Shown here piece by piece: positions 1-64,000 of a stretch of 64,000 nt of DNA (its first letter is position 1; each line of letters starts with the position of its first letter). The stretch is from Sphaerolaimus hirsutus. Taxonomy: Eukaryota; Nematoda; Chromadorea; Monhysterida; Sphaerolaimidae. The DNA lies in assembly GCA_964036195.1 (NCBI GenBank), contig OZ038451.1:28041927-28105926 (forward strand), in the 5' to 3' direction. Under the pieces are notes generated by a model, which had not been told where the DNA came from, did no database searches, and saw nothing but the letters and a program-made list of their open reading frames with translations. The position numbers and the translations under genes are program-made.

Positions 1-432
1 CAAAGTTTCATGATCACAAGTTAAAGCAGCATTGAGCTAGAGCACCATTTGTACATCAGTACAAAATGACCGAAATTGTAACCCCCACAGTTCCGCAGTG
101 GGTGGAGCTAGAGGAGTGAAATTTTGGGTGAAAACTCAAAACACCTGATATATTAATGTGTTGAAATTTTATAACTGTAGCTTACCCCTAGCGTGAATGG
201 CGAGCACTGCCCGGGGGCTTTTCAGCCCGACCATGTAATTGGCATGGCAAAGTGGCAAGGCAAATGAATATTAATTAATCAAGTGGTACACGTGAAGCGT
301 GAATTTGCTTCTGATGATGGTTGTGGACTTTTACTTGTCCAACCGGGGACCATCCCACACCCAAAAGTGTGAAATGTCAATAAATGGTTTTGTTACTGAA
401 CTTTTAACATTTTGCATTACCTTTGAGACATT

Positions 433-622
433 TGTATACTCCAGCGACATTACATCTTACAATGAAATCTACCATATCCCATCTTAATAAAAGAACAAAC
501 AAAAAATTCTTCATCATATTTATCAAAGCAATTTGATGAATATGATTTAAAAATTTTTTTGTTTTTTTTTCAGATGGGATACGGTAGATTTCATTGTAAG
601 GTGTAATGTCGCTGGAGTATAC
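433..622. repeat. Foldback element, about 50-bp arms
   Basis: Left arm 433-485 begins GTATACTCCAGCGACATTAC; right arm 573-622 is its reverse complement with few mismatches. A half copy of the same arm occurs at 49107-49160. Non-autonomous, no coding capacity. Confidence 0.8.
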
Positions 623-721
623 ATTGAGAGTGACATTTGACACTTGACATTTTACGGGATGCGGGATTACCCCCTGATATATTGTTCAATTTCCATGGTT
701 CTTTGCTGCATCGTCACACCT

Positions 722-1110
722 GGGGCCAGTTCCAGCTAGTGGAAAGTAAAGAGTAAAAATTGGAGAGTAGAGTAAATAATGACACATGGCAAGTTAAGGG
801 TAGAGTAAAAATTGTAGAGTAAATGAAAGATTTATGAAGCAGACAGAAAATGACGATAAAATGTAAGAAAAATAAATACATAAATTCTATTATTATTATT
901 ATTTTCAACATTTTGTCGTTATTTTCGTTTGTTTCTTTACTCTTTACTTTCCTTTTCAATTTTTGCTCAACTTTACAATTTTTACTCTACCTTTTCTTTA
1001 CTCTTCAATTTTCATTTTACTCTCCAATTTTTACTCTACTGTTTACTTGCCATTTGTCATTTTACTCTGCTTTACAATTTTTACTTTTCACTCTTTCCTA
1101 CCCCTACTGT
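722..1110. repeat. Foldback with purine-rich and pyrimidine-rich arms
   Basis: The left end, GGGGCCAGTTCC then a run of AGTAAAGAGTAAA-like words (722-830), is mirrored by pyrimidine-rich TTTACTCTxCAATT words at about 930-1110. The same terminus, GGGGCCAGTTCCGC, opens the cleaner foldback at 58250-58466, so the two form a family. The open frames here are by-products of the low-complexity words. Confidence 0.6.
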
Positions 1111-1381
1111 ACCGACAAGACTTTTTTCCCGCTTTTCAGTTGTCGTTTTCGGGACTGATTACAGTTTTTTTTCGACTTCTGTATTTTTATTCCTCGTAAA
1201 TATGTGCCTCGTTTATTCCTCGTTTTATCAAAATTTATCCGAATCCCATTTGAACCCTTATCGGTAGCACTAGATTTCGATTTTGGGCCTCTGGTTGGAG
1301 GGAACAACGATGAAATTGCTGCTAGCACCAGTGAAGGGCAACAAGGAAAAAGGGGGTGCGTTTTTGTGCAATTTGAGTGGC

Positions 1382-1636
1382 TGGTATACTGGGCGGACAT
1401 GATACTCTGCCGTCGCACTGATTTATGTCTCGTGTTGGAAGCGTGCCAATGATTATTAAATCATGCGATTTCCGTAAATAGATGAACAAAATTCATCCAT
1501 GTGAATATGTTAATGAATAACATCATAACAAGAATAAATTGTGTCATCTTTTTATGAAATTCGCACGCGTTAACCATCATTGGCACACTTCCAGCGGGAA
1601 CCACGCGTGCAAGGTGTAAAGTAACCGGAGTATACG
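1382..1636. repeat. Dispersed foldback, copy 1 (GGTATACT termini)
   Basis: Ends GGTATACT and AGTATAC. An internal inverted pair (GTGTTGGAAGCGTGCCAATG against CATTGGCACACTTCCAGC) brackets a spacer. A second copy with the same layout lies at 26667-26920. Confidence 0.75.
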
Positions 1637-1959
1637 TTGATTCTCGGTGTTATCGGTTCGATGTACATACAGTATTTGCTCTTAGAATTCTCCTGGAGGT
1701 GAAATTTTTTTTCTCTGGGGGGGGGGGGCTATTCAAGGGTGCAAGGGTAACTATTCAAATTACTAATTCGGTTATTTGCAAGCCTGTTTCTATGAACTAA
1801 TTTCACGAAATATGCTCTATAAAAAAGTGCCATCTTTGTCTAAATTGGACACGACAAATTATTTTTACTTAGGGGGATTTATTTGAGTGAGAATTCTCTT
1901 TTCCTCATTCGTTTAACCGGGTAGGATTAAAGACAGTATTGCAATTTTTAATCGCACAG

Positions 1960-4900
1960 GAAAAAGCGTCGCAAAGCGGATAATTCCATGCGACAGGTGC
2001 CGCCGCCCGTAAAAATAGACCACAGCCAACTTCCCACGTGCGAAAATGGCAAGCAAATCAAAGTGTACGTTAATTTTCACTTTTTTCACATTTTCCATTT
2101 TTTTATTTCAAAAAGTTTTTTTTTCAGACTACGCCGCCTCACGGCCACTGTGGATGATGAAGCTTCTCAAACTGTTATGTCCATTTTTGCTAGAAGTCCT
2201 TCTGTGCAACAATATGATTTGGCAAGTGTCCAAGTTTTTTTTCTTCAGTTGTACAGTTTTCTGGCTCAATGGAATTTGCGATTAAGGGCATCATTTTATT
2301 TGTTCAGAATTTAGACATGTTAAAACCCCTAGAATAACATAGGAGATAATTTCAATTGATCAGAGAAATGGCGCCTGTAAAATTAATTCAGGCATCCAAT
2401 TCTCAACATCGAGAAGTCCAAAATATGCCAAATTGAAGTTAGGCCCGGAAACGTCATCTGGGGCAACTCCCGCACATTTTTGATAATTTTCCATACATTT
2501 ATAGGATAGTGTCAAATTTGCCATTTTTTGAAAAAAATGCAAAAAGTTGGTTAAGGGGTCAACCTTCCACAGCTTCTTTTGTTGTGAAAAAACAACAACA
2601 ATAAATGTGAGAAGTCCACTATGGACACCGATTTCTAAAAGTCGACAAGTCCATAAATTGCCCCTAAGGCAGCCCCGTCGTCGCCGGGACATTTCCCGTT
2701 CTCGCGTGCAAGAATTCGACAAGTCCATCCCCCCAAAAAAAAACAACAGTTTTGCCAAAAACCCAAATTACCAAAGAACATTGTGCATTTGAAAGCACAA
2801 AGCCCAAAGCACTTTCAGAAGCACAAATTTGTTCGATGTAGATCAGTACATTTATCAATACAAAAAGCACAAAATGAGTTTGTGTGCTTAAAGGTGCTGA
2901 TCTAACATCGGTACTTTGAGAAGCACAAAAAATAATGTGTAGATCGATACTTTATCAGTAAAAAAATGGCTAACGCCAAACAAAAAGTGGACGCTGCCTC
3001 CACAGCAAATAGAGATGAAGTGTGTCTCTCAAATGGAAATGAAGTGCGTCTCTCAAATGGACATTAATATATATTGGATGCACAAAAGTAATGTATCATT
3101 GCTTAGAAAATGGCATACACTTCACTGATAACACACTTTACTGTGGTTACATATCCCACCTGAATAAAGAAACTATTTGTATTACATCACAAGAGTTACA
3201 TGTATTGACTGTTAAATGCACAAAAGCAATATATCATTACATCTGCATTGTGAGAAATGTCTCACATGGAACCCAGACTTTTACTTATTCAATAGTTTTN
3301 NNNNNNNNNNNNNNNNNNNNNNNNNNNNNNNNNNNNNNNNNNNNNNNNNNNNNNNNNNNNNNNNNNNNNNNNNNNNNNNNNNNNNNNNNNNNNNNNNNNN
3401 NNNNNNNNNNNNNNNNNNNNNNNNNNNNNNNNNNNNNNNNNNNNNNNNNNNNNNNNNNNNNNNNNNNNNNNNNNNNNNNNNNNNNNNNNNNNNNNNNNNT
3501 TTACTCGATTTTTGGCTACACATTTAGTCGGATCAGTTTAGTGGCACGGCCACGAAGGTGTGTTTATCCAGTGGTTTAAGTGTTCGCACCGCGCAGGTGC
3601 TAGTTGCCCGATTTGTGGATTTGATAGGCGGTACAGGACCGCAGTTCAATTGTTTTGGCGTCGATTCGCGAACGTTTTGACACGATTGTTTATGGATACA
3701 TTGTGTCGCATTTCGAGGGTTGTCGCTGGCTTTTATGTGGTTAGCTTTTGCGTGCCGGACTTGTGTCCTATGCCCAGTATGCAGCAGCTATGTGGATGCA
3801 TACTTTTCTATTGTCGGTTCGATTTTCGTGCTCATTTATTGGATTTGACACTATTTGTTCCCATCAGGTTACGAGTGCTTCAAAGGTGATATTTATTTAC
3901 ATCATCTGATGGATTTGTAGAGTAGAGTAGAGCGTGTCTTTTTGTGCATAGTGCAGATCCTACATTTTTTGTCATACAGTGGCGGTTTGTTTCGATGCAT
4001 TGAATAGCTCATATTTCAATTTGGTGCTTTTATTACTTTCTCAGCGAGTCAAATGTCAACTGGTTGATTCATTTATTATTTAGCTGTGTGTATTTATCAG
4101 TCGTTCAGATTTGAAAGCGTAAGCGGAATGCTTTCACTCTTTAATATTCGGTGCGATATTTCATTCATATTTGTCGCTTATCCAGTCGATAAAATTTCAG
4201 TGCGAGTGCTATCTATTCGGCACTGTTATCACTGCCCCAACTATCGCATCTGTGTGGATATTAATCGCGTATTTGTCTATCGAGCTAGTTATTGATTTTC
4301 ATGTCGATCAACTTCACGCGGTTTCCCGTTCTAGTTAGACTTTGTTGGTCTGTTGAAATCCGCACGTTGATCAGTCTTGTGTCTATACATATTTATTGTT
4401 TTTGTCATATTTACCTCAGTGCGTTTTGCTATTACATGAAGTGATACAATTTCGTCAAATTGTCGGTTGAGCATCCCTTGAGGTGGATAACTTATCGTTT
4501 TTTTCCATCGGAATATGGTATAATTTTCTGTAAAGCATGCGATCTGTACGGTTACGGTGCTATCTACTTGAGCATTTTTATAAGCATTGAATTTTTTCGC
4601 ATCGTAGTTAGCTTAGGTTTTTTGATGCAATACTAAGGGTGTTTGTTGCACACGTCTTGTGATGGAAAAACAGACAGGACTTTGGCGCCAAAACCGCCAT
4701 GGCGCTTTTCCTAACATCAGCGCCAAGCGCCAATGGCGCCACAGCGAAATAGCGCCAAGCGCAAAAAGCGCCATGGCGCTTTTCCATCACTACACATGTC
4801 TATCTGCCATGTCTCTCATGTTTTCTTATCTTTGTTCAATTGCATTTCGTCTAGTCATCTTGACACATTTTGGCAGCTACATATCTATTTGAATCGTTCC

Positions 4901-7900
4901 CACTTTGTTGCAATCGCTTGAAATTTGAATTCCTAGGTACGGTGTTTTTTAAACGTTTATTTTGATGTCTTTCAGCGATTTTTTGGTGCATTTTTTCTTG
5001 TCACTTTCACTTTTCCGGAATTTGTAAGATTTATTACTTTAACGCATTGTTATTTTTTAGTTTTAAAGGCTATTTTAATCGATACTTATTTTAATTTTAC
5101 ATAGGTCCCTTTTTGTATTTACCTGTGGCGGCCTTGGCGGATAATCACTGGATATGCTTTTAGATCACCACGGAAAATTAGTTTGAAATTTAGATCCTTT
5201 TTGAAATCACGCCCCGCTATTCCACTCATGTTGGCTTCCGCTCATGCCGTTGCTGTGTACTAATTCACGGCTTTTCAACGGTGAACGTGGTTTGGGTGCT
5301 TGGATTTCACGTTTGAGTAAATTTTTAAAATTTATTTCTTCACTTGTGTTTCCCCAACACTCGCGCAGTCGTCGGTTTCCGTTACTTGTCAACTTTGTCG
5401 AAACATCTCGACGAAAAATGCAGAAACCATATTGGCACCAGGGGTCTTGTACACAGGGCACCAGGGATTTGGACCCCCGCGGGGGTTCAGATAGATAGTA
5501 AATCGCGCCTCCGGAGGGATAGACAGCTGTAAAAAAAAATTTTGGCGGGGGGTTCAATATATAGGCTATTTTGAGGTTTAGAAGCTAAAAAAGGGGGAAA
5601 AATCGCTCAAAATAGGTGAAACATAGCAAAAAATAGGTTAAGAATAGGTAGAAATAGGTACATAAGCACATACCGTATTTCCTCGAAATACCCCCCCCCC
5701 TCGAAATACCCCCTCGAAATACCCCCCCTCGAAATACCCCCCCTCAAAATGGGCACTATGTATTTGTGGTCCGGCAAATGCATAACATACGTTTAAAACA
5801 CCTACTGTGTTACGTTAGAACATCGTTTATACCATCTAGGTACATCCTTATATAAGGCTGTAAAAACTTACAAATGGTGGTTATTGTCGCATTTTTCACG
5901 TTTTTCTCTCAAAATGTCCACTCTGAAAAAATAAACCCCCTGGGGGTATTTCGAGGAAATACGGTAAATAGCTAAAAATAGCTGAAAATGTGTGATAAGG
6001 CATACACATTGATGATTTGGACGGTGAAAATATATAACTAGGTATGAAAAGTAGCGATTTTGAGTGAAAATTAGGGTAAATTTCTCAAAAATCGCTCCAG
6101 GATAGATAGATAGCTGGCGATTTTTTTTTTTTGGGGGGGGGGGGTTCAGGGGATAGTAGCCAAAAATTTCGCCTCGGGATAGATAGATAGCTGAGCGGCC
6201 TCCGGGATGGATAAATAGCTGGAGCGTTTGGGGGGGGGGGAACCCCCCCCCCCTACCAGACCCCTGATTGGCACCAGGTATGAATAGCGCCAAGCGCTAA
6301 TTGCGCTCCACACACTGGATGTCAACTGTTTTGGTGTCAACTCGATCTTAGTTCAATTTAGGTTACAGGACAATTTTCAAGTGAATGTATGGCAAAGTCG
6401 AAGAGAAATTTATATTGCCATGTGCATTTGAACATAATTTCGCAGCCAATAAACTGAAAAATTATGAAAAACGCATCCGGATGTCAACTGGGCCAATGGT
6501 TTTCATAAATTTTTACTTTATGGACTGCAAAACCATGTTCAAATGCACATGGCAATATAAATTCCGCTTCGATTTGGCCGCACATTTACTTGAAAATTGT
6601 CCTGCAACCTAAATTGAACTAAAATCGAGTTGACACCCAAACAGTTGACATCCAGTGTGTGTGGTGCCAATTCCACAAGAAAAGAGCGTGCCAATTGCGT
6701 CGCGTCTAGGGTTCAAACAGGATTGTGGTCAGGATTGTTTGTTTTTGGGTGATTTTCAGGATTGTGTTTTGGGATCAGACTTGTGGACTCAGTTCTGGTA
6801 AAAGGTTTTTCTCTAATTTGCTGTAAAAAGGTTTAAGAGATGCTTGGATGTGGAAAAGTGGGATCAAATGCACACTGGAGGTTCGCTTCACATAAAGCCG
6901 GGATTACAGCTCAGCGGCGTTTGATGTGAAATGATGACGTAAAATTATGTTGTAAAATTGATTACATCAAAATAGACAGGAACAGACAAGAGACAGAAAA
7001 TGGAGGTGCAGAATTGAAATTTCAGAATTAGATAGTTCTAGTAATTGTGTGTAATGTCATATAAAAAATTAAGAAAATAATTATTATAAAATAAGTTATT
7101 AATTTTACATCAAAATTTACATTTTACATCAAAATTTTACATAAAACATTTTACGTCAACAACAAAATTTTGATGTAAAATTAATAACTACTTAAGTGAA
7201 ATAAAGTCATTGGCAAATTTAGCAAAATCTTCAGGGATTGGGATTAGGGAAATTTTTTCAGGGGATTGGAATTTTAAATTTTTTTGGGATTGGCTTTTCA
7301 GACTTTTGTGTTCGGGACTGCAAAATTCTGATAATTGCCAGGATTCGTGATCCCATTTGAACCATAGTCAGTGATTTTCAGGGGCGCCAGCACTGTGGGT
7401 TCAGATTCAATTTTCAAGTAAGCATGCTCTTCGTGCCCTGCAAACACGCAAACCCTGCAAATCTTCACGCAAATTTTAAAGATTTGTATCCATAAATATC
7501 CCCATCGTTTAACCACCCTCAAAATTTCTACTCAAAAAATAAGCCCCCTGGGAGGTAATTCGAGGAAATACGATACATTCGATACGATACATTGAGTGAT
7601 TTTGTCGAATGCTAATTGCACCTTTGAAGAAGCTTAGTGTAATAAAGTGCCTACACACACTAGTTTTCACCGTGACTTCGTGTGAAAACTGAAATTTTTT
7701 CAAATGCAAATTAATGAACATGGTTGACTGATTTTGTTTTATTTTAATTATAAATTAAATTAATGGAAGTTAAAATTAAAAATTTGAAAACTAAAACAGC
7801 ATACAAAAAGAGTAGGCTCAATGTCGCCATGTCGCATTTCAGTTTTCACATCGGTCACGGTGAAAACTAGTGTGTGTAGGGCCATTCTTGCATCTGAATT

Positions 7901-10900
7901 GAATGTCACTTCGTTGCATTTTCCTACCTCAGAGTACGTCAACAACGACGAATAAGTACTGGGAGTTGAAAAAAGTTTCTGACGAAATACTCAGCCCCCA
8001 CGAAATACTACCCCCCCTCTCAAAATTTCCACTATGAAAAAATAAACCCCTTTAATTTTACTGTCATCTCAGAATCCTCGTCGAACTCGCTGCCGGACGC
8101 CTTCCGCACGCCCTTGTCTCTGACAAAGCAATGTAAAAGAGCCAGGCATTTGACGCAAAGGATGGCGCCAAGCGCCAATGGCGCCACTATATTTTAGCGC
8201 CACGGGCCAAAAAGCGCCGTTTAGGTACATCACTGCCCAGACGTACATCCACTTTGAAATACCGTGAAGCTATATAACATATCCTATGCATGTGCCACAC
8301 ATGTGCAGCAGCATTTTTCCATTGCGACCAATGATTGTTGACATTTGCATTTTGTTATCATTCACTCGATAGACGCTCACTCCGGGGCATGCCTAATACG
8401 CACATCTGCCCGTTACGCACATTTGCCCGTTTTTTCACTTGACACTTTTTCAAGTGATGTTCAAATATGAGTGAAGTGAAAAAAAGTTGCGCAATGACAT
8501 TAGTGAACTGTTTTCACTTCATTCATATCTGAAAATCACTTGAAAAAGTGTCAAGTGAAAAAAACGGGCAAATGTGCGTATTAGTACACCCTCGCTCACT
8601 CCTGCACGCACATGCAGCGTACGAATTGCAACAACACCGCGCATTTGTCACCCTCACGCTGGGCAGGTAAGTTTGACATACACAGGGAAATATGAGCGTG
8701 TGAATGTGCGGTGAAGCGTCGCGAAGTGACTTCACGCCAACACTGCCCAACGCATCACCAAGCACCAGAGTTGGAAAAACGTATTTACGTTTACCCGAAA
8801 TACCCGGTTATTCGGGTATTTATATTTACGTTTACGTTTACGTTTTCCAAAAATACCATTACGTTTTGTTACGTTTTCCTGCCCAAAATACCTGGGTTCT
8901 AGGGAAAACGTAAAAATTATGATATTTAGTAGTTTATTAGTGGCCGCGCCCTCAGATGGAAATCACATTTCCATGATTTCTCTACAGATTTTGATCGTTG
9001 AGCACTTAAAATGATCAGAATGATGTGGCGATCCCATTAGTGCAGCGATTGGGATGATCACAAACAATAGCTAAAACATTTTATAAACTCCAATACATAG
9101 TCACCATAGTCTACCGACCATAGTCGATGCCGCACAGAGAATGTAGGTAACTGTATTTTGTCATAAACGGACAACAAATTATGAACAAAATAGTGAAAGA
9201 AATGCCATATTGATGATTAAAAATTCAACACAATTCCATTTACTCTCTCCAGATAGGTGTGGCAGATTTCACAGTATATTTGATGGAGTGTTTTTTCAAA
9301 AAAGACTAAAAACAGTTTTAAAAGTTTCAATGCACTGAAATTACTGTCTGTTCCCCTTACATCGGTGGCTGTAGAGTGACCATTTAGCCATGGGCTTGTG
9401 AAATTTGCTAAAATAATCAATTTGGGAACAGAATAATTTGAATAAAAATTATGTATAAGATTTAATTACAAAAACGTGTAATTTTTGCTCAATATTTATG
9501 TTTATCTCATCGCTGTTTGTGCATTATCATTAATGATAATGTTATTGATAATTGTTATAGTTGTCTCACTCATGTTGTTGATTATGGTGAGCATGTAGTG
9601 CTAAAAACAAGAAGATATTGCATGGAAATAAGTGATTGTTCCATCCAAAGGTGAAAATAATGGTATTTCCAAAGCACAGTGGCAAATATGACACATATAA
9701 CATTTTTACGTTTACCCTTTTTTTACGTATTCCTTGGTATTTTAAAAATACCTTACGTTTTAGTATTTATACTTTTGATTTGGAAAAGGTATTTACGTTT
9801 ACGTTTACGTTTTCTAAAAATACCAGTATTTGTACAACTCTGCCAAGCACGCTGCGCTTCCACACACATCACGAAAATCCGCGTGAAGGAACTTCTTTAT
9901 ACGGCGCGGGCGCTCAATGTTTATTAGCGTGAAGCGCGTGTGGAAGCGCCAGCGTTGTTAAGTGTCTTCCACAATATTGGAAGCGCTTGATACGCGCAGT
10001 GAAGCGAGGTGAAGCGTGTGGAAGATTTCGTGGTGCTGGTGGAAGCGCGTTGATTGCACACGCTTCACGAAACCATGTTTTGCTCTGATAGACATGTCAG
10101 ACTCACGTTGCGTCAGAGTAGGCAGTTTGTTATTGACACCACACAAGCTAGTTTTCATGATTCCAATTTGAAACTCTATCGAAATCATGTCGATCTTAAA
10201 CAGTAGTTCATGGACTGATCATTTCTGTAAACTAATAATTTCATCCAAATATTTACTAGTGCGCTGAGTCTAAGTGTCAGTGGAAGCGTCAATCAGTGTT
10301 CGCGTCGCCGTTCAGTTTTTGAATAAGTTTTCAAATTGGAACTATCAAAACTAACTTGTGTGGCCACATTGTTAGAATCGATTCAGCCCAGAGTGACGCA
10401 CCAGCAGAGAAGAAACATCGTCGATGTGCCACATTTCTGCCACACCGCAACTTTATTTGCACATCAGATTTATACTGTTTATTCTGTCATTCAATACGAA
10501 ATCTTGCCATCTGCCCAGTTGGGTAGCTTCTTTCGTATTTGGATAGATAGAGTACGCACATACATACATACCTAAATGTCTATTTGTACCTAGAGTTTTG
10601 TCTTTATTTGCAGTAATAGTGTGGCATTTTTGGCCATGAATGTGATCGATTTTCTCTGTTTCACCAATGTATTTTTACTGGCACAAAGCCAATTACTGTT
10701 CATTTATTGTTCATCAATCGTTCGTTTTTAATGATAAAAACATAGGTAATTCAATTTTATCATATTCTGGAAATCTACTAAAAAGCACCAAGATTATCAA
10801 CCGAAAATTTTGCATGGATTTGCACATAGTGCTCCGATATAACGTACCGTATTTGCTTGAATAATCCCCCTGGGGGATTATTATTTCGTCAGACTTTTTT

Positions 10901-13900
10901 GAGGGGGGAACTATTCAAGGGGGGGAATTATTCGAGGGGGGTGAATTATTGTTTCGTCAAAATTTTCAAGCATGTTTCTATCAACACATTTAATGAAATA
11001 TGCTTTATTAACACAAGAATGTGCCATTTTTGTTAATATTGGGCACACACAATTGATCAAATCTTTTAAGGGGGGAATTATTCGAGGGGGGGAATTATTA
11101 TTTCCTCACTCGTCTTACACGGGGGGATTATTCGAGGGGGGGGGGTTATTCAAGGGGGGGAACTATTCAAGCAAATACGGTATTTATTCATCCCATTCCA
11201 AACTCTCCATGTTTCGTCACAGTCAATAGACAATCGTAAATAAAAATTCCCATGGGTAGGTGTTCAATTGACCACCTGTCAAGTGCCAATTAATTGCTCG
11301 ATAATTGCATCAATTTGGTGTTTTAGTGACAATGGATTTTTTACGCAATTATTTTCACACCTATGTGCATGCGGTTTAAAAAAATAGGTAGGTAGATACC
11401 TATGTTTCGATAGGTACATATTTACATGCGATATATTTTATTTACATTTTTATGTTGTTTAGGGGTTGCTTTGTCGAGCTTATTTTTTTAAATATGTGTG
11501 CCTATCGTTGGATTTTTTCACATCTAATAAAAATTAAGTTTGTTGACTGTATCACCAATCATATCATAAGTACCTTTTACTATGCTGAAATTAACGCAAA
11601 TTTCGAATGGCTTTGGTAGCCGTGGGGTATATTCGAGTGATTGCAATAGTAACCGCAAATTTTGCACCAAAAATTGACCGTATTTAATATACAGGGATGG
11701 GCATTTTCAGTTACCGCTGGAAAAACGCGATAGCTTGAGCTACGGTTGAGCTATCGCAGTGAAATTTTAGCACAATAGAGTAGACTCCATAGGACACCTA
11801 TTCTGAAGTTTGCAACCCAAACGGCCACATTTTGGGTGAGTTGTGGAACACACAGTTTTTAGTGTAATTTTGTGACTTGACCCCCGTTATCTCAGGACTG
11901 GGGGACTATTCGAGAAAAACAAAGAATTTGGTTGTAGCCCCGACCCCAAACCCCAACATACTCAAAGGGCATCCAAATCGGCCAATGTACGACCGAATGG
12001 GACAACACCAAAGACCGGTGACCCCCCCCCCCCTCAAATGCCACCCTCGATTTATCCTATGGGTGACGCCTAGTCACAAAATTACACTAAAAACGGTGTG
12101 TTCCACTACTCACCCAAAATGTGGCCGTTTGGGTTGCAAACTTCAGAATAGGCGTCCTATGGAGTCTACTCTATTGTGTTAAAATTTCACTGTGATAGCT
12201 CAACCGTAGCTCAAGCTATCGCGTTTTTCCAGCGGTAACTGAAGATGCCCACCCCTGTATGAACGATGACTACTGTCTTTGTCATAGGTATATTTTTATC
12301 GACTGGCTTTGAGAAAACCCAGCAGTGGTGCATAGTTGTTGAAACGTATTTATGTTTACTCGATAAATACGTATACTCGCGTACTGCGTAAATACATTTA
12401 CGTTTCCTCCCGAAAAATACCGGTACTCACATACTCGCATACTTTTTGAAAGTGCGCGAGTACAGAAAACGTATTTTAAGGGGAGTGTAAATGTCATTTT
12501 GCCAGACAGAAAATGACAGACATAGGACATTTTCCTAAGAAATACTTATCAGGAGAGAAAACACATCTTTCAGAGTAAAAATTACAAAAAACACACACCA
12601 ATTTCTACGTTGTTTTGTGTGAAAAATATTCACTTTTTTGTTTTCTGTGAGGAAAAATACCTATTTTTACGTTTTCCCTGGAAAAATAATCATTTTTACG
12701 TTTTCACTATAAAAAAGTATTTTACTCACCTTTTACACACTGTAATAGTAAAAATAAAATACTTTACGTTTTCTGTACTCACGTGTGAGTAAAATAAAAA
12801 TACTTTACGTTTACGTTTACTTTTTAAAAAGTTGAGTACTTTTAACAACTCTGCAGTGGTGTAACAACATCACTTTATTTTCATCATATTATGCTAGCGT
12901 GCAAAGCGTGTGCCAAGTTGCATTTGCGGCACTTCCCTTTGATGTCATAACAATCCATTAGTATAAAAAGGTGATGTATAAAAGACGCCCTGTTGCAATT
13001 GTCTGAGATTGCACTCGTAGAAACAATGAATACATTTAAATTACAACACTGATCTCAATTAGCAAAGGTTTACCAAAGTGCATCTTTATTTGTTCAGCTA
13101 TGAGGGAATATCTCTTTGTTTTGTTCTCATCTTTAGCTCATTAATTTCCATTGTGACGCCAATTTTGCATGTGGCGTCACTTTACAAAATTGGCTTTGTG
13201 AAAATGATGAATAGGGCTTTGAAGGAACCGCGTGTGGTCATTTCTGAACGGTTTACATTTTAACACAGATATGCAATTCGTGTGTTTTGTGTGTGCTGAA
13301 TCTTACAATTCACGATAAAAACTTCTAGTGTTGGAATGGCGCCAAACATTTTAATGGCGCCCTTTTAATCTGCGCCATTATTGGAGCCTAGGGCACCTCC
13401 AGGCCCTGTAAAATGTCAAATGTCATGTTTGCCGTTTACGTTTGCCATTTTGCAGAGCATTTTCCATGACTTTTGACACTTTGCATGACATTTAACATTT
13501 GACAGGGCTTTTTACAGGGTCTGTGAGTGCCCCCAGACATACTTCTTGAATGGCGGCACCGCACCATGTTTCCATGGCGTCTCAGTCGCCCGGCACTTAT
13601 TCTGGAAAGGCACAATGACGCGTTGGCGTTGGGCGCCATATTTTCTGGCGTTTTCGCATCACTAGTGTGGTGGCGTCAGTTTTGGCGCTTTTCAGCACTT
13701 CCATGAATGATACAAATGCCCGCATGCGTGCCACTTGAGAATGGTCAATGGTTATGGTTCATAAATTATCCATTTTGCCACTCTGCGGGTGGTTGGCGGT
13801 TGGCACTTTTCCCCATTTGGAATTGTACAAAAATTGTTATATTCATCGAAATGGCAGCGATTTGCGTAATCAGTCAACAGATCTGTCAGACTTTTTCATA

Positions 13901-16900
13901 CATTTGGCTGTGGATAAATTTGTTTTTGTTTTTGCTATGAAGATCTGAAATTTTGAAACTTGAAAGAAATTATTCGTCGTTTTTACTTGTTAATCTACAG
14001 TCAATTGCTTCGTCGTCTCATTATCATCATTGCTCATTCGTTGGTCGTTTTCAGCACTTATGTAGGCCCGTCAATCTCCATTTTCAAGTGTCTCCATCAC
14101 ATGAAGCTGTTACTTACCATTTTCTTACACTTTTCATCTGGCATTTCGCTAATTTTCAGAATTTTCGTCTGTGTTTATTATGGGGGTCTCACAGATAATT
14201 TTCTCCTGTAGAATGGTTTTTTTTTTCTTAAGTTCAGAAGAACGAACTTGTTGTACTGAGCGATCAAAAATCCTCATACCTTAATCTCAAAATAGAAACT
14301 TCAAGCGCATTCAAAATCAGCCGATTACGGTAGAATTCGCAATTGCGCATGCACACGTATCTACATGAACATGACCTCAGGGCCATATGCAGTATGCACC
14401 CATAATTGGTCACGAATCATGAATAGTGTCCATGAGACAAGTGCTTCACACATGTCCACTTGTATTTGCGCACGCTGTTAATCTGCGCGGGCACAGTGCA
14501 AATGACATGATGTGGCCACTTTTTGCATTTTATTTTGACCATTGGTCACTCTGCAACCACAACAAACGCTTCCGGTCATTATTATTCGATGTTGACAAGT
14601 GACAACCATTTTGTCATTATTCGCGTGCAGTGCATGTTTCTCAAGGTGAAATAATTATTTGCACATTCGCGTAGTTATATCTGTATTTGCGAAAGTGATC
14701 AGTTTTTCGTGTAAACTGTGCATTTTGCTATTTCATTAGGTAAGGTAAATCAATATTTTGTTATTCAAATATTTACGTATAATGATCGAACTGCATCCGC
14801 ACAATTTACATATAATTTTGCAGTTTTTTGGTGAATAAATACAAGCCAGAAATTTTGCGCCAAATTCATAGTATGCCGTTCTATTAGAAGAAATACGGTA
14901 TCTACCGGTGTATTTGTTAGCACTTTCATCATAACACGTGAAGTAGATTTTTAACAACTTCCTTTCTGCCATTTATTTTAATAACAGATCCATACAGAAC
15001 GACAAAATTATATATGCTGAATTTGAAAAATAATTTCACGCAGCAGCGCCAATTATCACATCAAGCCGCAGCTATTTATTTCAGCCATCTTTTTACCGAC
15101 CCATATTTACTGTATTTCTCCTAATGGAAGAGCGCTGTTCTATTTTTTCATCAACTTTTGTTACCTGCCGTTTTAGTGGGGGTGCCGTCCTATTACATAG
15201 CAGAAATACGGAAATTGATTGTTTCATTGTAAAAATTTTTAACTTGTTTCTTTGTTATGAAGGCAAGGCTGATGAAATACTTTTTTTACCTGACAGAAAA
15301 TATACAAAAATTGATTCCAAGACAAACAAAAAAGAGTAAAAAGCCAAGCCTTTGTTTGTTTCATATGTATACTGTATAGAACTGCTCCAGACTTGGCTAC
15401 TCATAAAGTGGGGGGGGGGGAATTCCCCACTTTCCTAACACATGCATTTCCCTTAGTGCACCTTGCAATACACATCACTATGGTATTTATTCTGAAAGTG
15501 GGAAAATGCATATGGAAAGTGTTAACTGATGTCATGCAGCTCTTAAATGGCAAGTCTAGTGATGTTTAATTTTACAAGTGGCAAGCATTTTTTCCAGAAA
15601 TTTATCTATCTTAGGAATTTACTTGTCACTAGTGACTTTCCACAAAGCACATTTTTGTCACTTGTCTCAAGTGAAGTATGCTGCTGGGGCCTGATAACTG
15701 CTGTTTCCTTCAGAACATTATATTTAATAAAGTCATCAGAGCTTATCTGAACAGAGGACTTCATTCAAAATGAAACGCAAAAAATGTTGCATGATATCAC
15801 TATTCGATGTGCCTACGCACACTAGTTGACAACCCAAATTTCTAAACATGTTAGGTAAATCTGTTTTGAACACCTTTGAGTTCACCAGAATGTAGGGTTG
15901 GGACGATATGACTTTTCGATATCGATATTCGATATTCGATATTTTTTTCTGAAACTCGATATTCGATATCGATACGATATGGACCCTCGATATCGATATT
16001 CGATATTAAAAAATGCTCGATATTCGATATCGATATTTCGATATTTTCGATATTTCGATATTTTGCTTTTGGTATAGCAGAGCATATCTCATTTGGCATA
16101 TTGCATTTCCATTTGATCACAAACCCAACTGATCATCTCTACTGAAAAGTAGATGATACAAATTTAAATGGCACACAATAATCAAAATGAGAAAATGATT
16201 TAAAAATGTGACAGATGTGGTAAGGAAAAGGTGCCAGCCCCATTTTTAGGTGCCATGCCATGGTGCCATTGATGTGAATGGTTGATGTGAAGTGTTTCCA
16301 TGGTGTAAGTAGTTAATCAACATACATATACTCTTATGTGAACATCTGAGAGAGCATTTGCACAAGATTTGATGCTGCCGCAAGTGCTGAAACAAAAATA
16401 CCTGTCATGTGGGAACAAAGTGCGCGCTTGCGCGCAAAATTTGTTAAAATTGCTTATGAAATCGCCTTCTAATAGTGCCATTCCTGGCTTATTTGAAGTC
16501 AGCCCCAGGGAGTATAGAATATCGAAAATATCGAAAAAATGGTCGATATTCGATATCGATATTCGATATTTTTTCAAAATTTTCGATATCGATATTCGAT
16601 ATTCGATATGAAAAAATAGTCGATATCCGATATTCGATATTCGATACGATATATCGTCCCAACCCTACCAGAATGGGTCATTTTTTGGAGACCCTGTGTT
16701 TTTACCCTGTCGCGCATTTACTTTTTGAAGGTATTTACCTTGATCCCCTGCACATTTATTAAAACAAATATTTACCTTACATGTTGTGGATTTACCTTGG
16801 CAGGGTAGGCATTTACCCTAGAGGTAAGTTTCAAGTGGCAAAGATTTACCCTCGCATGAGTTGATTCACCCCCATGTAAAGTATAGCACGGTGAACTCAA

Positions 16901-19900
16901 AGCGGGATTCATAAGTATCTATGTCTGTTTGGTGCATTTTGGTGTGTGCAGATTAGTGCAAATACTCATTATGTCGACAGAGACATTCATTATTTACAGT
17001 ATTATTTAGGACAGTTTTTGCCGAAATTTTCCATTTCACAACAACTAATTTTTTGACAGTCATGACAGATGACAGTGGACACAAAACAGTGATTACGATC
17101 ACATTTGCTTACATAACTAAATCGGCATGCAGACAACAATCAAAGATTAGATCAGGTGCAAAGCTTTGTGCAAACATAAGATAGGCATGCATGTGTTAGT
17201 ACAGCTGATAATCTGTATTATGAGGATTTAAAAATTGATGGCATCGATTTCTATGTATGGTGAATGGTAAATCCAAACCCTGTATTTACCATGAACAGGC
17301 GTGCATACTTTGTGTTAGGGTAAATTCATACCCTCATTGTGGGTGAATGTTTGTTGTGTAGGGTAAATCTTACTTCTGTAGGGTACATTGATACATAAAG
17401 TAAATGGACAACCCTACACGGTAAACTAATTAGCAAGGTAAATACACCACAAAGGTAAAACCACATTCTTCCATTTTTTGACCTTTGTCAACAGTAATTG
17501 ATGAACATCTCATCCCAGTAAACTAAAACGTTTTTAAAATATACAGGGGTGGGCATTTTCAGTTACTGCTAGAAAAACGCGATAGCTTGAGCTACGTTTG
17601 AGCTATCACAATGAAATTTTAACACAACAGAGTAGACTCCATAGGACACCTATTCTGAAGTTTGCAACCCAAACGGCCACATTTTGGGTGAGTTGGTGAA
17701 CACACACTTTTTAGTGTAATTTTGTGACTTGGTGTCACCCATAGGATAAATCGAGGGTGGCATGTTAGGGGGGGTCACCGGTCTTTAGTGTTGTCCCATT
17801 CTGTCGTACATTGGTCGATTTTGATGTCCTTTGAGTATGTTGGGGTTTGGTGTCAGGGCTACCACCAAATTCAGTTTTTTTCTCGAATAGTCCCCCAGGC
17901 CCGAGATAAGGGGGGTCAAATCACAAAATTACACTAAAAACTGTGTGTTCCACAACTCAGCCAAAATGTGGCTGTTTGGGTTACAAACTTCAGAATAGGT
18001 GTCCTCTGGAGTCTACTCTATTGTGTTAAAATTTCACTGTAATAGCCTAACCGTAGCTCAAGCTATCGCGTTTTTCAGCGGTAACTGAAAATACCCACCC
18101 CTGTATTTATTACCTTTTGTAATTTTGGCCAGAATTGTTAACTAGTGTGTGTAGGGCCTATATTGATAATCGTTATTTGATATTTTCTGAATATTTAAAT
18201 CTCCATTTTTTATATTCATAATCAAAAGTGGTTGACATTCAATATGATAATTATATCACACTTAGTTAATCCCATACAAAAACTTCCCCAAAGCATAGTT
18301 GCTAAACGTATTTACTTTTACTCGATAAATACATATACTCGAGTACAAAGTAAATGTTTCCTGTTCTCGTGTTTACATTTCCTCTAACAAATTTCTGGTA
18401 CTCGCTTTTACTTGTATACTTTTTGAAAGTACTCCAGTACAGAAAACGTATTTTAGATCATCTTTTATATAGGTTTTTAAAGGCATAGAAGGGAAAAAAT
18501 GAGCTAAAAATATGGGAAACTAGTTGAAAATGGGTATAGAACCAAATATTTAGTTAAAAATTGTGTAAAATAGACATAAAGTTATGAAAATGACTGATTT
18601 TGAGTGACCTTTCATGAAAATTTTGGCGAAATTTCTCTAAAGCACTCACGTTTACGTTTTCTACTGGGAAAAGTACGTTTACTCACTTTTACTCATGAGT
18701 AAAAGTAAAAATAAATTCACTTTACGTTTTCTGTACTCAAGGGGTGAGTAAAAAATAAATACTTAACATTTACGTATACTTTGAAAAAAGTTCGGTAACT
18801 TTAACAACTCTGCCCAAAAGCCCAGCAACAATTCTGCACCCTGCTTCCACACCTATAAAGCACAAAGATCATACATCTACTGTATACAATGCTATAAAGT
18901 CACTTTATGATAGCTCATAAAAAGGTCATCTATAGCACCATGTGTGATTTCGATGCATTCCCAGTCTGTAATCATGTGCTCATAAAATAGCTGGGAAATG
19001 AGTTTTTGCCCATTTTTATTGGATTAGGATGTGAATGTCAGTTTATTCATCACTTGTAATTTGTTGTTTCGGAAGCAGAATAAAATTGGTTTGTCTATGT
19101 GTGAAATATCCTTTCTTGGTCCATGATCTATTTACCTTACATTATATTTACACCAACTACCCAGTCCAGACATTAGGGTCAAATTTCAATTTGACATTTG
19201 AAACCAAGGGAAAATTCTGCATTCACATTTGTTCGCATTCTCACACCAAAGAGTGTTGGAATGAATGTACGGATAGCTTTTTGTCTATGTCACCCCCACA
19301 ATGTTTTTCCACAGCAAACATCCAACTGTCATATATTGATTTTCCTTTTGAGAAAAGTTGGCACTTGGGAGAGCATCTGTTGGCAATTCATTACCCTTGT
19401 GTTCCATTTCACTGTGAAATGAGTGGAATATTGTGAGGGAAATTGATGATTTTGAGTGTTTTAAGCAATTTTCGCAGATAATCGTCATTCTTGAACATTT
19501 TTATCGTCCTTATTATGTGATTTCGAGAGAATTTTGTGTTTATCGTCGTGGATTTTATGGGTTTAAATTTCAAATATCAGTAACTTATTTCGTTGGTCTC
19601 AAATTTCTTTCGATTGATAATGGTAAAGTGTCAAGTATTGCAGAACTTACCGAGATTTGAAACTTATCCAGAGAATTTGTCACTTTACTTGCCACTGGCA
19701 TTCTGTTATGAACATCGCGAATTGCCGTAGTCAATGGTACAAATAAAATGTTATATAAATAGGTAAAGATGTATAATATTTGCATGACATATCATGAATA
19801 AAACTTTAAACCATGCTTACTGAATCATGTGATTTAATCAGTGATTAGAAATGAAATGGAGCATACTTTTAACGCTGACCTAAATGCAAAGTGTTCTTGA

Positions 19901-22900
19901 TACACATATCGAAATAATGGTCACTTGCTTCATGGTCACTTAATATCTGGGTCATTCCAACTTTGCTCATTACCTATTAGTATTGATATCATATTCCCGC
20001 TCAATTTGAAATTTGCATCAGAAAACTATAACATTTCATTAGTATTTAAAATTTGACATACCATATTTCCTTGAGATACTCCCTTGAATTGACCCCCCCT
20101 CAAGTACCCCCCCTTGAATTAACCCCCCTCGAAATACCACCAGCTCCGAGCTAGCTGAGGAAAAAAAACCAAACACCGCCAAGCGCCAGCGCCAGCGCCA
20201 GGCATTTTGTTCCTGGCGTCAGGCAAAAATAGCACCAAGCGCTAAAAGCGCCATGGCGCTTTTTCCTTTGGCGTTAGCGCCAGGCGCCAGCGCCAAGGCT
20301 TTTCCATCACTAGGCAAGGGTCAGAAACGTCATGGTTATTTTCGTGGTGGCGCTTTCATCGTGGTCACATCACTGCGCTGGGTCCTTAATATACTAGTAA
20401 TTTCAATTTCAACTGAAATAACTCACATTCGCCCATTGAATCCATCCATCACTCTTCAAATATTCCAAGTGCGAAGTTCAAATATTTACAACTCAATTTG
20501 GCGCCGTGAAACACTCTGTAGTGTACACAATGTGCTAGGTTGATAATTTGAATTTCGAAACATCTGAAAGTTTTTGAATTTTTTATAATTATTCTGAGTT
20601 TTTCTGAACTAACCGATTCGTTGTTATTTAGGAAAAATGCACTAAAAATGTATTTACAAAAAAATTAATATGATTTGGAAGGAAAATAAGCTGGAAAAGC
20701 CATAATCCAATGGAATATTCGATAGAAAAAACTGTTCCAAACAATCGAATTTCGAGAATTATCAATCCACAGAGATAAAGAAATTGACATTTCAACCAGC
20801 AAAGATCGGAAAAATTTGAATCTTTTTCGATTTTTTATTTTTTTAAATAATATTAGAAAATAAAAATTTATTTAATTTTACAAAATCTTCCCATCACATG
20901 TCTTCGGTGTGATGTTTCACACTTCAAACACTGCCCATCATAAATTCTTATTTAGTTTACGGTTTACAGTTATGACAATATCTTGCAGAGAGTGTGTGAA
21001 AATATTACACTCTGTAAAATGGATTAGTTTTGATAATTGTTTGCCTTTGAAATTCGCCAATGCATTGTTTCATTTTAGGAATTCCATTGTATTGAATCGT
21101 AGCTAGAATCGACAATCGTTTAAGAATGTTTCGTTGTGCTTTTTAATAAGCAATTTAAAAAATCTGACAATTTCATCAATTTAAGCAGTTGTGAAACCAG
21201 TTCTTAAAATGTACAAATAGTTAGAAACAGTGGTAAGTGGTATTTTATTCAGATACAAGAAAACTTATAAGTGACAAGTATCTTTGCTACTGTAAGTACG
21301 AGGTAGTCATCAAAATTAGTTTACTTGTCATTTTACTTATCTTCTCACCTGTCGCATTTTTAGTTTCCCCCAGTTTTTGCGCTAAAAAGCTGCGCACATA
21401 CTGATCACATACCTATTTATGTACCTGTTTTTAATATTGACGTCAAAACACTGTTACTTTTCCGACTATAACACCAGAATCATTACGTATTTTACTGTCC
21501 GGGTCAAATATATAACCTCACACTATGGTACTGCAAACAAATAAAATGCGTGGTGAAAGTGATATACCTATACCTGTACCAGAGTTGTTAAAAGTACCAA
21601 AGTACCTTTTTCAAAGTACCTATGCGTATGTATGCGTGCCGTAAAGTATTTTGTTTTACTCACTCCCAGAGTACAGAAAGTGTAAAGTAAAAATTATTTA
21701 CTTTTACTCGCGAGTAAATTAGAGCAAAATACTTTTTTCCCAGAAAGCGTAAATGCGAGTATTTTTTGGTCAGGGAAGTATAAAATCGAGTAAAATTACC
21801 TTCTCTTTCTGGAAAAGCGTTATGAATGTTGAACCTGGGCAACAAAAAGGTATGAGTATTCTTTATGAAAAGCAGGGGTCTCGACTGACAAAAATACTCT
21901 TTCTGTACTCGTAAAAATTACTCTACTGTACTCGAGTACTCTCAAAAAGTAAGCGTACAGTACCGCCATATGGCGCCATTATCACTCCTCTTGACGCCAC
22001 TTTTTCACACTTGTGCCATAAAATCGGCGCCATCAAAGCGACTGCACATGCGCCACATTTTCAAGTAGACATATGTTGTGTGCCATTATAACGTGTCCTG
22101 ATCATTTCATGCAATGTTGTGACACAGTAAACACCACCTGTCTAAAATGTAACCGATCGTGTATTTATCATATTTGCCACATTTCGGCGTTTTTGATAAT
22201 TATTTGATAAGGATTTTTACTTTTAGTCGCGATCTTTCCCAAAATCATTGAGCGCAAACTATAATATTTGCATTTGTTTTTGCCGTGCAAATAGAAGTAA
22301 TCACCTGTGAAATATGATGTTTTTATCACCTGTGAAAAGTGATGTTAAGTAAGGGCATATTTTTTATCAAGATTGAAACCACACCTCAAGGCACAAAATC
22401 TAGTCCCTTACATAATTCTCTTGGTGTGCAAAGTGCAAACATTGTCGTTTTTTATCACTGGCCGATTGTTATCTGAAATCCAATCGTGAATTGAACACTT
22501 TTTGTTTGTGCGAACCGCTAAAAAAACGAGATGTTTTCATTGTGGGTATAGGTTCACTTCACTTGAAATGTCATCAGTAAAAAATGGCTAAAGCCAAACA
22601 AAAAGTGGACGCTGCCTCCACAGCAAATAGAGATGAAGTGTGTCTCTCAAATGGAAATGAAGTGCGTCTCTCAAATGGACATTAATATATATTGGATGCA
22701 CAAAAGTAATGTATCATTGCTTAGAAAATGGCATACACTTCACTGATAACACACTTTACTGTGGTTACATATCCCACCTGAATAAAGAAACTATTTGTAT
22801 TACATCACAAGAGTTACATGTATTGACTGTTAAATGCACAAAAGCAATATATCATTACATCTGCATTGTGAGAAATGTCTCACATGGAACCCAGACTTTT

Positions 22901-25900
22901 ACTTATTCAATAGTTTTCAAGGCAGATTACAGTGTTAGACCTATACATCCATGTAAAAAAAGTTTCACACCCTTCAACTATCTGAGACAAAAAGGAAAAA
23001 AATTCACTCAAGTTTATCACAGCTGCGTGAGCTGTGCTATGTGTGTGTTTAAAACCAAAAATGTGTTATCAGTGAAGTGTATGCCATTTTCTAAGCAATG
23101 ATACATTACTTTTGTGCATCCAATATATATTAATGTCCATTTGAGAGACGCACTTCATTTCCATTTGAGAGACACACTTCATCTCTATTTGCTGTGGAGG
23201 CAGCGTCCACTTTTTGTTTGGCGTTAGCCATTTTTTTACTGATATACTTCTTTTGTGTGGCCAGTGGCCCAGGCTTCCCCGAATGACACCCAGTAGGTGT
23301 CTTGCTGAACAATATATAAATATGCTGGCGAGTAGATGGTGCTACTCCACAAAAATGGCACCATTTTGGAGTAGATGGCACTGCTGTTTTGGAGTAGATG
23401 GCACCATCCATGAAAATGATGCCGCTTTGGAGTAGTTGGCGCCACTCCATGAAAATGGCACCATTTTGGAGTAGATGGCACCACTCCATAAAATTGCACA
23501 ATTTGAAATTATAACCATTGAAGACCCATATAGTGGCAGTATCACATCAAACAGCAGGATATTTTGATCAAAAATATGCAACCCATAACTTGGATGAGGG
23601 CCAAGTTTATATGTGACAGGGTGAATTTCATCCTACAAATATTGGCTGGCATGGTGCCAGCATGTGCCAACGATATTTGCATATGCTATGTGTTAAATGA
23701 CATATCCAAAACTCATTGAGAAATGTCTCTTAAATGAAATTGGTCCACCATTAAGAGTGAAGGAGTGTATCATAATTCTATGTACAACTCATATTTGTGA
23801 CAATAGCATAATGTGATTGTTCACAAAAAAAAATTAACTAGAAATATGGATCACAGTTCAGTATCCATTTATCAAAGTTTTTCAATTTAATTTTTTACTT
23901 GCCATTTCACTTCTCATTTGACTTTTGCCGATTTTCTTTGCAATTCACTTCTCACTTCTCTTTTTACTTGCCATTTGACTTGCCACTTTAGACTTGACAT
24001 TTATAACTTGACATTTGACTTGATATTTGATCACTTGACATTTAACTTGACAATTGACTTGACATTTACCACTTGAAATTTGACTTGACATATGACTTGT
24101 TATTTGACTTTTGACATGACATTGATCAGTTGACATTAAACTTGACATTTGACTTGACATTTGACATGACATTTATCACTTGACATTAAACTTGACATTT
24201 CACTTGAAATTATCACTTGACATTAAACTTGACATTTGACATGACATTTATCACTTGACATTAAGCTTGACATTTAACTTGACATTTGACTTGACATTTC
24301 ACTTGAAATTTATTACTTGACATTTCACTTGAAATTATTCACTTGGCATTTGACTTAGACATTTCAATTGAAAGTTATCACTCTATATTCACCTTGACAT
24401 TATCACTTGACATTTGACTTGACATTTATAACTTGACATTTGACTTGATATTTGAGCACTTGACATTTAACTTGACATTTGACTTGACATTTGACATGAC
24501 ATTTATCACTTGACATTAAACTTGACATTTCACTTGAAATTTATCACTTGACATTAAACTTGACATTTCACTTGAAATTTATCACTTGACATTAAACTTG
24601 ACATTTGACATGACATTTATCACTTGACATTAAGCTTGACATTTAACTTGACATTTGACTTGACATTTCACTTGAAATTTATTACTTGACATTTCACTTG
24701 AAATTATTCACTTGGCATTTGACTCAGACATTTCAATTGAAAGTTATCACTTTATATTCACCTTGACATTATCACTTGACATTTGACTTGACATTTGACT
24801 TGATATTTGAGCACTTGACATTTAACTTGACATTTGACTTGACATTTGACATGACATTTATCACTTGACATTTAACTTGACATTAAACTTGACATTTGAC
24901 ATGACATTTATCACTTGACATTAAGCTTGACATTTAACTTGACATTTGACTTGAAATTTATTACTTGACATTTCACTTGAAATTTTTCACTTGACATTTG
25001 ACTTGACATTTGACATGACATTTATCACTTGACATTAAACTTGACATTTCAGTTGAAATTTACCAGTTGACATTTGACTTGAAAGTTATCACTTGATATT
25101 TGACTTGATATTTTATCACTTGATATTTTATAACTTGACATCTATCACTTGACATTTATCACTTGATATTTATCACTTGACATTTATCAGTTGACATTAA
25201 ACTTGACATTTGACTTGACATTTGACATGACATTTATCACTTGACATTTCACTTGAAATTTATCACTTGACGTTAAACTTGACATTTGACATGACATTTA
25301 TCACTTGAAATTTGACTTGACATAGGACTTGATATTTGACTTGACATTTATGAGTTGACATTACACTTGACATTTCACTTGAAATTTGTTACTTGACATT
25401 TGACATTTGACTTGACAATTGACATGACATTTCACTTAAAATTTATCACTTTACATTTGACTTGACATTTGACATGACATTTATCACTTGACATTAAACT
25501 TGACATTTCAATTGAAATTTATCAGTTGACATTTGACTTGACAGTTATCACTTGAAATTTGACTTGATATCTTATCACTTTATATTTTATAACTTCACAT
25601 CTATCACTTGACATTTATCACTTGACATTTATCAATTGACATTTATCAATTGACATTTGTCTTGACATTTATCACTTGACATTGAGCTTGACATTTCACT
25701 TGACATTTATCACTTGACATCTATAATTTGACATTTTTCACTTGACATTTCACTTGAAATCTACCACTTAACATTTATTACTTGATATTTGACTTGATAT
25801 TTTATCACTTAATATTTTATCACTTGACATCTATCATTTGACATTTATCACTTGACATTTTGCCTGAAATTTATTGCTTGACATTTATCACTTGACATTT

Positions 25901-28900
25901 GACTTGACATTTATAACTTGACATTTGACTTGACATTAACCACTAGACATTTATGACCTGATAGTAATCACCATGCAAGGTCACATGCTCAGTATCACAT
26001 CAAGCAGTAGTTCAGGCATGTTTGCGCATATTACACAAAATAAGCAAACTTGAATAACTTTTGTAAATCTGTACCAAAATCGCCAAAAATTAGCTCATTC
26101 GAAAGCTCTAGTCATGGCGCACACCAACAAATTTTTTTTATTGCCGCATTTGTATTCAAATTTCAAATTTATCGAGGTTTGAAAATTTCAAACAGATCCC
26201 GTCCCAAAGTGGGCGGAGCCTGTGACAAAAATACCCGAAAATAAGAAATGGCATCATATGCTCTTTCATATGAGCCATCAACCATGAAAATCGGTCGTGT
26301 TTCAAGGAAGTTATTGCAGTTTGAAGATTGTCGGGAGAACAAGAAGAACAACAACAACAACAACAACAACAAGAACAACGACAACACTACTTGAAAAAGA
26401 AAATCCGTAATAACTTCCCCCGAACTCAACCGTTGTATGTGAAAATTTGCATGGTGGTACTTTTCGACACGGGCTTTTTAATGGTGCAGTCGGTTCTGCA
26501 CTAGCGCATTGCGTTCCGAAGTTATTGCGATTTTAAATTTGCGATTTCCGCATTTTGGTGTGTCCGACCATATTATGGGTGGGTCGCTTGCGCCCTCCCT
26601 CGGCAGCGAGGGATGGCGCTGGCGCGCCCACCCGATAAGATAAAAACCTGAAAAAGCGTGTAGATCGGTATACTCGGCGTACATGATACTCTGACATCGC
26701 ACTGATTTATGTCTCGTGTTGGAAGCATGCCAATGATTGTTAACTCATGCGATTTCCGTAAAAAGATGAAAAAAATTCATCGATGTGAATATGTTAATGA
26801 AAAACATTATAACAACAATCAATTTTGTCATCTTTTTATGAAACTCGCACGCGCTAACTATCGTTGGCACACTTCCAGCGGGAACCACGCGTGCAGGGTG
26901 TAAAGTAACCTGAGTATACTTTTCAAATTTCCGTAACTGTGCGATTTTTTCACATTTTTCGACCCCCCATATCTCAACATTTATTTTCACACCCCCCACT
27001 TTTTATAATTTTTTGAAGCGCTTTTCAATGGGGTCCCCAAAAATGGTCCTAACTCAAAATTGAAAATCTTGTAGATCGGTACTTTTAGAAGCACACCCTT
27101 ATTTACAAAAATCAGCGCATCACGCGCGATTTCATGCGCTCACTCTGGTGCCACTCTGAGACGTTGTAAAAACCCTGTAAAGTGTCAAAACAAGTAGCGC
27201 GTCACGAATCAGCGGGCCGAGCACACACCGATTGTTTTATATTTTCACCGCTCCAAAATCCTCAACTCTGCAAAAAATTCGCAGGCCTGCATTCCTTACC
27301 GCAAATGATTGTATCAGTCAGCTAGTTTGATATTTTCCATGGCATTTTACCTGACTAGACACTTTCCATAACACTTGACATTTTCTAAGGCATTTTACAT
27401 GACTTTTGACATTTGACACATTCGCGTCCATTTCACAGGGTGCGGGACTGCCCCCCTACTGTAGGGCTTCACCCTCGACCACCCCCCCCCCAGATCGCTA
27501 TCCGAACGCACTCCGAGTCGGTGCTGTCCAGTCTGGCGACCAAGGGCGGCATCGTCGACATGGTGACCTTCGACGCGTCCGTCAAGGTGCCCTGGCTGTA
27601 CAAGGGAAAGACGCTCAGGAGGGCGCTCGAGATGTGCGATTTGACCGTGGGTTGGGGGGGGGGAGATTTTGGCCTGGTGCCAGTTCCAGGTCGTGTGAAA
27701 TGACGTGTGAATTGTAGAATGTCGTGCGAAGTGTCGAAAGTTGTGACAAAATGTCAAGAGACTGGACATTTTACATGTCTTTTCGCAGTTCGCATGACAT
27801 TTGACATTTTCCACGGCATTTTACATGACTTTTGACACTTTGCATGACACTTGACATTTTACTGGGCAGTACATTTTACATGGTCTGGGAGTGGCGGCGA
27901 GTTTCACTTTGAAATCTAAAAAATTACCGTATTACCTCGAATTATCCCCCCCTTGAATTAAACCCCCCCTCGAAATACCCCCCTAAAATTGAATGTAAAG
28001 AGAACGTACATGACAAATACCGTAGTTTGTGATCTGTACAATGCAGAACACACGTTAAAAGTGATGGCTAAGTGACGTTAGGGAGGGGTTTATGTGTATA
28101 TACAGTTATATATGCCTATAAACACGTATACATCTACGTAATTGTTCGATTTTTCTATGTCTGCGTATGGGGAATTTCCGAAAATTTCTGGCGAAATAAT
28201 AGACCCCCCCCTCGAATAACCCCCCCCTCGAATTATCCCCCCCTCAAATTTTGCTGGCGAAATAATAAACCCCCTGGGGGTATTTCGAGGTAATACGGTA
28301 TGTCAAGTTATTCATTATTAGAATAAGTAAAATTATTTTTGTAGGTAGTGGTTATCCAAATACAAGCACTTTTCTACGCTACAAATAATCTGTCACCCCC
28401 TTTCGGGACCCCCAAAACCCCGACACAATCCCATTTATTTCCCAGGTAGAACTGTGCTACTCCGCCGCGCTGCGGGACCAATCTGCCCGACGCCAGTGGA
28501 TGTGCAACGGGCGTCAACTGTTGGCAGCGTGCCAAATGTCCAAAATCGCACGCGATGCCCTCGTGTCGGGCTGCGGCGGGGCTGATTTGCTCAGGGACGC
28601 GGTTTAATTTGCCCGAGTGTTTTTTGGGCTGCCCGATTTTATGAATTTTTCCCGCCTGTTTCAGTGTGCTGTGCGTGAAGTATTTTTTGTTAAGTATGCA
28701 TCAGGCGGCGTATAGCCTTCAGACTGCAAAATATACAATGAAATCCACTACATTTTATTACATCTGAGAAAAATTGTTGGATTTTGGTACTCGCATTACA
28801 GCACTCTCACTATGGGTGGATTCGCTGCACGATTTTTCACGTGACTTTTTTTCATTTAAACACGTAGCATTCTGTACCAATCAATGTGAAATTTATTTTA

Positions 28901-29723
28901 AAAAATCGGGTTGCCCGAAAACTTTGTCGGGTAAATTAAACATCGCTCCAGTTTGCGGCCGCCGTTTGATGTGGCCAATATGGCCGTACTTTTTGGAGGC
29001 GGTCCCGATGTGGGCAGGAAAATGGTGTCCGGAAATTGCGATAGATTGATAAGGAGAGCTATGGTGGGTACAAAAAAGGGTTTCAATTGTTTTTGTGTGT
29101 GATTTTGTGTGTAGAATACATAGACTTAGGGGATTGTGGGCGCCCAAAATTTCAGGTTTCCTTGAGAATCCTGGGAACTTTATCGATGTCTTACTTCCCG
29201 AAAGTGCGAAAAATAGCGAAATTTGCACCTGTCTGAATATCTAATGTGCCTACACACACTAGTTTTCACCGTGACTTCGTGTGAAAACTGAAATTTTTTC
29301 AAATGCAAATTAATGAACACGGTTGACTGATTTTGTTTTAGTTTAATTGGAAATTAAATGAATGGAAGTTAAAATTTAAAAATTTGAAAACTAAAACACA
29401 TGTAGCATACAAAAAGAGTAGGCTGAATGTCGCCATGTGGCCATTTCAGTTTTCACATCAGTCACGGTGAAAACTAGTGTGTGTAGAGCCAATCGATAAA
29501 ATAGTGTCGCTAATAATTCATATCGACATTTTCTGCACAGGCACGTCGCTCCACTTCAGCAGGTGCAATTCTAATAAGACCAGTATCCTCACTGAGCGAG
29601 AAAGAACGACACGCACTTGGCAAGGTGCCAGAATTTGCCCAACAGCTCGAGCAGCATCCCACGGGGGAACGTGATGGACAAAGTGAGAAAAAAGCGAAAA
29701 TAGATGGTTCTGGTGATCGGTAG
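1960..29723 (+). CDS. RPP30: RNase P/MRP protein subunit RPP30 (multi-exon; N-terminal exons not seen)
   Basis: Protein subunit of RNase P and RNase MRP, the nuclear complexes that process tRNA and rRNA precursors. Exons read: about 1960-2064 (start uncertain), 2128-2233, 27494-27646, 28446 to about 28588, 28952-29063, 29541-29723. Family landmarks in order are RLTATVDD, SPSVQQYDLASVQ, VDMVTFDAS, ELCYSAALRD followed by a double Arg, FDVANMAVLFGGG and a lysine-rich tail ending KKAKIDGSGDR. Frame is kept from 2064 to 2128 (GTACGT donor), from 2233 to 27494 (phase 0), from 27646 to 28446 and from 29063 to 29541. The junction 28588/28952 has no GT donor; a GC-AG splice adding one codon is the best option I find. 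The first 70-80 residues of the family barrel are missing and probably lie upstream. Assignment rests on remembered family similarity. Confidence 0.85.
2951..3299 (+). mobile_element. Long-TIR element, copy 1, cut by the assembly gap
   Basis: From ATCAGTAAAAAAATGGCTAA onward it is nearly identical to 22570-22917 and stops at the N run. The sequence right after the gap (3500 on) is not the element's other half, so the right arm is either hidden in the gap or absent. Confidence 0.8.
3300..3499. other. Assembly gap (200 N)
   Basis: Exactly 200 unknown bases, a common placeholder length. It interrupts copy 1 of the long-TIR element, which probably caused the assembly break because a near-identical copy lies about 19.6 kb away and the element is palindromic. 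Confidence 0.99.
3500..4656. other. Intronic stretch without recognised features
   Basis: AT-rich sequence with several short open frames, for example 3560-3889, none with codon or family signals I trust. The junction with the gap is abrupt. Confidence 0.4.
4657..4792. mobile_element. hAT-like MITE of the GGCGCC family
   Basis: Termini TTGTGATGG and CCATCACTA flanked by CACACGTC (4649-4656) and CACATGTC (4793-4800), an 8-bp target duplication with one mismatch. The interior is almost entirely GGCGCCA and GCGCCAAGC words forming palindromes. Related GGCGCC clusters lie at 8160-8225, 13335-13390, 20170-20310, 21965-22035, 33000-33190, 35570-35640 and 36430-36515. Confidence 0.8.
5439..6266. 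mobile_element. hAT-like non-autonomous element, CAGGGGTCT family, carrying a nested foldback
   Basis: Begins CAGGGGTCT, ends AGACCCCTG, and is flanked on both sides by ATTGGCAC (5431-5438 and 6267-6274), a perfect 8-bp duplication. Inside are repeated AGCTATCTATC/GATAGATAG words, C-runs and G-runs, and a complete TA-flanked foldback at 5671-5966. Sister copies are at 47840-48232 and 49866-49950. Confidence 0.9.
5671..5966. mobile_element. TA-flanked foldback with C-run interior
   Basis: Ends TACCGTATTTCCTCGAAATA and the reverse complement, with tandem CCCCCCTCGAAATA words on the left and AAACCCCCTGGGGG before the right arm. It is inserted in the hAT-like element 5439-6266. Related copies: 10845, 27925, 41183, 51684, 54611 and the right half ending at 49050. 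TA on both sides of each copy suggests a TA target. Confidence 0.8.
6301..6668. repeat. Foldback with GTCAACT arms
   Basis: CCACACACTGGATGTCAACTG at the left is mirrored by CAGTTGACATCCAGTGTGTG at the right. It belongs to the CACACACTAGTTGACA-type group (31224, 35985, 49973, 57592). Confidence 0.75.
6707..7366. mobile_element. Degenerate TAGGGTTCAAAC element
   Basis: Starts TAGGGTTCAAACAGGATTG and ends TTTGAACCATA, with GATTGTGGTCAGG words near the left end and GGGATTGG words near the right. The flanks GTCGCGTC and GTCAGTGA match only partly, so this looks like an old copy of the class seen intact at 43818 and 57783. Confidence 0.5.
7649..7883. mobile_element. Foldback, CCTACACACACTAGTTTTCACC family, copy 1
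   Basis: Left end GCCTACACACACTAGTTTTC followed by ACCGTGACTTCGTG; the right end is the complement and reads to GTGTGTAGGGCC. Further copies: 29247-29490, 46028-46270 and 50628-50836. Each has one GTGCC-type end and one GGCCC-type end. Confidence 0.85.
8383..8590. mobile_element. Foldback, ACGCACATCTGCCCG family, copy 1
   Basis: The arms carry TACGCACATCTGCCCG and ACGCACATTTGCCCG, then TTTTTCACTTGACAC; the right arm is complementary. Other copies: 30632-30857 and the compound copy 45290-45668. Confidence 0.8.
8766..9842. mobile_element. hAT-like word-armed element, CAGAGTTGG type
   Basis: CAGAGTTGG at the left, CAACTCTG at the right, perfect 8-bp duplication CCAAGCAC (8758-8765 and 9843-9850). 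Both arms are made of TTTACG words (TATTTACGTTTACG) with AAAATACC on the inner side. The middle is AT-rich with no transposase. Confidence 0.85.
10327..10864 (+). other. Hydrophobic open frames, possible receptor exons
   Basis: Frames at 10327-10575 and 10612-10735 translate into hydrophobic stretches such as SVAFLAMNVIDFLCFTNVF after a TTTGCAG-type acceptor (10607-10613). With the frames near 13.1, 14.0 and 19.0 kb they could be exons of a chemoreceptor-like gene nested in the RPP30 intron. No conserved motif or complete model was found, so chance is a serious alternative. Confidence 0.15.
10845..11182. mobile_element. TA-flanked foldback, TATTTGCTTGAATAAT subfamily
   Basis: TACCGTATTTGCTTGAATAA at the left and its complement ending AAATACGGTA at the right, with G-runs separated by AATTATTCGAGG words. 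Same subfamily as 51684-51985 and a fragment near 38300-38412. Confidence 0.8.
11690..12259. mobile_element. Long-arm foldback, TACAGGGRTGGGC family, copy 1
   Basis: TACAGGGATGGGCATTTTC at the left and the complement ending CCCACCCCTGTA at the right. Arms exceed 200 bases (CGATAGCTTGAGCTACGG, AGAGTAGACTCCATAGGA). A second full copy is at 17542-18105; TA flanks both. Confidence 0.85.
12331..12853. mobile_element. hAT-like word-armed element, ACTCG/TTTACG words
   Basis: CATAGTTGTTGAAACG at the left, TTTTAACAACTCTG at the right, perfect 8-bp duplication CAGTGGTG (12323-12330 and 12854-12861). Arms are built of ATTTACGTTT, TACTCGCGTACT and TTTACGTTTTC words. Sister copy at 18294-18812. Confidence 0.85.
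13062..13263 (+). other. Possible membrane-protein exon
   Basis: After a CAATTAG acceptor the frame encodes about 67 residues with one clear hydrophobic span (SLCFVLIFSSLISIVTPIL) and a short basic tail, then a stop. Upstream, TATAAAA-like boxes occur at about 12962 and 12977. It resembles the last membrane segment and tail of a receptor, but no family motif is visible. Confidence 0.2.
13395..13530. repeat. Foldback with TGTCAAATGTCATG words
   Basis: CCCTGTAAAATGTCAAATG and the complement TTTGACAGGGC...TTTACAGGG bracket TTGACACTTTGCATGAC. Same words as at 27330-27900, 30294-30441, 34005-35218, 43055-43250, 61215-61350 and 62473-62692. Confidence 0.65.
13960..14211 (+). other. Possible multi-span membrane exon
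   Basis: The open frame contains hydrophobic spans (LRRLIIIIAHSLVVFSTYVG and FSSGISLIFRIFVCVYYGG). A 104-base GT-AG intron (13867-13970) could join it to the frame ending near 13866. No recognisable family motif; chance cannot be excluded. Confidence 0.2.
15893..16667. mobile_element. hAT-like element with CGATAT satellite arms
   Basis: TAGGGTTGGGACGATATG at the left, ATATCGTCCCAACCCTA at the right, perfect 8-bp duplication CCAGAATG (15885-15892 and 16668-16675). Each arm is about 170 bases of TCGATATTCGATATCGATA words, so both the arms and the words are palindromic. The core is ordinary sequence containing GCGCGCTTGCGCGC. Confidence 0.9.
17542..18105. mobile_element. Long-arm foldback, TACAGGGRTGGGC family, copy 2
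   Basis: TACAGGGGTGGGCATTTTC at the left and CCCACCCCTGTA at the right, colinear with 11690-12259 over its whole length with scattered substitutions. Confidence 0.85.
18294..18812. mobile_element. hAT-like word-armed element, ACTCG words, second copy
   Basis: CATAGTTGCTAAACG at the left, TTTAACAACTCTG at the right, flanked by CCCCAAAG and CCCAAAAG (7 of 8). Arms consist of TTTACTTTTACTCG and TTTACGTTTTCT words, as in 12331-12853. Confidence 0.8.
19035..19660 (+). other. Two adjacent long open frames, unassigned
   Basis: Frame 19035-19436 encodes 133 residues rich in Cys and His; frame 19433-19660 overlaps it and contains a hydrophobic stretch. They lie in the RPP30 intron in repeat-poor sequence, which makes them somewhat more interesting than the rest, but no domain is recognisable and the first starts with GTG, not ATG. 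Confidence 0.15.
20060..20330. repeat. Fragments of C-run foldback and GGCGCC element
   Basis: ACCATATTTCCTTGAGATAC followed by C-runs (20060-20140) is a left-half relic of the TACCGTATTT family. It is joined to GGCGCC/GCGCCAAGC words ending TTTTCCATCACTA (20170-20312), a right-half relic of the 4657 family. Confidence 0.55.
21580..22035. repeat. Degenerate CAGAGTTG word element plus GGCGCC relic
   Basis: CAGAGTTGTTAAAAGTACC opens a run of AAAGTACC and ACTCGAGTA words to about 21965, then GGCGCCATTATCAC words. The right terminus is eroded and no target duplication was found. Confidence 0.5.
22570..23242. mobile_element. Long-TIR element, complete copy 2
   Basis: Left arm from about 22572 and right arm to about 23240 are inverted repeats of roughly 150 bases (ATCAGTAAAAAATGGCTAA against TTAGCCATTTTTTTACTGAT). 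Each arm contains a 33-codon ATG frame beginning MANAKQKVDAAS. The interior has a 130-codon frame (22709-23101) whose ends lie in the arms. No transposase motif is visible. Copy 1 is at 2951-3299. Confidence 0.8.
23320..23500. repeat. Short tandem array, GGAGTAGATGGCACC words
   Basis: About four to five copies of a 35-40 base unit containing TTTTGGAGTAGATGGCACC, alternating with CCATGAAAATGGCACC. Units are partly palindromic. Directly follows the long-TIR element. Confidence 0.7.
23888..25965. repeat. 2-kb array of TTGACATTT words
   Basis: Roughly two hundred copies of CTTGACATTTR- and TATCACTTGACATTT-type words with frequent small variants (CTTGAAATTT, CATGACATTT). Blocks of several hundred bases recur, e.g. 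around 24290-24420 and 24640-24780, which implies higher-order duplication. No spacer diversity and no conserved repeat, so not a CRISPR array. Confidence 0.9.
26667..26920. repeat. Dispersed foldback, copy 2 (GGTATACT termini)
   Basis: Same layout as 1382-1636: GGTATACT, GTTGGAAGCATGCCAATG, spacer, CGTTGGCACACTTCCAGC, AGTATAC. Confidence 0.75.
27925..28300. mobile_element. TA-flanked foldback in RPP30 intron
   Basis: TACCGTATTACCTCGAATTA and C-runs at the left, CCCCTGGGGGTATTTCGAGG with TAATACGGTA at the right. Occupies nearly half of the 799-base intron between exons 27494-27646 and 28446. Confidence 0.8.
28591..28951. repeat. Foldback element filling an RPP30 intron (CAGGGACG...TTTAATTTGCCCGA family)
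   Basis: Left arm CAGGGACGCGGTTTAATTTG (from 28592) pairs with the right arm ending GTAAATTAAACATCGCTCCAG (to 28951); inner halves GGGCTGCCCGATTTT and AAATCGGGTTGCCC also pair. TTTGC occurs at both exon edges (28586-28590 and 28952-28956). Related ends occur at 33416 and, in reverse orientation, at 32804. Confidence 0.75.
29247..29490. mobile_element. Foldback, CCTACACACACTAGTTTTCACC family, copy 2
   Basis: GTGCCTACACACACTAGTTT at the left and GTGTGTAGAGCC at the right, flanked by AAT on each side. Sits in the last RPP30 intron (29064-29540). Confidence 0.85.
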
Positions 29724-30469
29724 TGCGGTTGAGTTTTTCGTTTTTCTGCACGTCTGTTTTGTTGCAATTTGGGTACGAAGAAAGCGTCGGGTTTTGGATA
29801 ATTGAGTGTCAGGTTTCAGAAAGTTTCCAAAAAACAACAACAAAATTTCCTGTCAAGTAAATATCATATGAGACAACAGTGACAGATGTGCTGTAATCAT
29901 TTTGCTTGCAATTGGAAACATTAGATGAATCTTTGAATTGTGTCCTTTTTGAGTCTGACGTCAGACATTCACATTGTAACTTCATTTGGGTTGCGAAATG
30001 CATAATCACACCATCATTTGTTAGATCATCACATCATGACCATTATTTAAAATCATTTTTGCATTTCTCAGAAGTTACACATAGCCAAGTATGAGTGAGG
30101 TGTAAAACACAAGTGGATAAATGGGGAGAAAAGTGGATGCCTTTGAAAGTGACAAGGCAGGTGACAAGTAAAATGATAAATGACAAGTAGCTTGTCAAAT
30201 AAAAATATGTGTCACTTGCCTTAACACTTTCAACCTTATTTACCACTGCCCACTTGTAACTGCATTGGTACCAGCACACCAGCATTGGTTTGCAGTCCCG
30301 CACCATGTAAAGTATCTAAAAGTGCCAAATCAAATGTCTCGCAAAATGTCAATTAAAAAGAAAAAATGTCATTTTTGAACTGTTGACTTTTTACATGACA
30401 CTTGACACACACTCTAAACTTCACATGGTGCGGGACTGGCACCAGGCCATTGGGACTGCATACGACTCG
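29724..30469. other. Intergenic region between RPP30 and the MSP gene (3' ends converge)
   Basis: No gene seen. It holds a small foldback at about 30294-30441, with CAGTCCCGCACCATGTAAAG and CACATGGTGCGGGACTG as ends and TGTCAATT words inside. The foldback ends about 30 bases from the stop codon of the - strand gene. Confidence 0.5.
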
Positions 30470-33400
30470 CTAGAGGTGCAAATCCTGCCAGTCGGTGTCG
30501 CGGGGGCGCGCCTTGTACTCCCCCTGCACTGTGAGCGTGATGCGCACGTCACCCACCTGGCAATGGGGGGGGGGGTTTGCAGGGTGGGGTGCGGAAAGAT
30601 TTTGTGTGGTGGTGAACTGGGGGGTCCTTTTGGGGCAGGCCTGATACGCACATCTGCCCGTTACGCACATTTGCCCGTTTTTGTCGCTTGACACTTTTTC
30701 AAGTGATTTTCAGACATGAGTAAAGTGAAAAAAGTTGCGCAATGACATAAGTCAACTTTTTTCACTTCACTCATATCGGAAAATCACTTAAAAAAGTGTC
30801 AAGTGTCAAAAACGGGCAAATGTGCGTAACGGGCATATGTGCGTATCAGTGCACCCCCATCTTTTTTCCCACCACGGTCTCTGGTCGAATTTAAATTCCG
30901 ACGATTGTCACGCAGTGGGATTGCGGTCGGAATTATTGCCGAGTGCACATTTTTAAAAACGGGTGTAATTACATATAGTCAGTAAAAAGTCACTCGCAAA
31001 ATCCTCTAATAATTTGTTTGTCTTTTTTAAAACATTTAATTAGAATTATTTTAAGTTGCCCGATGGTCGATGCTCTTAGTTAGCTTCGTGAAATTGTGCG
31101 CAACGTTTCAACTATATTTGTATTTAATCCGCCTGTACTTTAATGTGCCCGATATGATAATTCGGGTTACCCGATTAATTGTGGTAGAGGAATGAATTGT
31201 CCATCATTGGTGCTATTTTACACGTGCTACACAACATTTGGATGTCAACTGATTGGTTTTAATTCATATCTTAGTTCACGTGTCGCAGATCGACCTCCAA
31301 ATGCAAAACGTTGAAAAATAAATTCTGCCAACGAGTGCATTTGAAGATCGTTCTGCGAATCGCGAACTAAAATGTGAATTGACATCAACCAGTTGACAGT
31401 CAGATGTTAACTAGCGTGTGTAGCACGCAAGGACGTATCCAGAGGGGGGGGGGGGCTGCCACCCCTCCCCTTCCCGGGGTGAGACCTAAAACGTCCCGGA
31501 AAATGCAACTTTTCCTATATATTTTTCGATGTTTCTGAAAAATTTTGCGCGCCAGCGCGCAATTGCTTCTCCGCGCATGGTATTTTCAACGGATCGGTCC
31601 CTTTAGACCAAAATCGTTGAAAATGAACACATTTTTTGCGAGTTTCGCTGTATATGTATGCATATTTACATACATATAAAGCGGATCCTGGTGCTGGCGC
31701 CAACGCCAATGGCGCCATGGCGTGGCGCCTATGTATCGCCGGCCCCCGTAAACAAGCAGCCCCCCCCCCCCGCTCAAGAATCCTGGATACGTCCCTGGTA
31801 GCACGAACTGGCCCACCTCAGTATTGTTAGCCCTCTGAACCTCGCTCGCTGCGTCACCTTCTTTGTTCTCGGGCACAGCTACGAATTGCACCGACAAATA
31901 ATAGGTTTTCGGTGCCGATGGACGGTGCTCTGCAAGGGGGGGGGGCTTTTTGTGTTGGTATAATAAAATATGTGGTTTTGGTTGCCCCGTTTCGGAATGC
32001 GGCACTTGGCGCTACAGGCACTGCGTGTCAACTGGTTTTCATGTCAATTCAAGTTTTCGTTGACGGGGCAAAGGACAATTTTCACGCGGTAATGGCCCCA
32101 CACACGCTAGTTGATATTGGCGCACCGCACACTGAAATTTTGCGTTCAGCGTTCGAACGTTTATGCACGCTGAACTACAAACGCTGAAATCTAAATCTAA
32201 AGAACGCAACGTTTTTGAAGCGTAAAAATTTCGGAATTTGCAATATTTCGCGCAATTCACATGCGATTATTATTTTTTACACTTCAAAAATGTTGTGTTC
32301 TTTAGATATTGATTTCAGCGTTTGTAGTTCAGCATGCAAAAACGTTCGAACGCTGAACGCAAAATTTCAGTGTGCGGTGCGCCATTGACACAAATGTCAA
32401 CTGGTTCTGATCCCAATTCAATGCTTGCTCGCGAGCCAACGATCGACCTTCAAATACAAGCTTGGAATTGGGACCGGAACCAGTTGACATTTGTGTCAAT
32501 GTCAACTAGCGTGTGTGGGGCCAATGTGGAAGAGGAAAAAATATTTGTTATGCGCACTTGAACATCGTTCGACGAAGCATCAACTGTAATCTGAATAGAA
32601 ACCAGTCTGCCCAGTTGACACCCGATGTCGTTGTCAACTAGTGTGTGGGGGCCTACCTATGTGTGGATTTTTCGCACAAATTTTTTTAGACTTTCATCCA
32701 AATACTCTGTCAACACATCGAGCCTCACACTCTGACATTTTGGCATCTTGCCAGGCGCTGAATGCCACCCCATCCAAAACCGGGCAAATTAAATCTGGGC
32801 CCTGCATTTCGCGGCGACAACTGACCGACTCTCATGCGAGCGCGCTCGCCGGGCGACAAGAAGCCACTGGTGGGGCTGCAGCTGAACGCGTTCGAATCCG
32901 TGCAGCGCGTCTGCGGGTTTTTCGATTCATTGCGATTTTTGGGAGGAGGTGCGAATAGTGATGTAAACAGCGCCGGGACTGTGACGCTGGCGCTAGGTGC
33001 GAATGATCGTAGACAGTGGTGTTACAGCGCCATGGCGCTGGCACCACGGTGGACTGCGCCATGACGTTTTTGGCGCTTGGCGCTATTTCGCTCTATCGTC
33101 ATTACCGGTTGGCGCGGAGTTCAAAAGAGCGCCACGGCGCTTTTCACATCTCTAATCGTGGCGCCAGCGCCATGGCGTTTTGGCTTCGCACCTACTGCCC
33201 GCGACAGAATGGCGCTTCTGGAGCTCGGTGCTACTTGCATCAGCGTCGAGTATTTTCAAAAGAGTCGAGCACTAGGGCTAAACAGGGCCTAGGCTAATCT
33301 AGGGCCCAAATTACCTTAAAAGCGATCCTCTTATCACCATCATTACTCAGCGTATGATTAGTGGCATAAGTTGTATTCGCGTCGTAGGTGCACGCATTCG

Positions 33401-33470
33401 GGTCCAATTTCACACCAGGGACGAAATTCAATGTGCCCGACAATTTTTTATCGGGCAGCCCGATAAACGG
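30470..33470 (-). CDS. MSP-domain (major sperm protein-like) protein
   Basis: Exons on the - strand: A from about 33470 (start uncertain) to 33315, B 32910-32830, C 30556-30470. All junctions are phase 0. A ends IAFK at a GTAATT donor; it contains KLDPNACTYDA and TLSNDGDKRIAFK. B contains AFSCSPTSGFLSPGERARMR, matching the MSP fold's FGFxxPGExxxxxV strand. C (VGDVRITLTVQGEYKARP, ending DLHL and a stop) fits the last strand but is less certain. A second donor for B (GTCAGT at 32825) would not keep the frame into C. Small single-domain MSP proteins are typical of nematodes. The first exon and ATG were not found. Divergent to the protease gene. Confidence 0.6.
30632..30857. mobile_element. Foldback, ACGCACATCTGCCCG family, copy 2
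   Basis: GGGGCAGGCCTGATACGCAC at the left and GTGCGTATCAGTGCACCCC at the right, with a TTGACACTTTTTCAAGTGA hairpin inside each arm. In the intron of the - strand MSP gene. Confidence 0.85.
31224..31425. repeat. Foldback with GTCAACT arms
   Basis: GTGCTACACAACATTTGGATG then TCAACTGATTGG at the left; GTTAACTAGCGTGTGTAGCAC at the right. A hAT-like element (31428) has landed in its right terminus. Confidence 0.7.
31428..31797. mobile_element. hAT-like element, CAGGGACGTATCC family, copy 1
   Basis: Ends CAAGGACGTATCCAG and CTGGATACGTCCCTG; perfect 8-bp duplication GTAGCACG (31420-31427 and 31798-31805). Subterminal G/C-runs, an internal GCGCGCCAGCGCGC palindrome and GGCGCCATGGCG words. Copy 2 is at 62969-63354. 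Confidence 0.9.
32095..32522. mobile_element. CACACACGCTAGTTGACATTG foldback carrying a nested insert
   Basis: The outer parts (32095-32118 and 32384-32522) match the uninterrupted copy 35985-36142 almost base for base. The insert is 32119-32383. Confidence 0.85.
32119..32383. mobile_element. Nested foldback, GGCGCACCGCACACTG family
   Basis: GGCGCACCGCACACTG at the left, CAGTGTGCGGTGCGCC at the right, flanked by ATT on both sides; the empty site is readable at 35985-36142. Arms contain TTCAGCGTTCGAACG. A second copy is at 54182-54440, also flanked by ATT, so a 3-bp target duplication is likely. Confidence 0.85.
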
Positions 33471-35263
33471 GTTGAAGTGGGCTGCCCGACAAAGAAATGG
33501 CGAGCCGATCAAATTCTGCACCGGGCGCTGGCGGCATGTTGCTCCGAGGTCTGGCGCTGTCTCAGCTGATGGGGGGGGGGGGAGTTGTTCAGTGGAGTTG
33601 TTGTGTTCACTGTTCAGTTTGTGCTGCGGATAGTGGTCGATTTGGTCAATTTGTAGGTTTTTCTGTGGATTTATCGATGTATCCATTGTGTGTGGGTTTC
33701 TACGTTTTTTTCCTCGGAAGGGAGGGATTTGTATCACCATAGATTCGGAAAAAAACGCATCCCTATTTGCAGATGTCATATTTATTATTATTTTGAGCCA
33801 GCCTATGAAATATTGTCATTTTGATGACAGGAAAAGCAAATTGGCTACATATTCCAAACATTGAATGATACATCATGTCATTGTGTGGGCATTTTAAGAT
33901 TTGTTGTGTAGTGAAGCATCTGTTTAAACATTAACCTACCTAAATACATATTGACCTGCAATAAGATAGAAATCTGTTTGATATTCTAAAATTTGTAATC
34001 TGGGGGCACTACGAGACATGTCAAATGTCAAATGACCAGGGTTGGCAAAATCTCAGAAAAAAATAAAAATAAAAATAAAATGGAATATTCAAGAATAAAA
34101 TAAAATAAAATAAAATGGAAAATTCAAGAATAAAAATAAAAATTGTATAAAAATTCGAATTTTTGTAAAATTGTATAAAAATTCGTATTTTTGTAAAATT
34201 GTATAAAAATTCTTATTTTTTTGTAAAATTTTATCTCGTTACTTGAGTTTCTACCTGTTTATTCATGGATCTGGAAGCAGTCCCAAGTGTAAAGTGTCAA
34301 ATGTCATGTAAAATGTCATGCAAAGTGTCAATTGTCATGACAAATGTAAGGTAAAGTGTAAATTGTCATGTAAAAAACATGTAAAAAAATAAAGTATCAA
34401 TTGTCAAGCAAATTGTGTCCAAATCTTAAGTTTTTATATCTAAATCTTATGTTTTGTATGTTGTTGTTGAATCCAAATCTTATGTGAACATTTGGATACA
34501 AAAACATAAGATTTGGATACAAAACATACTATGGATACAAAAACATAAGATTTGGATACACAATTTACACTTTGCATGACATTTTGCATGACAATTGACA
34601 CTTAACTTTACATTTGTCATGACAATTGACAAATTGCATTACATTTTACAAATGTGCCCAGCACACTCCACTAGTCCTTCTACTGAAAATGCAAACCATT
34701 CTTATCAATAATTGTAACTTTACACTTGCAGCTAGCTAACAATACATACTGCATGCAACTTTTGAAAAGTAAGGGAAAAATTTGTCACAGGTTTTTCATG
34801 TATATGTTTAATCATAACATTTTTCTGGCCTTGCATGCATGATTCTGATTTTTTGTAAAATTTTTGTACAATTTTTGTAAATTTTTTTGTAAAATGTGTC
34901 ATTTTATTTTATTAATGACTTTTGAAAATAAAATAAAATAAAATAAAATGAAACAAGAATAAAATTAAAATAAAATAAAATTTTTATACAATTTTTATAC
35001 AATTTTACTAAAATGAATTTTTATAAAACCAACCCTGCAAATGACTGGTAAAAAATTGACATTTTACGGGGAATTGTACATGACTTTTGATGACATTTCA
35101 CATTTGACATTTTACAGAGCATTTCACATGACTTATTATACTTAACATAACATTTTTAATTACTTTTGACACCTTGCATGACATTTGACATTTTGCAGTA
35201 TCTGATAGTGCCACCTGCTAAATAATAACCCCATATTTGACAAACACCCGTATAGCCCTACTC
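33471..35263. other. Intergenic region, MSP gene to protease gene
   Basis: Holds a G-run near 33570, a TGTCAAATG-word foldback (about 34005-35218, ends GGGGGCACTA and TAGTGCCACC) and, inside it, the hAT-like element 34037-35037. The 5' end of the MSP gene should lie near 33.4-33.8 kb but could not be fixed. Confidence 0.5.
34037..35037. mobile_element. hAT-like element with AAAATAAAAT word arms
   Basis: CAGGGTTGGCAAAATC at the left, AACCAACCCTG at the right, perfect 8-bp duplication CAAATGAC (34029-34036 and 35038-35045). Arms are AAAATAAAATAAA and GTATAAAAATTCG words; the core has ATAAGATTTGGATAC words in inverted orientation. Confidence 0.9.
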
Positions 35264-35270
35264 TATAAAA
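35264..35270 (+). promoter_or_regulatory. TATA box of the protease gene
   Basis: TATAAAA, 82 bases before the ATG at 35352, which puts a start site near 35295. Confidence 0.7.
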
Positions 35271-35351
35271 AGGCAGCCCAAGCCACATTTGTCCCATTAA
35301 ATAGTTCCTTCACAAAGAAGAGAACCTACACAATCACAAAAGCAATCTAAA

Positions 35352-37917
35352 ATGGCATCAACCACTGGCATACTTGCCATTTTCTGTGCCATTTTTGCCA
35401 CACAATGTGCCACAATTTCTGGCCAAGAATGTGGCGTGCCAGATAGAAGGCATCCACCTGCTTTGAGAATTAGTGGTGGCAAGATTATTGGTTTGAGGCA
35501 GGGCATTTCTGGTGGTGATGAGGTGGAACCTCATTCGTACCCTTGGACGGTGAGTAGCTAGTGTTGGAATGGCGCCATGGCGCTGCCATTGTGGCGCCAT
35601 TTGAGGGTGTGAGGGCCATGGCGCGCTTTTCCCGTGTCAATTCCGTGTCTGGAGAGGTAAAAAAACAATTTGAAGAAAATAATTTTCTTTTCTCTTGTAA
35701 TTTGTCTTTTTACGTTTTTTTACTTGCCATTTCAGTTTTCTACATATAAAATAACTTTTCTTTAAACTATTAACTTCTCACTTATAGCGTTTTTTTACTA
35801 TAATAGGTATTAGGTACTTGCCATTTGTCTTTTAGCTATGTACTTGCCGCTTCATAAATTGCTTTTCTTTTACCACTCCACTTGCGGAATTGCTTTACTT
35901 CCCTAGTGGTGAGAAATGATACAACATTGAACAAATTCCGATTTTTTTTGCCATTGAATTAGCACCAAAAAGTTTAGACTAAATGCCCCACACACGCTAG
36001 TTGACATTGACACAAATGTCAACTGGTCCCGATCCCAATTCAATGCTTGCTGGCGAGCCAACGATCGACCTTCAAATACAAGCTTGGAATTGGGACCGGA
36101 ACCAGTTGACATTTGTGTCAATGTCAACTAGCGTATGGTGGGTCAAAATAACATATTTTTAAAACACAAACATATCTGTCAGGTTCACCTGGGCAATTGT
36201 GGTGCGTCTCTTATCAACAAACAATGGGTTCTCACTGCTGCGCACTGCGTTGCCAATGACTATGGGTTAGTTACATTGAATTTTAATTCGATTTATTGTT
36301 TGCTGGCGAGTTGCCAACAATGGAGGAAGTTTCAGATTTAGTTGTGCCTTTAGCACACCTTTGCGTAACTCTGGTTTAAGGCGCCCACCAACAGATGAAA
36401 TGACAAGAAGAATCGGTCATAAATAAGATACTGCCATCGCGTTTTCCCAACCCCCAGCGCCAATAGCGCCACAGCAAAATGGCGCCAACGCCATGGCGCT
36501 TTCACATCACTACATCCAACATCTTTTAAACAACAAAAATCCACAATTCACATTCTAAAAATCAATTCAGACAGGCCACGGCGACCCCCTACGTGAAGCT
36601 CGGCGCCCACGACACCTCGCTGACCAGGGGAGTTAAAGCGGCAAAAGTTATAGTGCACGAGAAATACAGGGGCGCGTGCAAGGGGAAGGGTTATGATATT
36701 GCCTTGATTAAACTGCCGCAGCCGGTGAAATTCACGTAATTTTATGCGGTTTTTTATCTTCCAATTTTTGGATTGCGGAATAAGTACGGTAATTCTGACT
36801 TTTTTCACTTTTCAGTGACAAAATTAAGCCAATTTGCCTGCCCAGTCGCAGTGACAGTTTCCAAACGGAGGGTGAGAAGTTTGTGGCGTCAGGTAAATAA
36901 ATAATTATTTTAAACACTATTTTTTATTCTATCAGGTAAAAAGTTAATGTGTAAATGCAATACAAAAGTTATTATGGAAATTTTATGATTTCAAATACTT
37001 TCAACACTGTCAAAAAACATAGACAATAAACATTCACACACCTTATCCCTCAAATAACCCCCCCACCCCTACCAGGCTGGGGTCAAATGAAAAGTCTTAA
37101 CTATCCCAACAAATTGAGGCATGTGGTAATGCACACTTCACAAGATGAATGCAAACGGAACAGATGGAGCTGGGTCAATTTGGACAATGAATTTTGTGGA
37201 TATGGGGGGAGGAGCAGCGGACAGAGCACTTGCATGGTTTGGGCTTTCTTTATTTTTACTAGCATGATTCTACTTCGGACCTTCAGTCCAGTTTTACAGT
37301 ATTCTACACTTTCACACATACTGATGTACATTTTTATGGACATAAATTATCAATTAGTCAGTAGCATCAGCCGGACTCATATTATGCAAGTTCCCAGATT
37401 GTGTTTCTTTTCAGCACTGTAAAAATTTTCTTGAGAAAAATACAACTTAACAACAGATGTAAAAACTTTGCACAGTACTGAAAAAAATTTGAGCAAAAAT
37501 GAAGCTGTGTATGTGCCAAATCTGAAATTTTCATTTCTCCACATAATTTTCAGGGTGACAGTGGTGGCCCCCAATTCCTCTACAAGAATGGCAAATATGT
37601 GCAAATTGGGGTGACATCATGTGGCCCCAGGCCATGTGGCAGCACCACAATTCCCAATCTTTACACTCACATTCCTGACTTCATTGATTGGATCAACAAA
37701 TATATCAAGGATGTGGATGCTGGGGAGGGTGTTGGCAAGTTTTTAAAAACAATTTTAACAAAAATTCTTAAAAACAACATGTGGAATGACTGCAATGATT
37801 TCAGATGTGAACCCCACCTGTTTTGACAAAGTTTCCTGGTGCCCTGGGTTTGAAGCCAGTTGTAAAACTGACAACAATGTTAAGACCAACTGCAGAAAGA
37901 TGTGTGGCCTTTGCTGA
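35352..37917 (+). CDS. Secreted chymotrypsin-like serine protease with C-terminal ShKT domain
   Basis: Seven exons: 35352-35549, 36183-36265, 36571-36735, 36816-36892, 37076-37236, 37554-37728, 37805-37917; 972 coding bases, 323 residues, all junctions in frame with GT-AG splices. The N-terminus is a signal peptide (MASTTGILAIFCAIFATQC). ISGGDEVEPHSYPW is the mature start in place of IVGG. The catalytic triad is visible: His in LTAAHC (exon 2), Asp in YDIALIKL (exon 3), Ser in GDSGGP (exon 6). The residue six before that Ser is Ser, in STCMGDSGGP, as in chymotrypsin and unlike the Asp of trypsin. The last exon is a ShKT domain with six Cys, running CFDKVSWC to KMCGLC; such domains are common in secreted nematode proteins. 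Probably a digestive or secreted protease. Confidence 0.9.
35985..36142. mobile_element. Intact CACACACGCTAGTTGACATTG foldback in protease intron 1
   Basis: CCCCACACACGCTAGTTGAC at the left and GTCAACTAGCGTATGGTGGG at the right, ending about 40 bases before the exon 2 acceptor. It is the uninterrupted counterpart of 32095-32522. Confidence 0.85.
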
Positions 37918-39506
37918 ATGTCTGGTGATGAAATGTGATATTTTTGTTGGCTTATTGTTTGTGGTCAGTGTGGATTTGGTAATGAAATTGAAACAATTAA
38001 ATTTGAAATTGACCTGATTTTTTGGTCATTAGTGCCCCCTAAAGTAACAAGGCTGTTTGTTGAAGCATACAACACACACGACAAATCTTAAATTTTTATG
38101 ACAGCTCGAAAGCTCGAAACACTTGTCGTCACATCGAGGCCTGTTTTTACGCCGCTTGAGAAATTTCCGAATGCTCAGGAATTGGAAGTTGAGTGAAGCG
38201 CAATGTTAGATCAAGCTCGTTGAGTAAAAAAATCACCTAATTTCAAAAATACTTAAAATATCCTTAAAAATACTTTATTTGAAGGGCATGTTTTCGGTAT
38301 ACCATATTTGTTCAAATGCCCCGGAGGAATTAGTTTTCTATCAGCCGTTTTTGAAGGGGAACTAATTACATGGGGAAATTATTCAAGGCTGATTATTCAA
38401 GCAAATACAGTAGTTTAGTGACAAAACACTTCATAAAATAATGACTGGCGCATGCGACTGCTGTAAAATTATCAAAAATTTATCAACTTCAGAACATTCT
38501 TGTTATGCTAATGTTTTAACAAAAAGTTTCTCATCCATCTATGTACTATAGTTTCATGCTTTGACTGTGCTGGCACGCTTCCAACGTGAGACATAATCCA
38601 ACGCAATCCGCGGAGTTTAATAAAATTAACTATATCCCGTCATAATATAGGACAAAATATTTTCCTCATCACATCATATTGCATTTTACTACCGCTAATT
38701 TGGCGTGCAATGTGTCACGGAACTTTATTCATCAGAATACGGTAACATTCTTTGTACAGCGTGTAGTTATTACAGGTTATTTGTTTGCGAGTTTTTTAGC
38801 GGGTATCTTTTTTTGTCTGAAGTTAGCAGTCTTTTGTGAGCGACAAATGTGACTACAATATTTTTCTTTCGAAATCAATTTTTACGCATAGATAATCCTT
38901 TTGGCAGGTTGGAAGCCGGTCAAAAGTTTCGAAATCGCTAAAAACTTAATTGAATTAGCCAAAAATTCTAAAAATATGGAGTAAAGGTATAGAACCATGG
39001 ACAAAAATTAGCGATTATGGAGGTGCAAATTTGCAAAATGAGCAAATTCTTGTGATACTGGGCAAAAATTGGTATTTTCACTCGTTAATAGAATACGCAA
39101 CCATTAACTTGGACGTGCGCCAAGTTGAATAAACACCCGTTCCTTTTTATATTTTTTATACGTGAAGCACATGTCTTTGCATCTCTTAACATCAAACAAA
39201 AATTTCCCACGTTTTTTTTTTTTTTGGGGCGGATAACATTGGGAAACATCGAGTTGAACACTTTGTTATGAAAAAGATGATATAACTCCCAAAAATTGCA
39301 TGTAAAAATTTACCCGCGAGCATTAATGTCGGAAAACAAACATAAAAGTTTTGATGTCTATTGCATTCAGATGTCCAGTGAAACCAATACATCTGTCTTA
39401 CCACAGGAAATTGCACGTGTAAACAACTTTTAAGCATAATTTTCCATCCGGTAAATTTCCGCGTGAAACTTAAACAATTTGTCACTTCATCGTGCCGCGC
39501 GTCGCA
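37918..39506. other. Intergenic region, protease to MMADHC
   Basis: A relic of the TACCGTATTTGCTTGAA family (about 38299-38413, ends TACCATATTTG and CAAATACAGTA). Otherwise AT-rich sequence with no gene, tRNA or clear promoter element recognised. Confidence 0.5.
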
Positions 39507-42500
39507 ATGGCAACATGCAAAGTAATTTTTGACATTGTTTTAACGATTTTAACGCCAAAATTGTCAATTTTTTATCGTTCTCAAGCGAAATTTTTTCAGG
39601 TGACACCATACGGAAACAGCATCGCCGCTTTAAGCAGGCGTCTGCGCACTTTCAGCACGAATTTGAGCGGAAGATCGCCCGCTCCTAGCTCTGGTCAGTT
39701 TCTTTCACAACTTTATTGTCTTTGCAACCTTTGCACCCTCTGTGTACATCCATCCTTCCAACATTTTGGCACTCTTCCAACTATCCCCCAACCCAGTGTG
39801 GGAGGCGTACCCCCTGCCGGGCACGGTCACCTCTCAGTACCAGTACACGAAGAACAAGGTGCCGTCCATGAAGTTGCCCTACACCGAGATCGGCGAGACT
39901 GGCATCATGCGCGACAGCACCGTGCAGCAGAAACAGGTAAAGTTTTTTTGAGTTTTTGTGTGTGTTTGGCAATGTGGATTGATTTAGGCTTTTGTAGATT
40001 TCGACCCCCGCTGGGGGTTCAGATGGATCGTAAATCGATCCTCCCTAGATTGATAGCTTAAAGTTTTTTCCGGTATTTTCGGGGGTTCCATATTTAGCGT
40101 TTTTTTTAAGACGTAGAAAAAAGGAAAGAAGATAAAATAGCTATAAAGGCACGTATACCGCCAAAAATAGCCGAAAATAGGCAATAATGTGCATAAATTA
40201 GTGATTTTGAAAGTGAAAATTATTATCTTTGGTACAAATTGTGGAAAACATTCCCAAAAATTGCTCTCGATAGATACCTGGCCGATGTGGCGGGAAAGGG
40301 GCGGGTTCAGAGGGTATAGCAGCCAAAATTTTAGCCTGGGGATAGATAAATAGCCAAGCGGCCCCGGGAATAGATAGATAGATGGAGCGTCGGTGGGGCA
40401 ACCCCCCCCCAAACCCCCGAACATCATTCGATGTTCAAACTCAATTTTCCAAAATCGCAGCTGGAAGCGATGCGCACCGCGGGTTTGGACAAATCGGCTA
40501 CGCACAGCGGTTCTGAACAACTCGAGTGTGTCGCTATTGAGGCGCCCGCTCTCGTCAAAAAGGGTTAGTGCGGGTTAGAACTGGGGTTCGAACGGAATCC
40601 CGATTAATTTCGGGATTTGGCAGTCCCGATTCCGAAACCCCAATCCCTATCACGACATCTCAGAAAAGCCAATCCCGATCCGAAAGATTTGAAAACCCAA
40701 TCCCGATCCCGGATTTTTTCCCTCCAAATTTGCCAAATGAGTTTTTGTACCAGGGGATGTGTATAGAAACATCTAGTGAAGCAGTTTATGCCCTTTCTCT
40801 GTCATGTAACTGTGGTATTGACCCTTTTTAGTGAAAATTGAGCGGAAAACCAATACTAGAGCATTTTCCAATATCCCGATCCCGAAAAAATGCCGATCCC
40901 GATCCCGAAAAGTCAATCCCGTTTGAACCCTGATTAGAACTTAAAAAACTTTGGCGCTACACGTACTTGTTTTCAACCGGAATTTTGAACACTCACAAAT
41001 CTGCTTTGTTTGGTATGAATTCTGTTTCTGTTTTCTAGAATGAGACATGTTTAATTTTCGTCAACTGGTTAGCGGACATCTCATTCTAGGAAACTCAAAT
41101 GCGTTCAAAGCTGATTTGTGTGTTCTCGAAATTTCGTTTGACAACTACCATGCGCAGGCACAATTATTTACATAGCCGTATCTACCGTATTTCCTCGAAA
41201 TACCCCCCCCCCAATTTAGTGTATAGTGAACGTAAATGACAAAGGCTGCAGTTTGTCATCTGGGTAATGCAAAACACACGTTAAAAACGATGACTCTGTT
41301 ATGTGAGAACAGTGATTATACGTCTACACACTTATACAAGTCTTTAGAGTCTAATAAATGGCGATTTTTGTTGCATTTTCGACGTCTGCGTACGTTTCAG
41401 ACGACAATTTAGTACTCGTTTTTCAAAAAATTTCTGGCGAAATAATACCCCCCCTCGAAATACCCCCCCCTCGTTTAACCTCCCTCAAAATTCTCACTCT
41501 GAAAAATAACCCCCCCCCGGGGGTATTTCGAGGAAATACGGTATATAAACTCATGCAAATTCTCCAACCACAGACTTTCTACCTCTGTTCCCAACGCGTC
41601 ACATGGACACCGGTCCCATGACTGTTTTGACTGTGTCGCAGAAAACTGAACATGACATGGCTGCGTGGTCGCAAAGCATGGAAATGGAAAGGGACGCACT
41701 TACTAGAGAGGTGGGGTCCATGTATACCTTATTTGGGGGGTGCCCATGGGGGGGGTGATTGCAACCTAATTCACACGTGTCCTGTTTTCGAATTTGGAGT
41801 GGTTCGATTAGGGTTGGCCGATGTTTTTTTTTAAACGTTTTTAAAAAAAAAAAACATGACGTCCGAAATGTTTTTTTTTTAAAAAAAACATCGGCCGAAA
41901 TTTTTAGTACTAAGCACTAGGTATTTTGCAAAATTTTTGCGCGCAAGCGCGCAATTTCACACACAAATTGACATTGGTGGTTGTTTTCATTGGTTTTGTT
42001 GCATTTTTAGTATCAAAACATCCATTTCTATGTGCTACCATGGGTGAATAAGCCGACATATGTTGCTGTAATATATAATATTGAGGTAATGTGCTTCCAT
42101 GTACCTCCACAGTGTGTAACTTCACTCCCAAAGTAACAACCTCCTTTTATAACCTTGTTTGATCACCATTCCGTGCCAAACTTTACCTGAAGTCACGAAC
42201 ATTTGACTATAAGGCGATATACAAACGATATGTCGACGAAAAATGGATATTTTTGACACAAATCACCACTTATAATGCTATCCCATGGCTCCACAGCCAT
42301 TATATGGTCATATTTAACATCACAGAGTATTGCCAGTGTCTGATATACCTATATATGTTGACACTAGGTCACATCTGGGAGCTTTTAAAAAAAACGTTTT
42401 AAAAAAAAAAAAGGTTTTTTTAAAAAAAAAACATCGAGTTAAAAAAAACGTTTTTTTTCCAACCCTAGGTTCGATAATGAAACGTGCTTGTAAATGTGAT

Positions 42501-43636
42501 GTCGACTCATCCTATAATGGACGCGAAAGACTTTTTTAATCGCTTTTTTAAAAGACATTTAAAAATTGCACGTTTAAAAACGATCGAGAAATCTGACCTT
42601 CAATGTAAAATTGCCACAACAGTTCGTGGAGACGGCGGGCTCCATGTGCGAGCAGCTGCGCGCCGCCGGCTACTGGGCCGACTTCATCGACCCCGCCTCG
42701 GGCAGACCCGTGGGTTTTTAAAAACTTTTGTTTTCAAAAATATTTTATTTTATTCAAAATTACGTTTCAGTACCTGGGTCCGTTTACGCACGACACTTTG
42801 GTGGAAACGGACGAGCGCTACATGCACTTGGGCCTGCGCATCAACGATTTGGGCTGTTGCAAAGTGATCGAGTTAGTGCCACCCCCTGGGAACCCCCACC
42901 CCCCAATTGTCAAAAATGCATAGATGTTACTTCGTGGGGGGTCTCCAAGCTTGTATGGGCTAATGCGATGCAAGCAATACAATCGATAAAATGGCAATGT
43001 AGGAGTTGGGTGACCCTGAAAATATATTTTTATAATTTTCTTTTCAATTTTTTACCTATCGTTTGACATTTTAAAGGCCATTTGACGCGACCTTTGACAC
43101 TTTTCATGGCAATTGACATTTTCTGGGGCATTTTACATGCCTTTTGACACTTCGCTTGATATTTGACATTTTCCAGGGCATTTTACATGCCTTCAGACAC
43201 TTCGCATGACATTTGACATTTTGCATGGTATTTTACATGGTCTGGGAGTGGCACCTGCACCAAGACATCGAAACGTGGGCGGCAAATGTTTCGCTATTTC
43301 AGAGTAGTTTTCCATTCTCGTGATGCGTGGCTGCTAGAATTTTGAATGTCAGGATTTTGGAGGGGTGAAAATATAAAAGGAAGTGTGTTTTGCATCGCTG
43401 ATCCTCGCCTCGATTTCCATACCTGAAATTTGCAGCCACAGAATTACGAAACGAAGTTTTGCCGACCCCCACTACCGTAAATATTTCCCCACCGTAATCA
43501 CAACAACGGTATCGGTATCGGTGCGCGCAGACACGCCGTGTGGGGCACGCACGCTTTCGTGGGCACGATTTTCACCGACGCTCCAATGGGCTCCCAGGCG
43601 CTCAGCGGGCTGTTGGTAGCGGCGAAAAAGTGTTAA
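39507..43636 (+). CDS. MMADHC: MMADHC, cobalamin trafficking protein CblD
   Basis: Partitions vitamin B12 between cytosolic methionine synthase and mitochondrial methylmalonyl-CoA mutase. Eight exons: 39507-39521, 39600-39693, 39797-39936, 40461-40563, 41574-41710, 42623-42709, 42771-42871, 43531-43636; 783 bases, 260 residues (human about 296). Family landmarks in order: [105 protein letters not shown]. The N-terminus, with [13 protein letters not shown], is basic and hydroxylated, suiting mitochondrial import. Intron 1 is 78 bases and free of stops in frame, so its retention would also give protein; I chose the spliced form because of the GTAATT and TTTTTTCAG signals. Introns 4 and 5 are loaded with elements. 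Confidence 0.9.
40582..40932. mobile_element. hAT-like word-armed element, TCCCGAT words
   Basis: TGGGGTTCGAACGG at the left and CCGTTTGAACCCTG at the right, flanked by GTTAGAAC and ATTAGAAC (7 of 8). Arms are CCCGATCCCGA words. Begins 18 bases after MMADHC exon 4. Confidence 0.8.
41183..41543. mobile_element. TA-flanked C-run foldback
   Basis: TACCGTATTTCCTCGAAATA at the left, GAGGAAATACGGTA at the right. The interior includes AATAATACCCCCCCTCG. Ends 30 bases before MMADHC exon 5. Confidence 0.85.
41809..42467. mobile_element. hAT-like word-armed element, T-run/A-run arms
   Basis: TAGGGTTGGCCGATG at the left, TTCCAACCCTA at the right, perfect 8-bp duplication GGTTCGAT (41801-41808 and 42468-42475). 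Arms are TTTTTTAAACG and AAACATCG words. The core contains GCGCGCAAGCGCGC. A 74-base miniature is at 49992-50065. Confidence 0.9.
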
Positions 43637-44762
43637 GTGCTGATCACTTTAAAGTGTTTTTTAGAGGATCAGAAAATATTCAGAGTCAAAAATATACATA
43701 TTGTGCTATGGCAGTGCTTTATTGTAACTTTATGTTTGGATTTGGTAATGATATTTAATTAGTTTTGCGGCTATGCGTGTATTTTTGGTATTTTGGCTAA
43801 CGGTACCTAGCTAAGAGTAGGGTTCAAACGGGATTGGGATTGGAACGGGACTTTTCGGGATCGGGATCGGGATTGGTTTTTTGAGATTTCGGGATCGGGA
43901 TTGGGGTCACGGGATCGGGATCGGGATTGGCATTTTTTCGGGATCGGGATTGGGGTCTTGGGATAGAGATTTTGGCCAATGTTCTGGCATTCATAGTTGT
44001 TTATAAAGGTCTCAAACACTGTTGGATGCCAGAAAAGTGGCATAAAATGGACGCTGGGGGTTTGCGTTCACATTTTTGCATACAAAAATGTCTTTTTTTC
44101 ACGTTTTATAATTTCCACTAATTTTTCCGGGATCGGGATCCCGGACTTTGGAGTTTCTCGGGATCGGGATCGGGATTTGAAAATTTTCGGGATCGGGATC
44201 GGGACTGCTAAATCCCGGAATTTCACGGGATCCGGGATCGGGATCCCGTTTGAACCCTAGCTAAGAGTACCAAGTAGTAGTTCTCCTTTTATTGGGCTCG
44301 ATTTAGACTTCACGTCAGTAAAGTGTAAAGTAGCTAAGAGAGAGAATTTGTCATTAAGTGCTTCGTTGATAAATTTGTGTTAGATATCGCCCATTTTGTG
44401 TATTTGTCTATCTGTAATTTTGGTATGAAAATGCATCCGCACTGAACTGAAGCATAACAAATTGCATGTGAATATCTTCGTGTCGAGCTATAAATGAAAA
44501 TGTGAATATATTTCGGTTGTATATTCGTTATTTTTGTCGCTTGAAATTGAGTAGTGCAAACTGCAAATACAAATGAAGCTAGTCAAAAATTTGGTTTTGA
44601 ATTTCTTCCCACTTTTTGTTGACCCTTCCAAAGTCTAGATTTACTGGCACTTTACTGCCACCACTAATTTGCTCACTGCTTAATTAATTTTTTGCATAAC
44701 CCCAAAATTTGGCACAGATCCAAATAACTCTATTCAGCGAAAAATCTCGCCCAACTACCAAA
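43637..44762. other. Intergenic region, MMADHC to VPS53
   Basis: Contains the hAT-like element 43818-44259. The remaining roughly 500 bases before the VPS53 ATG are AT-rich, with no clear TATA box. This should include the VPS53 promoter. Confidence 0.5.
43818..44259. mobile_element. hAT-like word-armed element, GGGATCGGGA words
   Basis: TAGGGTTCAAACGGGATTGG at the left, CGTTTGAACCCTA at the right, perfect 8-bp duplication GCTAAGAG (43810-43817 and 44260-44267). Arms are GGGATCGGGATTGG words; a short non-repetitive core lies between. Confidence 0.9.
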
Positions 44763-47700
44763 ATGTCCGGCTCAACAGAAGGGCACTTGTCTCCAGAAAA
44801 CATGTCTTCCTTAAATAACGCCCAATATTCACCGCTGGTTCAAGAAGCAATGGAACAATTGTTTCCCTCTGATGACCCCCTTTTCAGGGCCGATTTTGAT
44901 GTAACTGAACATGTGAATGGCATGTTTCCAACTGAACAAAGTTTGACTGGACTGGATGAAGCTATTTCACAGGTATTTATCATTTTTGGGGTGAATTATT
45001 ACATATAACCAAAAATAGCTAAAATAGGCAATAAGGTACATAAACTATTGATTTTGGTTGTGGGGATGAGCTCAAAAGTACAAAAATCGACGTTTTTCCA
45101 TACAATCAACTTAAATAAACCGCATTAAGCGTATACATTATCGCCATGAATTAAATGGGAACCCTGATGGCAGGTGCGCGCCGACATGGCTGGTCTAGAT
45201 GTGGAAATAGCTGAATTGGTCCAGGCTCAGAGCTCTCAGGGGATTGACGCCCAGGCCGCCTTGGCAGTTTGTTTGGACGGGGGTATTTGGGGGGTGCACT
45301 GATACGCACATCTGCCCGTTACGCACATTTGCCCGTTTTTTTCACTCGACACTTTTCCTAGTGATTTTCGGATATGAGTGAAGTGAAAAAGTTCACTGAT
45401 GTCATTGCGCAACTTTTTTTACTTCACTCATATCTGAAAATCACTTGAGAATGTGTCAAGTGAAAAATGGCTATTTTTCACTGTTTTTTTTTTCACTTGA
45501 CACATTTTCAAGTGATTGTCAGATATGAGTGAAGTGAAAAAGTTCACTGATGTCATTGCGCAACTTTTTTTCACTTCACTCATATCTGAAAATCACTTGA
45601 AAAAGTGTCAAGTGAAAAAAAACGGGCAAATATGCGTAACGGGCAGATGTGCGTATCAGGCCTGCCCCGGGTATTTGTGGGGTTTTCGTTTAGATGTCAG
45701 TCCCGCACCCTGTGAAGCGTGAGGTTAAGGTCAATGTCGTGTCAAATTTCATACCAATTTGTTAATAGTAATATAAAATTGTAAATATTTATTTTTCAGA
45801 GTAAAAGTTTTTTTTTACGTTCTGCATGCGACCTTTGATACTTGACTTCAAGATATGCACAAATGAGTGTAAATGAATTTTCGTGTGCAAATGTCTGTAT
45901 TCGGGCGGGGTGGCACCCAGTGCAGGTGGGCAACGTTATTTATCGTACCCAATACAAATTCATTAATTCAAGTTCTCGTAGTTTCTCGTGCAAATCTAAT
46001 TCCACAAATACAAATCTATATTGCATTGGCCCTACACACACTAGTTTTCACCGTGACTTCTGTGAAAACTGAAATGGCGACATGGCGACATTCAGCCTAC
46101 GCTTATTGTATGCTATATGTGTTTTGGTTTTCAAATTTTCAAATGTTAACTTTCATCAATTTAAATTCACATTAAAATAAAATAAAATCGTTCAACCATG
46201 TTGATTAAACTGCATTTGAAAAAATTCAGTTTTCCCATGAAGTCACGGTGAAAACTAGTGTGTGTAGGCACATGTGTTGAAAAATATCATCTCCATTCTA
46301 AAAAAAATATTCTAAAAACTTTACAGTCATCTCAACAATCCATCCAAGAATTATTCACGCGCGTGCGAGAAATCAAAGCTAAAACAGTTGTTTCCGAGTC
46401 TATGGTGAAGGAAATCACGCATGATATGAAACAGTTGGATGTGGCCAAGAGAAACTTGACAAACGCCATGGGCACTTTGCATCATTTGCACGTGTTGTTG
46501 ACTGGTGAGTGTTTTATTTATTTGAAGCGTCTACTTGTAAAAGTCGATAAATCCAAGAAATCGATTTAGAGAAAATGGCATTTGACTGTTTTTTTGTTGT
46601 TGCAAAAATAGTCGACTTATAGTCGAGTCGAGTTTTTTTGCTGAGATGGTTTGAAAATTGTTTCTAAATGTTCAAAATGTGAAACTTGAACTAGGGGGAA
46701 AGTAAGTTTAAAAATTCGGAATTTAGAATTGATTTTTGTAGATTCTCATTAAAAAATGTCACTACTTTACTACAGTCACAGCCTTCATCACAGGATGTAA
46801 AAGTGTATTGTATTGTTATTGTTGTCATGGTTATTAGGTGGTGATTTATGTTGGCAAGTGTCCAAGAAAGTTGTTGACGTGGGTTATGGTAATTATCAGC
46901 TGAGACTAAAATATGGGCGTGGCAAGTCATGTGTGGGCGTGTGGCCCGTATAAAAGGGAGCATCTGCCAGTCATTCGGGGTTCGGAACCGGAATAGTGAA
47001 AATACATCAAGCTAGCAAAGCTAAGCTGCAGCTGAAAATAGTAGCTGAAAGTCTAAGTGACTAGAATTGAGGAACCCGTATGCTTGGCAGGTGCTGAGGA
47101 AATTCAGTGCCATGTGATCCAAGTATCGTGAGTGTTTGATATATTTAAGTGTTTGATTATCAATAAACTTGTGCCAAGGGGCAACGACCGGCTGCGTTTG
47201 GCTGATAAAGTAACTCAGCACACGACATCGAACCTGCACTTCATCACGAGCGCTCAACCAAATCACATCAATAAACCCACATGGATAACATCACATGTCA
47301 TCGGTGAAGTCGCCGGGTATCCTTGTCATCCTCCTGAAGTTCGTCGTAGTCAGAGTGGATGTTGGAACCTGTAAAGGTGTAGGTCCAACTTCACATAGAA
47401 AAAGTGAAGCATGGTGTATAGTTTCCACTTTTTTGCTGAAACAATTTAGGAAAAACTGTCAAATAATCTGCAGATCAGCGAATTTTTACACACTTCCTTT
47501 TATATTTTCATCCTTCCAAAATCCTCAACCTCAAACATCCACTCAGGCGTGCATGCCTTACCGCAATCGATAGAATCGAAAAACTACTCGGAAATGGCGA
47601 AGCATTTGCCGCCCATGTTGGACGTCCTGGTGCTGTTCCAGCCGTACATGAACATCGAGCAGATAAAAGATTTGGCCAGCCAGACTGATAGATTGAAGGG

Positions 47701-50700
47701 GCAGATTATGCAGCAGATTCAGGTGGGTAGGTGTTGAGTGATGGGCCATTAGTGAGTGATACATTTTACGCATGTAAACCCATCACGCGTGTGGACCCAT
47801 TATACCCGCAGGGTAAGAAAGGGGGGTGGGTAACCGCACCAGGGGTCTCCTAGGGGGTGGGGGCTCCCCCCAAATCGCTTAGCTATCCATCTATCTGGAG
47901 TGGTTTTTGGGAAAATTTGCCCCAATTTTCGCTCAAAATCACTAAATTTCCCACCTTTTTATAGTTTTTCACCTTCGAAATCATGCTTTCTGGCTATATA
48001 CATAGTTATATACCGATTTTTTGCCATTTTATACATACTTTTGGCTACTTTTAACTGATTATTAGCGATTTTTCCCCTTTCTGCCTTCTTAACCTTGCAA
48101 AAGCCTATATATTGTGTCCCCGCCAGCCCCCCCCCAAGCCCCCCCAGAAAATTAGCCAGCTATCTATCCCTCCGGAGGAGCGATTTGCTATCTATCCAGC
48201 CCCCGCGAGGGCCAAAATCCTGGAGACCCCTGAACCGCACCCCAAATCGCCCAGCTATCTATCTATCCCAGAGGCAATTTTTTGGCTACTGCCTAGGGTT
48301 GGGAATTTCAAAATTTTCGGTTCCGGTTCTCGGTTCTCGGTTCCAAAAGATTTCGGTTCGGGTATCGGTTCTCGGTTCCTGAAAATTTTCGGTTCCGGTT
48401 CTCGGTTCGGTTCTTAAACTCGGTTCCGGTTCGGTTCTTTCGGTTCTAAAATGATCAAAATTTCGGTTCCGGGTAATAAAATAACCGGGTATCGGGTAAT
48501 AATCGGCTGAACAACAGAAAAACAATATACCCAAGTTTACATGTGTAAGTACATTGGTTCGATATTTCATACTACAGGAGCATATCACAGCTTATTATTT
48601 CATGGTAGAATGCAGAAATCAGAGTTGTTATAATAATACAGGTATTTTAAAAAAGTGTAAAAGCAAACATATACATTTTCTGTACTCGCGTACTTTCAAA
48701 AAAGGGGGGGGGGGGTTATTATTTCACAAGAAAATTTTTGAAAACCAAGTACGAAATTGTCATCTGAAACGTACGCAGACGTCGGAAAATGCAACAAAAA
48801 CTGCCATTTATAAGGTTCTGTAGACTAATATTAGTATGTAGATGGTTTTACACTGTTCTAACGTGACACCGACATTGTTTTAACGTGTGTTCTGCAGTAC
48901 ACAGAACACAAACTACAGTTATTGTCATGTATGTTCCCTTTACACTCAATTTGGGGGGGGGTATTTCGAGGGGGGGGGGTGGTTGTTTCATAGTGGTCCC
49001 GAGAGGGGGGGGTCAAACGAGGGGGGGGGGTATTTCGAGGAAATACGGTATTTATCAAAGCAATTTGATAAATATGAAGAAAATTTTTTATGTTTGTTCT
49101 TTTATTCAGGTGGGATATGGTAGATTTCATTGTAAGGTGTAATGTCGCTGGAGTATATGTGAAATTACACGCTCCCGCGCAATGATTTTGCAAACAGATG
49201 AATTTTGCAATTCTGAACACGCACCAAGATGTTCAGCTGCTGTTTAAAGGCTTAGATGTAGGTGTTGAAAAAACGCTGTTTAAAAACTTTAAGATTCCTA
49301 GAAAATTTCGGTTCTTTTCGGGTATTTACTTTGGTTCCGGGTATAAGTGCCGGTTCTCGGTTCCGGTTCGGTTCTCAAGCCCGGTTCCGGTTCTCGGTTC
49401 TCGGTTCCAAAATAGTGCTCGGTTCCCGGTTCGGTTCGGGTCGGTTCGGTTCCCCAACCGTACTACTGCCCCCTGAACCCCCCCCCCCAACCCGCAAATT
49501 GCCTAGCTATCTAGCTATCTGAAGCTATCTTTTGAGCAATTTTACCCTAACTTTCACCCAAAATCGCCAATTTTCATACTTTTTCAAATAGATTTTCACC
49601 TTCAAAATCACTAGGTCATGTGTTTTATTGTTTATTTTAAGCATACCGGCATAATTAAATGCGTCCCGGGTCTACATGCATGATGGCACAGGGCCTTGTC
49701 AAAAGTCGCTCGTAAAACCACCATGTACAACTTGGCTTGTGATTGATCAGGTTATCTATCACCTTTCTTCTCTCTTTTCAAACCTTTTCACTCAACTTTT
49801 CAACATGATCGCCTTTTGCTGAATTGTTGGATAGGTCCCATTTAGACGATGACATCAGTTTCGTACAGGGGTCTCGAATGGGAGGGGGGTTGGGGGGGCG
49901 ATTTGCTATCTATCCAACCACTTGGAGGGTCAAAATTCAAGATACCCCTGGTTTTGTAACATAAGTTCAGATCGCTACATACACTAGTTGATAGGGTTGG
50001 CCGATGTTTTTTAAACGTTTTTTTTAAAAACATCGAGTAAAAAAAACGTTTTTTTTCCAACCCTACTAGTTGACATTTGAATGTCAACTGGTTGATGTCA
50101 ATTCAGAGTTTAGTTCTCATCTTGTAGAACGATTTCCAAATGCACATACCAAAATACTGAAAAATAGATATTGCGTCATGTGCATTTGAAGATCGTTCTA
50201 TGGTGCGAGAACTGAAATCTGAATTGAAATTGACCAGTTGACATTCAAATGTCAACTAGTTTACGTAGCACCATTTTCACATGCAGATGCAAAAAATATA
50301 TGAATATTTGTGTACAGCTAACTTTTTGGGCTGAAACAGCACAGATACAGCATTTCGGACCTGGTTTACAATAGTTACTGACGATGTAGTGTAAGACTCT
50401 CAGTAATTTTCGGGGTGGGAAAAGGATTTTACATATTAGTAAATTCTGGTTCTATACTGTAAGTATGACATCACACCCCCGCTGCTCAAAAATCACATAC
50501 ATATTTACGGATGAAATTATTTTATACCAGATCAGCGTTTATTTTTTTCATTAACCCTGATAAATGACTTATTTACGATGTTAAATTGACATGTTATAAA
50601 TGATTATCGCCTTTAATGGCTGCATGGTGCCTACACACACTAGTTTTCACCGTGACTTCGTGTGCAAACTGAAACTTTTTCAAATGCAAATTAACGATCA

Positions 50701-53700
50701 CGGTTGAATGATTTTATTTTATTTAAATTTTAAAACTAAAACGCATTTAGCATACAAAAAGAGTAGGCTGGATGTGGCCATGTGGCCATTTCAGTTTTCA
50801 CATCGGTCACGGTGAAAACTAGTGTGTGTAGGGCCTTTGTCACATCCGGCTTAGGATCACCGATAGAGATAGTTTAGGCACAACAGAGCAGTGACTCGGG
50901 ATCGGTGTTCCGAAACACACTTCCTTTTATATTTTCACTCCTCCAAAATCCTCAACTCTGTTGAATATGAAGGGTGTGCTTCTAAATGTACCGATATACA
51001 AAAAATCGATTTTGAGATAATCGCAATTGAAAGTTTGGAATATGCAATATCCATACATGGGTATTGGGTATGGGAATTTTGGGTATGGGTATTTCGGCCA
51101 TATTGTTGGGTATCCACAAGCATGGGTATAATCATTGTTTATACACATAACACTAGCTATTTTTATAACATTTAGTGAATCGTATTTTTTGTAGTACAGT
51201 ACATTTTAAAGGAACAAATTGGTAATAGCATGTAGATCGGTACCTTTTAAAGCACAAAATCAGATAGATGTAGATCGGTACTTTTACTCATTCGGCCAAA
51301 CTTTCCCTTCAAAAATACCCACCCCTCATTTTAAAGGAAGATCTCAAAACGACCGTACAAGCGGGGGTGCGGGGGTCGGCTGAAAATTGCCGCCACATGT
51401 GCACTTTGATCGATGTTTTGGGACCCCAGATAAAATTGGACACTTGCCAATGGTACGCGAGTTTGCAGCTGGAAGAGTACAATGTGCTGTTTGAAGATTC
51501 TGAAGATTGCGCGTGGCTGGATAAAATTGAGACCAGGTTATTTTTTGTCATTCGTGTGTGACATTTTTGTGTTTGCTTTGACCGCCATAGCGCCATCCCG
51601 CCACTGAAATTAAAATTTTAGGGGGACGGGTGAGCCCTCCGTAAACAAATAGCCCCCGCGCTCAAAAATCCTGGATACGTAAATACCGTATTTGCTTGAA
51701 TAATCCCCCAGGGGGATAATTATTTCGCCGAATTTTTTTGAGGGGGGGGGGCTATTCGAGGGTAGGAATTATTGTTTCGTCAAACTTTTCAAGCATGTTT
51801 GTATCAAAGAGTTTCACGAATTATGTTTTATCAACACAATAATGTGCCATTTTGGTTGAAATTGGGCAAAACAAATTCATCAACTCTCTTAAGGGGGGAT
51901 TATTCAAGGGGGGGGGAATTATTTTTTCCTGACTCGTCTTACAGGGGGGATTATTCAAGGGGGAACTATTCAAGCAAATACGGTACCTGTCTAAAGCTGT
52001 TTCTTGTATTTACTTTGACAATATTTGACTTTACTACCAATCATCTAAATACACAAACACGACGACTATCGAGAGAGCCGCCACTCAATGAAATTCATAC
52101 ACGTGTATTTTTCCCATTTCATTTATACTTATTTAGGTAGTTTATTAAAATAAAATTTTTGAAAAATCTTGATTCTTTTTACACTCAGATATCGCTGGGC
52201 TGTGAGCAAACTGCGTGATTTGGAAGAGGGTTTCGCATGCAGCGCCTTCCCTCAGGATTGGCACATTGCCAGAAGGGTGGCATATACTTGGTGCACCAAA
52301 ACCAGTGATATGCTATACAGGTGAATAAATACATACTCTGCCGACAGCACACTATACACTTGTAAATGAAACACTATCATGACGTCATCGTTAATTAAAA
52401 AATTAAAAATACGTTTCGTGCGTGAGAAGTGTTTTTTTTCTCATTATTTTTTATTGAAATGGGTGCATAAGTGTTGCGTCGGCGCGTAAAACATAAGTAT
52501 GTGCGCATGTAAACTGCTGTCCGCGAAGTATCCTTTTTTAGGTTTTTTTTTCGTGTTCAGTTTTGATGAGAAATGCAAAAAGCGGGAAAATTTTGAGGAG
52601 TAGTGTGGTAAACAATAAATTAGCGATATATGCGGAGGGGGGGGGGTTCAATATCACACAATATTTGACAACTACCTTACCACTGAACTGAAAATACCAA
52701 AAACCTAAAGACTTTTTTCTCGGACTGTAAATATTTACATTCACTTTTCCAAATCAAGTCAATTTTTTATCGTTTTTTCCAGGGTTATGCAACGGCGTAG
52801 GTCAGAAATGAGTGCAAAACTGCTGGCGCACGCGGTCCATTTGACTGCCAAATTCGAAGCGCTCATGTTGAAGCGATTTCCTGTTGTGGAGGGGATAGAG
52901 GTTATTTCATGTGTACTCGGCGGACCGCAAAGTATGCTCAGAATTCTACCATAATTTAATGAATAAAATCTTGTGATAAATTTCGCAATTAATTGTTCCA
53001 TGTTAAAAAAGAAATTTTATGATGAAAAACTGTATACTTTTTGGTTCATTATTCAGATGGGTTATGGTAAGTTTGCATACTAAGTGTGATGTCCGTCCAG
53101 TGTACTCTATTTTTGGGTGGAAGGGGTCGGAACTTTTTACCGGAACCAATTACTCAGAACTTTTTATACCCGTTAGCCGGATACTGGATATCGACTTCTT
53201 GCTGGAGTTTATTTGAGCATTTTTTCTGATATTCCCAAATGGGGTCAGGCTATTACGCATGTAAACCCATTGTGCATGTAGACCCATTATTGACACATTA
53301 TACACACAGATAATAGAAATGGGGGCTGGTAACCCCACCCCAAACCGCCTAGCTATCTATCCATCCCAGAGGCAATTTTTTTGGATACTTTCCCCTGAAC
53401 AGCCCCCCCCCCCGCAAATTGCCTACCTAATATCTAGCTATCTGGAGTGTTTTGAGCAATTTTACTTTAATTTTCACCCATAAGCGCTAATTTTCATACT
53501 TTTAATAGATTTTCTTCTTTAAAATCGCTAGGTCATGTGTTTCATTACATATTTTCAGCATGCCGGGTATAGTTAAATGCGTGCCGGGCATTCATGAGTG
53601 ATGGGTTTACATGCGTAATGGCACGGGGCCTCCCAAAAGTGTTAAGATGTGACACTTAAAATGGGTATGCGGCGCTGAATTTTTTTGCATAATGTTGAAA

Positions 53701-56700
53701 AATGTGCGGGAGAAATTGTGATGCCCTTTCCGTGCTTAGCTTAAATTTTTTGAAATTTTGGAGGTATCGACTTTTAGAAGTGGACGCCACATGCGTATAC
53801 AGCTGTACAGATTGTATAGAAACGGCCGTGATCGTGTAACTAAAAAGATCCCACTTCCTTTCAAATTTCATCATTTTCGAACTTATAACCCTTTTACAAA
53901 ACTCAGGTGCCGTCTGGTGGCAATTCCGCAGCTCAGACAAAGCTCAATTTACCTCTAACCGCCAGTTTTAATGGGATTATCAGACGCGTTTTTGAGCCTC
54001 ACATGACCGTTTTCGTAACTCAACAAGATTCGAATTTGAATGAGTTTATGGAACAGGTTAATAAAGTTTTTGGGCTTGTGGGGATGGAAATTGGGTTTTT
54101 AACGGCCTGTCATTAAACACAACTTTTATAACGGTTCTCGATTCGTCTTTAGAGTAGTTCTTTTCTTCGATTCTATTGATTGGCGCACCGCACACTGAAA
54201 TTTTGCGTTCAGCGTTCGAACGTTTTTGCACGCTGAACTACACACGCTGAAATCAAAATCGAATGAACGCAACGTTTTTGAAGCGTAAAAATTTCGGAAT
54301 TTGCAATATTTCGCGCAATTAGAGTAGAGTTTTTTACGCTTCAAAAATGTTGTGTTCTTTAGATATTGATTTCAGCGTTTGTAGTTCAGCGTGCAAAAAC
54401 GTTCGAACGCTGAACGCAAAATTTCAGTGTGCGATTTGCCATTGTGGTAAGCCCGATTTTTCATGGTTGAGGATTTTGGAGGGTGAAAATATAAAATGAA
54501 GGGTCCCTAGCTATCGGTGTTTTCGCTTCGTTTTCGGCTTTCAAAACGGTTTCGAAATTTCGGTTGAAAGATAGTGTGTTTGTAGGGCGGCATTCTTTCA
54601 TCTCTTTGTTTACCGTATTTCCTCGATATACCCCCCCCCCCCTAAAAATACCCCCTCAAAATAGGCACTATGAATTAATAACCCCCCCCCCACGCGAAAT
54701 GCGTTAAAATGAAATCGGGCAATAAATAACACACGTTAAAACAATGATTGTGTTACGTTAGAACATGGTTGATGCCATCTACATCTTATATAAGACTGTA
54801 GACTTATACATAGTGGTTTTTGGTTATACATACTGGCGGTAGGCGGAGTTTCCAGAGTGAGTAAGTAGCCACAACGGGTTTTTGTTGCATTTTTCTACGT
54901 GTGGGCACGTTTTTAGTACTGGGAGTAAAAAAATTTCTGGCGAAATAATACCCCCCTCGAAATACCCCCCTCAAAATTCTCACTCTGAAAAAATAAACCC
55001 CCTGGGAGTATTTCGAGGAAATACGGTATTCTATTCTGCTATTTTATCCGGAGTCGCTAGTTTACTCATTTCAAAAAGCAATATACTCAAATTTCAGGCG
55101 TCGGCGGCATTCAAAAACGGTTCAGAAAAGCCAAAATACGAAAGTACCGCTCCAGCCATACCTCTTCCCTCTAGCGGCCGTTTATTTATGTTTTATAAAC
55201 GCGTCATTATTGAAGCTCATGAGTTGAGTTTTGACCCCCCAAAGCTATTGGTGCAGTTGATGCCGATTTTTAGGAAACATTTGAGGATGTATGCGGATAG
55301 GTGAGGTATTTTTTGTTTTTTTCGAGATGGCTGAAAATATGTTGATTACTTCAAAAGGAAAAGATTGATTTCTATTTTATTATCGATTCCGATTTAATTA
55401 CCGATTCAGGGTGTTATGCATTATCGAGTTGTTGGGAATTCCACATTTTCGGGTCGGAGAAATCCTCATGTCGGGTTTGTGTTCGGGTTCATCGTGTTTT
55501 TGCGTCGGTATCGGATATGCGGTTTGTGTCGCGGGTAGTAGTATCGGGTTCAATTAAAGTAAATTGGATTCGAATCAAAAAAGTGTTCTCTATCGTAAAC
55601 TTACCGTGCATTTATTGTTTTCAGCGCCTGTTATTTACTAATTCGATTGAACAAAAAAACATCATACAAAGACACCATTCCCCACCACACAGGTGTCTTC
55701 TTGGCGCCATGCCAAACATTGGCGCGGCGACTGGCGCCGGCGCCAACGCGGTGGCGCAGCAGTCTGGCGCCAGTGGCTTGAATGCTTTGGGGCTGGCTAG
55801 CGCCTTTGCCACTGGCGTAGGTGGAAATACAACCAGTTTGTTGCAGAGTTTGCTTAGGGATGCTAGTGCTGGTTTGTTGGCGCTGGGAGTTTGGTATCAG
55901 TATCGAGTAGGGATGGAATAAAATGTAGAAATGATGGTTTCAGTCATCTTTTGCTTTTCAGTCCACTTTTTATTTTTCTATTATATTTATTTGTTTTTAA
56001 CTTATATTGATATATTTTTTTAAATCAAAATCTTTTTTTTCAATGGTCCAAAACTGGCATATGGGGACTTCCGTTCCAAAAGTTCACAAGCGCCAAATCC
56101 AGAAAAATCGAGTTAGCTGTGGATTCGACATCCACGTATAATTCTGCCCATTTTGGTAAAAAAATCAGTGTTATAGTCCATTTCGTTCCCCAGATACAGT
56201 GGTACCGTTTTTCAGAAAAATCACAATTTTCATATCGAAAGTGCACATATCCATCTCAGATCCCCTATGAAAAACAGGACTTTCATTTCGTAAGTGCACA
56301 TATCCATGTCGGACCACCGGAGTTTCATTTCATAAGTGCACATATCCAAAAAATAGTTTCATTTCCAAAAGTGCACGCGTGCTCCGGATCGCTCGCGAAG
56401 AGTTCCCATACAAAATAAAGTTTCATTTCTAAATGTGCATACGTGAATTTCCAAATTTATTTTGCTCTATAAATCGAGTACGGGTATAAATATAGATCTG
56501 AAAATTTAGGTTTGTGCACTTCTCGAAAAGGGCTTCTCGGTGTTGTAATTGGTTTTGCCCTGCGATGCACCGTTAGAAAGTTATTTACATTTCATGTTCA
56601 AATTTTCAAATTTACTCCTTATTTTGGGTGGTTTACAAAATATGACATAACTCCCAAAATATTTACCAGCCGACAAAATTTAGGGACACAAAAATTGTAG

Positions 56701-59700
56701 ACAAATGTCCGAGATATGTGAAAAGTGCAGGGCAAGCTTTGTCGCCCAAACATGGCGCTGCCGGGCCAGCGCCAAACTTTAAAATGCGATTTTGAAAAAT
56801 CGAAAAATCTGGATATGTTAACTTTTGGAATGAAAGTCCCCATACTGTAAAAATAAAGTGTGCTGTGTAAATTGAGCAACAGCAACAAGAAAAAGATATA
56901 TAAATAATATTCAGTATGCGCCCTTGAATCCAATTTTCCATCGCAGAGTCCGCAGGCGCGGTGCGTCTTTCCCGGGATGACCAATTTCTAGTGTGTTCAA
57001 TTCTGGCCACCGCTGATTGGTGCGCTGAAACTACAGGGCAGTTGCATGACAAGTTGAAGGAGAAAGTGCCCCCCGATATGCACCAGCAGGTGGGTATTTG
57101 TGGTAAACGGTGGGGTTTACCGGAAATTTTCCGGTAGACTTACATAATTCAGCGTACGGTGAATTTTCAACTTTGCCATGCGGTTTACCGCAAAATCGAG
57201 GATTTTTTATTCCCCGAAATATTTACTATACACTGCCTCACTAAAGCAGTGCCATTTTTAACCCTGGTAATTGGTGGTACCGACCGACTGCAATTGGTGT
57301 ATTGATTTGAATCCGGTAAACGATACGGTGCGGTGAGCAGAACTTGTAAATGACGGTACCGGTGTGGTAAATTCTCATTGGTGTGGTGTGTTATTTGACA
57401 TTTTTATTTCTCTATACTTGTGTTCAAATTAACCCCTTCAGGTGGAGCTGTCATCGGAACAAGACCACTTTTACACGGTTGCCAGCAGCTCGCTTATATT
57501 GCTTTCTCAAGATTTGGAGGCCGCGTGCGACGCCGCACTTCAAGCCATGACCAAAATCAAGTTGGTGGTTGATTATTTTGGAAGTTTGGCGTTGCACACA
57601 CTGGGCGTCAACTGGTTTCCATGTCAATTACCATTTTAGTTGACGGATTGCAGGGCTGTTTTAAAGTGAACTGACAGTAATGTCGGGAAGGAATAAATGT
57701 TGCTATGTGCGTTTGAACACCGTTCGCGAATCGCGACCCGCCAACTAAAATCTGAATGGAAACCAGTCTGCCCAGTTGACACTAGGGTTCAAACGGGACC
57801 GCGGTCCCGGTACATGGTTCGGCAAAAAGTCGGGACTGGGGCGGTCCTGGTCCCGGCAATTTAAAAAGCCAGTCCCGGTCCCGACATTAGAAAATTTTTG
57901 GTCGCGGTCCCGGTCCGAAAAACTGGTCCCGTTTGAACCCTAGTTGACACCCGGTGTCGTTGTCAACTAGTGTGTAGGGCGTTTTGGTTTCCCAACCCCC
58001 CATTGGAAACCCCTACATTACATACACTTTGTACATTTATGATTTCTAAAATCTACACATTTTTTTCCAGCTGGAGCAGTAAAGAAACTGTGGGTGATGA
58101 AAGTAATTATGTGAGAAGTATGACGCAACAGCTAAAAGCCCATGTACCACAATTGAGAGATCATTTATTTGAGCGGAGAAAATATTTTGGACATTTATGC
58201 CTCAAGTTTGCACAGCAGGTCAGATGTTGTTTTGTATTCAGGTATTTTTCTGGTGCCGGTTCCGCAAGTGGAAAAGTTAATAGTAAAGAGTTAAGAGTTG
58301 ATTAAAATGATAAATGATAAGTTAAGAGTAAAGTTAAAAGTTAAGAGTTGAGTAAAATCATTTGTCGTTTTACTCAACTCTTAACTTTACTCATAACTTG
58401 TCATTTGTTATTTTACTCAACTCTTAAGTTTTAACTCTTAACTTTTCCACTTGCGGAACTGGCCCCTGTTTATTCAGTGGGATGAAAATGTTGAAGGGAA
58501 TCGATTGTTATTGTCAAGCTCACGTTTGTCGCTGCATAGTGTAGGCACTAGTTCAACGATCATACTGATCCCACTGCATATCAAAACATTCGAAAAAGTA
58601 AACTTGTTTTATAGTTTTGGACGTTCAAAATTGGCATCATATTTTAGATGGTTTCAACGGAAAATTTCGAAAAATCAAGAATCGGCCTGGAACTCATTTG
58701 AGTTGACTGGAATGAGTTATTCTTACTCACCACCGTCACCGTTATTCTGTAGTTGACTTTAGGGTTGGGAATCCGACCCGACTCGAACCCGGTACCCGCA
58801 CACTTTTTGGAACCGAAACCCGATACCCGAACCGGATACACGCAAAAATTTTGGAACCGATACCCGACCCGAAATTTTACGGTCCCGATACCCGAACCCG
58901 AAAATTTTGAGATTCCCAACCCTAGTTGACATACATTTCATTCCAGTGGACTCATGCATTCAAAGTTGATTTATGTATTTATTAATTGAGGTTTGTAAAA
59001 AAAAATTTTGGGCGGGTACTGTTGTCGGGTATGGAGTTCGGGTTCAGAAGTTAAGTTTAGTAGAGTCGGGTTCGAGAATTGGGTTTCGGTTCCAAAAATC
59101 TACAGCTGTCGGGTTTTGGTCGGATCGGGTCCGCAACCCTAGCAGCCACAGCAACCCCCCCCCCCCGCAATTCTCAGTTCTGCACCAAATTCCTATCACA
59201 CTTGTTCCGCTGCAAACCAGTCTCAGTACACGGGGCGGAGCAACTTTTATTGGATACGTACGCGCTAAAAACTTTCCTACTTTCGATGCCGTGCGTGGGT
59301 AGCGCTGTGGCGCCTAAACCGCCAGTGGCGTATACGAAAGTTGTGGAAAAGGCAATGATTAAGGCGGAGATGGTTTTGAAGGTGTGTGCGGGTTATGGTA
59401 GTGTTGGTTTGAGGGTTATGGTAGGTTGATGTAAGGGTTATTTTAGGTTGATTTGAGGGTTATGGTAGGTTGATTTGAGGGTTATGGTAGGTTGATTTGA
59501 GGTTATGGTAGGTTGATCTGAGGGTTATGGTAGGTTGATTTGAGGGTTATGGTAGGTTGATTTGGTGGGTTGGTTTTTGCCAATTGTGGACAATTATTGG
59601 GACAATTAGCATTGCAAAGATCTCTGGGAGATTTGTATTTATCGGAAAACTGATAAATATAAATCTCTGGGAGATTTGTATTTATCGGAAAATTGATAAA

Positions 59701-60251
59701 TATGTAAAAATTTATTAATAAATAAATAAATAAACAAATGTCGGAATATTCATTTTGCCAGGATTTTAATTTTAATTTGGTTTTTAATTATATTGTCTTT
59801 TTGTGAAACTTATATTGAAATTATTTCATTATATTTTCCCAAATTCACCCATTTTCCAATCCTATGGGCAATCAGTTATCAGATCGATTAATTTGCCATT
59901 AAAAATGTACCCCCGCAGCTGGTAATGGCACCCCCGGACCCCCCAGAGGCTTTCATCGACCAATATCTCAAACTACTACCCAATTCCGACGCATCCGAAT
60001 TGGGCAAAGTTTTAGAAATGAAAGCGGTCCGAAGGGCCGAACAAGCGCCGCTAGTCGACCTGTACAGAAGAAAAACGAAAGCGTACGCTGAGAATTCTAG
60101 CTCGGGCGGTAGTGCGAATTTGGAGGTTCAAGTTTCTTTGAAACGGGAAATTTCGGCGCCGATTTTGGCACTGGCTAATGGGGATAATAGCGCGAGTGAT
60201 GGGGATTCTAGGATTAAAAAATTGGAGAGATTGGTTAAGAATCAGCGCTGA
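44763..60251 (+). CDS. VPS53: VPS53, GARP/EARP tethering complex subunit
   Basis: Tethers endosome-derived vesicles at the trans-Golgi with VPS51, VPS52 and VPS54. Fifteen exons: 44763-44972, 45174-45266, 46327-46504, 47547-47722, 51337-51536, 52189-52320, 52783-52900, 53907-54056, 55098-55300, 55693-55871, 56947-57089, 57442-57560, 58071-58218, 59178-59381, 59919-60251. Total 2586 bases, 861 residues, slightly longer than human; every junction is in frame. Landmarks: MFPTEQSLTGLDE (exon 1), ESMVKEITHDMKQLD (about residue 127, coiled-coil region), CAWLDKIETRYRWAV, GIIRRVFEPHM, GQLHDKLKEKV, SNYVRSM, RRKYFGHLCLKF, GAEQLLLDTYALK, YTKVVEKAMIKAEMVLK and the C-terminal SRIKKLERLVK. Exon 10 carries an Ala/Gly-rich insertion lacking in human. 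Introns are full of foldback elements. Confidence 0.93.
45290..45668. mobile_element. Foldback, ACGCACATCTGCCCG family, compound copy
   Basis: GGGGTGCACTGATACGCAC at the left, GTGCGTATCAGGCCTGCCCC at the right. Unlike copies 8383 and 30632, the inner hairpin unit (CACTTGACAC, AGTGATTTTCGGATATGAG) occurs twice. In VPS53 intron 2. Confidence 0.85.
46028..46270. mobile_element. Foldback, CCTACACACACTAGTTTTCACC family, copy 3
   Basis: GGCCCTACACACACTAGTTT at the left and GTGTGTAGGCAC at the right, so opposite in orientation to copies 1, 2 and 4. Ends about 55 bases before VPS53 exon 3. Confidence 0.85.
46840..47370 (+). mobile_element. Candidate solo LTR with promoter and poly(A) signals
   Basis: A repeat-free block of unusual composition in VPS53 intron 3. 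It holds a TATA box (GTATAAAAGGG at about 46951), a likely start region (GCATCTGCCAGTCATTCGGG), then AATAAA at about 47162 and again at about 47271. The order TATA, short leader, AATAAA is that of a retrotransposon LTR. Exact TG...CA ends and a target duplication were not established. Confidence 0.4.
47840..48232. mobile_element. hAT-like element, CAGGGGTCT family, copy 2
   Basis: CAGGGGTCTCC at the left, GGAGACCCCTG at the right, perfect 8-bp duplication AACCGCAC (47832-47839 and 48233-48240). Interior: AGCTATCTATC words and a low-complexity C-rich stretch. Confidence 0.92.
48294..49462. mobile_element. hAT-like word-armed element, CGGTTCTCGGTTCC words, with nested foldback
   Basis: TAGGGTTGGGAATTTC at the left, CCCCAACCGTA at the right, perfect 8-bp duplication CTACTGCC (48286-48293 and 49463-49470). 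Both arms consist of CGGTTCCGGTTCTCGG words. The core carries a G-run foldback ending GAGGAAATACGGTA (to 49050) and the CAGCGACATTACACC half-arm (49107-49160) also seen at 433-622. Confidence 0.9.
49866..49950. mobile_element. hAT-like element, CAGGGGTCT family, 85-base copy 3
   Basis: CAGGGGTCTCG at the left, GATACCCCTG at the right, duplication GTTTCGTA/GTTTTGTA (49858-49865 and 49951-49958, 7 of 8). Confidence 0.85.
49973..50271. mobile_element. GTCAACT-arm foldback interrupted by a mini hAT-like element
   Basis: GCTACATACACTAGTTGA at the left and GTCAACTAGTTTACGTAGC at the right. The element 49992-50065 interrupts its left terminus at CTAGTTGA. Confidence 0.8.
49992..50065. mobile_element. 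74-base hAT-like mini-element, TTTTAAA words
   Basis: TAGGGTTGGCCGATG to TTCCAACCCTA with the perfect 8-bp duplication CTAGTTGA (49984-49991 and 50066-50073). Same type as 41809-42467 without the core. Confidence 0.92.
50628..50836. mobile_element. Foldback, CCTACACACACTAGTTTTCACC family, copy 4
   Basis: GTGCCTACACACACTAGTTT at the left, GTGTGTAGGGCC at the right. In VPS53 intron 4. Confidence 0.85.
51684..51985. mobile_element. TA-flanked foldback, TATTTGCTTGAATAAT subfamily
   Basis: TACCGTATTTGCTTGAATAA at the left, CAAGCAAATACGGTA at the right. It directly abuts a half copy (about 51617-51680) of the CAGGGACGTATCC element. Confidence 0.8.
54182..54440. mobile_element. Foldback, GGCGCACCGCACACTG family, copy 2
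   Basis: GGCGCACCGCACACTG at the left, CAGTGTGCGATTTGCC at the right, ATT on both sides. TTCAGCGTTCGAACG words in each arm. In VPS53 intron 8. Confidence 0.85.
54611..55028. mobile_element. TA-flanked C-run foldback
   Basis: TACCGTATTTCCTCGATATA at the left, GAGGAAATACGGTA at the right. Ends about 70 bases before VPS53 exon 9. Confidence 0.85.
56060..56845. repeat. Foldback with internal GTGCACATATCC tandem words
   Basis: TATGGGGACTTCCGTTCCAAA at the left is mirrored by TTTGGAATGAAAGTCCCCATA at the right. Between them TTTCATTTCNNAAGTGCACA recurs about five times (56224-56450). Occupies most of VPS53 intron 10. Confidence 0.7.
57592..57980. mobile_element. GTCAACT-type foldback carrying a nested hAT-like element
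   Basis: CACACACTGGGCGTCAACTGG at the left, TGTCAACTAGTGTGTAGGGC at the right; similar sequence lies at 32017-32100 and 32580-32655. Interrupted at GTTGACAC by 57783-57942. Confidence 0.75.
57783..57942. mobile_element. hAT-like word-armed element, CGGTCCCGGTC words
   Basis: TAGGGTTCAAACGGGAC at the left, GTCCCGTTTGAACCCTA at the right, perfect 8-bp duplication GTTGACAC (57775-57782 and 57943-57950). Confidence 0.92.
58250..58466. repeat. Foldback with AGAGTTAAG words
   Basis: GGTGCCGGTTCCGCAAGTGG at the left, CCACTTGCGGAACTGGCCCC at the right; arms are TTAAGAGTAAAG words. Starts about 30 bases after VPS53 exon 13. Related to 722-1110. Confidence 0.8.
58760..58924. mobile_element. hAT-like word-armed element, ACCCGATACCCG words
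   Basis: TAGGGTTGGGAATCCG at the left, GATTCCCAACCCTA at the right, flanked by GTTGACTT and GTTGACAT (7 of 8). The arms use ACCCGAACCCG words. A second, incomplete half with GTCGGGTTTTGGTCGG words reaches GCAACCCTA at about 59142. Confidence 0.85.
59390..59565. repeat. Minisatellite, GGGTTATGGTAGGTTGATTTGA-type unit
   Basis: About seven to eight near-identical 22-base units in VPS53 intron 14, starting right after the exon 14 donor. Followed at 59615-59700 by two copies of a TATTTATCGGAAAAxTGATAAATA palindromic unit. Confidence 0.85.
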
Positions 60252-60567
60252 GGTGTTTGAGGTTTTGCTCTTGGAGGTTCAGTTCACATTACTGGGGCAG
60301 TGCATTTGTCGGGGCTATTTCATTCGAGAATTTGAAACTTTGCTTGAAGTTGTCAGAAAACTTTAAAAAGTTGTGTACTTCCACTGAAAACGCACTGTGC
60401 CATCATTTGCGAACAGAATCTATAGCATGATCACATAGTTTTGGCTGCTGTATGTATTTACTCCTTAATTTATGCATATCTATTTTGGTTATATAAGTTT
60501 TTCGTGTCTTCCTGTGATATTGGTCTTGAACTTTTGCTCTTTTTCCTCTACACTTTACATGGCTGGA

Positions 60568-60594
60568 AATAAACAAGCTATCTACAACAATAAA
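60568..60594 (+). terminator. Poly(A) signals after VPS53
   Basis: Two AATAAA hexamers (60568-60573 and 60589-60594), about 320-340 bases after the VPS53 stop and before the next gene. Confidence 0.6.
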
Positions 60595-60724
60595 TATTTA
60601 CATTTCGATTTTTATTCTTGACTGGTCTTGTGAGCCCTGAACAAAATGTTCTTATTGCACCCTGGGAATTTTATATTTTTACTAGATATTGGATGTTTTC
60701 AGCGTGAAATCCGGTGATATGGAC

Positions 60725-60732
60725 TATAAATA
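60725..60732 (+). promoter_or_regulatory. TATA-like box of the cullin-repeat gene
   Basis: TATAAATA about 110 bases before the ATG at 60835. The distance is long for a simple leader, so the call is tentative. Confidence 0.35.
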
Positions 60733-60834
60733 GATTTCTAACTTCGTCCACCGCTAACAACTACACACTTACCCTCACTAAATCGACTTTCCAACTAGAT
60801 TTCTAAAGATCTTCAATTGCCCTGTCAACTAAAT

Positions 60835-63800
60835 ATGGATGGACTCACTCCGGAACGTTTAGCGGAACTTTTTGATCCGAATAGACTTTCCACGTGGCGC
60901 AGGAATGATTTTCAAATGAAATTCGATAAATATTGGCCGTTTATTGAGGAAAAAGTGGCACATTTAATGAATCCCAGTGAAGAGAATGATGTTACTTTTG
61001 ACAGCCTTTACAGGTGGGTTTTTTAAACCATTTTGGGACATTTTCCCCGTCTTTTTGTGCCTTCTTCAAGTATGTGCCGGTCTCCAGTACTCCCAGAAAT
61101 TTTACAGCTATCTTTTCCTCCAGAGGAGCGATTTTATGTCTATCCGATTCGGATTCGGATACATTAGTCATTAAGATTAGGATAGATAAACATCAGATTT
61201 GGATACGAAAAATAAGATTTGGATACGCAATTGACACTTTGCATGACACTTTTCATTTGACTTTAGACACTTTACATTACATTTGACACTTCCCATGACA
61301 ATTGAAATTTGATTTTGCATTTGACACTTTACTGGACTCGGGACTGCCCCCAGCGTTTTTTAAAAACAAAACACAATTTATTAGTTAAAAAACCGCTTGT
61401 TGAGCATTGTCACTTTATACACTTAATCCATGCCAAACTTAACACTTTATCACACTTTACCCACTTAACCGCAGGGGTATGTACGAGCTAGTACTGGCGG
61501 CGGGCGTCAGGGAGCACCCCCACCAACACACGGAAAATTGCATCTGCGCGCAGACTGTTTACGACATCTTGGCCGACTTGTTGAAAGTGCACGCGCTCAA
61601 TTTTGCTAAGGTTGAGGGGGGGGTATTTAAGGGTGACAGGGGTCTTGTAGATTTGGACCCCTGCGGGCCTTCAGATTGGTAAAATCACTCCTCCAAAGGG
61701 ATAGATAGTTGAAGCTTTTTTGGGTTCTTCGGGTTAATTATACAGGCTATGGTGGTGCGGGGTTCAATATAGCGCCTTTCTACCCCCCCCCCCCAAACCG
61801 CTCAGCTATCTATCTACCCCGGAGGCAAAATTGTGGGCTACGAACCCCCCACCCCCAGAAAATTTTCCAGCTATTTATCTGTCCCTCCATTGTAGCGATT
61901 AGCTACCTATCCAACCCCGGTTGGGCCTCTGCTCTGCGAGACCCCAGGGTGCAATTTTAATTTAAAAACTTAATTTAATTTAAAAACTTGATTTAATTGA
62001 AAAACTTAATTTATTTTAAAAACTTAATTTATTTTAAAAACGTCATATTCAGACATTGCACCAGGCGGAAGTAAACCAGAGTGCGAGCGCCCTTTTAACT
62101 GCCTACGCTGGCAGTCATCGTGTGTTTGATGTGGCCATTTCTATGATGAACGACGCTTTTTTGTTTGTTTCTTTTTTATTTATTTTAACGCGTCATTTTT
62201 TTGCTTTCTTACTTTTGTGGTTTCTCCGGAGAATACTAAATCACGATCAAGACCTTAAATGAGGTGATACTTATTTATAGTTTTGGATATTCAAAATCGG
62301 CGTTACCTATTTATTTTAGATCGCAACTGGTCATGTTAAGAAAATTATTTTGAAGCGCCGACTTCGAGCCTCTGTGTTGGTGTTTTTTATTGTGCAAAAA
62401 AACTGAAACTTTGCCAACTTTGCTGTAACAGGCCAGCCGGTTTACTGAATTCATTCCTCCAACCCCCCCTGGTGGCAGTCCCAAGCCCTGTAAAGTGTAA
62501 AGTAAAGTGTCAAATGTAAAGTCAAATGCAAAGTAAAGTGTCAAATGTGAAGTCAAATGCAAAGCAAACTGTCAATTGTCATGCAAAATTCAGTAATAAA
62601 ATCTTTTCTTTTTTTGTTGATTGACACTTTACTTTGCATTTGACTTTACATTTGACACTTTACTTTACACTTTACAGGGCTTGGGACTGCCCCCTGGACT
62701 AGACCCCTGTTCCAAACACCGAACATTTCGCGTTTTTCCCTCGCAGCTACTTGAACTCCAGATATGCGAATGACATCGGCAAACATGGTCCTGTTTATCA
62801 CGTGAGCCATTTAATTTTTCATGCACGATTTAATTTAATTTCAGTAAACTGAAATTTTTCAAAGTTTAAATGGAATTTAAGTTTACTGGAATTAGGTTTT
62901 CACCAATTGCAGTTGACGGAGAGTAAAAAACTCATTCCAGTAAACTCAGTCAAAGCTCGGGCTCTAATCAGGGACGTATCCAGGATTTTTGAGCGGGGGG
63001 GGGCTGCTTGTTTACTGAGGCCGGCGAGGGGGGGGGTTCAGCCCCCCCCCAGGAAAATTTTAGCTACATAATGGCTGAATGGCGCCATTAGTAGGCGCCA
63101 CGCCATGGAATGCTGTATATGTAAGTAAATATACATACAAAACAGCGAACAGTTCAACATTGAGTGTATTTATAGCGATTTGCGGCCACATGGAGCAAAT
63201 CTGATGACAATACCTTATGTCTAGTGAAGAATGCGCGCTAGCGCGCAAAATTTTTGATGCTGACGTTGAAAAAGTCGCATTTTCCGGTCACTTTCTGGTC
63301 TCGCCCCGGCAGGGGGGGGGCTGCAGCCCCCCCGCCCCCCTGGATACGGCCCTGGCTCTAATGAACAGTCACAAAACCTTCAAAAAAATAAATCTTGCCT
63401 AAATCTGGTTTATTTTAATAAACTTGATTAAAATTACCCAAATGTGCTTCAGACAATCTGACATTTTGCACTTGAGCATTTTTAAGGCAGTAGGGTGAAA
63501 CATCGCTGAACCAGACCCTTCAAATACAGTTTTACATTTTACACAATTTTGCCTAAATTCTCAGCTCGGCTTGTGGACTTGGCAGCGATATGTTCTCACC
63601 GATTTACAAGCGCGTTTGGTAAAGGCTATAATTGATACGGTCCCAACTTCGCTCGAACACCCTATAGAAGATCCTTTGGTGAATGCAATCAAAGTGACCG
63701 TAAACTCGTTTCGCAATGTGGCACAGAAGTTGGACCAGGAACAGTGGCTTTTGGATGTTTTTGAGGAGCCGCTGTGTCGCGGGTGGATTTTGGATATTGG

Positions 63801-63837
63801 GCGACTTGAATTGTTGCCGTCTGAAAGATTAAAAATG
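60835..63837 (+). CDS. Cullin-repeat protein, CACUL1-like (continues beyond window)
   Basis: Exons: 60835-61013, 61475-61610, 62053-62162, 62747-62801, 63565-63837; every junction in frame, the last ending at a GTGAGT donor, so the gene runs on. ATG 60835 is chosen as the first ATG of the frame. KFDKYWPFIEEKVAHLM and TFDSLYRGMYELVLAAGVRE resemble the first helices of a cullin repeat as in CACUL1 (YWPKLxxAI, YEQIYSCVYKCV). FYLNSRYANDIGKHGPVYHL matches the cullin YLNRRY region. CACUL1 binds CDK2 in mammals; whether this protein does so is unknown. It could instead be a divergent true cullin, decided by a C-terminal domain outside the window. Junction 62162/62747 uses a GTTTGT donor. Confidence 0.65.
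61637..61945. repeat. Degenerate CAGGGGTCT-family element
   Basis: CAGGGGTCTTGTAG at the left and GAGACCCCAG at the right, with AGCTATCTATC and C-run words between. No clear target duplication. In the intron after the second exon of the cullin-repeat gene. Confidence 0.6.
62474..62691. repeat. Foldback with TGTAAAGTCAAATG words
   Basis: GGCAGTCCCAAGCCCTGTAAA at the left, TTTACAGGGCTTGGGACTGC at the right; arms are GTAAAGTGTCAAATG words. Flanks CCCCTGGT and CCCCTGGA differ by one base, which would fit an 8-bp target duplication. Confidence 0.75.
62969..63354. mobile_element. hAT-like element, CAGGGACGTATCC family, copy 2
   Basis: CAGGGACGTATCCAGGATT at the left, TGGATACGGCCCTG at the right, perfect 8-bp duplication GCTCTAAT (62961-62968 and 63355-63362). 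Subterminal G- and C-runs, GGCGCC words and GCGCGCTAGCGCGC in the core. Confidence 0.92.
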
Positions 63838-64000
63838 GTGAGTTTTGAAATTTAAGTTTTGTAGAAGTTTGAACCATGTTTGGACAGCATTAAAAGCTTG
63901 CAAGTTTTATAAATTTCATAAATGAGTTCCAAAAAATTCCAAAATTTCAAAAATACGTTCAAAAAAGTCTCCGAGATATTTGATTTTGGTTCGATTTTGT

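What the first reader, a model, noticed from the sequence alone, without database searches (positions are those of the whole stretch)
4657..63354. A set of hAT-like elements whose arms are drifting short sequence words, different in each element
At least 16 elements have hAT-like ends and an exact or 7-of-8 target duplication of 8 bp. In many the arms are not unique sequence but 6-14 base words repeated with variation and arranged as an inverted pair: CGATAT (15893), CGGTTCTCGG (48294), GGGATCGGGA (43818), CCCGATCCCGA (40582), CGGTCCCGG (57783), ACCCGATACCCG (58760), TTTACG (8766), ACTCGTTTACT (12331, 18294), AAAATAAAAT (34037), TTTTTAAACG (41809, 49992). The termini are conserved while the arm words change. 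That suggests a process that keeps generating palindromic word arrays behind a fixed terminus, for instance slippage or gene conversion in hairpins during transposition. I know of foldback elements with tandem-repeat arms (such as Drosophila FB) but not of a series like this.
Basis: partly seen in the sequence, partly recalled or inferred. Interest (0 to 1): 0.85.

Follow-up and report, generated by a model that had tools for sequence, protein, structure and literature searches.

The report
hAT elements with transposase-binding word arrays
These are small jumping-DNA elements of a well-known kind (hAT), and the repeated short words behind their tips look like docking sites of their movement enzyme; the words differ mainly because the elements belong to different families, not because they drift within one.

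Summary
The elements are real: 17 window elements have hAT-like ends, 13 with an exact 8-bp target duplication, and 30 of 30 copies examined of the 15893 family (window copy included) have exact duplications. In the 15893 family the arms carry fewer base changes than the interior (variants shared between copies: 4 in 333 arm columns, 48 in 429 interior columns); what varies in arms is mainly whole word units gained or lost. Several 'different' words belong to one family read in opposite directions. In 6 of 10 word families the words run on the same strand in both arms (43818: 273 direct vs 11 inverted shared 7-mers; 48294: 358 vs 5), so they are not inverted pairs. Elements with the 8766 and CGATAT words carry hAT dimerisation domains, and a 6,006-bp element with an exact duplication, an intron-split BED finger and a hAT domain has arms homologous to 12331 and 18294. 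Best reading: subterminal binding-site arrays for BED-finger hAT transposases. Of residual interest: the strand polarity, and a tip change (CAA/GGG, both ends) on conserved arms.

The parts
8766..9842 (.). hAT MITE, ends CAGAGTTG, words TTTACG/AACGTAAA, TSD CCAAGCAC; family C
9332..9478 (+). decayed remnant of hAT C-terminal dimerisation domain inside the 8766 element (stops inside)
   Evidence: tblastn, 68% over 50 aa to the L012 domain, E 1e-13
12331..12853 (.). hAT MITE, D family (ends CATAGTTGTTGA / CAGAGTTGTTAA), TSD CAGTGGTG; both arms match the 6-kb D element
18294..18812 (.). second D-family MITE, TSD 7 of 8
15893..16667 (.). hAT MITE, tips TAGGGTTGGGAC, words CGATAT/TCGATATT, TSD CCAGAATG
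34037..35037 (.). hAT-like element, tips CAGGGTTGG, AT-rich words AAAATAAAAT, TSD CAAATGAC
40582..40932 (-). GGGATC-word MITE in reverse orientation (probably same family as 43818), TSD 7 of 8
41809..42467 (.). hAT-like MITE, tips TAGGGTTGG, words TTTTTAAACG, TSD GGTTCGAT
49992..50065 (.). 74-bp member of the 41809 family, TSD CTAGTTGA
43818..44259 (+). GGGATCGGGA-word MITE, tips TAGGGTTCAAAC, TSD GCTAAGAG
48294..49462 (+). CGGTTC-word element, tips TAGGGTTGGGA / TACGGTTGGGGA, TSD CTACTGCC; its middle matches only part of the copies and may be nested sequence (inference)
58760..58924 (-). short member of the 48294 family in reverse orientation (words ACCCGATACCCG), TSD 7 of 8; an 810-bp member with exact TSD is L086
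57783..57942 (.). CGGTCCCGG-word MITE, tips TAGGGTTCAAAC, TSD GTTGACAC
5439..6266 (.). hAT-like element CAGGGGTC without clear word arrays, TSD ATTGGCAC
47840..48232 (.). CAGGGGTC element, related to 5439, TSD AACCGCAC
31428..31797 (.). hAT-like element CAAGGACGTATC/CAGGGACGTATC, TSD GTAGCACG
62969..63354 (.). CAGGGACGTATC element, 68% to 31428 (reverse), TSD GCTCTAAT
4657..4792 (.). weak hAT-like element TTGTGATGG/TAGTGATGG, TSD 7 of 8

Best explanation
The elements are non-autonomous hAT transposons (MITEs) of several distinct families. The arm words are subterminal repeats: arrays of short sites bound by the N-terminal BED zinc finger of the transposase of that family, while the tip is read by the rest of the enzyme. 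Each family has its own word because BED fingers of hAT transposases have diverged in specificity; within a family the arrays are held by selection for mobility and change mainly by gain or loss of whole units. Shown: 8-bp duplications, tips, arm conservation in two families, related or identical arms on elements that carry hAT domains (for 8766, 12331/18294 and CGATAT), one full-length element with a BED finger and both arms. Inferred: that the finger binds the words, and that the same-strand polarity marks left from right end, as asymmetry does in Hermes.
For: TSDs: 30 of 30, window copy included; 4 of 4 in 8766 copies; 5 of 7 E-family loci have both ends found, and 5 of those 5 are exact. 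Transposase link: 28 hAT dimerisation-domain matches; 10 of 28 loci have hAT tips with an exact TSD around the domain (A: L009, L010, L014, L028-L030, L033, L036; C: L012, L015), L019 (B) one mismatch. Their arms carry AACGGAAA (A), ATATCGA (B), AACGTAAACGTA (C), TTTTCGAA (E) words. A C arm matches the window 8766 arm (94% over 152 bp), and 8766 keeps a decayed dimer domain. D element, 6006 bp, exact TSD CCTTGGCG, dimer domain 61.9 bits, BED 24 bits over cut-off 20.6. Constraint in 15893: shared variants 4/333 arm columns vs 48/429 interior, Fisher p 4e-8; singletons 33/333 vs 74/429, p 0.012; 43818 arms 0.010 and 0.013 vs 0.043 interior. Literature: hAT-derived BED DNA-binding domains have diverse specificities, usually CGG/CGC, some AT-rich; four hAT-encoded ones match the subterminal regions of their transposons (PMC8097297, passages); Ac binds AAACGG subterminal repeats (PMC3260210, passages); Hermes subterminal repeats are BED sites and its ends are asymmetric (PMC10368747, passages and sections 8, 14).
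Against: No transposase was tied to the GGGATC, CGGTTC, CGGTCCC, AAAATAAAAT or TTTTTAAACG families. In the 8766 family the left arm is not more conserved than the interior (0.039 vs 0.032; right 0.011; 5 copies). Arms of the 58760 family vary (0.078 and 0.053 substitutions, 3.1 indels per 100 bp in the left arm; 6 copies). In 15893, indels are more frequent in arms (0.28 and 0.42 per 100 bp) than interior (0.16). Copies compared were best-scoring ones, so identity is biased upward. D arms show no strong strand preference (55 direct vs 33 inverted). Single D exons gave no Pfam BED or core match; the BED match needs two exons joined by me and covers profile positions 15-44. The RNase-H model PF14372 found nothing (which says this does not show absence). 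Only one BED-word pair is available, so coevolution is not tested.
Confidence: 0.85

Rival explanations
1. One reading: slippage or gene conversion in hairpins during transposition continually creates new palindromic word arrays behind a fixed tip.
For: Whole-unit gains and losses in arms. CGATAT, TTTTCGAA and TTTTTAAACG words are near-palindromic. One tip, TAGGGTTCAAAC, occurs with three words (43818, 57783, B family). Arms of the 58760 family vary.
Against: Arms conserved in base sequence in 15893 and 43818; 6 of 10 families have same-strand arrays; left and right arm distances do not correlate; several word differences are orientation differences of one family.
Confidence: 0.05
2. Modular exchange: tips and word arrays are two separately recognised modules that have been recombined between hAT families, so that one word occurs with several tips and one tip with several words.
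For: 15893 (TAGGGTTGGGAC) and the B family (TAGGGTTCAAAC) have homologous arms and differ at bp 8-10 at both ends (L019 versus 15893); tip TAGGGTTCAAAC also stands before the 43818 and 57783 words.
Against: Three-base tip changes may arise by substitution under selection; no recombinant junction was shown.
Confidence: 0.25
3. Foldback-type elements with long tandem-repeat inverted arms (like Drosophila FB).
For: Tandem words in both arms.
Against: The inverted part of the word elements listed is short (8-18 bp by the extension score there); words are mostly direct; hAT domains and 8-bp duplications are present.
Confidence: 0.02

Closest known systems
Maize Ac/Ds (hAT), AAACGG subterminal repeats (PMC3260210, passages)
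   Same: 8-bp duplications, short tips, non-autonomous derivatives, repeated 6-bp word that binds the transposase; family A words here (AACGGAAAACGG) contain AAACGG
   Different: probably an animal genome (inference), longer regular arrays, several families with other words
Hermes (hAT), BED-bound subterminal repeats (PMC10368747, passages and sections 8 and 14)
   Same: repeats behind the tips, asymmetric between ends: LE STR2-7 antisense, RE STR1-5 sense. I read these as counted inward from each tip (LE-STR1 is said to align with RE-STR1), which makes them same-strand over the element; the paper does not say so in the parts I saw
   Different: Hermes sites are 4-bp AAG(T/C), scattered; here 6-12 bp words in near-tandem arrays
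hAT/CGGBP BED-type DNA-binding domains (PMC8097297, passages)
   Same: most proteins prefer their own motif, mostly with CGG or GCGC, some AT-rich, and for four hAT-encoded proteins the motif matches the subterminal regions
   Different: no binding data for this genome

Membership tests
hAT superfamily | 8-bp target site duplication | tested here: met
   (short 58760 copies weak: 0 of 5 exact)
hAT superfamily | short terminal inverted repeats of YAGRG-type | tested here: met
   the consensus form is recalled
hAT superfamily | transposase with C-terminal hAT dimerisation domain on elements with the same ends and arms | tested here: met
   8766 (C), 12331/18294 (D), CGATAT (B, tip differs); not found for GGGATC, CGGTTC, CGGTCCC, AAAATAAAAT, TTTTTAAACG families
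hAT superfamily | N-terminal BED zinc finger | tested here: met
   D element only, two exons joined by eye at GT-AG, 24 bits vs 20.6, profile 15-44 of 44
hAT superfamily | RNase-H catalytic core with DDE residues | tested here: inconclusive
   PF14372 no match; no Pfam match for a mid-element D ORF; residues not assigned
MITE (non-autonomous) | multi-copy, non-coding, ends shared with a coding element | tested here: met
   (40 candidate places scored in each); shared ends and arms only for the 8766 and 12331/18294 families
Subterminal transposase-binding repeats | short motif repeated within about 200 bp of each end and conserved between copies | tested here: met
   exceptions: left arm of 8766, arms of 58760
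Subterminal transposase-binding repeats | bound by the transposase and needed for mobility | not testable with these tools
   needs binding and excision assays
Foldback elements | long inverted arms able to fold back | tested here: not met

The most novel reading that the evidence does not exclude
In at least six hAT word families of one genome (8766/L012, 43818/40582, 48294/58760, 57783, A, and more weakly CGATAT) the docking words are arranged on one strand through both arms while the tips are inverted, so that the transposase can tell left from right by word polarity; and tip and word act as two separately evolving modules, with CAA/GGG tips switching at both ends on conserved arms. This would make the end asymmetry known from Hermes a general, sequence-readable rule of hAT elements.
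Probability: 0.3. Interest if true: 0.55.

Novelty: new member of a known kind. Interest (0 to 1): 0.35.

Why it matters
It turns a puzzling set of 'drifting' arms into a readable record of transposase specificity: each family keeps its word, and many copies per family show which positions are held. One genome with several hAT families, deletion derivatives that still carry the hAT domain, and one full-length element is a convenient place to test whether word polarity encodes end identity and whether BED finger and word change together.

Tried and rejected
Foldback arms and hairpin generation: rejected on short inverted ends, same-strand words and arm conservation. A search for BED fingers gave 8 matches, 7 on contig C1 (6 within about 23 kb) and 1 on C6; I looked only at the C6 one (L089: ORFs, tandem repeats, Pfam) and saw no word array or clear ends. 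A search with the D BED exons gave 139 matches at E up to 1, 10 of them at E up to 0.001, with 150 of 230 candidates scored; from these I fetched three places. L091 is a second D 5' end (D right arm 89% over 220 bp); L092 is a tandem pair of BED exon sets lying between two GGGATC elements and not tied to any ends; L093 gave nothing clear. PF14372 gave nothing. Rfam (gathering threshold) and tRNA scans of the window gave nothing. Five paper searches (lists of 9, 20, 20, 1 and 15 papers, out of 9, 22, 867, 1 and 65 that held the terms) listed no paper whose title or shown abstract start states same-strand subterminal repeats as a rule; three papers were opened, by passages and, for one, two sections. 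In the 58760 family only 10 of 40 scored places match both arms of the short window element in one piece; of three of the others that I fetched, L086 is an 810-bp element with both arms (91% and 92%) and an exact duplication, and L084 and L085 run off the stretch fetched. L002-L008 were fetched but not used beyond the table. I did not name the organism.
Full report
What was checked. The window is C2:28041927-28105926 of an unnamed 348-Mb genome in 762 contigs. Two exons near 46330-47730 match Pfam Vps53_N (68.3 and 37.8 bits; a third peptide, from about 60834, matched nothing), so it is a eukaryote, probably an animal (inference).

Elements. The scan gave 38 places with inverted ends and an exact 8-bp duplication, against 1-5 in five Markov controls; 12 of the 38 involve the satellite at 23962-25937 and 4 lie inside word arrays. 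Fifteen elements from that scan (12 exact, 3 with one mismatch) plus 40582 and 49992 from the finding's list make 17: 13 exact and 16 of 17 within one mismatch as run; 40582 has one mismatch once its end is placed at 40932 (same call). Controls: swapped flanks 0 exact and 1 near match in 272 pairs; five shifts of the flanks gave 2, 0, 0, 0, 0 near matches of 17. Since the elements were picked by their duplications, the independent test is elsewhere in the genome: in the 15893 family, with ends set by tip match only, 30 of 30 are exact (40 candidate places were scored, the best 30 fetched; L037 is the window copy and L040 shares its duplication). In other families I fetched fewer, with the duplication helping to set the ends: 8766, 4 of 4 exact; 43818, 4 of 8 exact, 2 of 8 with one mismatch, 2 of 8 none; 58760, 0 of 5 exact, 2 of 5 with one mismatch. 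A longer 58760 member, L086 (810 bp), is exact.

Families rather than a drifting series. BLAST between window elements joins 40582 with 43818 (reverse orientation), 48294 with 58760 (reverse), 12331 with 18294, 41809 with 49992. Repeated words inflate such matches, but tips and end positions agree. The GGGATCGGGA/CCCGATCCCGA and CGGTTC/ACCCGATACCCG words of the finding are thus probably one family each. The ten listed words fall to about eight families, some related: 8766 and 12331 share 81% over 52 bp of one end, and the C and D dimer domains share 59% over 93 aa.

Arms within a family. In 30 copies of the 15893 family, substitutions against the majority base are 34/5320 (left arm), 239/12828 (interior), 7/4478 (right arm). 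Arm indels are more frequent (0.28 and 0.42 per 100 bp, interior 0.16); in the rows printed (12 of 30) the recurrent one is a whole 7-bp unit. Variants seen in two or more copies: 4 in 333 arm columns, 48 in 429 interior columns (Fisher p 4e-8); singletons 33 and 74 (p 0.012). Dropping L040 leaves the shared counts unchanged and makes the singletons 30 and 73. That shared variants are much more depleted in arms than singletons is what constraint on mobile source copies would give. The 43818 family agrees (arms 0.010 and 0.013, interior 0.043; 9 copies). The 8766 family agrees only for its right arm (0.011; left 0.039, interior 0.032; 5 copies). The short 58760 elements have almost no interior to compare, and their arms vary (0.078 and 0.053; 6 copies). 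Left and right arm distances do not correlate in 15893 (-0.22), so there the arms do not change together.

Word direction. One search examined 21 elements; 17 have words. Seven-base words shared between arms (direct/inverted): 8766 143/39, 12331 30/28, 18294 16/38, 15893 490/209, 34037 250/167, 40582 37/10, 41809 174/160, 43818 273/11, 48294 358/5, 57783 15/5, 58760 27/0, 49992 1/10, L009 635/12, L033 576/12, L013 336/36, L012 157/40, L019 412/96. Without words: 5439 38/32, 47840 10/12, 62969 33/27, 31428 2/43. Direct exceeds inverted in 15 of the 17 and by threefold or more in 11 of 17; they are not independent, several being one family. Strand composition explains part of it: in shuffles of L009 arms the means are 148 direct and 19 inverted, and for 34037, L033 and L013 some shuffles reach the direct count. 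In one search D is 55/33 and three E elements are about equal (147/189, 227/208, 173/155; palindromic word).

Transposase. Pfam Dimer_Tnp_hAT gives 28 matches in the genome. One search finds hAT tips with an exact duplication around 10 of the 28 (families A and C) and one mismatch for L019 (B). Words in their arms: A, tips TAGGGTGTCAAC, words AACGGAAA; B, tips TAGGGTTCAAAC, words ATATCGA; C, tips CAGAGTTG, words AACGTAAACGTA; E, tips TAACGATGGCAAA, words TTTTCGAA, with both ends found at 5 of 7 loci and an exact duplication at 5 of those 5. A C arm matches the window 8766 element (94% over 152 bp), and 8766 keeps a decayed dimer domain at 9332-9478. D is a 6,006-bp element (C3:40743-46748) with duplication CCTTGGCG whose two arms match window 12331 (82% over 108 bp and 73% over 148 bp) and 18294 (79% over 134 and 75% over 63). 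It encodes a hAT dimer domain (61.9 bits; three other D ORFs sent alone matched nothing) and, across one intron joined by me, a BED finger (24 bits, cut-off 20.6). Whether it is active is not known. No transposase was tied to the GGGATC, CGGTTC, CGGTCCC, AAAATAAAAT or TTTTTAAACG families.

Tip change. B arms are homologous to the 15893 arms (L016, 84% over 182 bp; L019, 82% over 156 bp at one end and 76% over 226 bp at the other), while bp 8-10 of the tip read CAA in B and GGG in 15893, at both ends. Here the arms are the conserved part and the tip changes.

Mechanism. hAT BED domains bind subterminal repeats (PMC10368747), Ac transposase binds AAACGG (PMC3260210), and hAT-derived BED proteins prefer different motifs, mostly with CGG or CGC, some AT-rich; for four hAT-encoded ones the motif matches the subterminal regions (PMC8097297). 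I saw passages of these papers, and sections 8 and 14 of the first. Arm CpG content here is higher than interior in most of the 21 elements (for example 9.7 vs 1.4 per 100 in 15893; 31428 is an exception, and the shortest elements have no interior). This fits arrays of BED sites, each family with its own word. In Hermes the end asymmetry matters for activity (PMC10368747 section 14); the same-strand arrays here may serve the same purpose (inference).

Verdict. Ordinary in kind, unusually clear in form: hAT MITE families with subterminal transposase-binding arrays.

Noticed in passing
window 46330-47730, perhaps to 60250: Exons of a Vps53 gene (Pfam Vps53_N on two exons); later exons and the elements in its introns were judged by eye only.
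   Followed up: partly
window 23962-25937: Two-kilobase satellite of a 12-bp unit TTTCACTTGACA, low GC.
   Followed up: no
window 3006-3579, 22567-23256: Repeated sequence with near-palindromic arms (CAAATGGAAATGAAGTGCGTCTCT), two copies in the window (by eye); the first holds 200 masked bases.
   Followed up: no
window 8397-8582, 30645-30845, 45303-45655: Element type with ends TACGCACATCTGCCCGT / AACGGGCAAATGTGCGT, several copies, inverted halves.
   Followed up: no
window 5694-5966, 10850-11180, 41185-41545, 54615-55030: Abundant elements bounded by ACCGTATTTCCTCGAAATACCCCCC-like ends and their inverse, rich in C and G runs (by eye).
   Followed up: no
G000:C1:7466186-7488779: Six BED finger matches within about 23 kb on one strand, perhaps a domesticated array.
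   Followed up: no
L092 (C1:12780500-12789500): Tandem pair of BED exon sets lying between two GGGATC-word elements.
   Followed up: partly
window 35354-37920: Probable serine protease gene, with a GDSGGP motif read by eye in the sequence; not tested.
   Followed up: no
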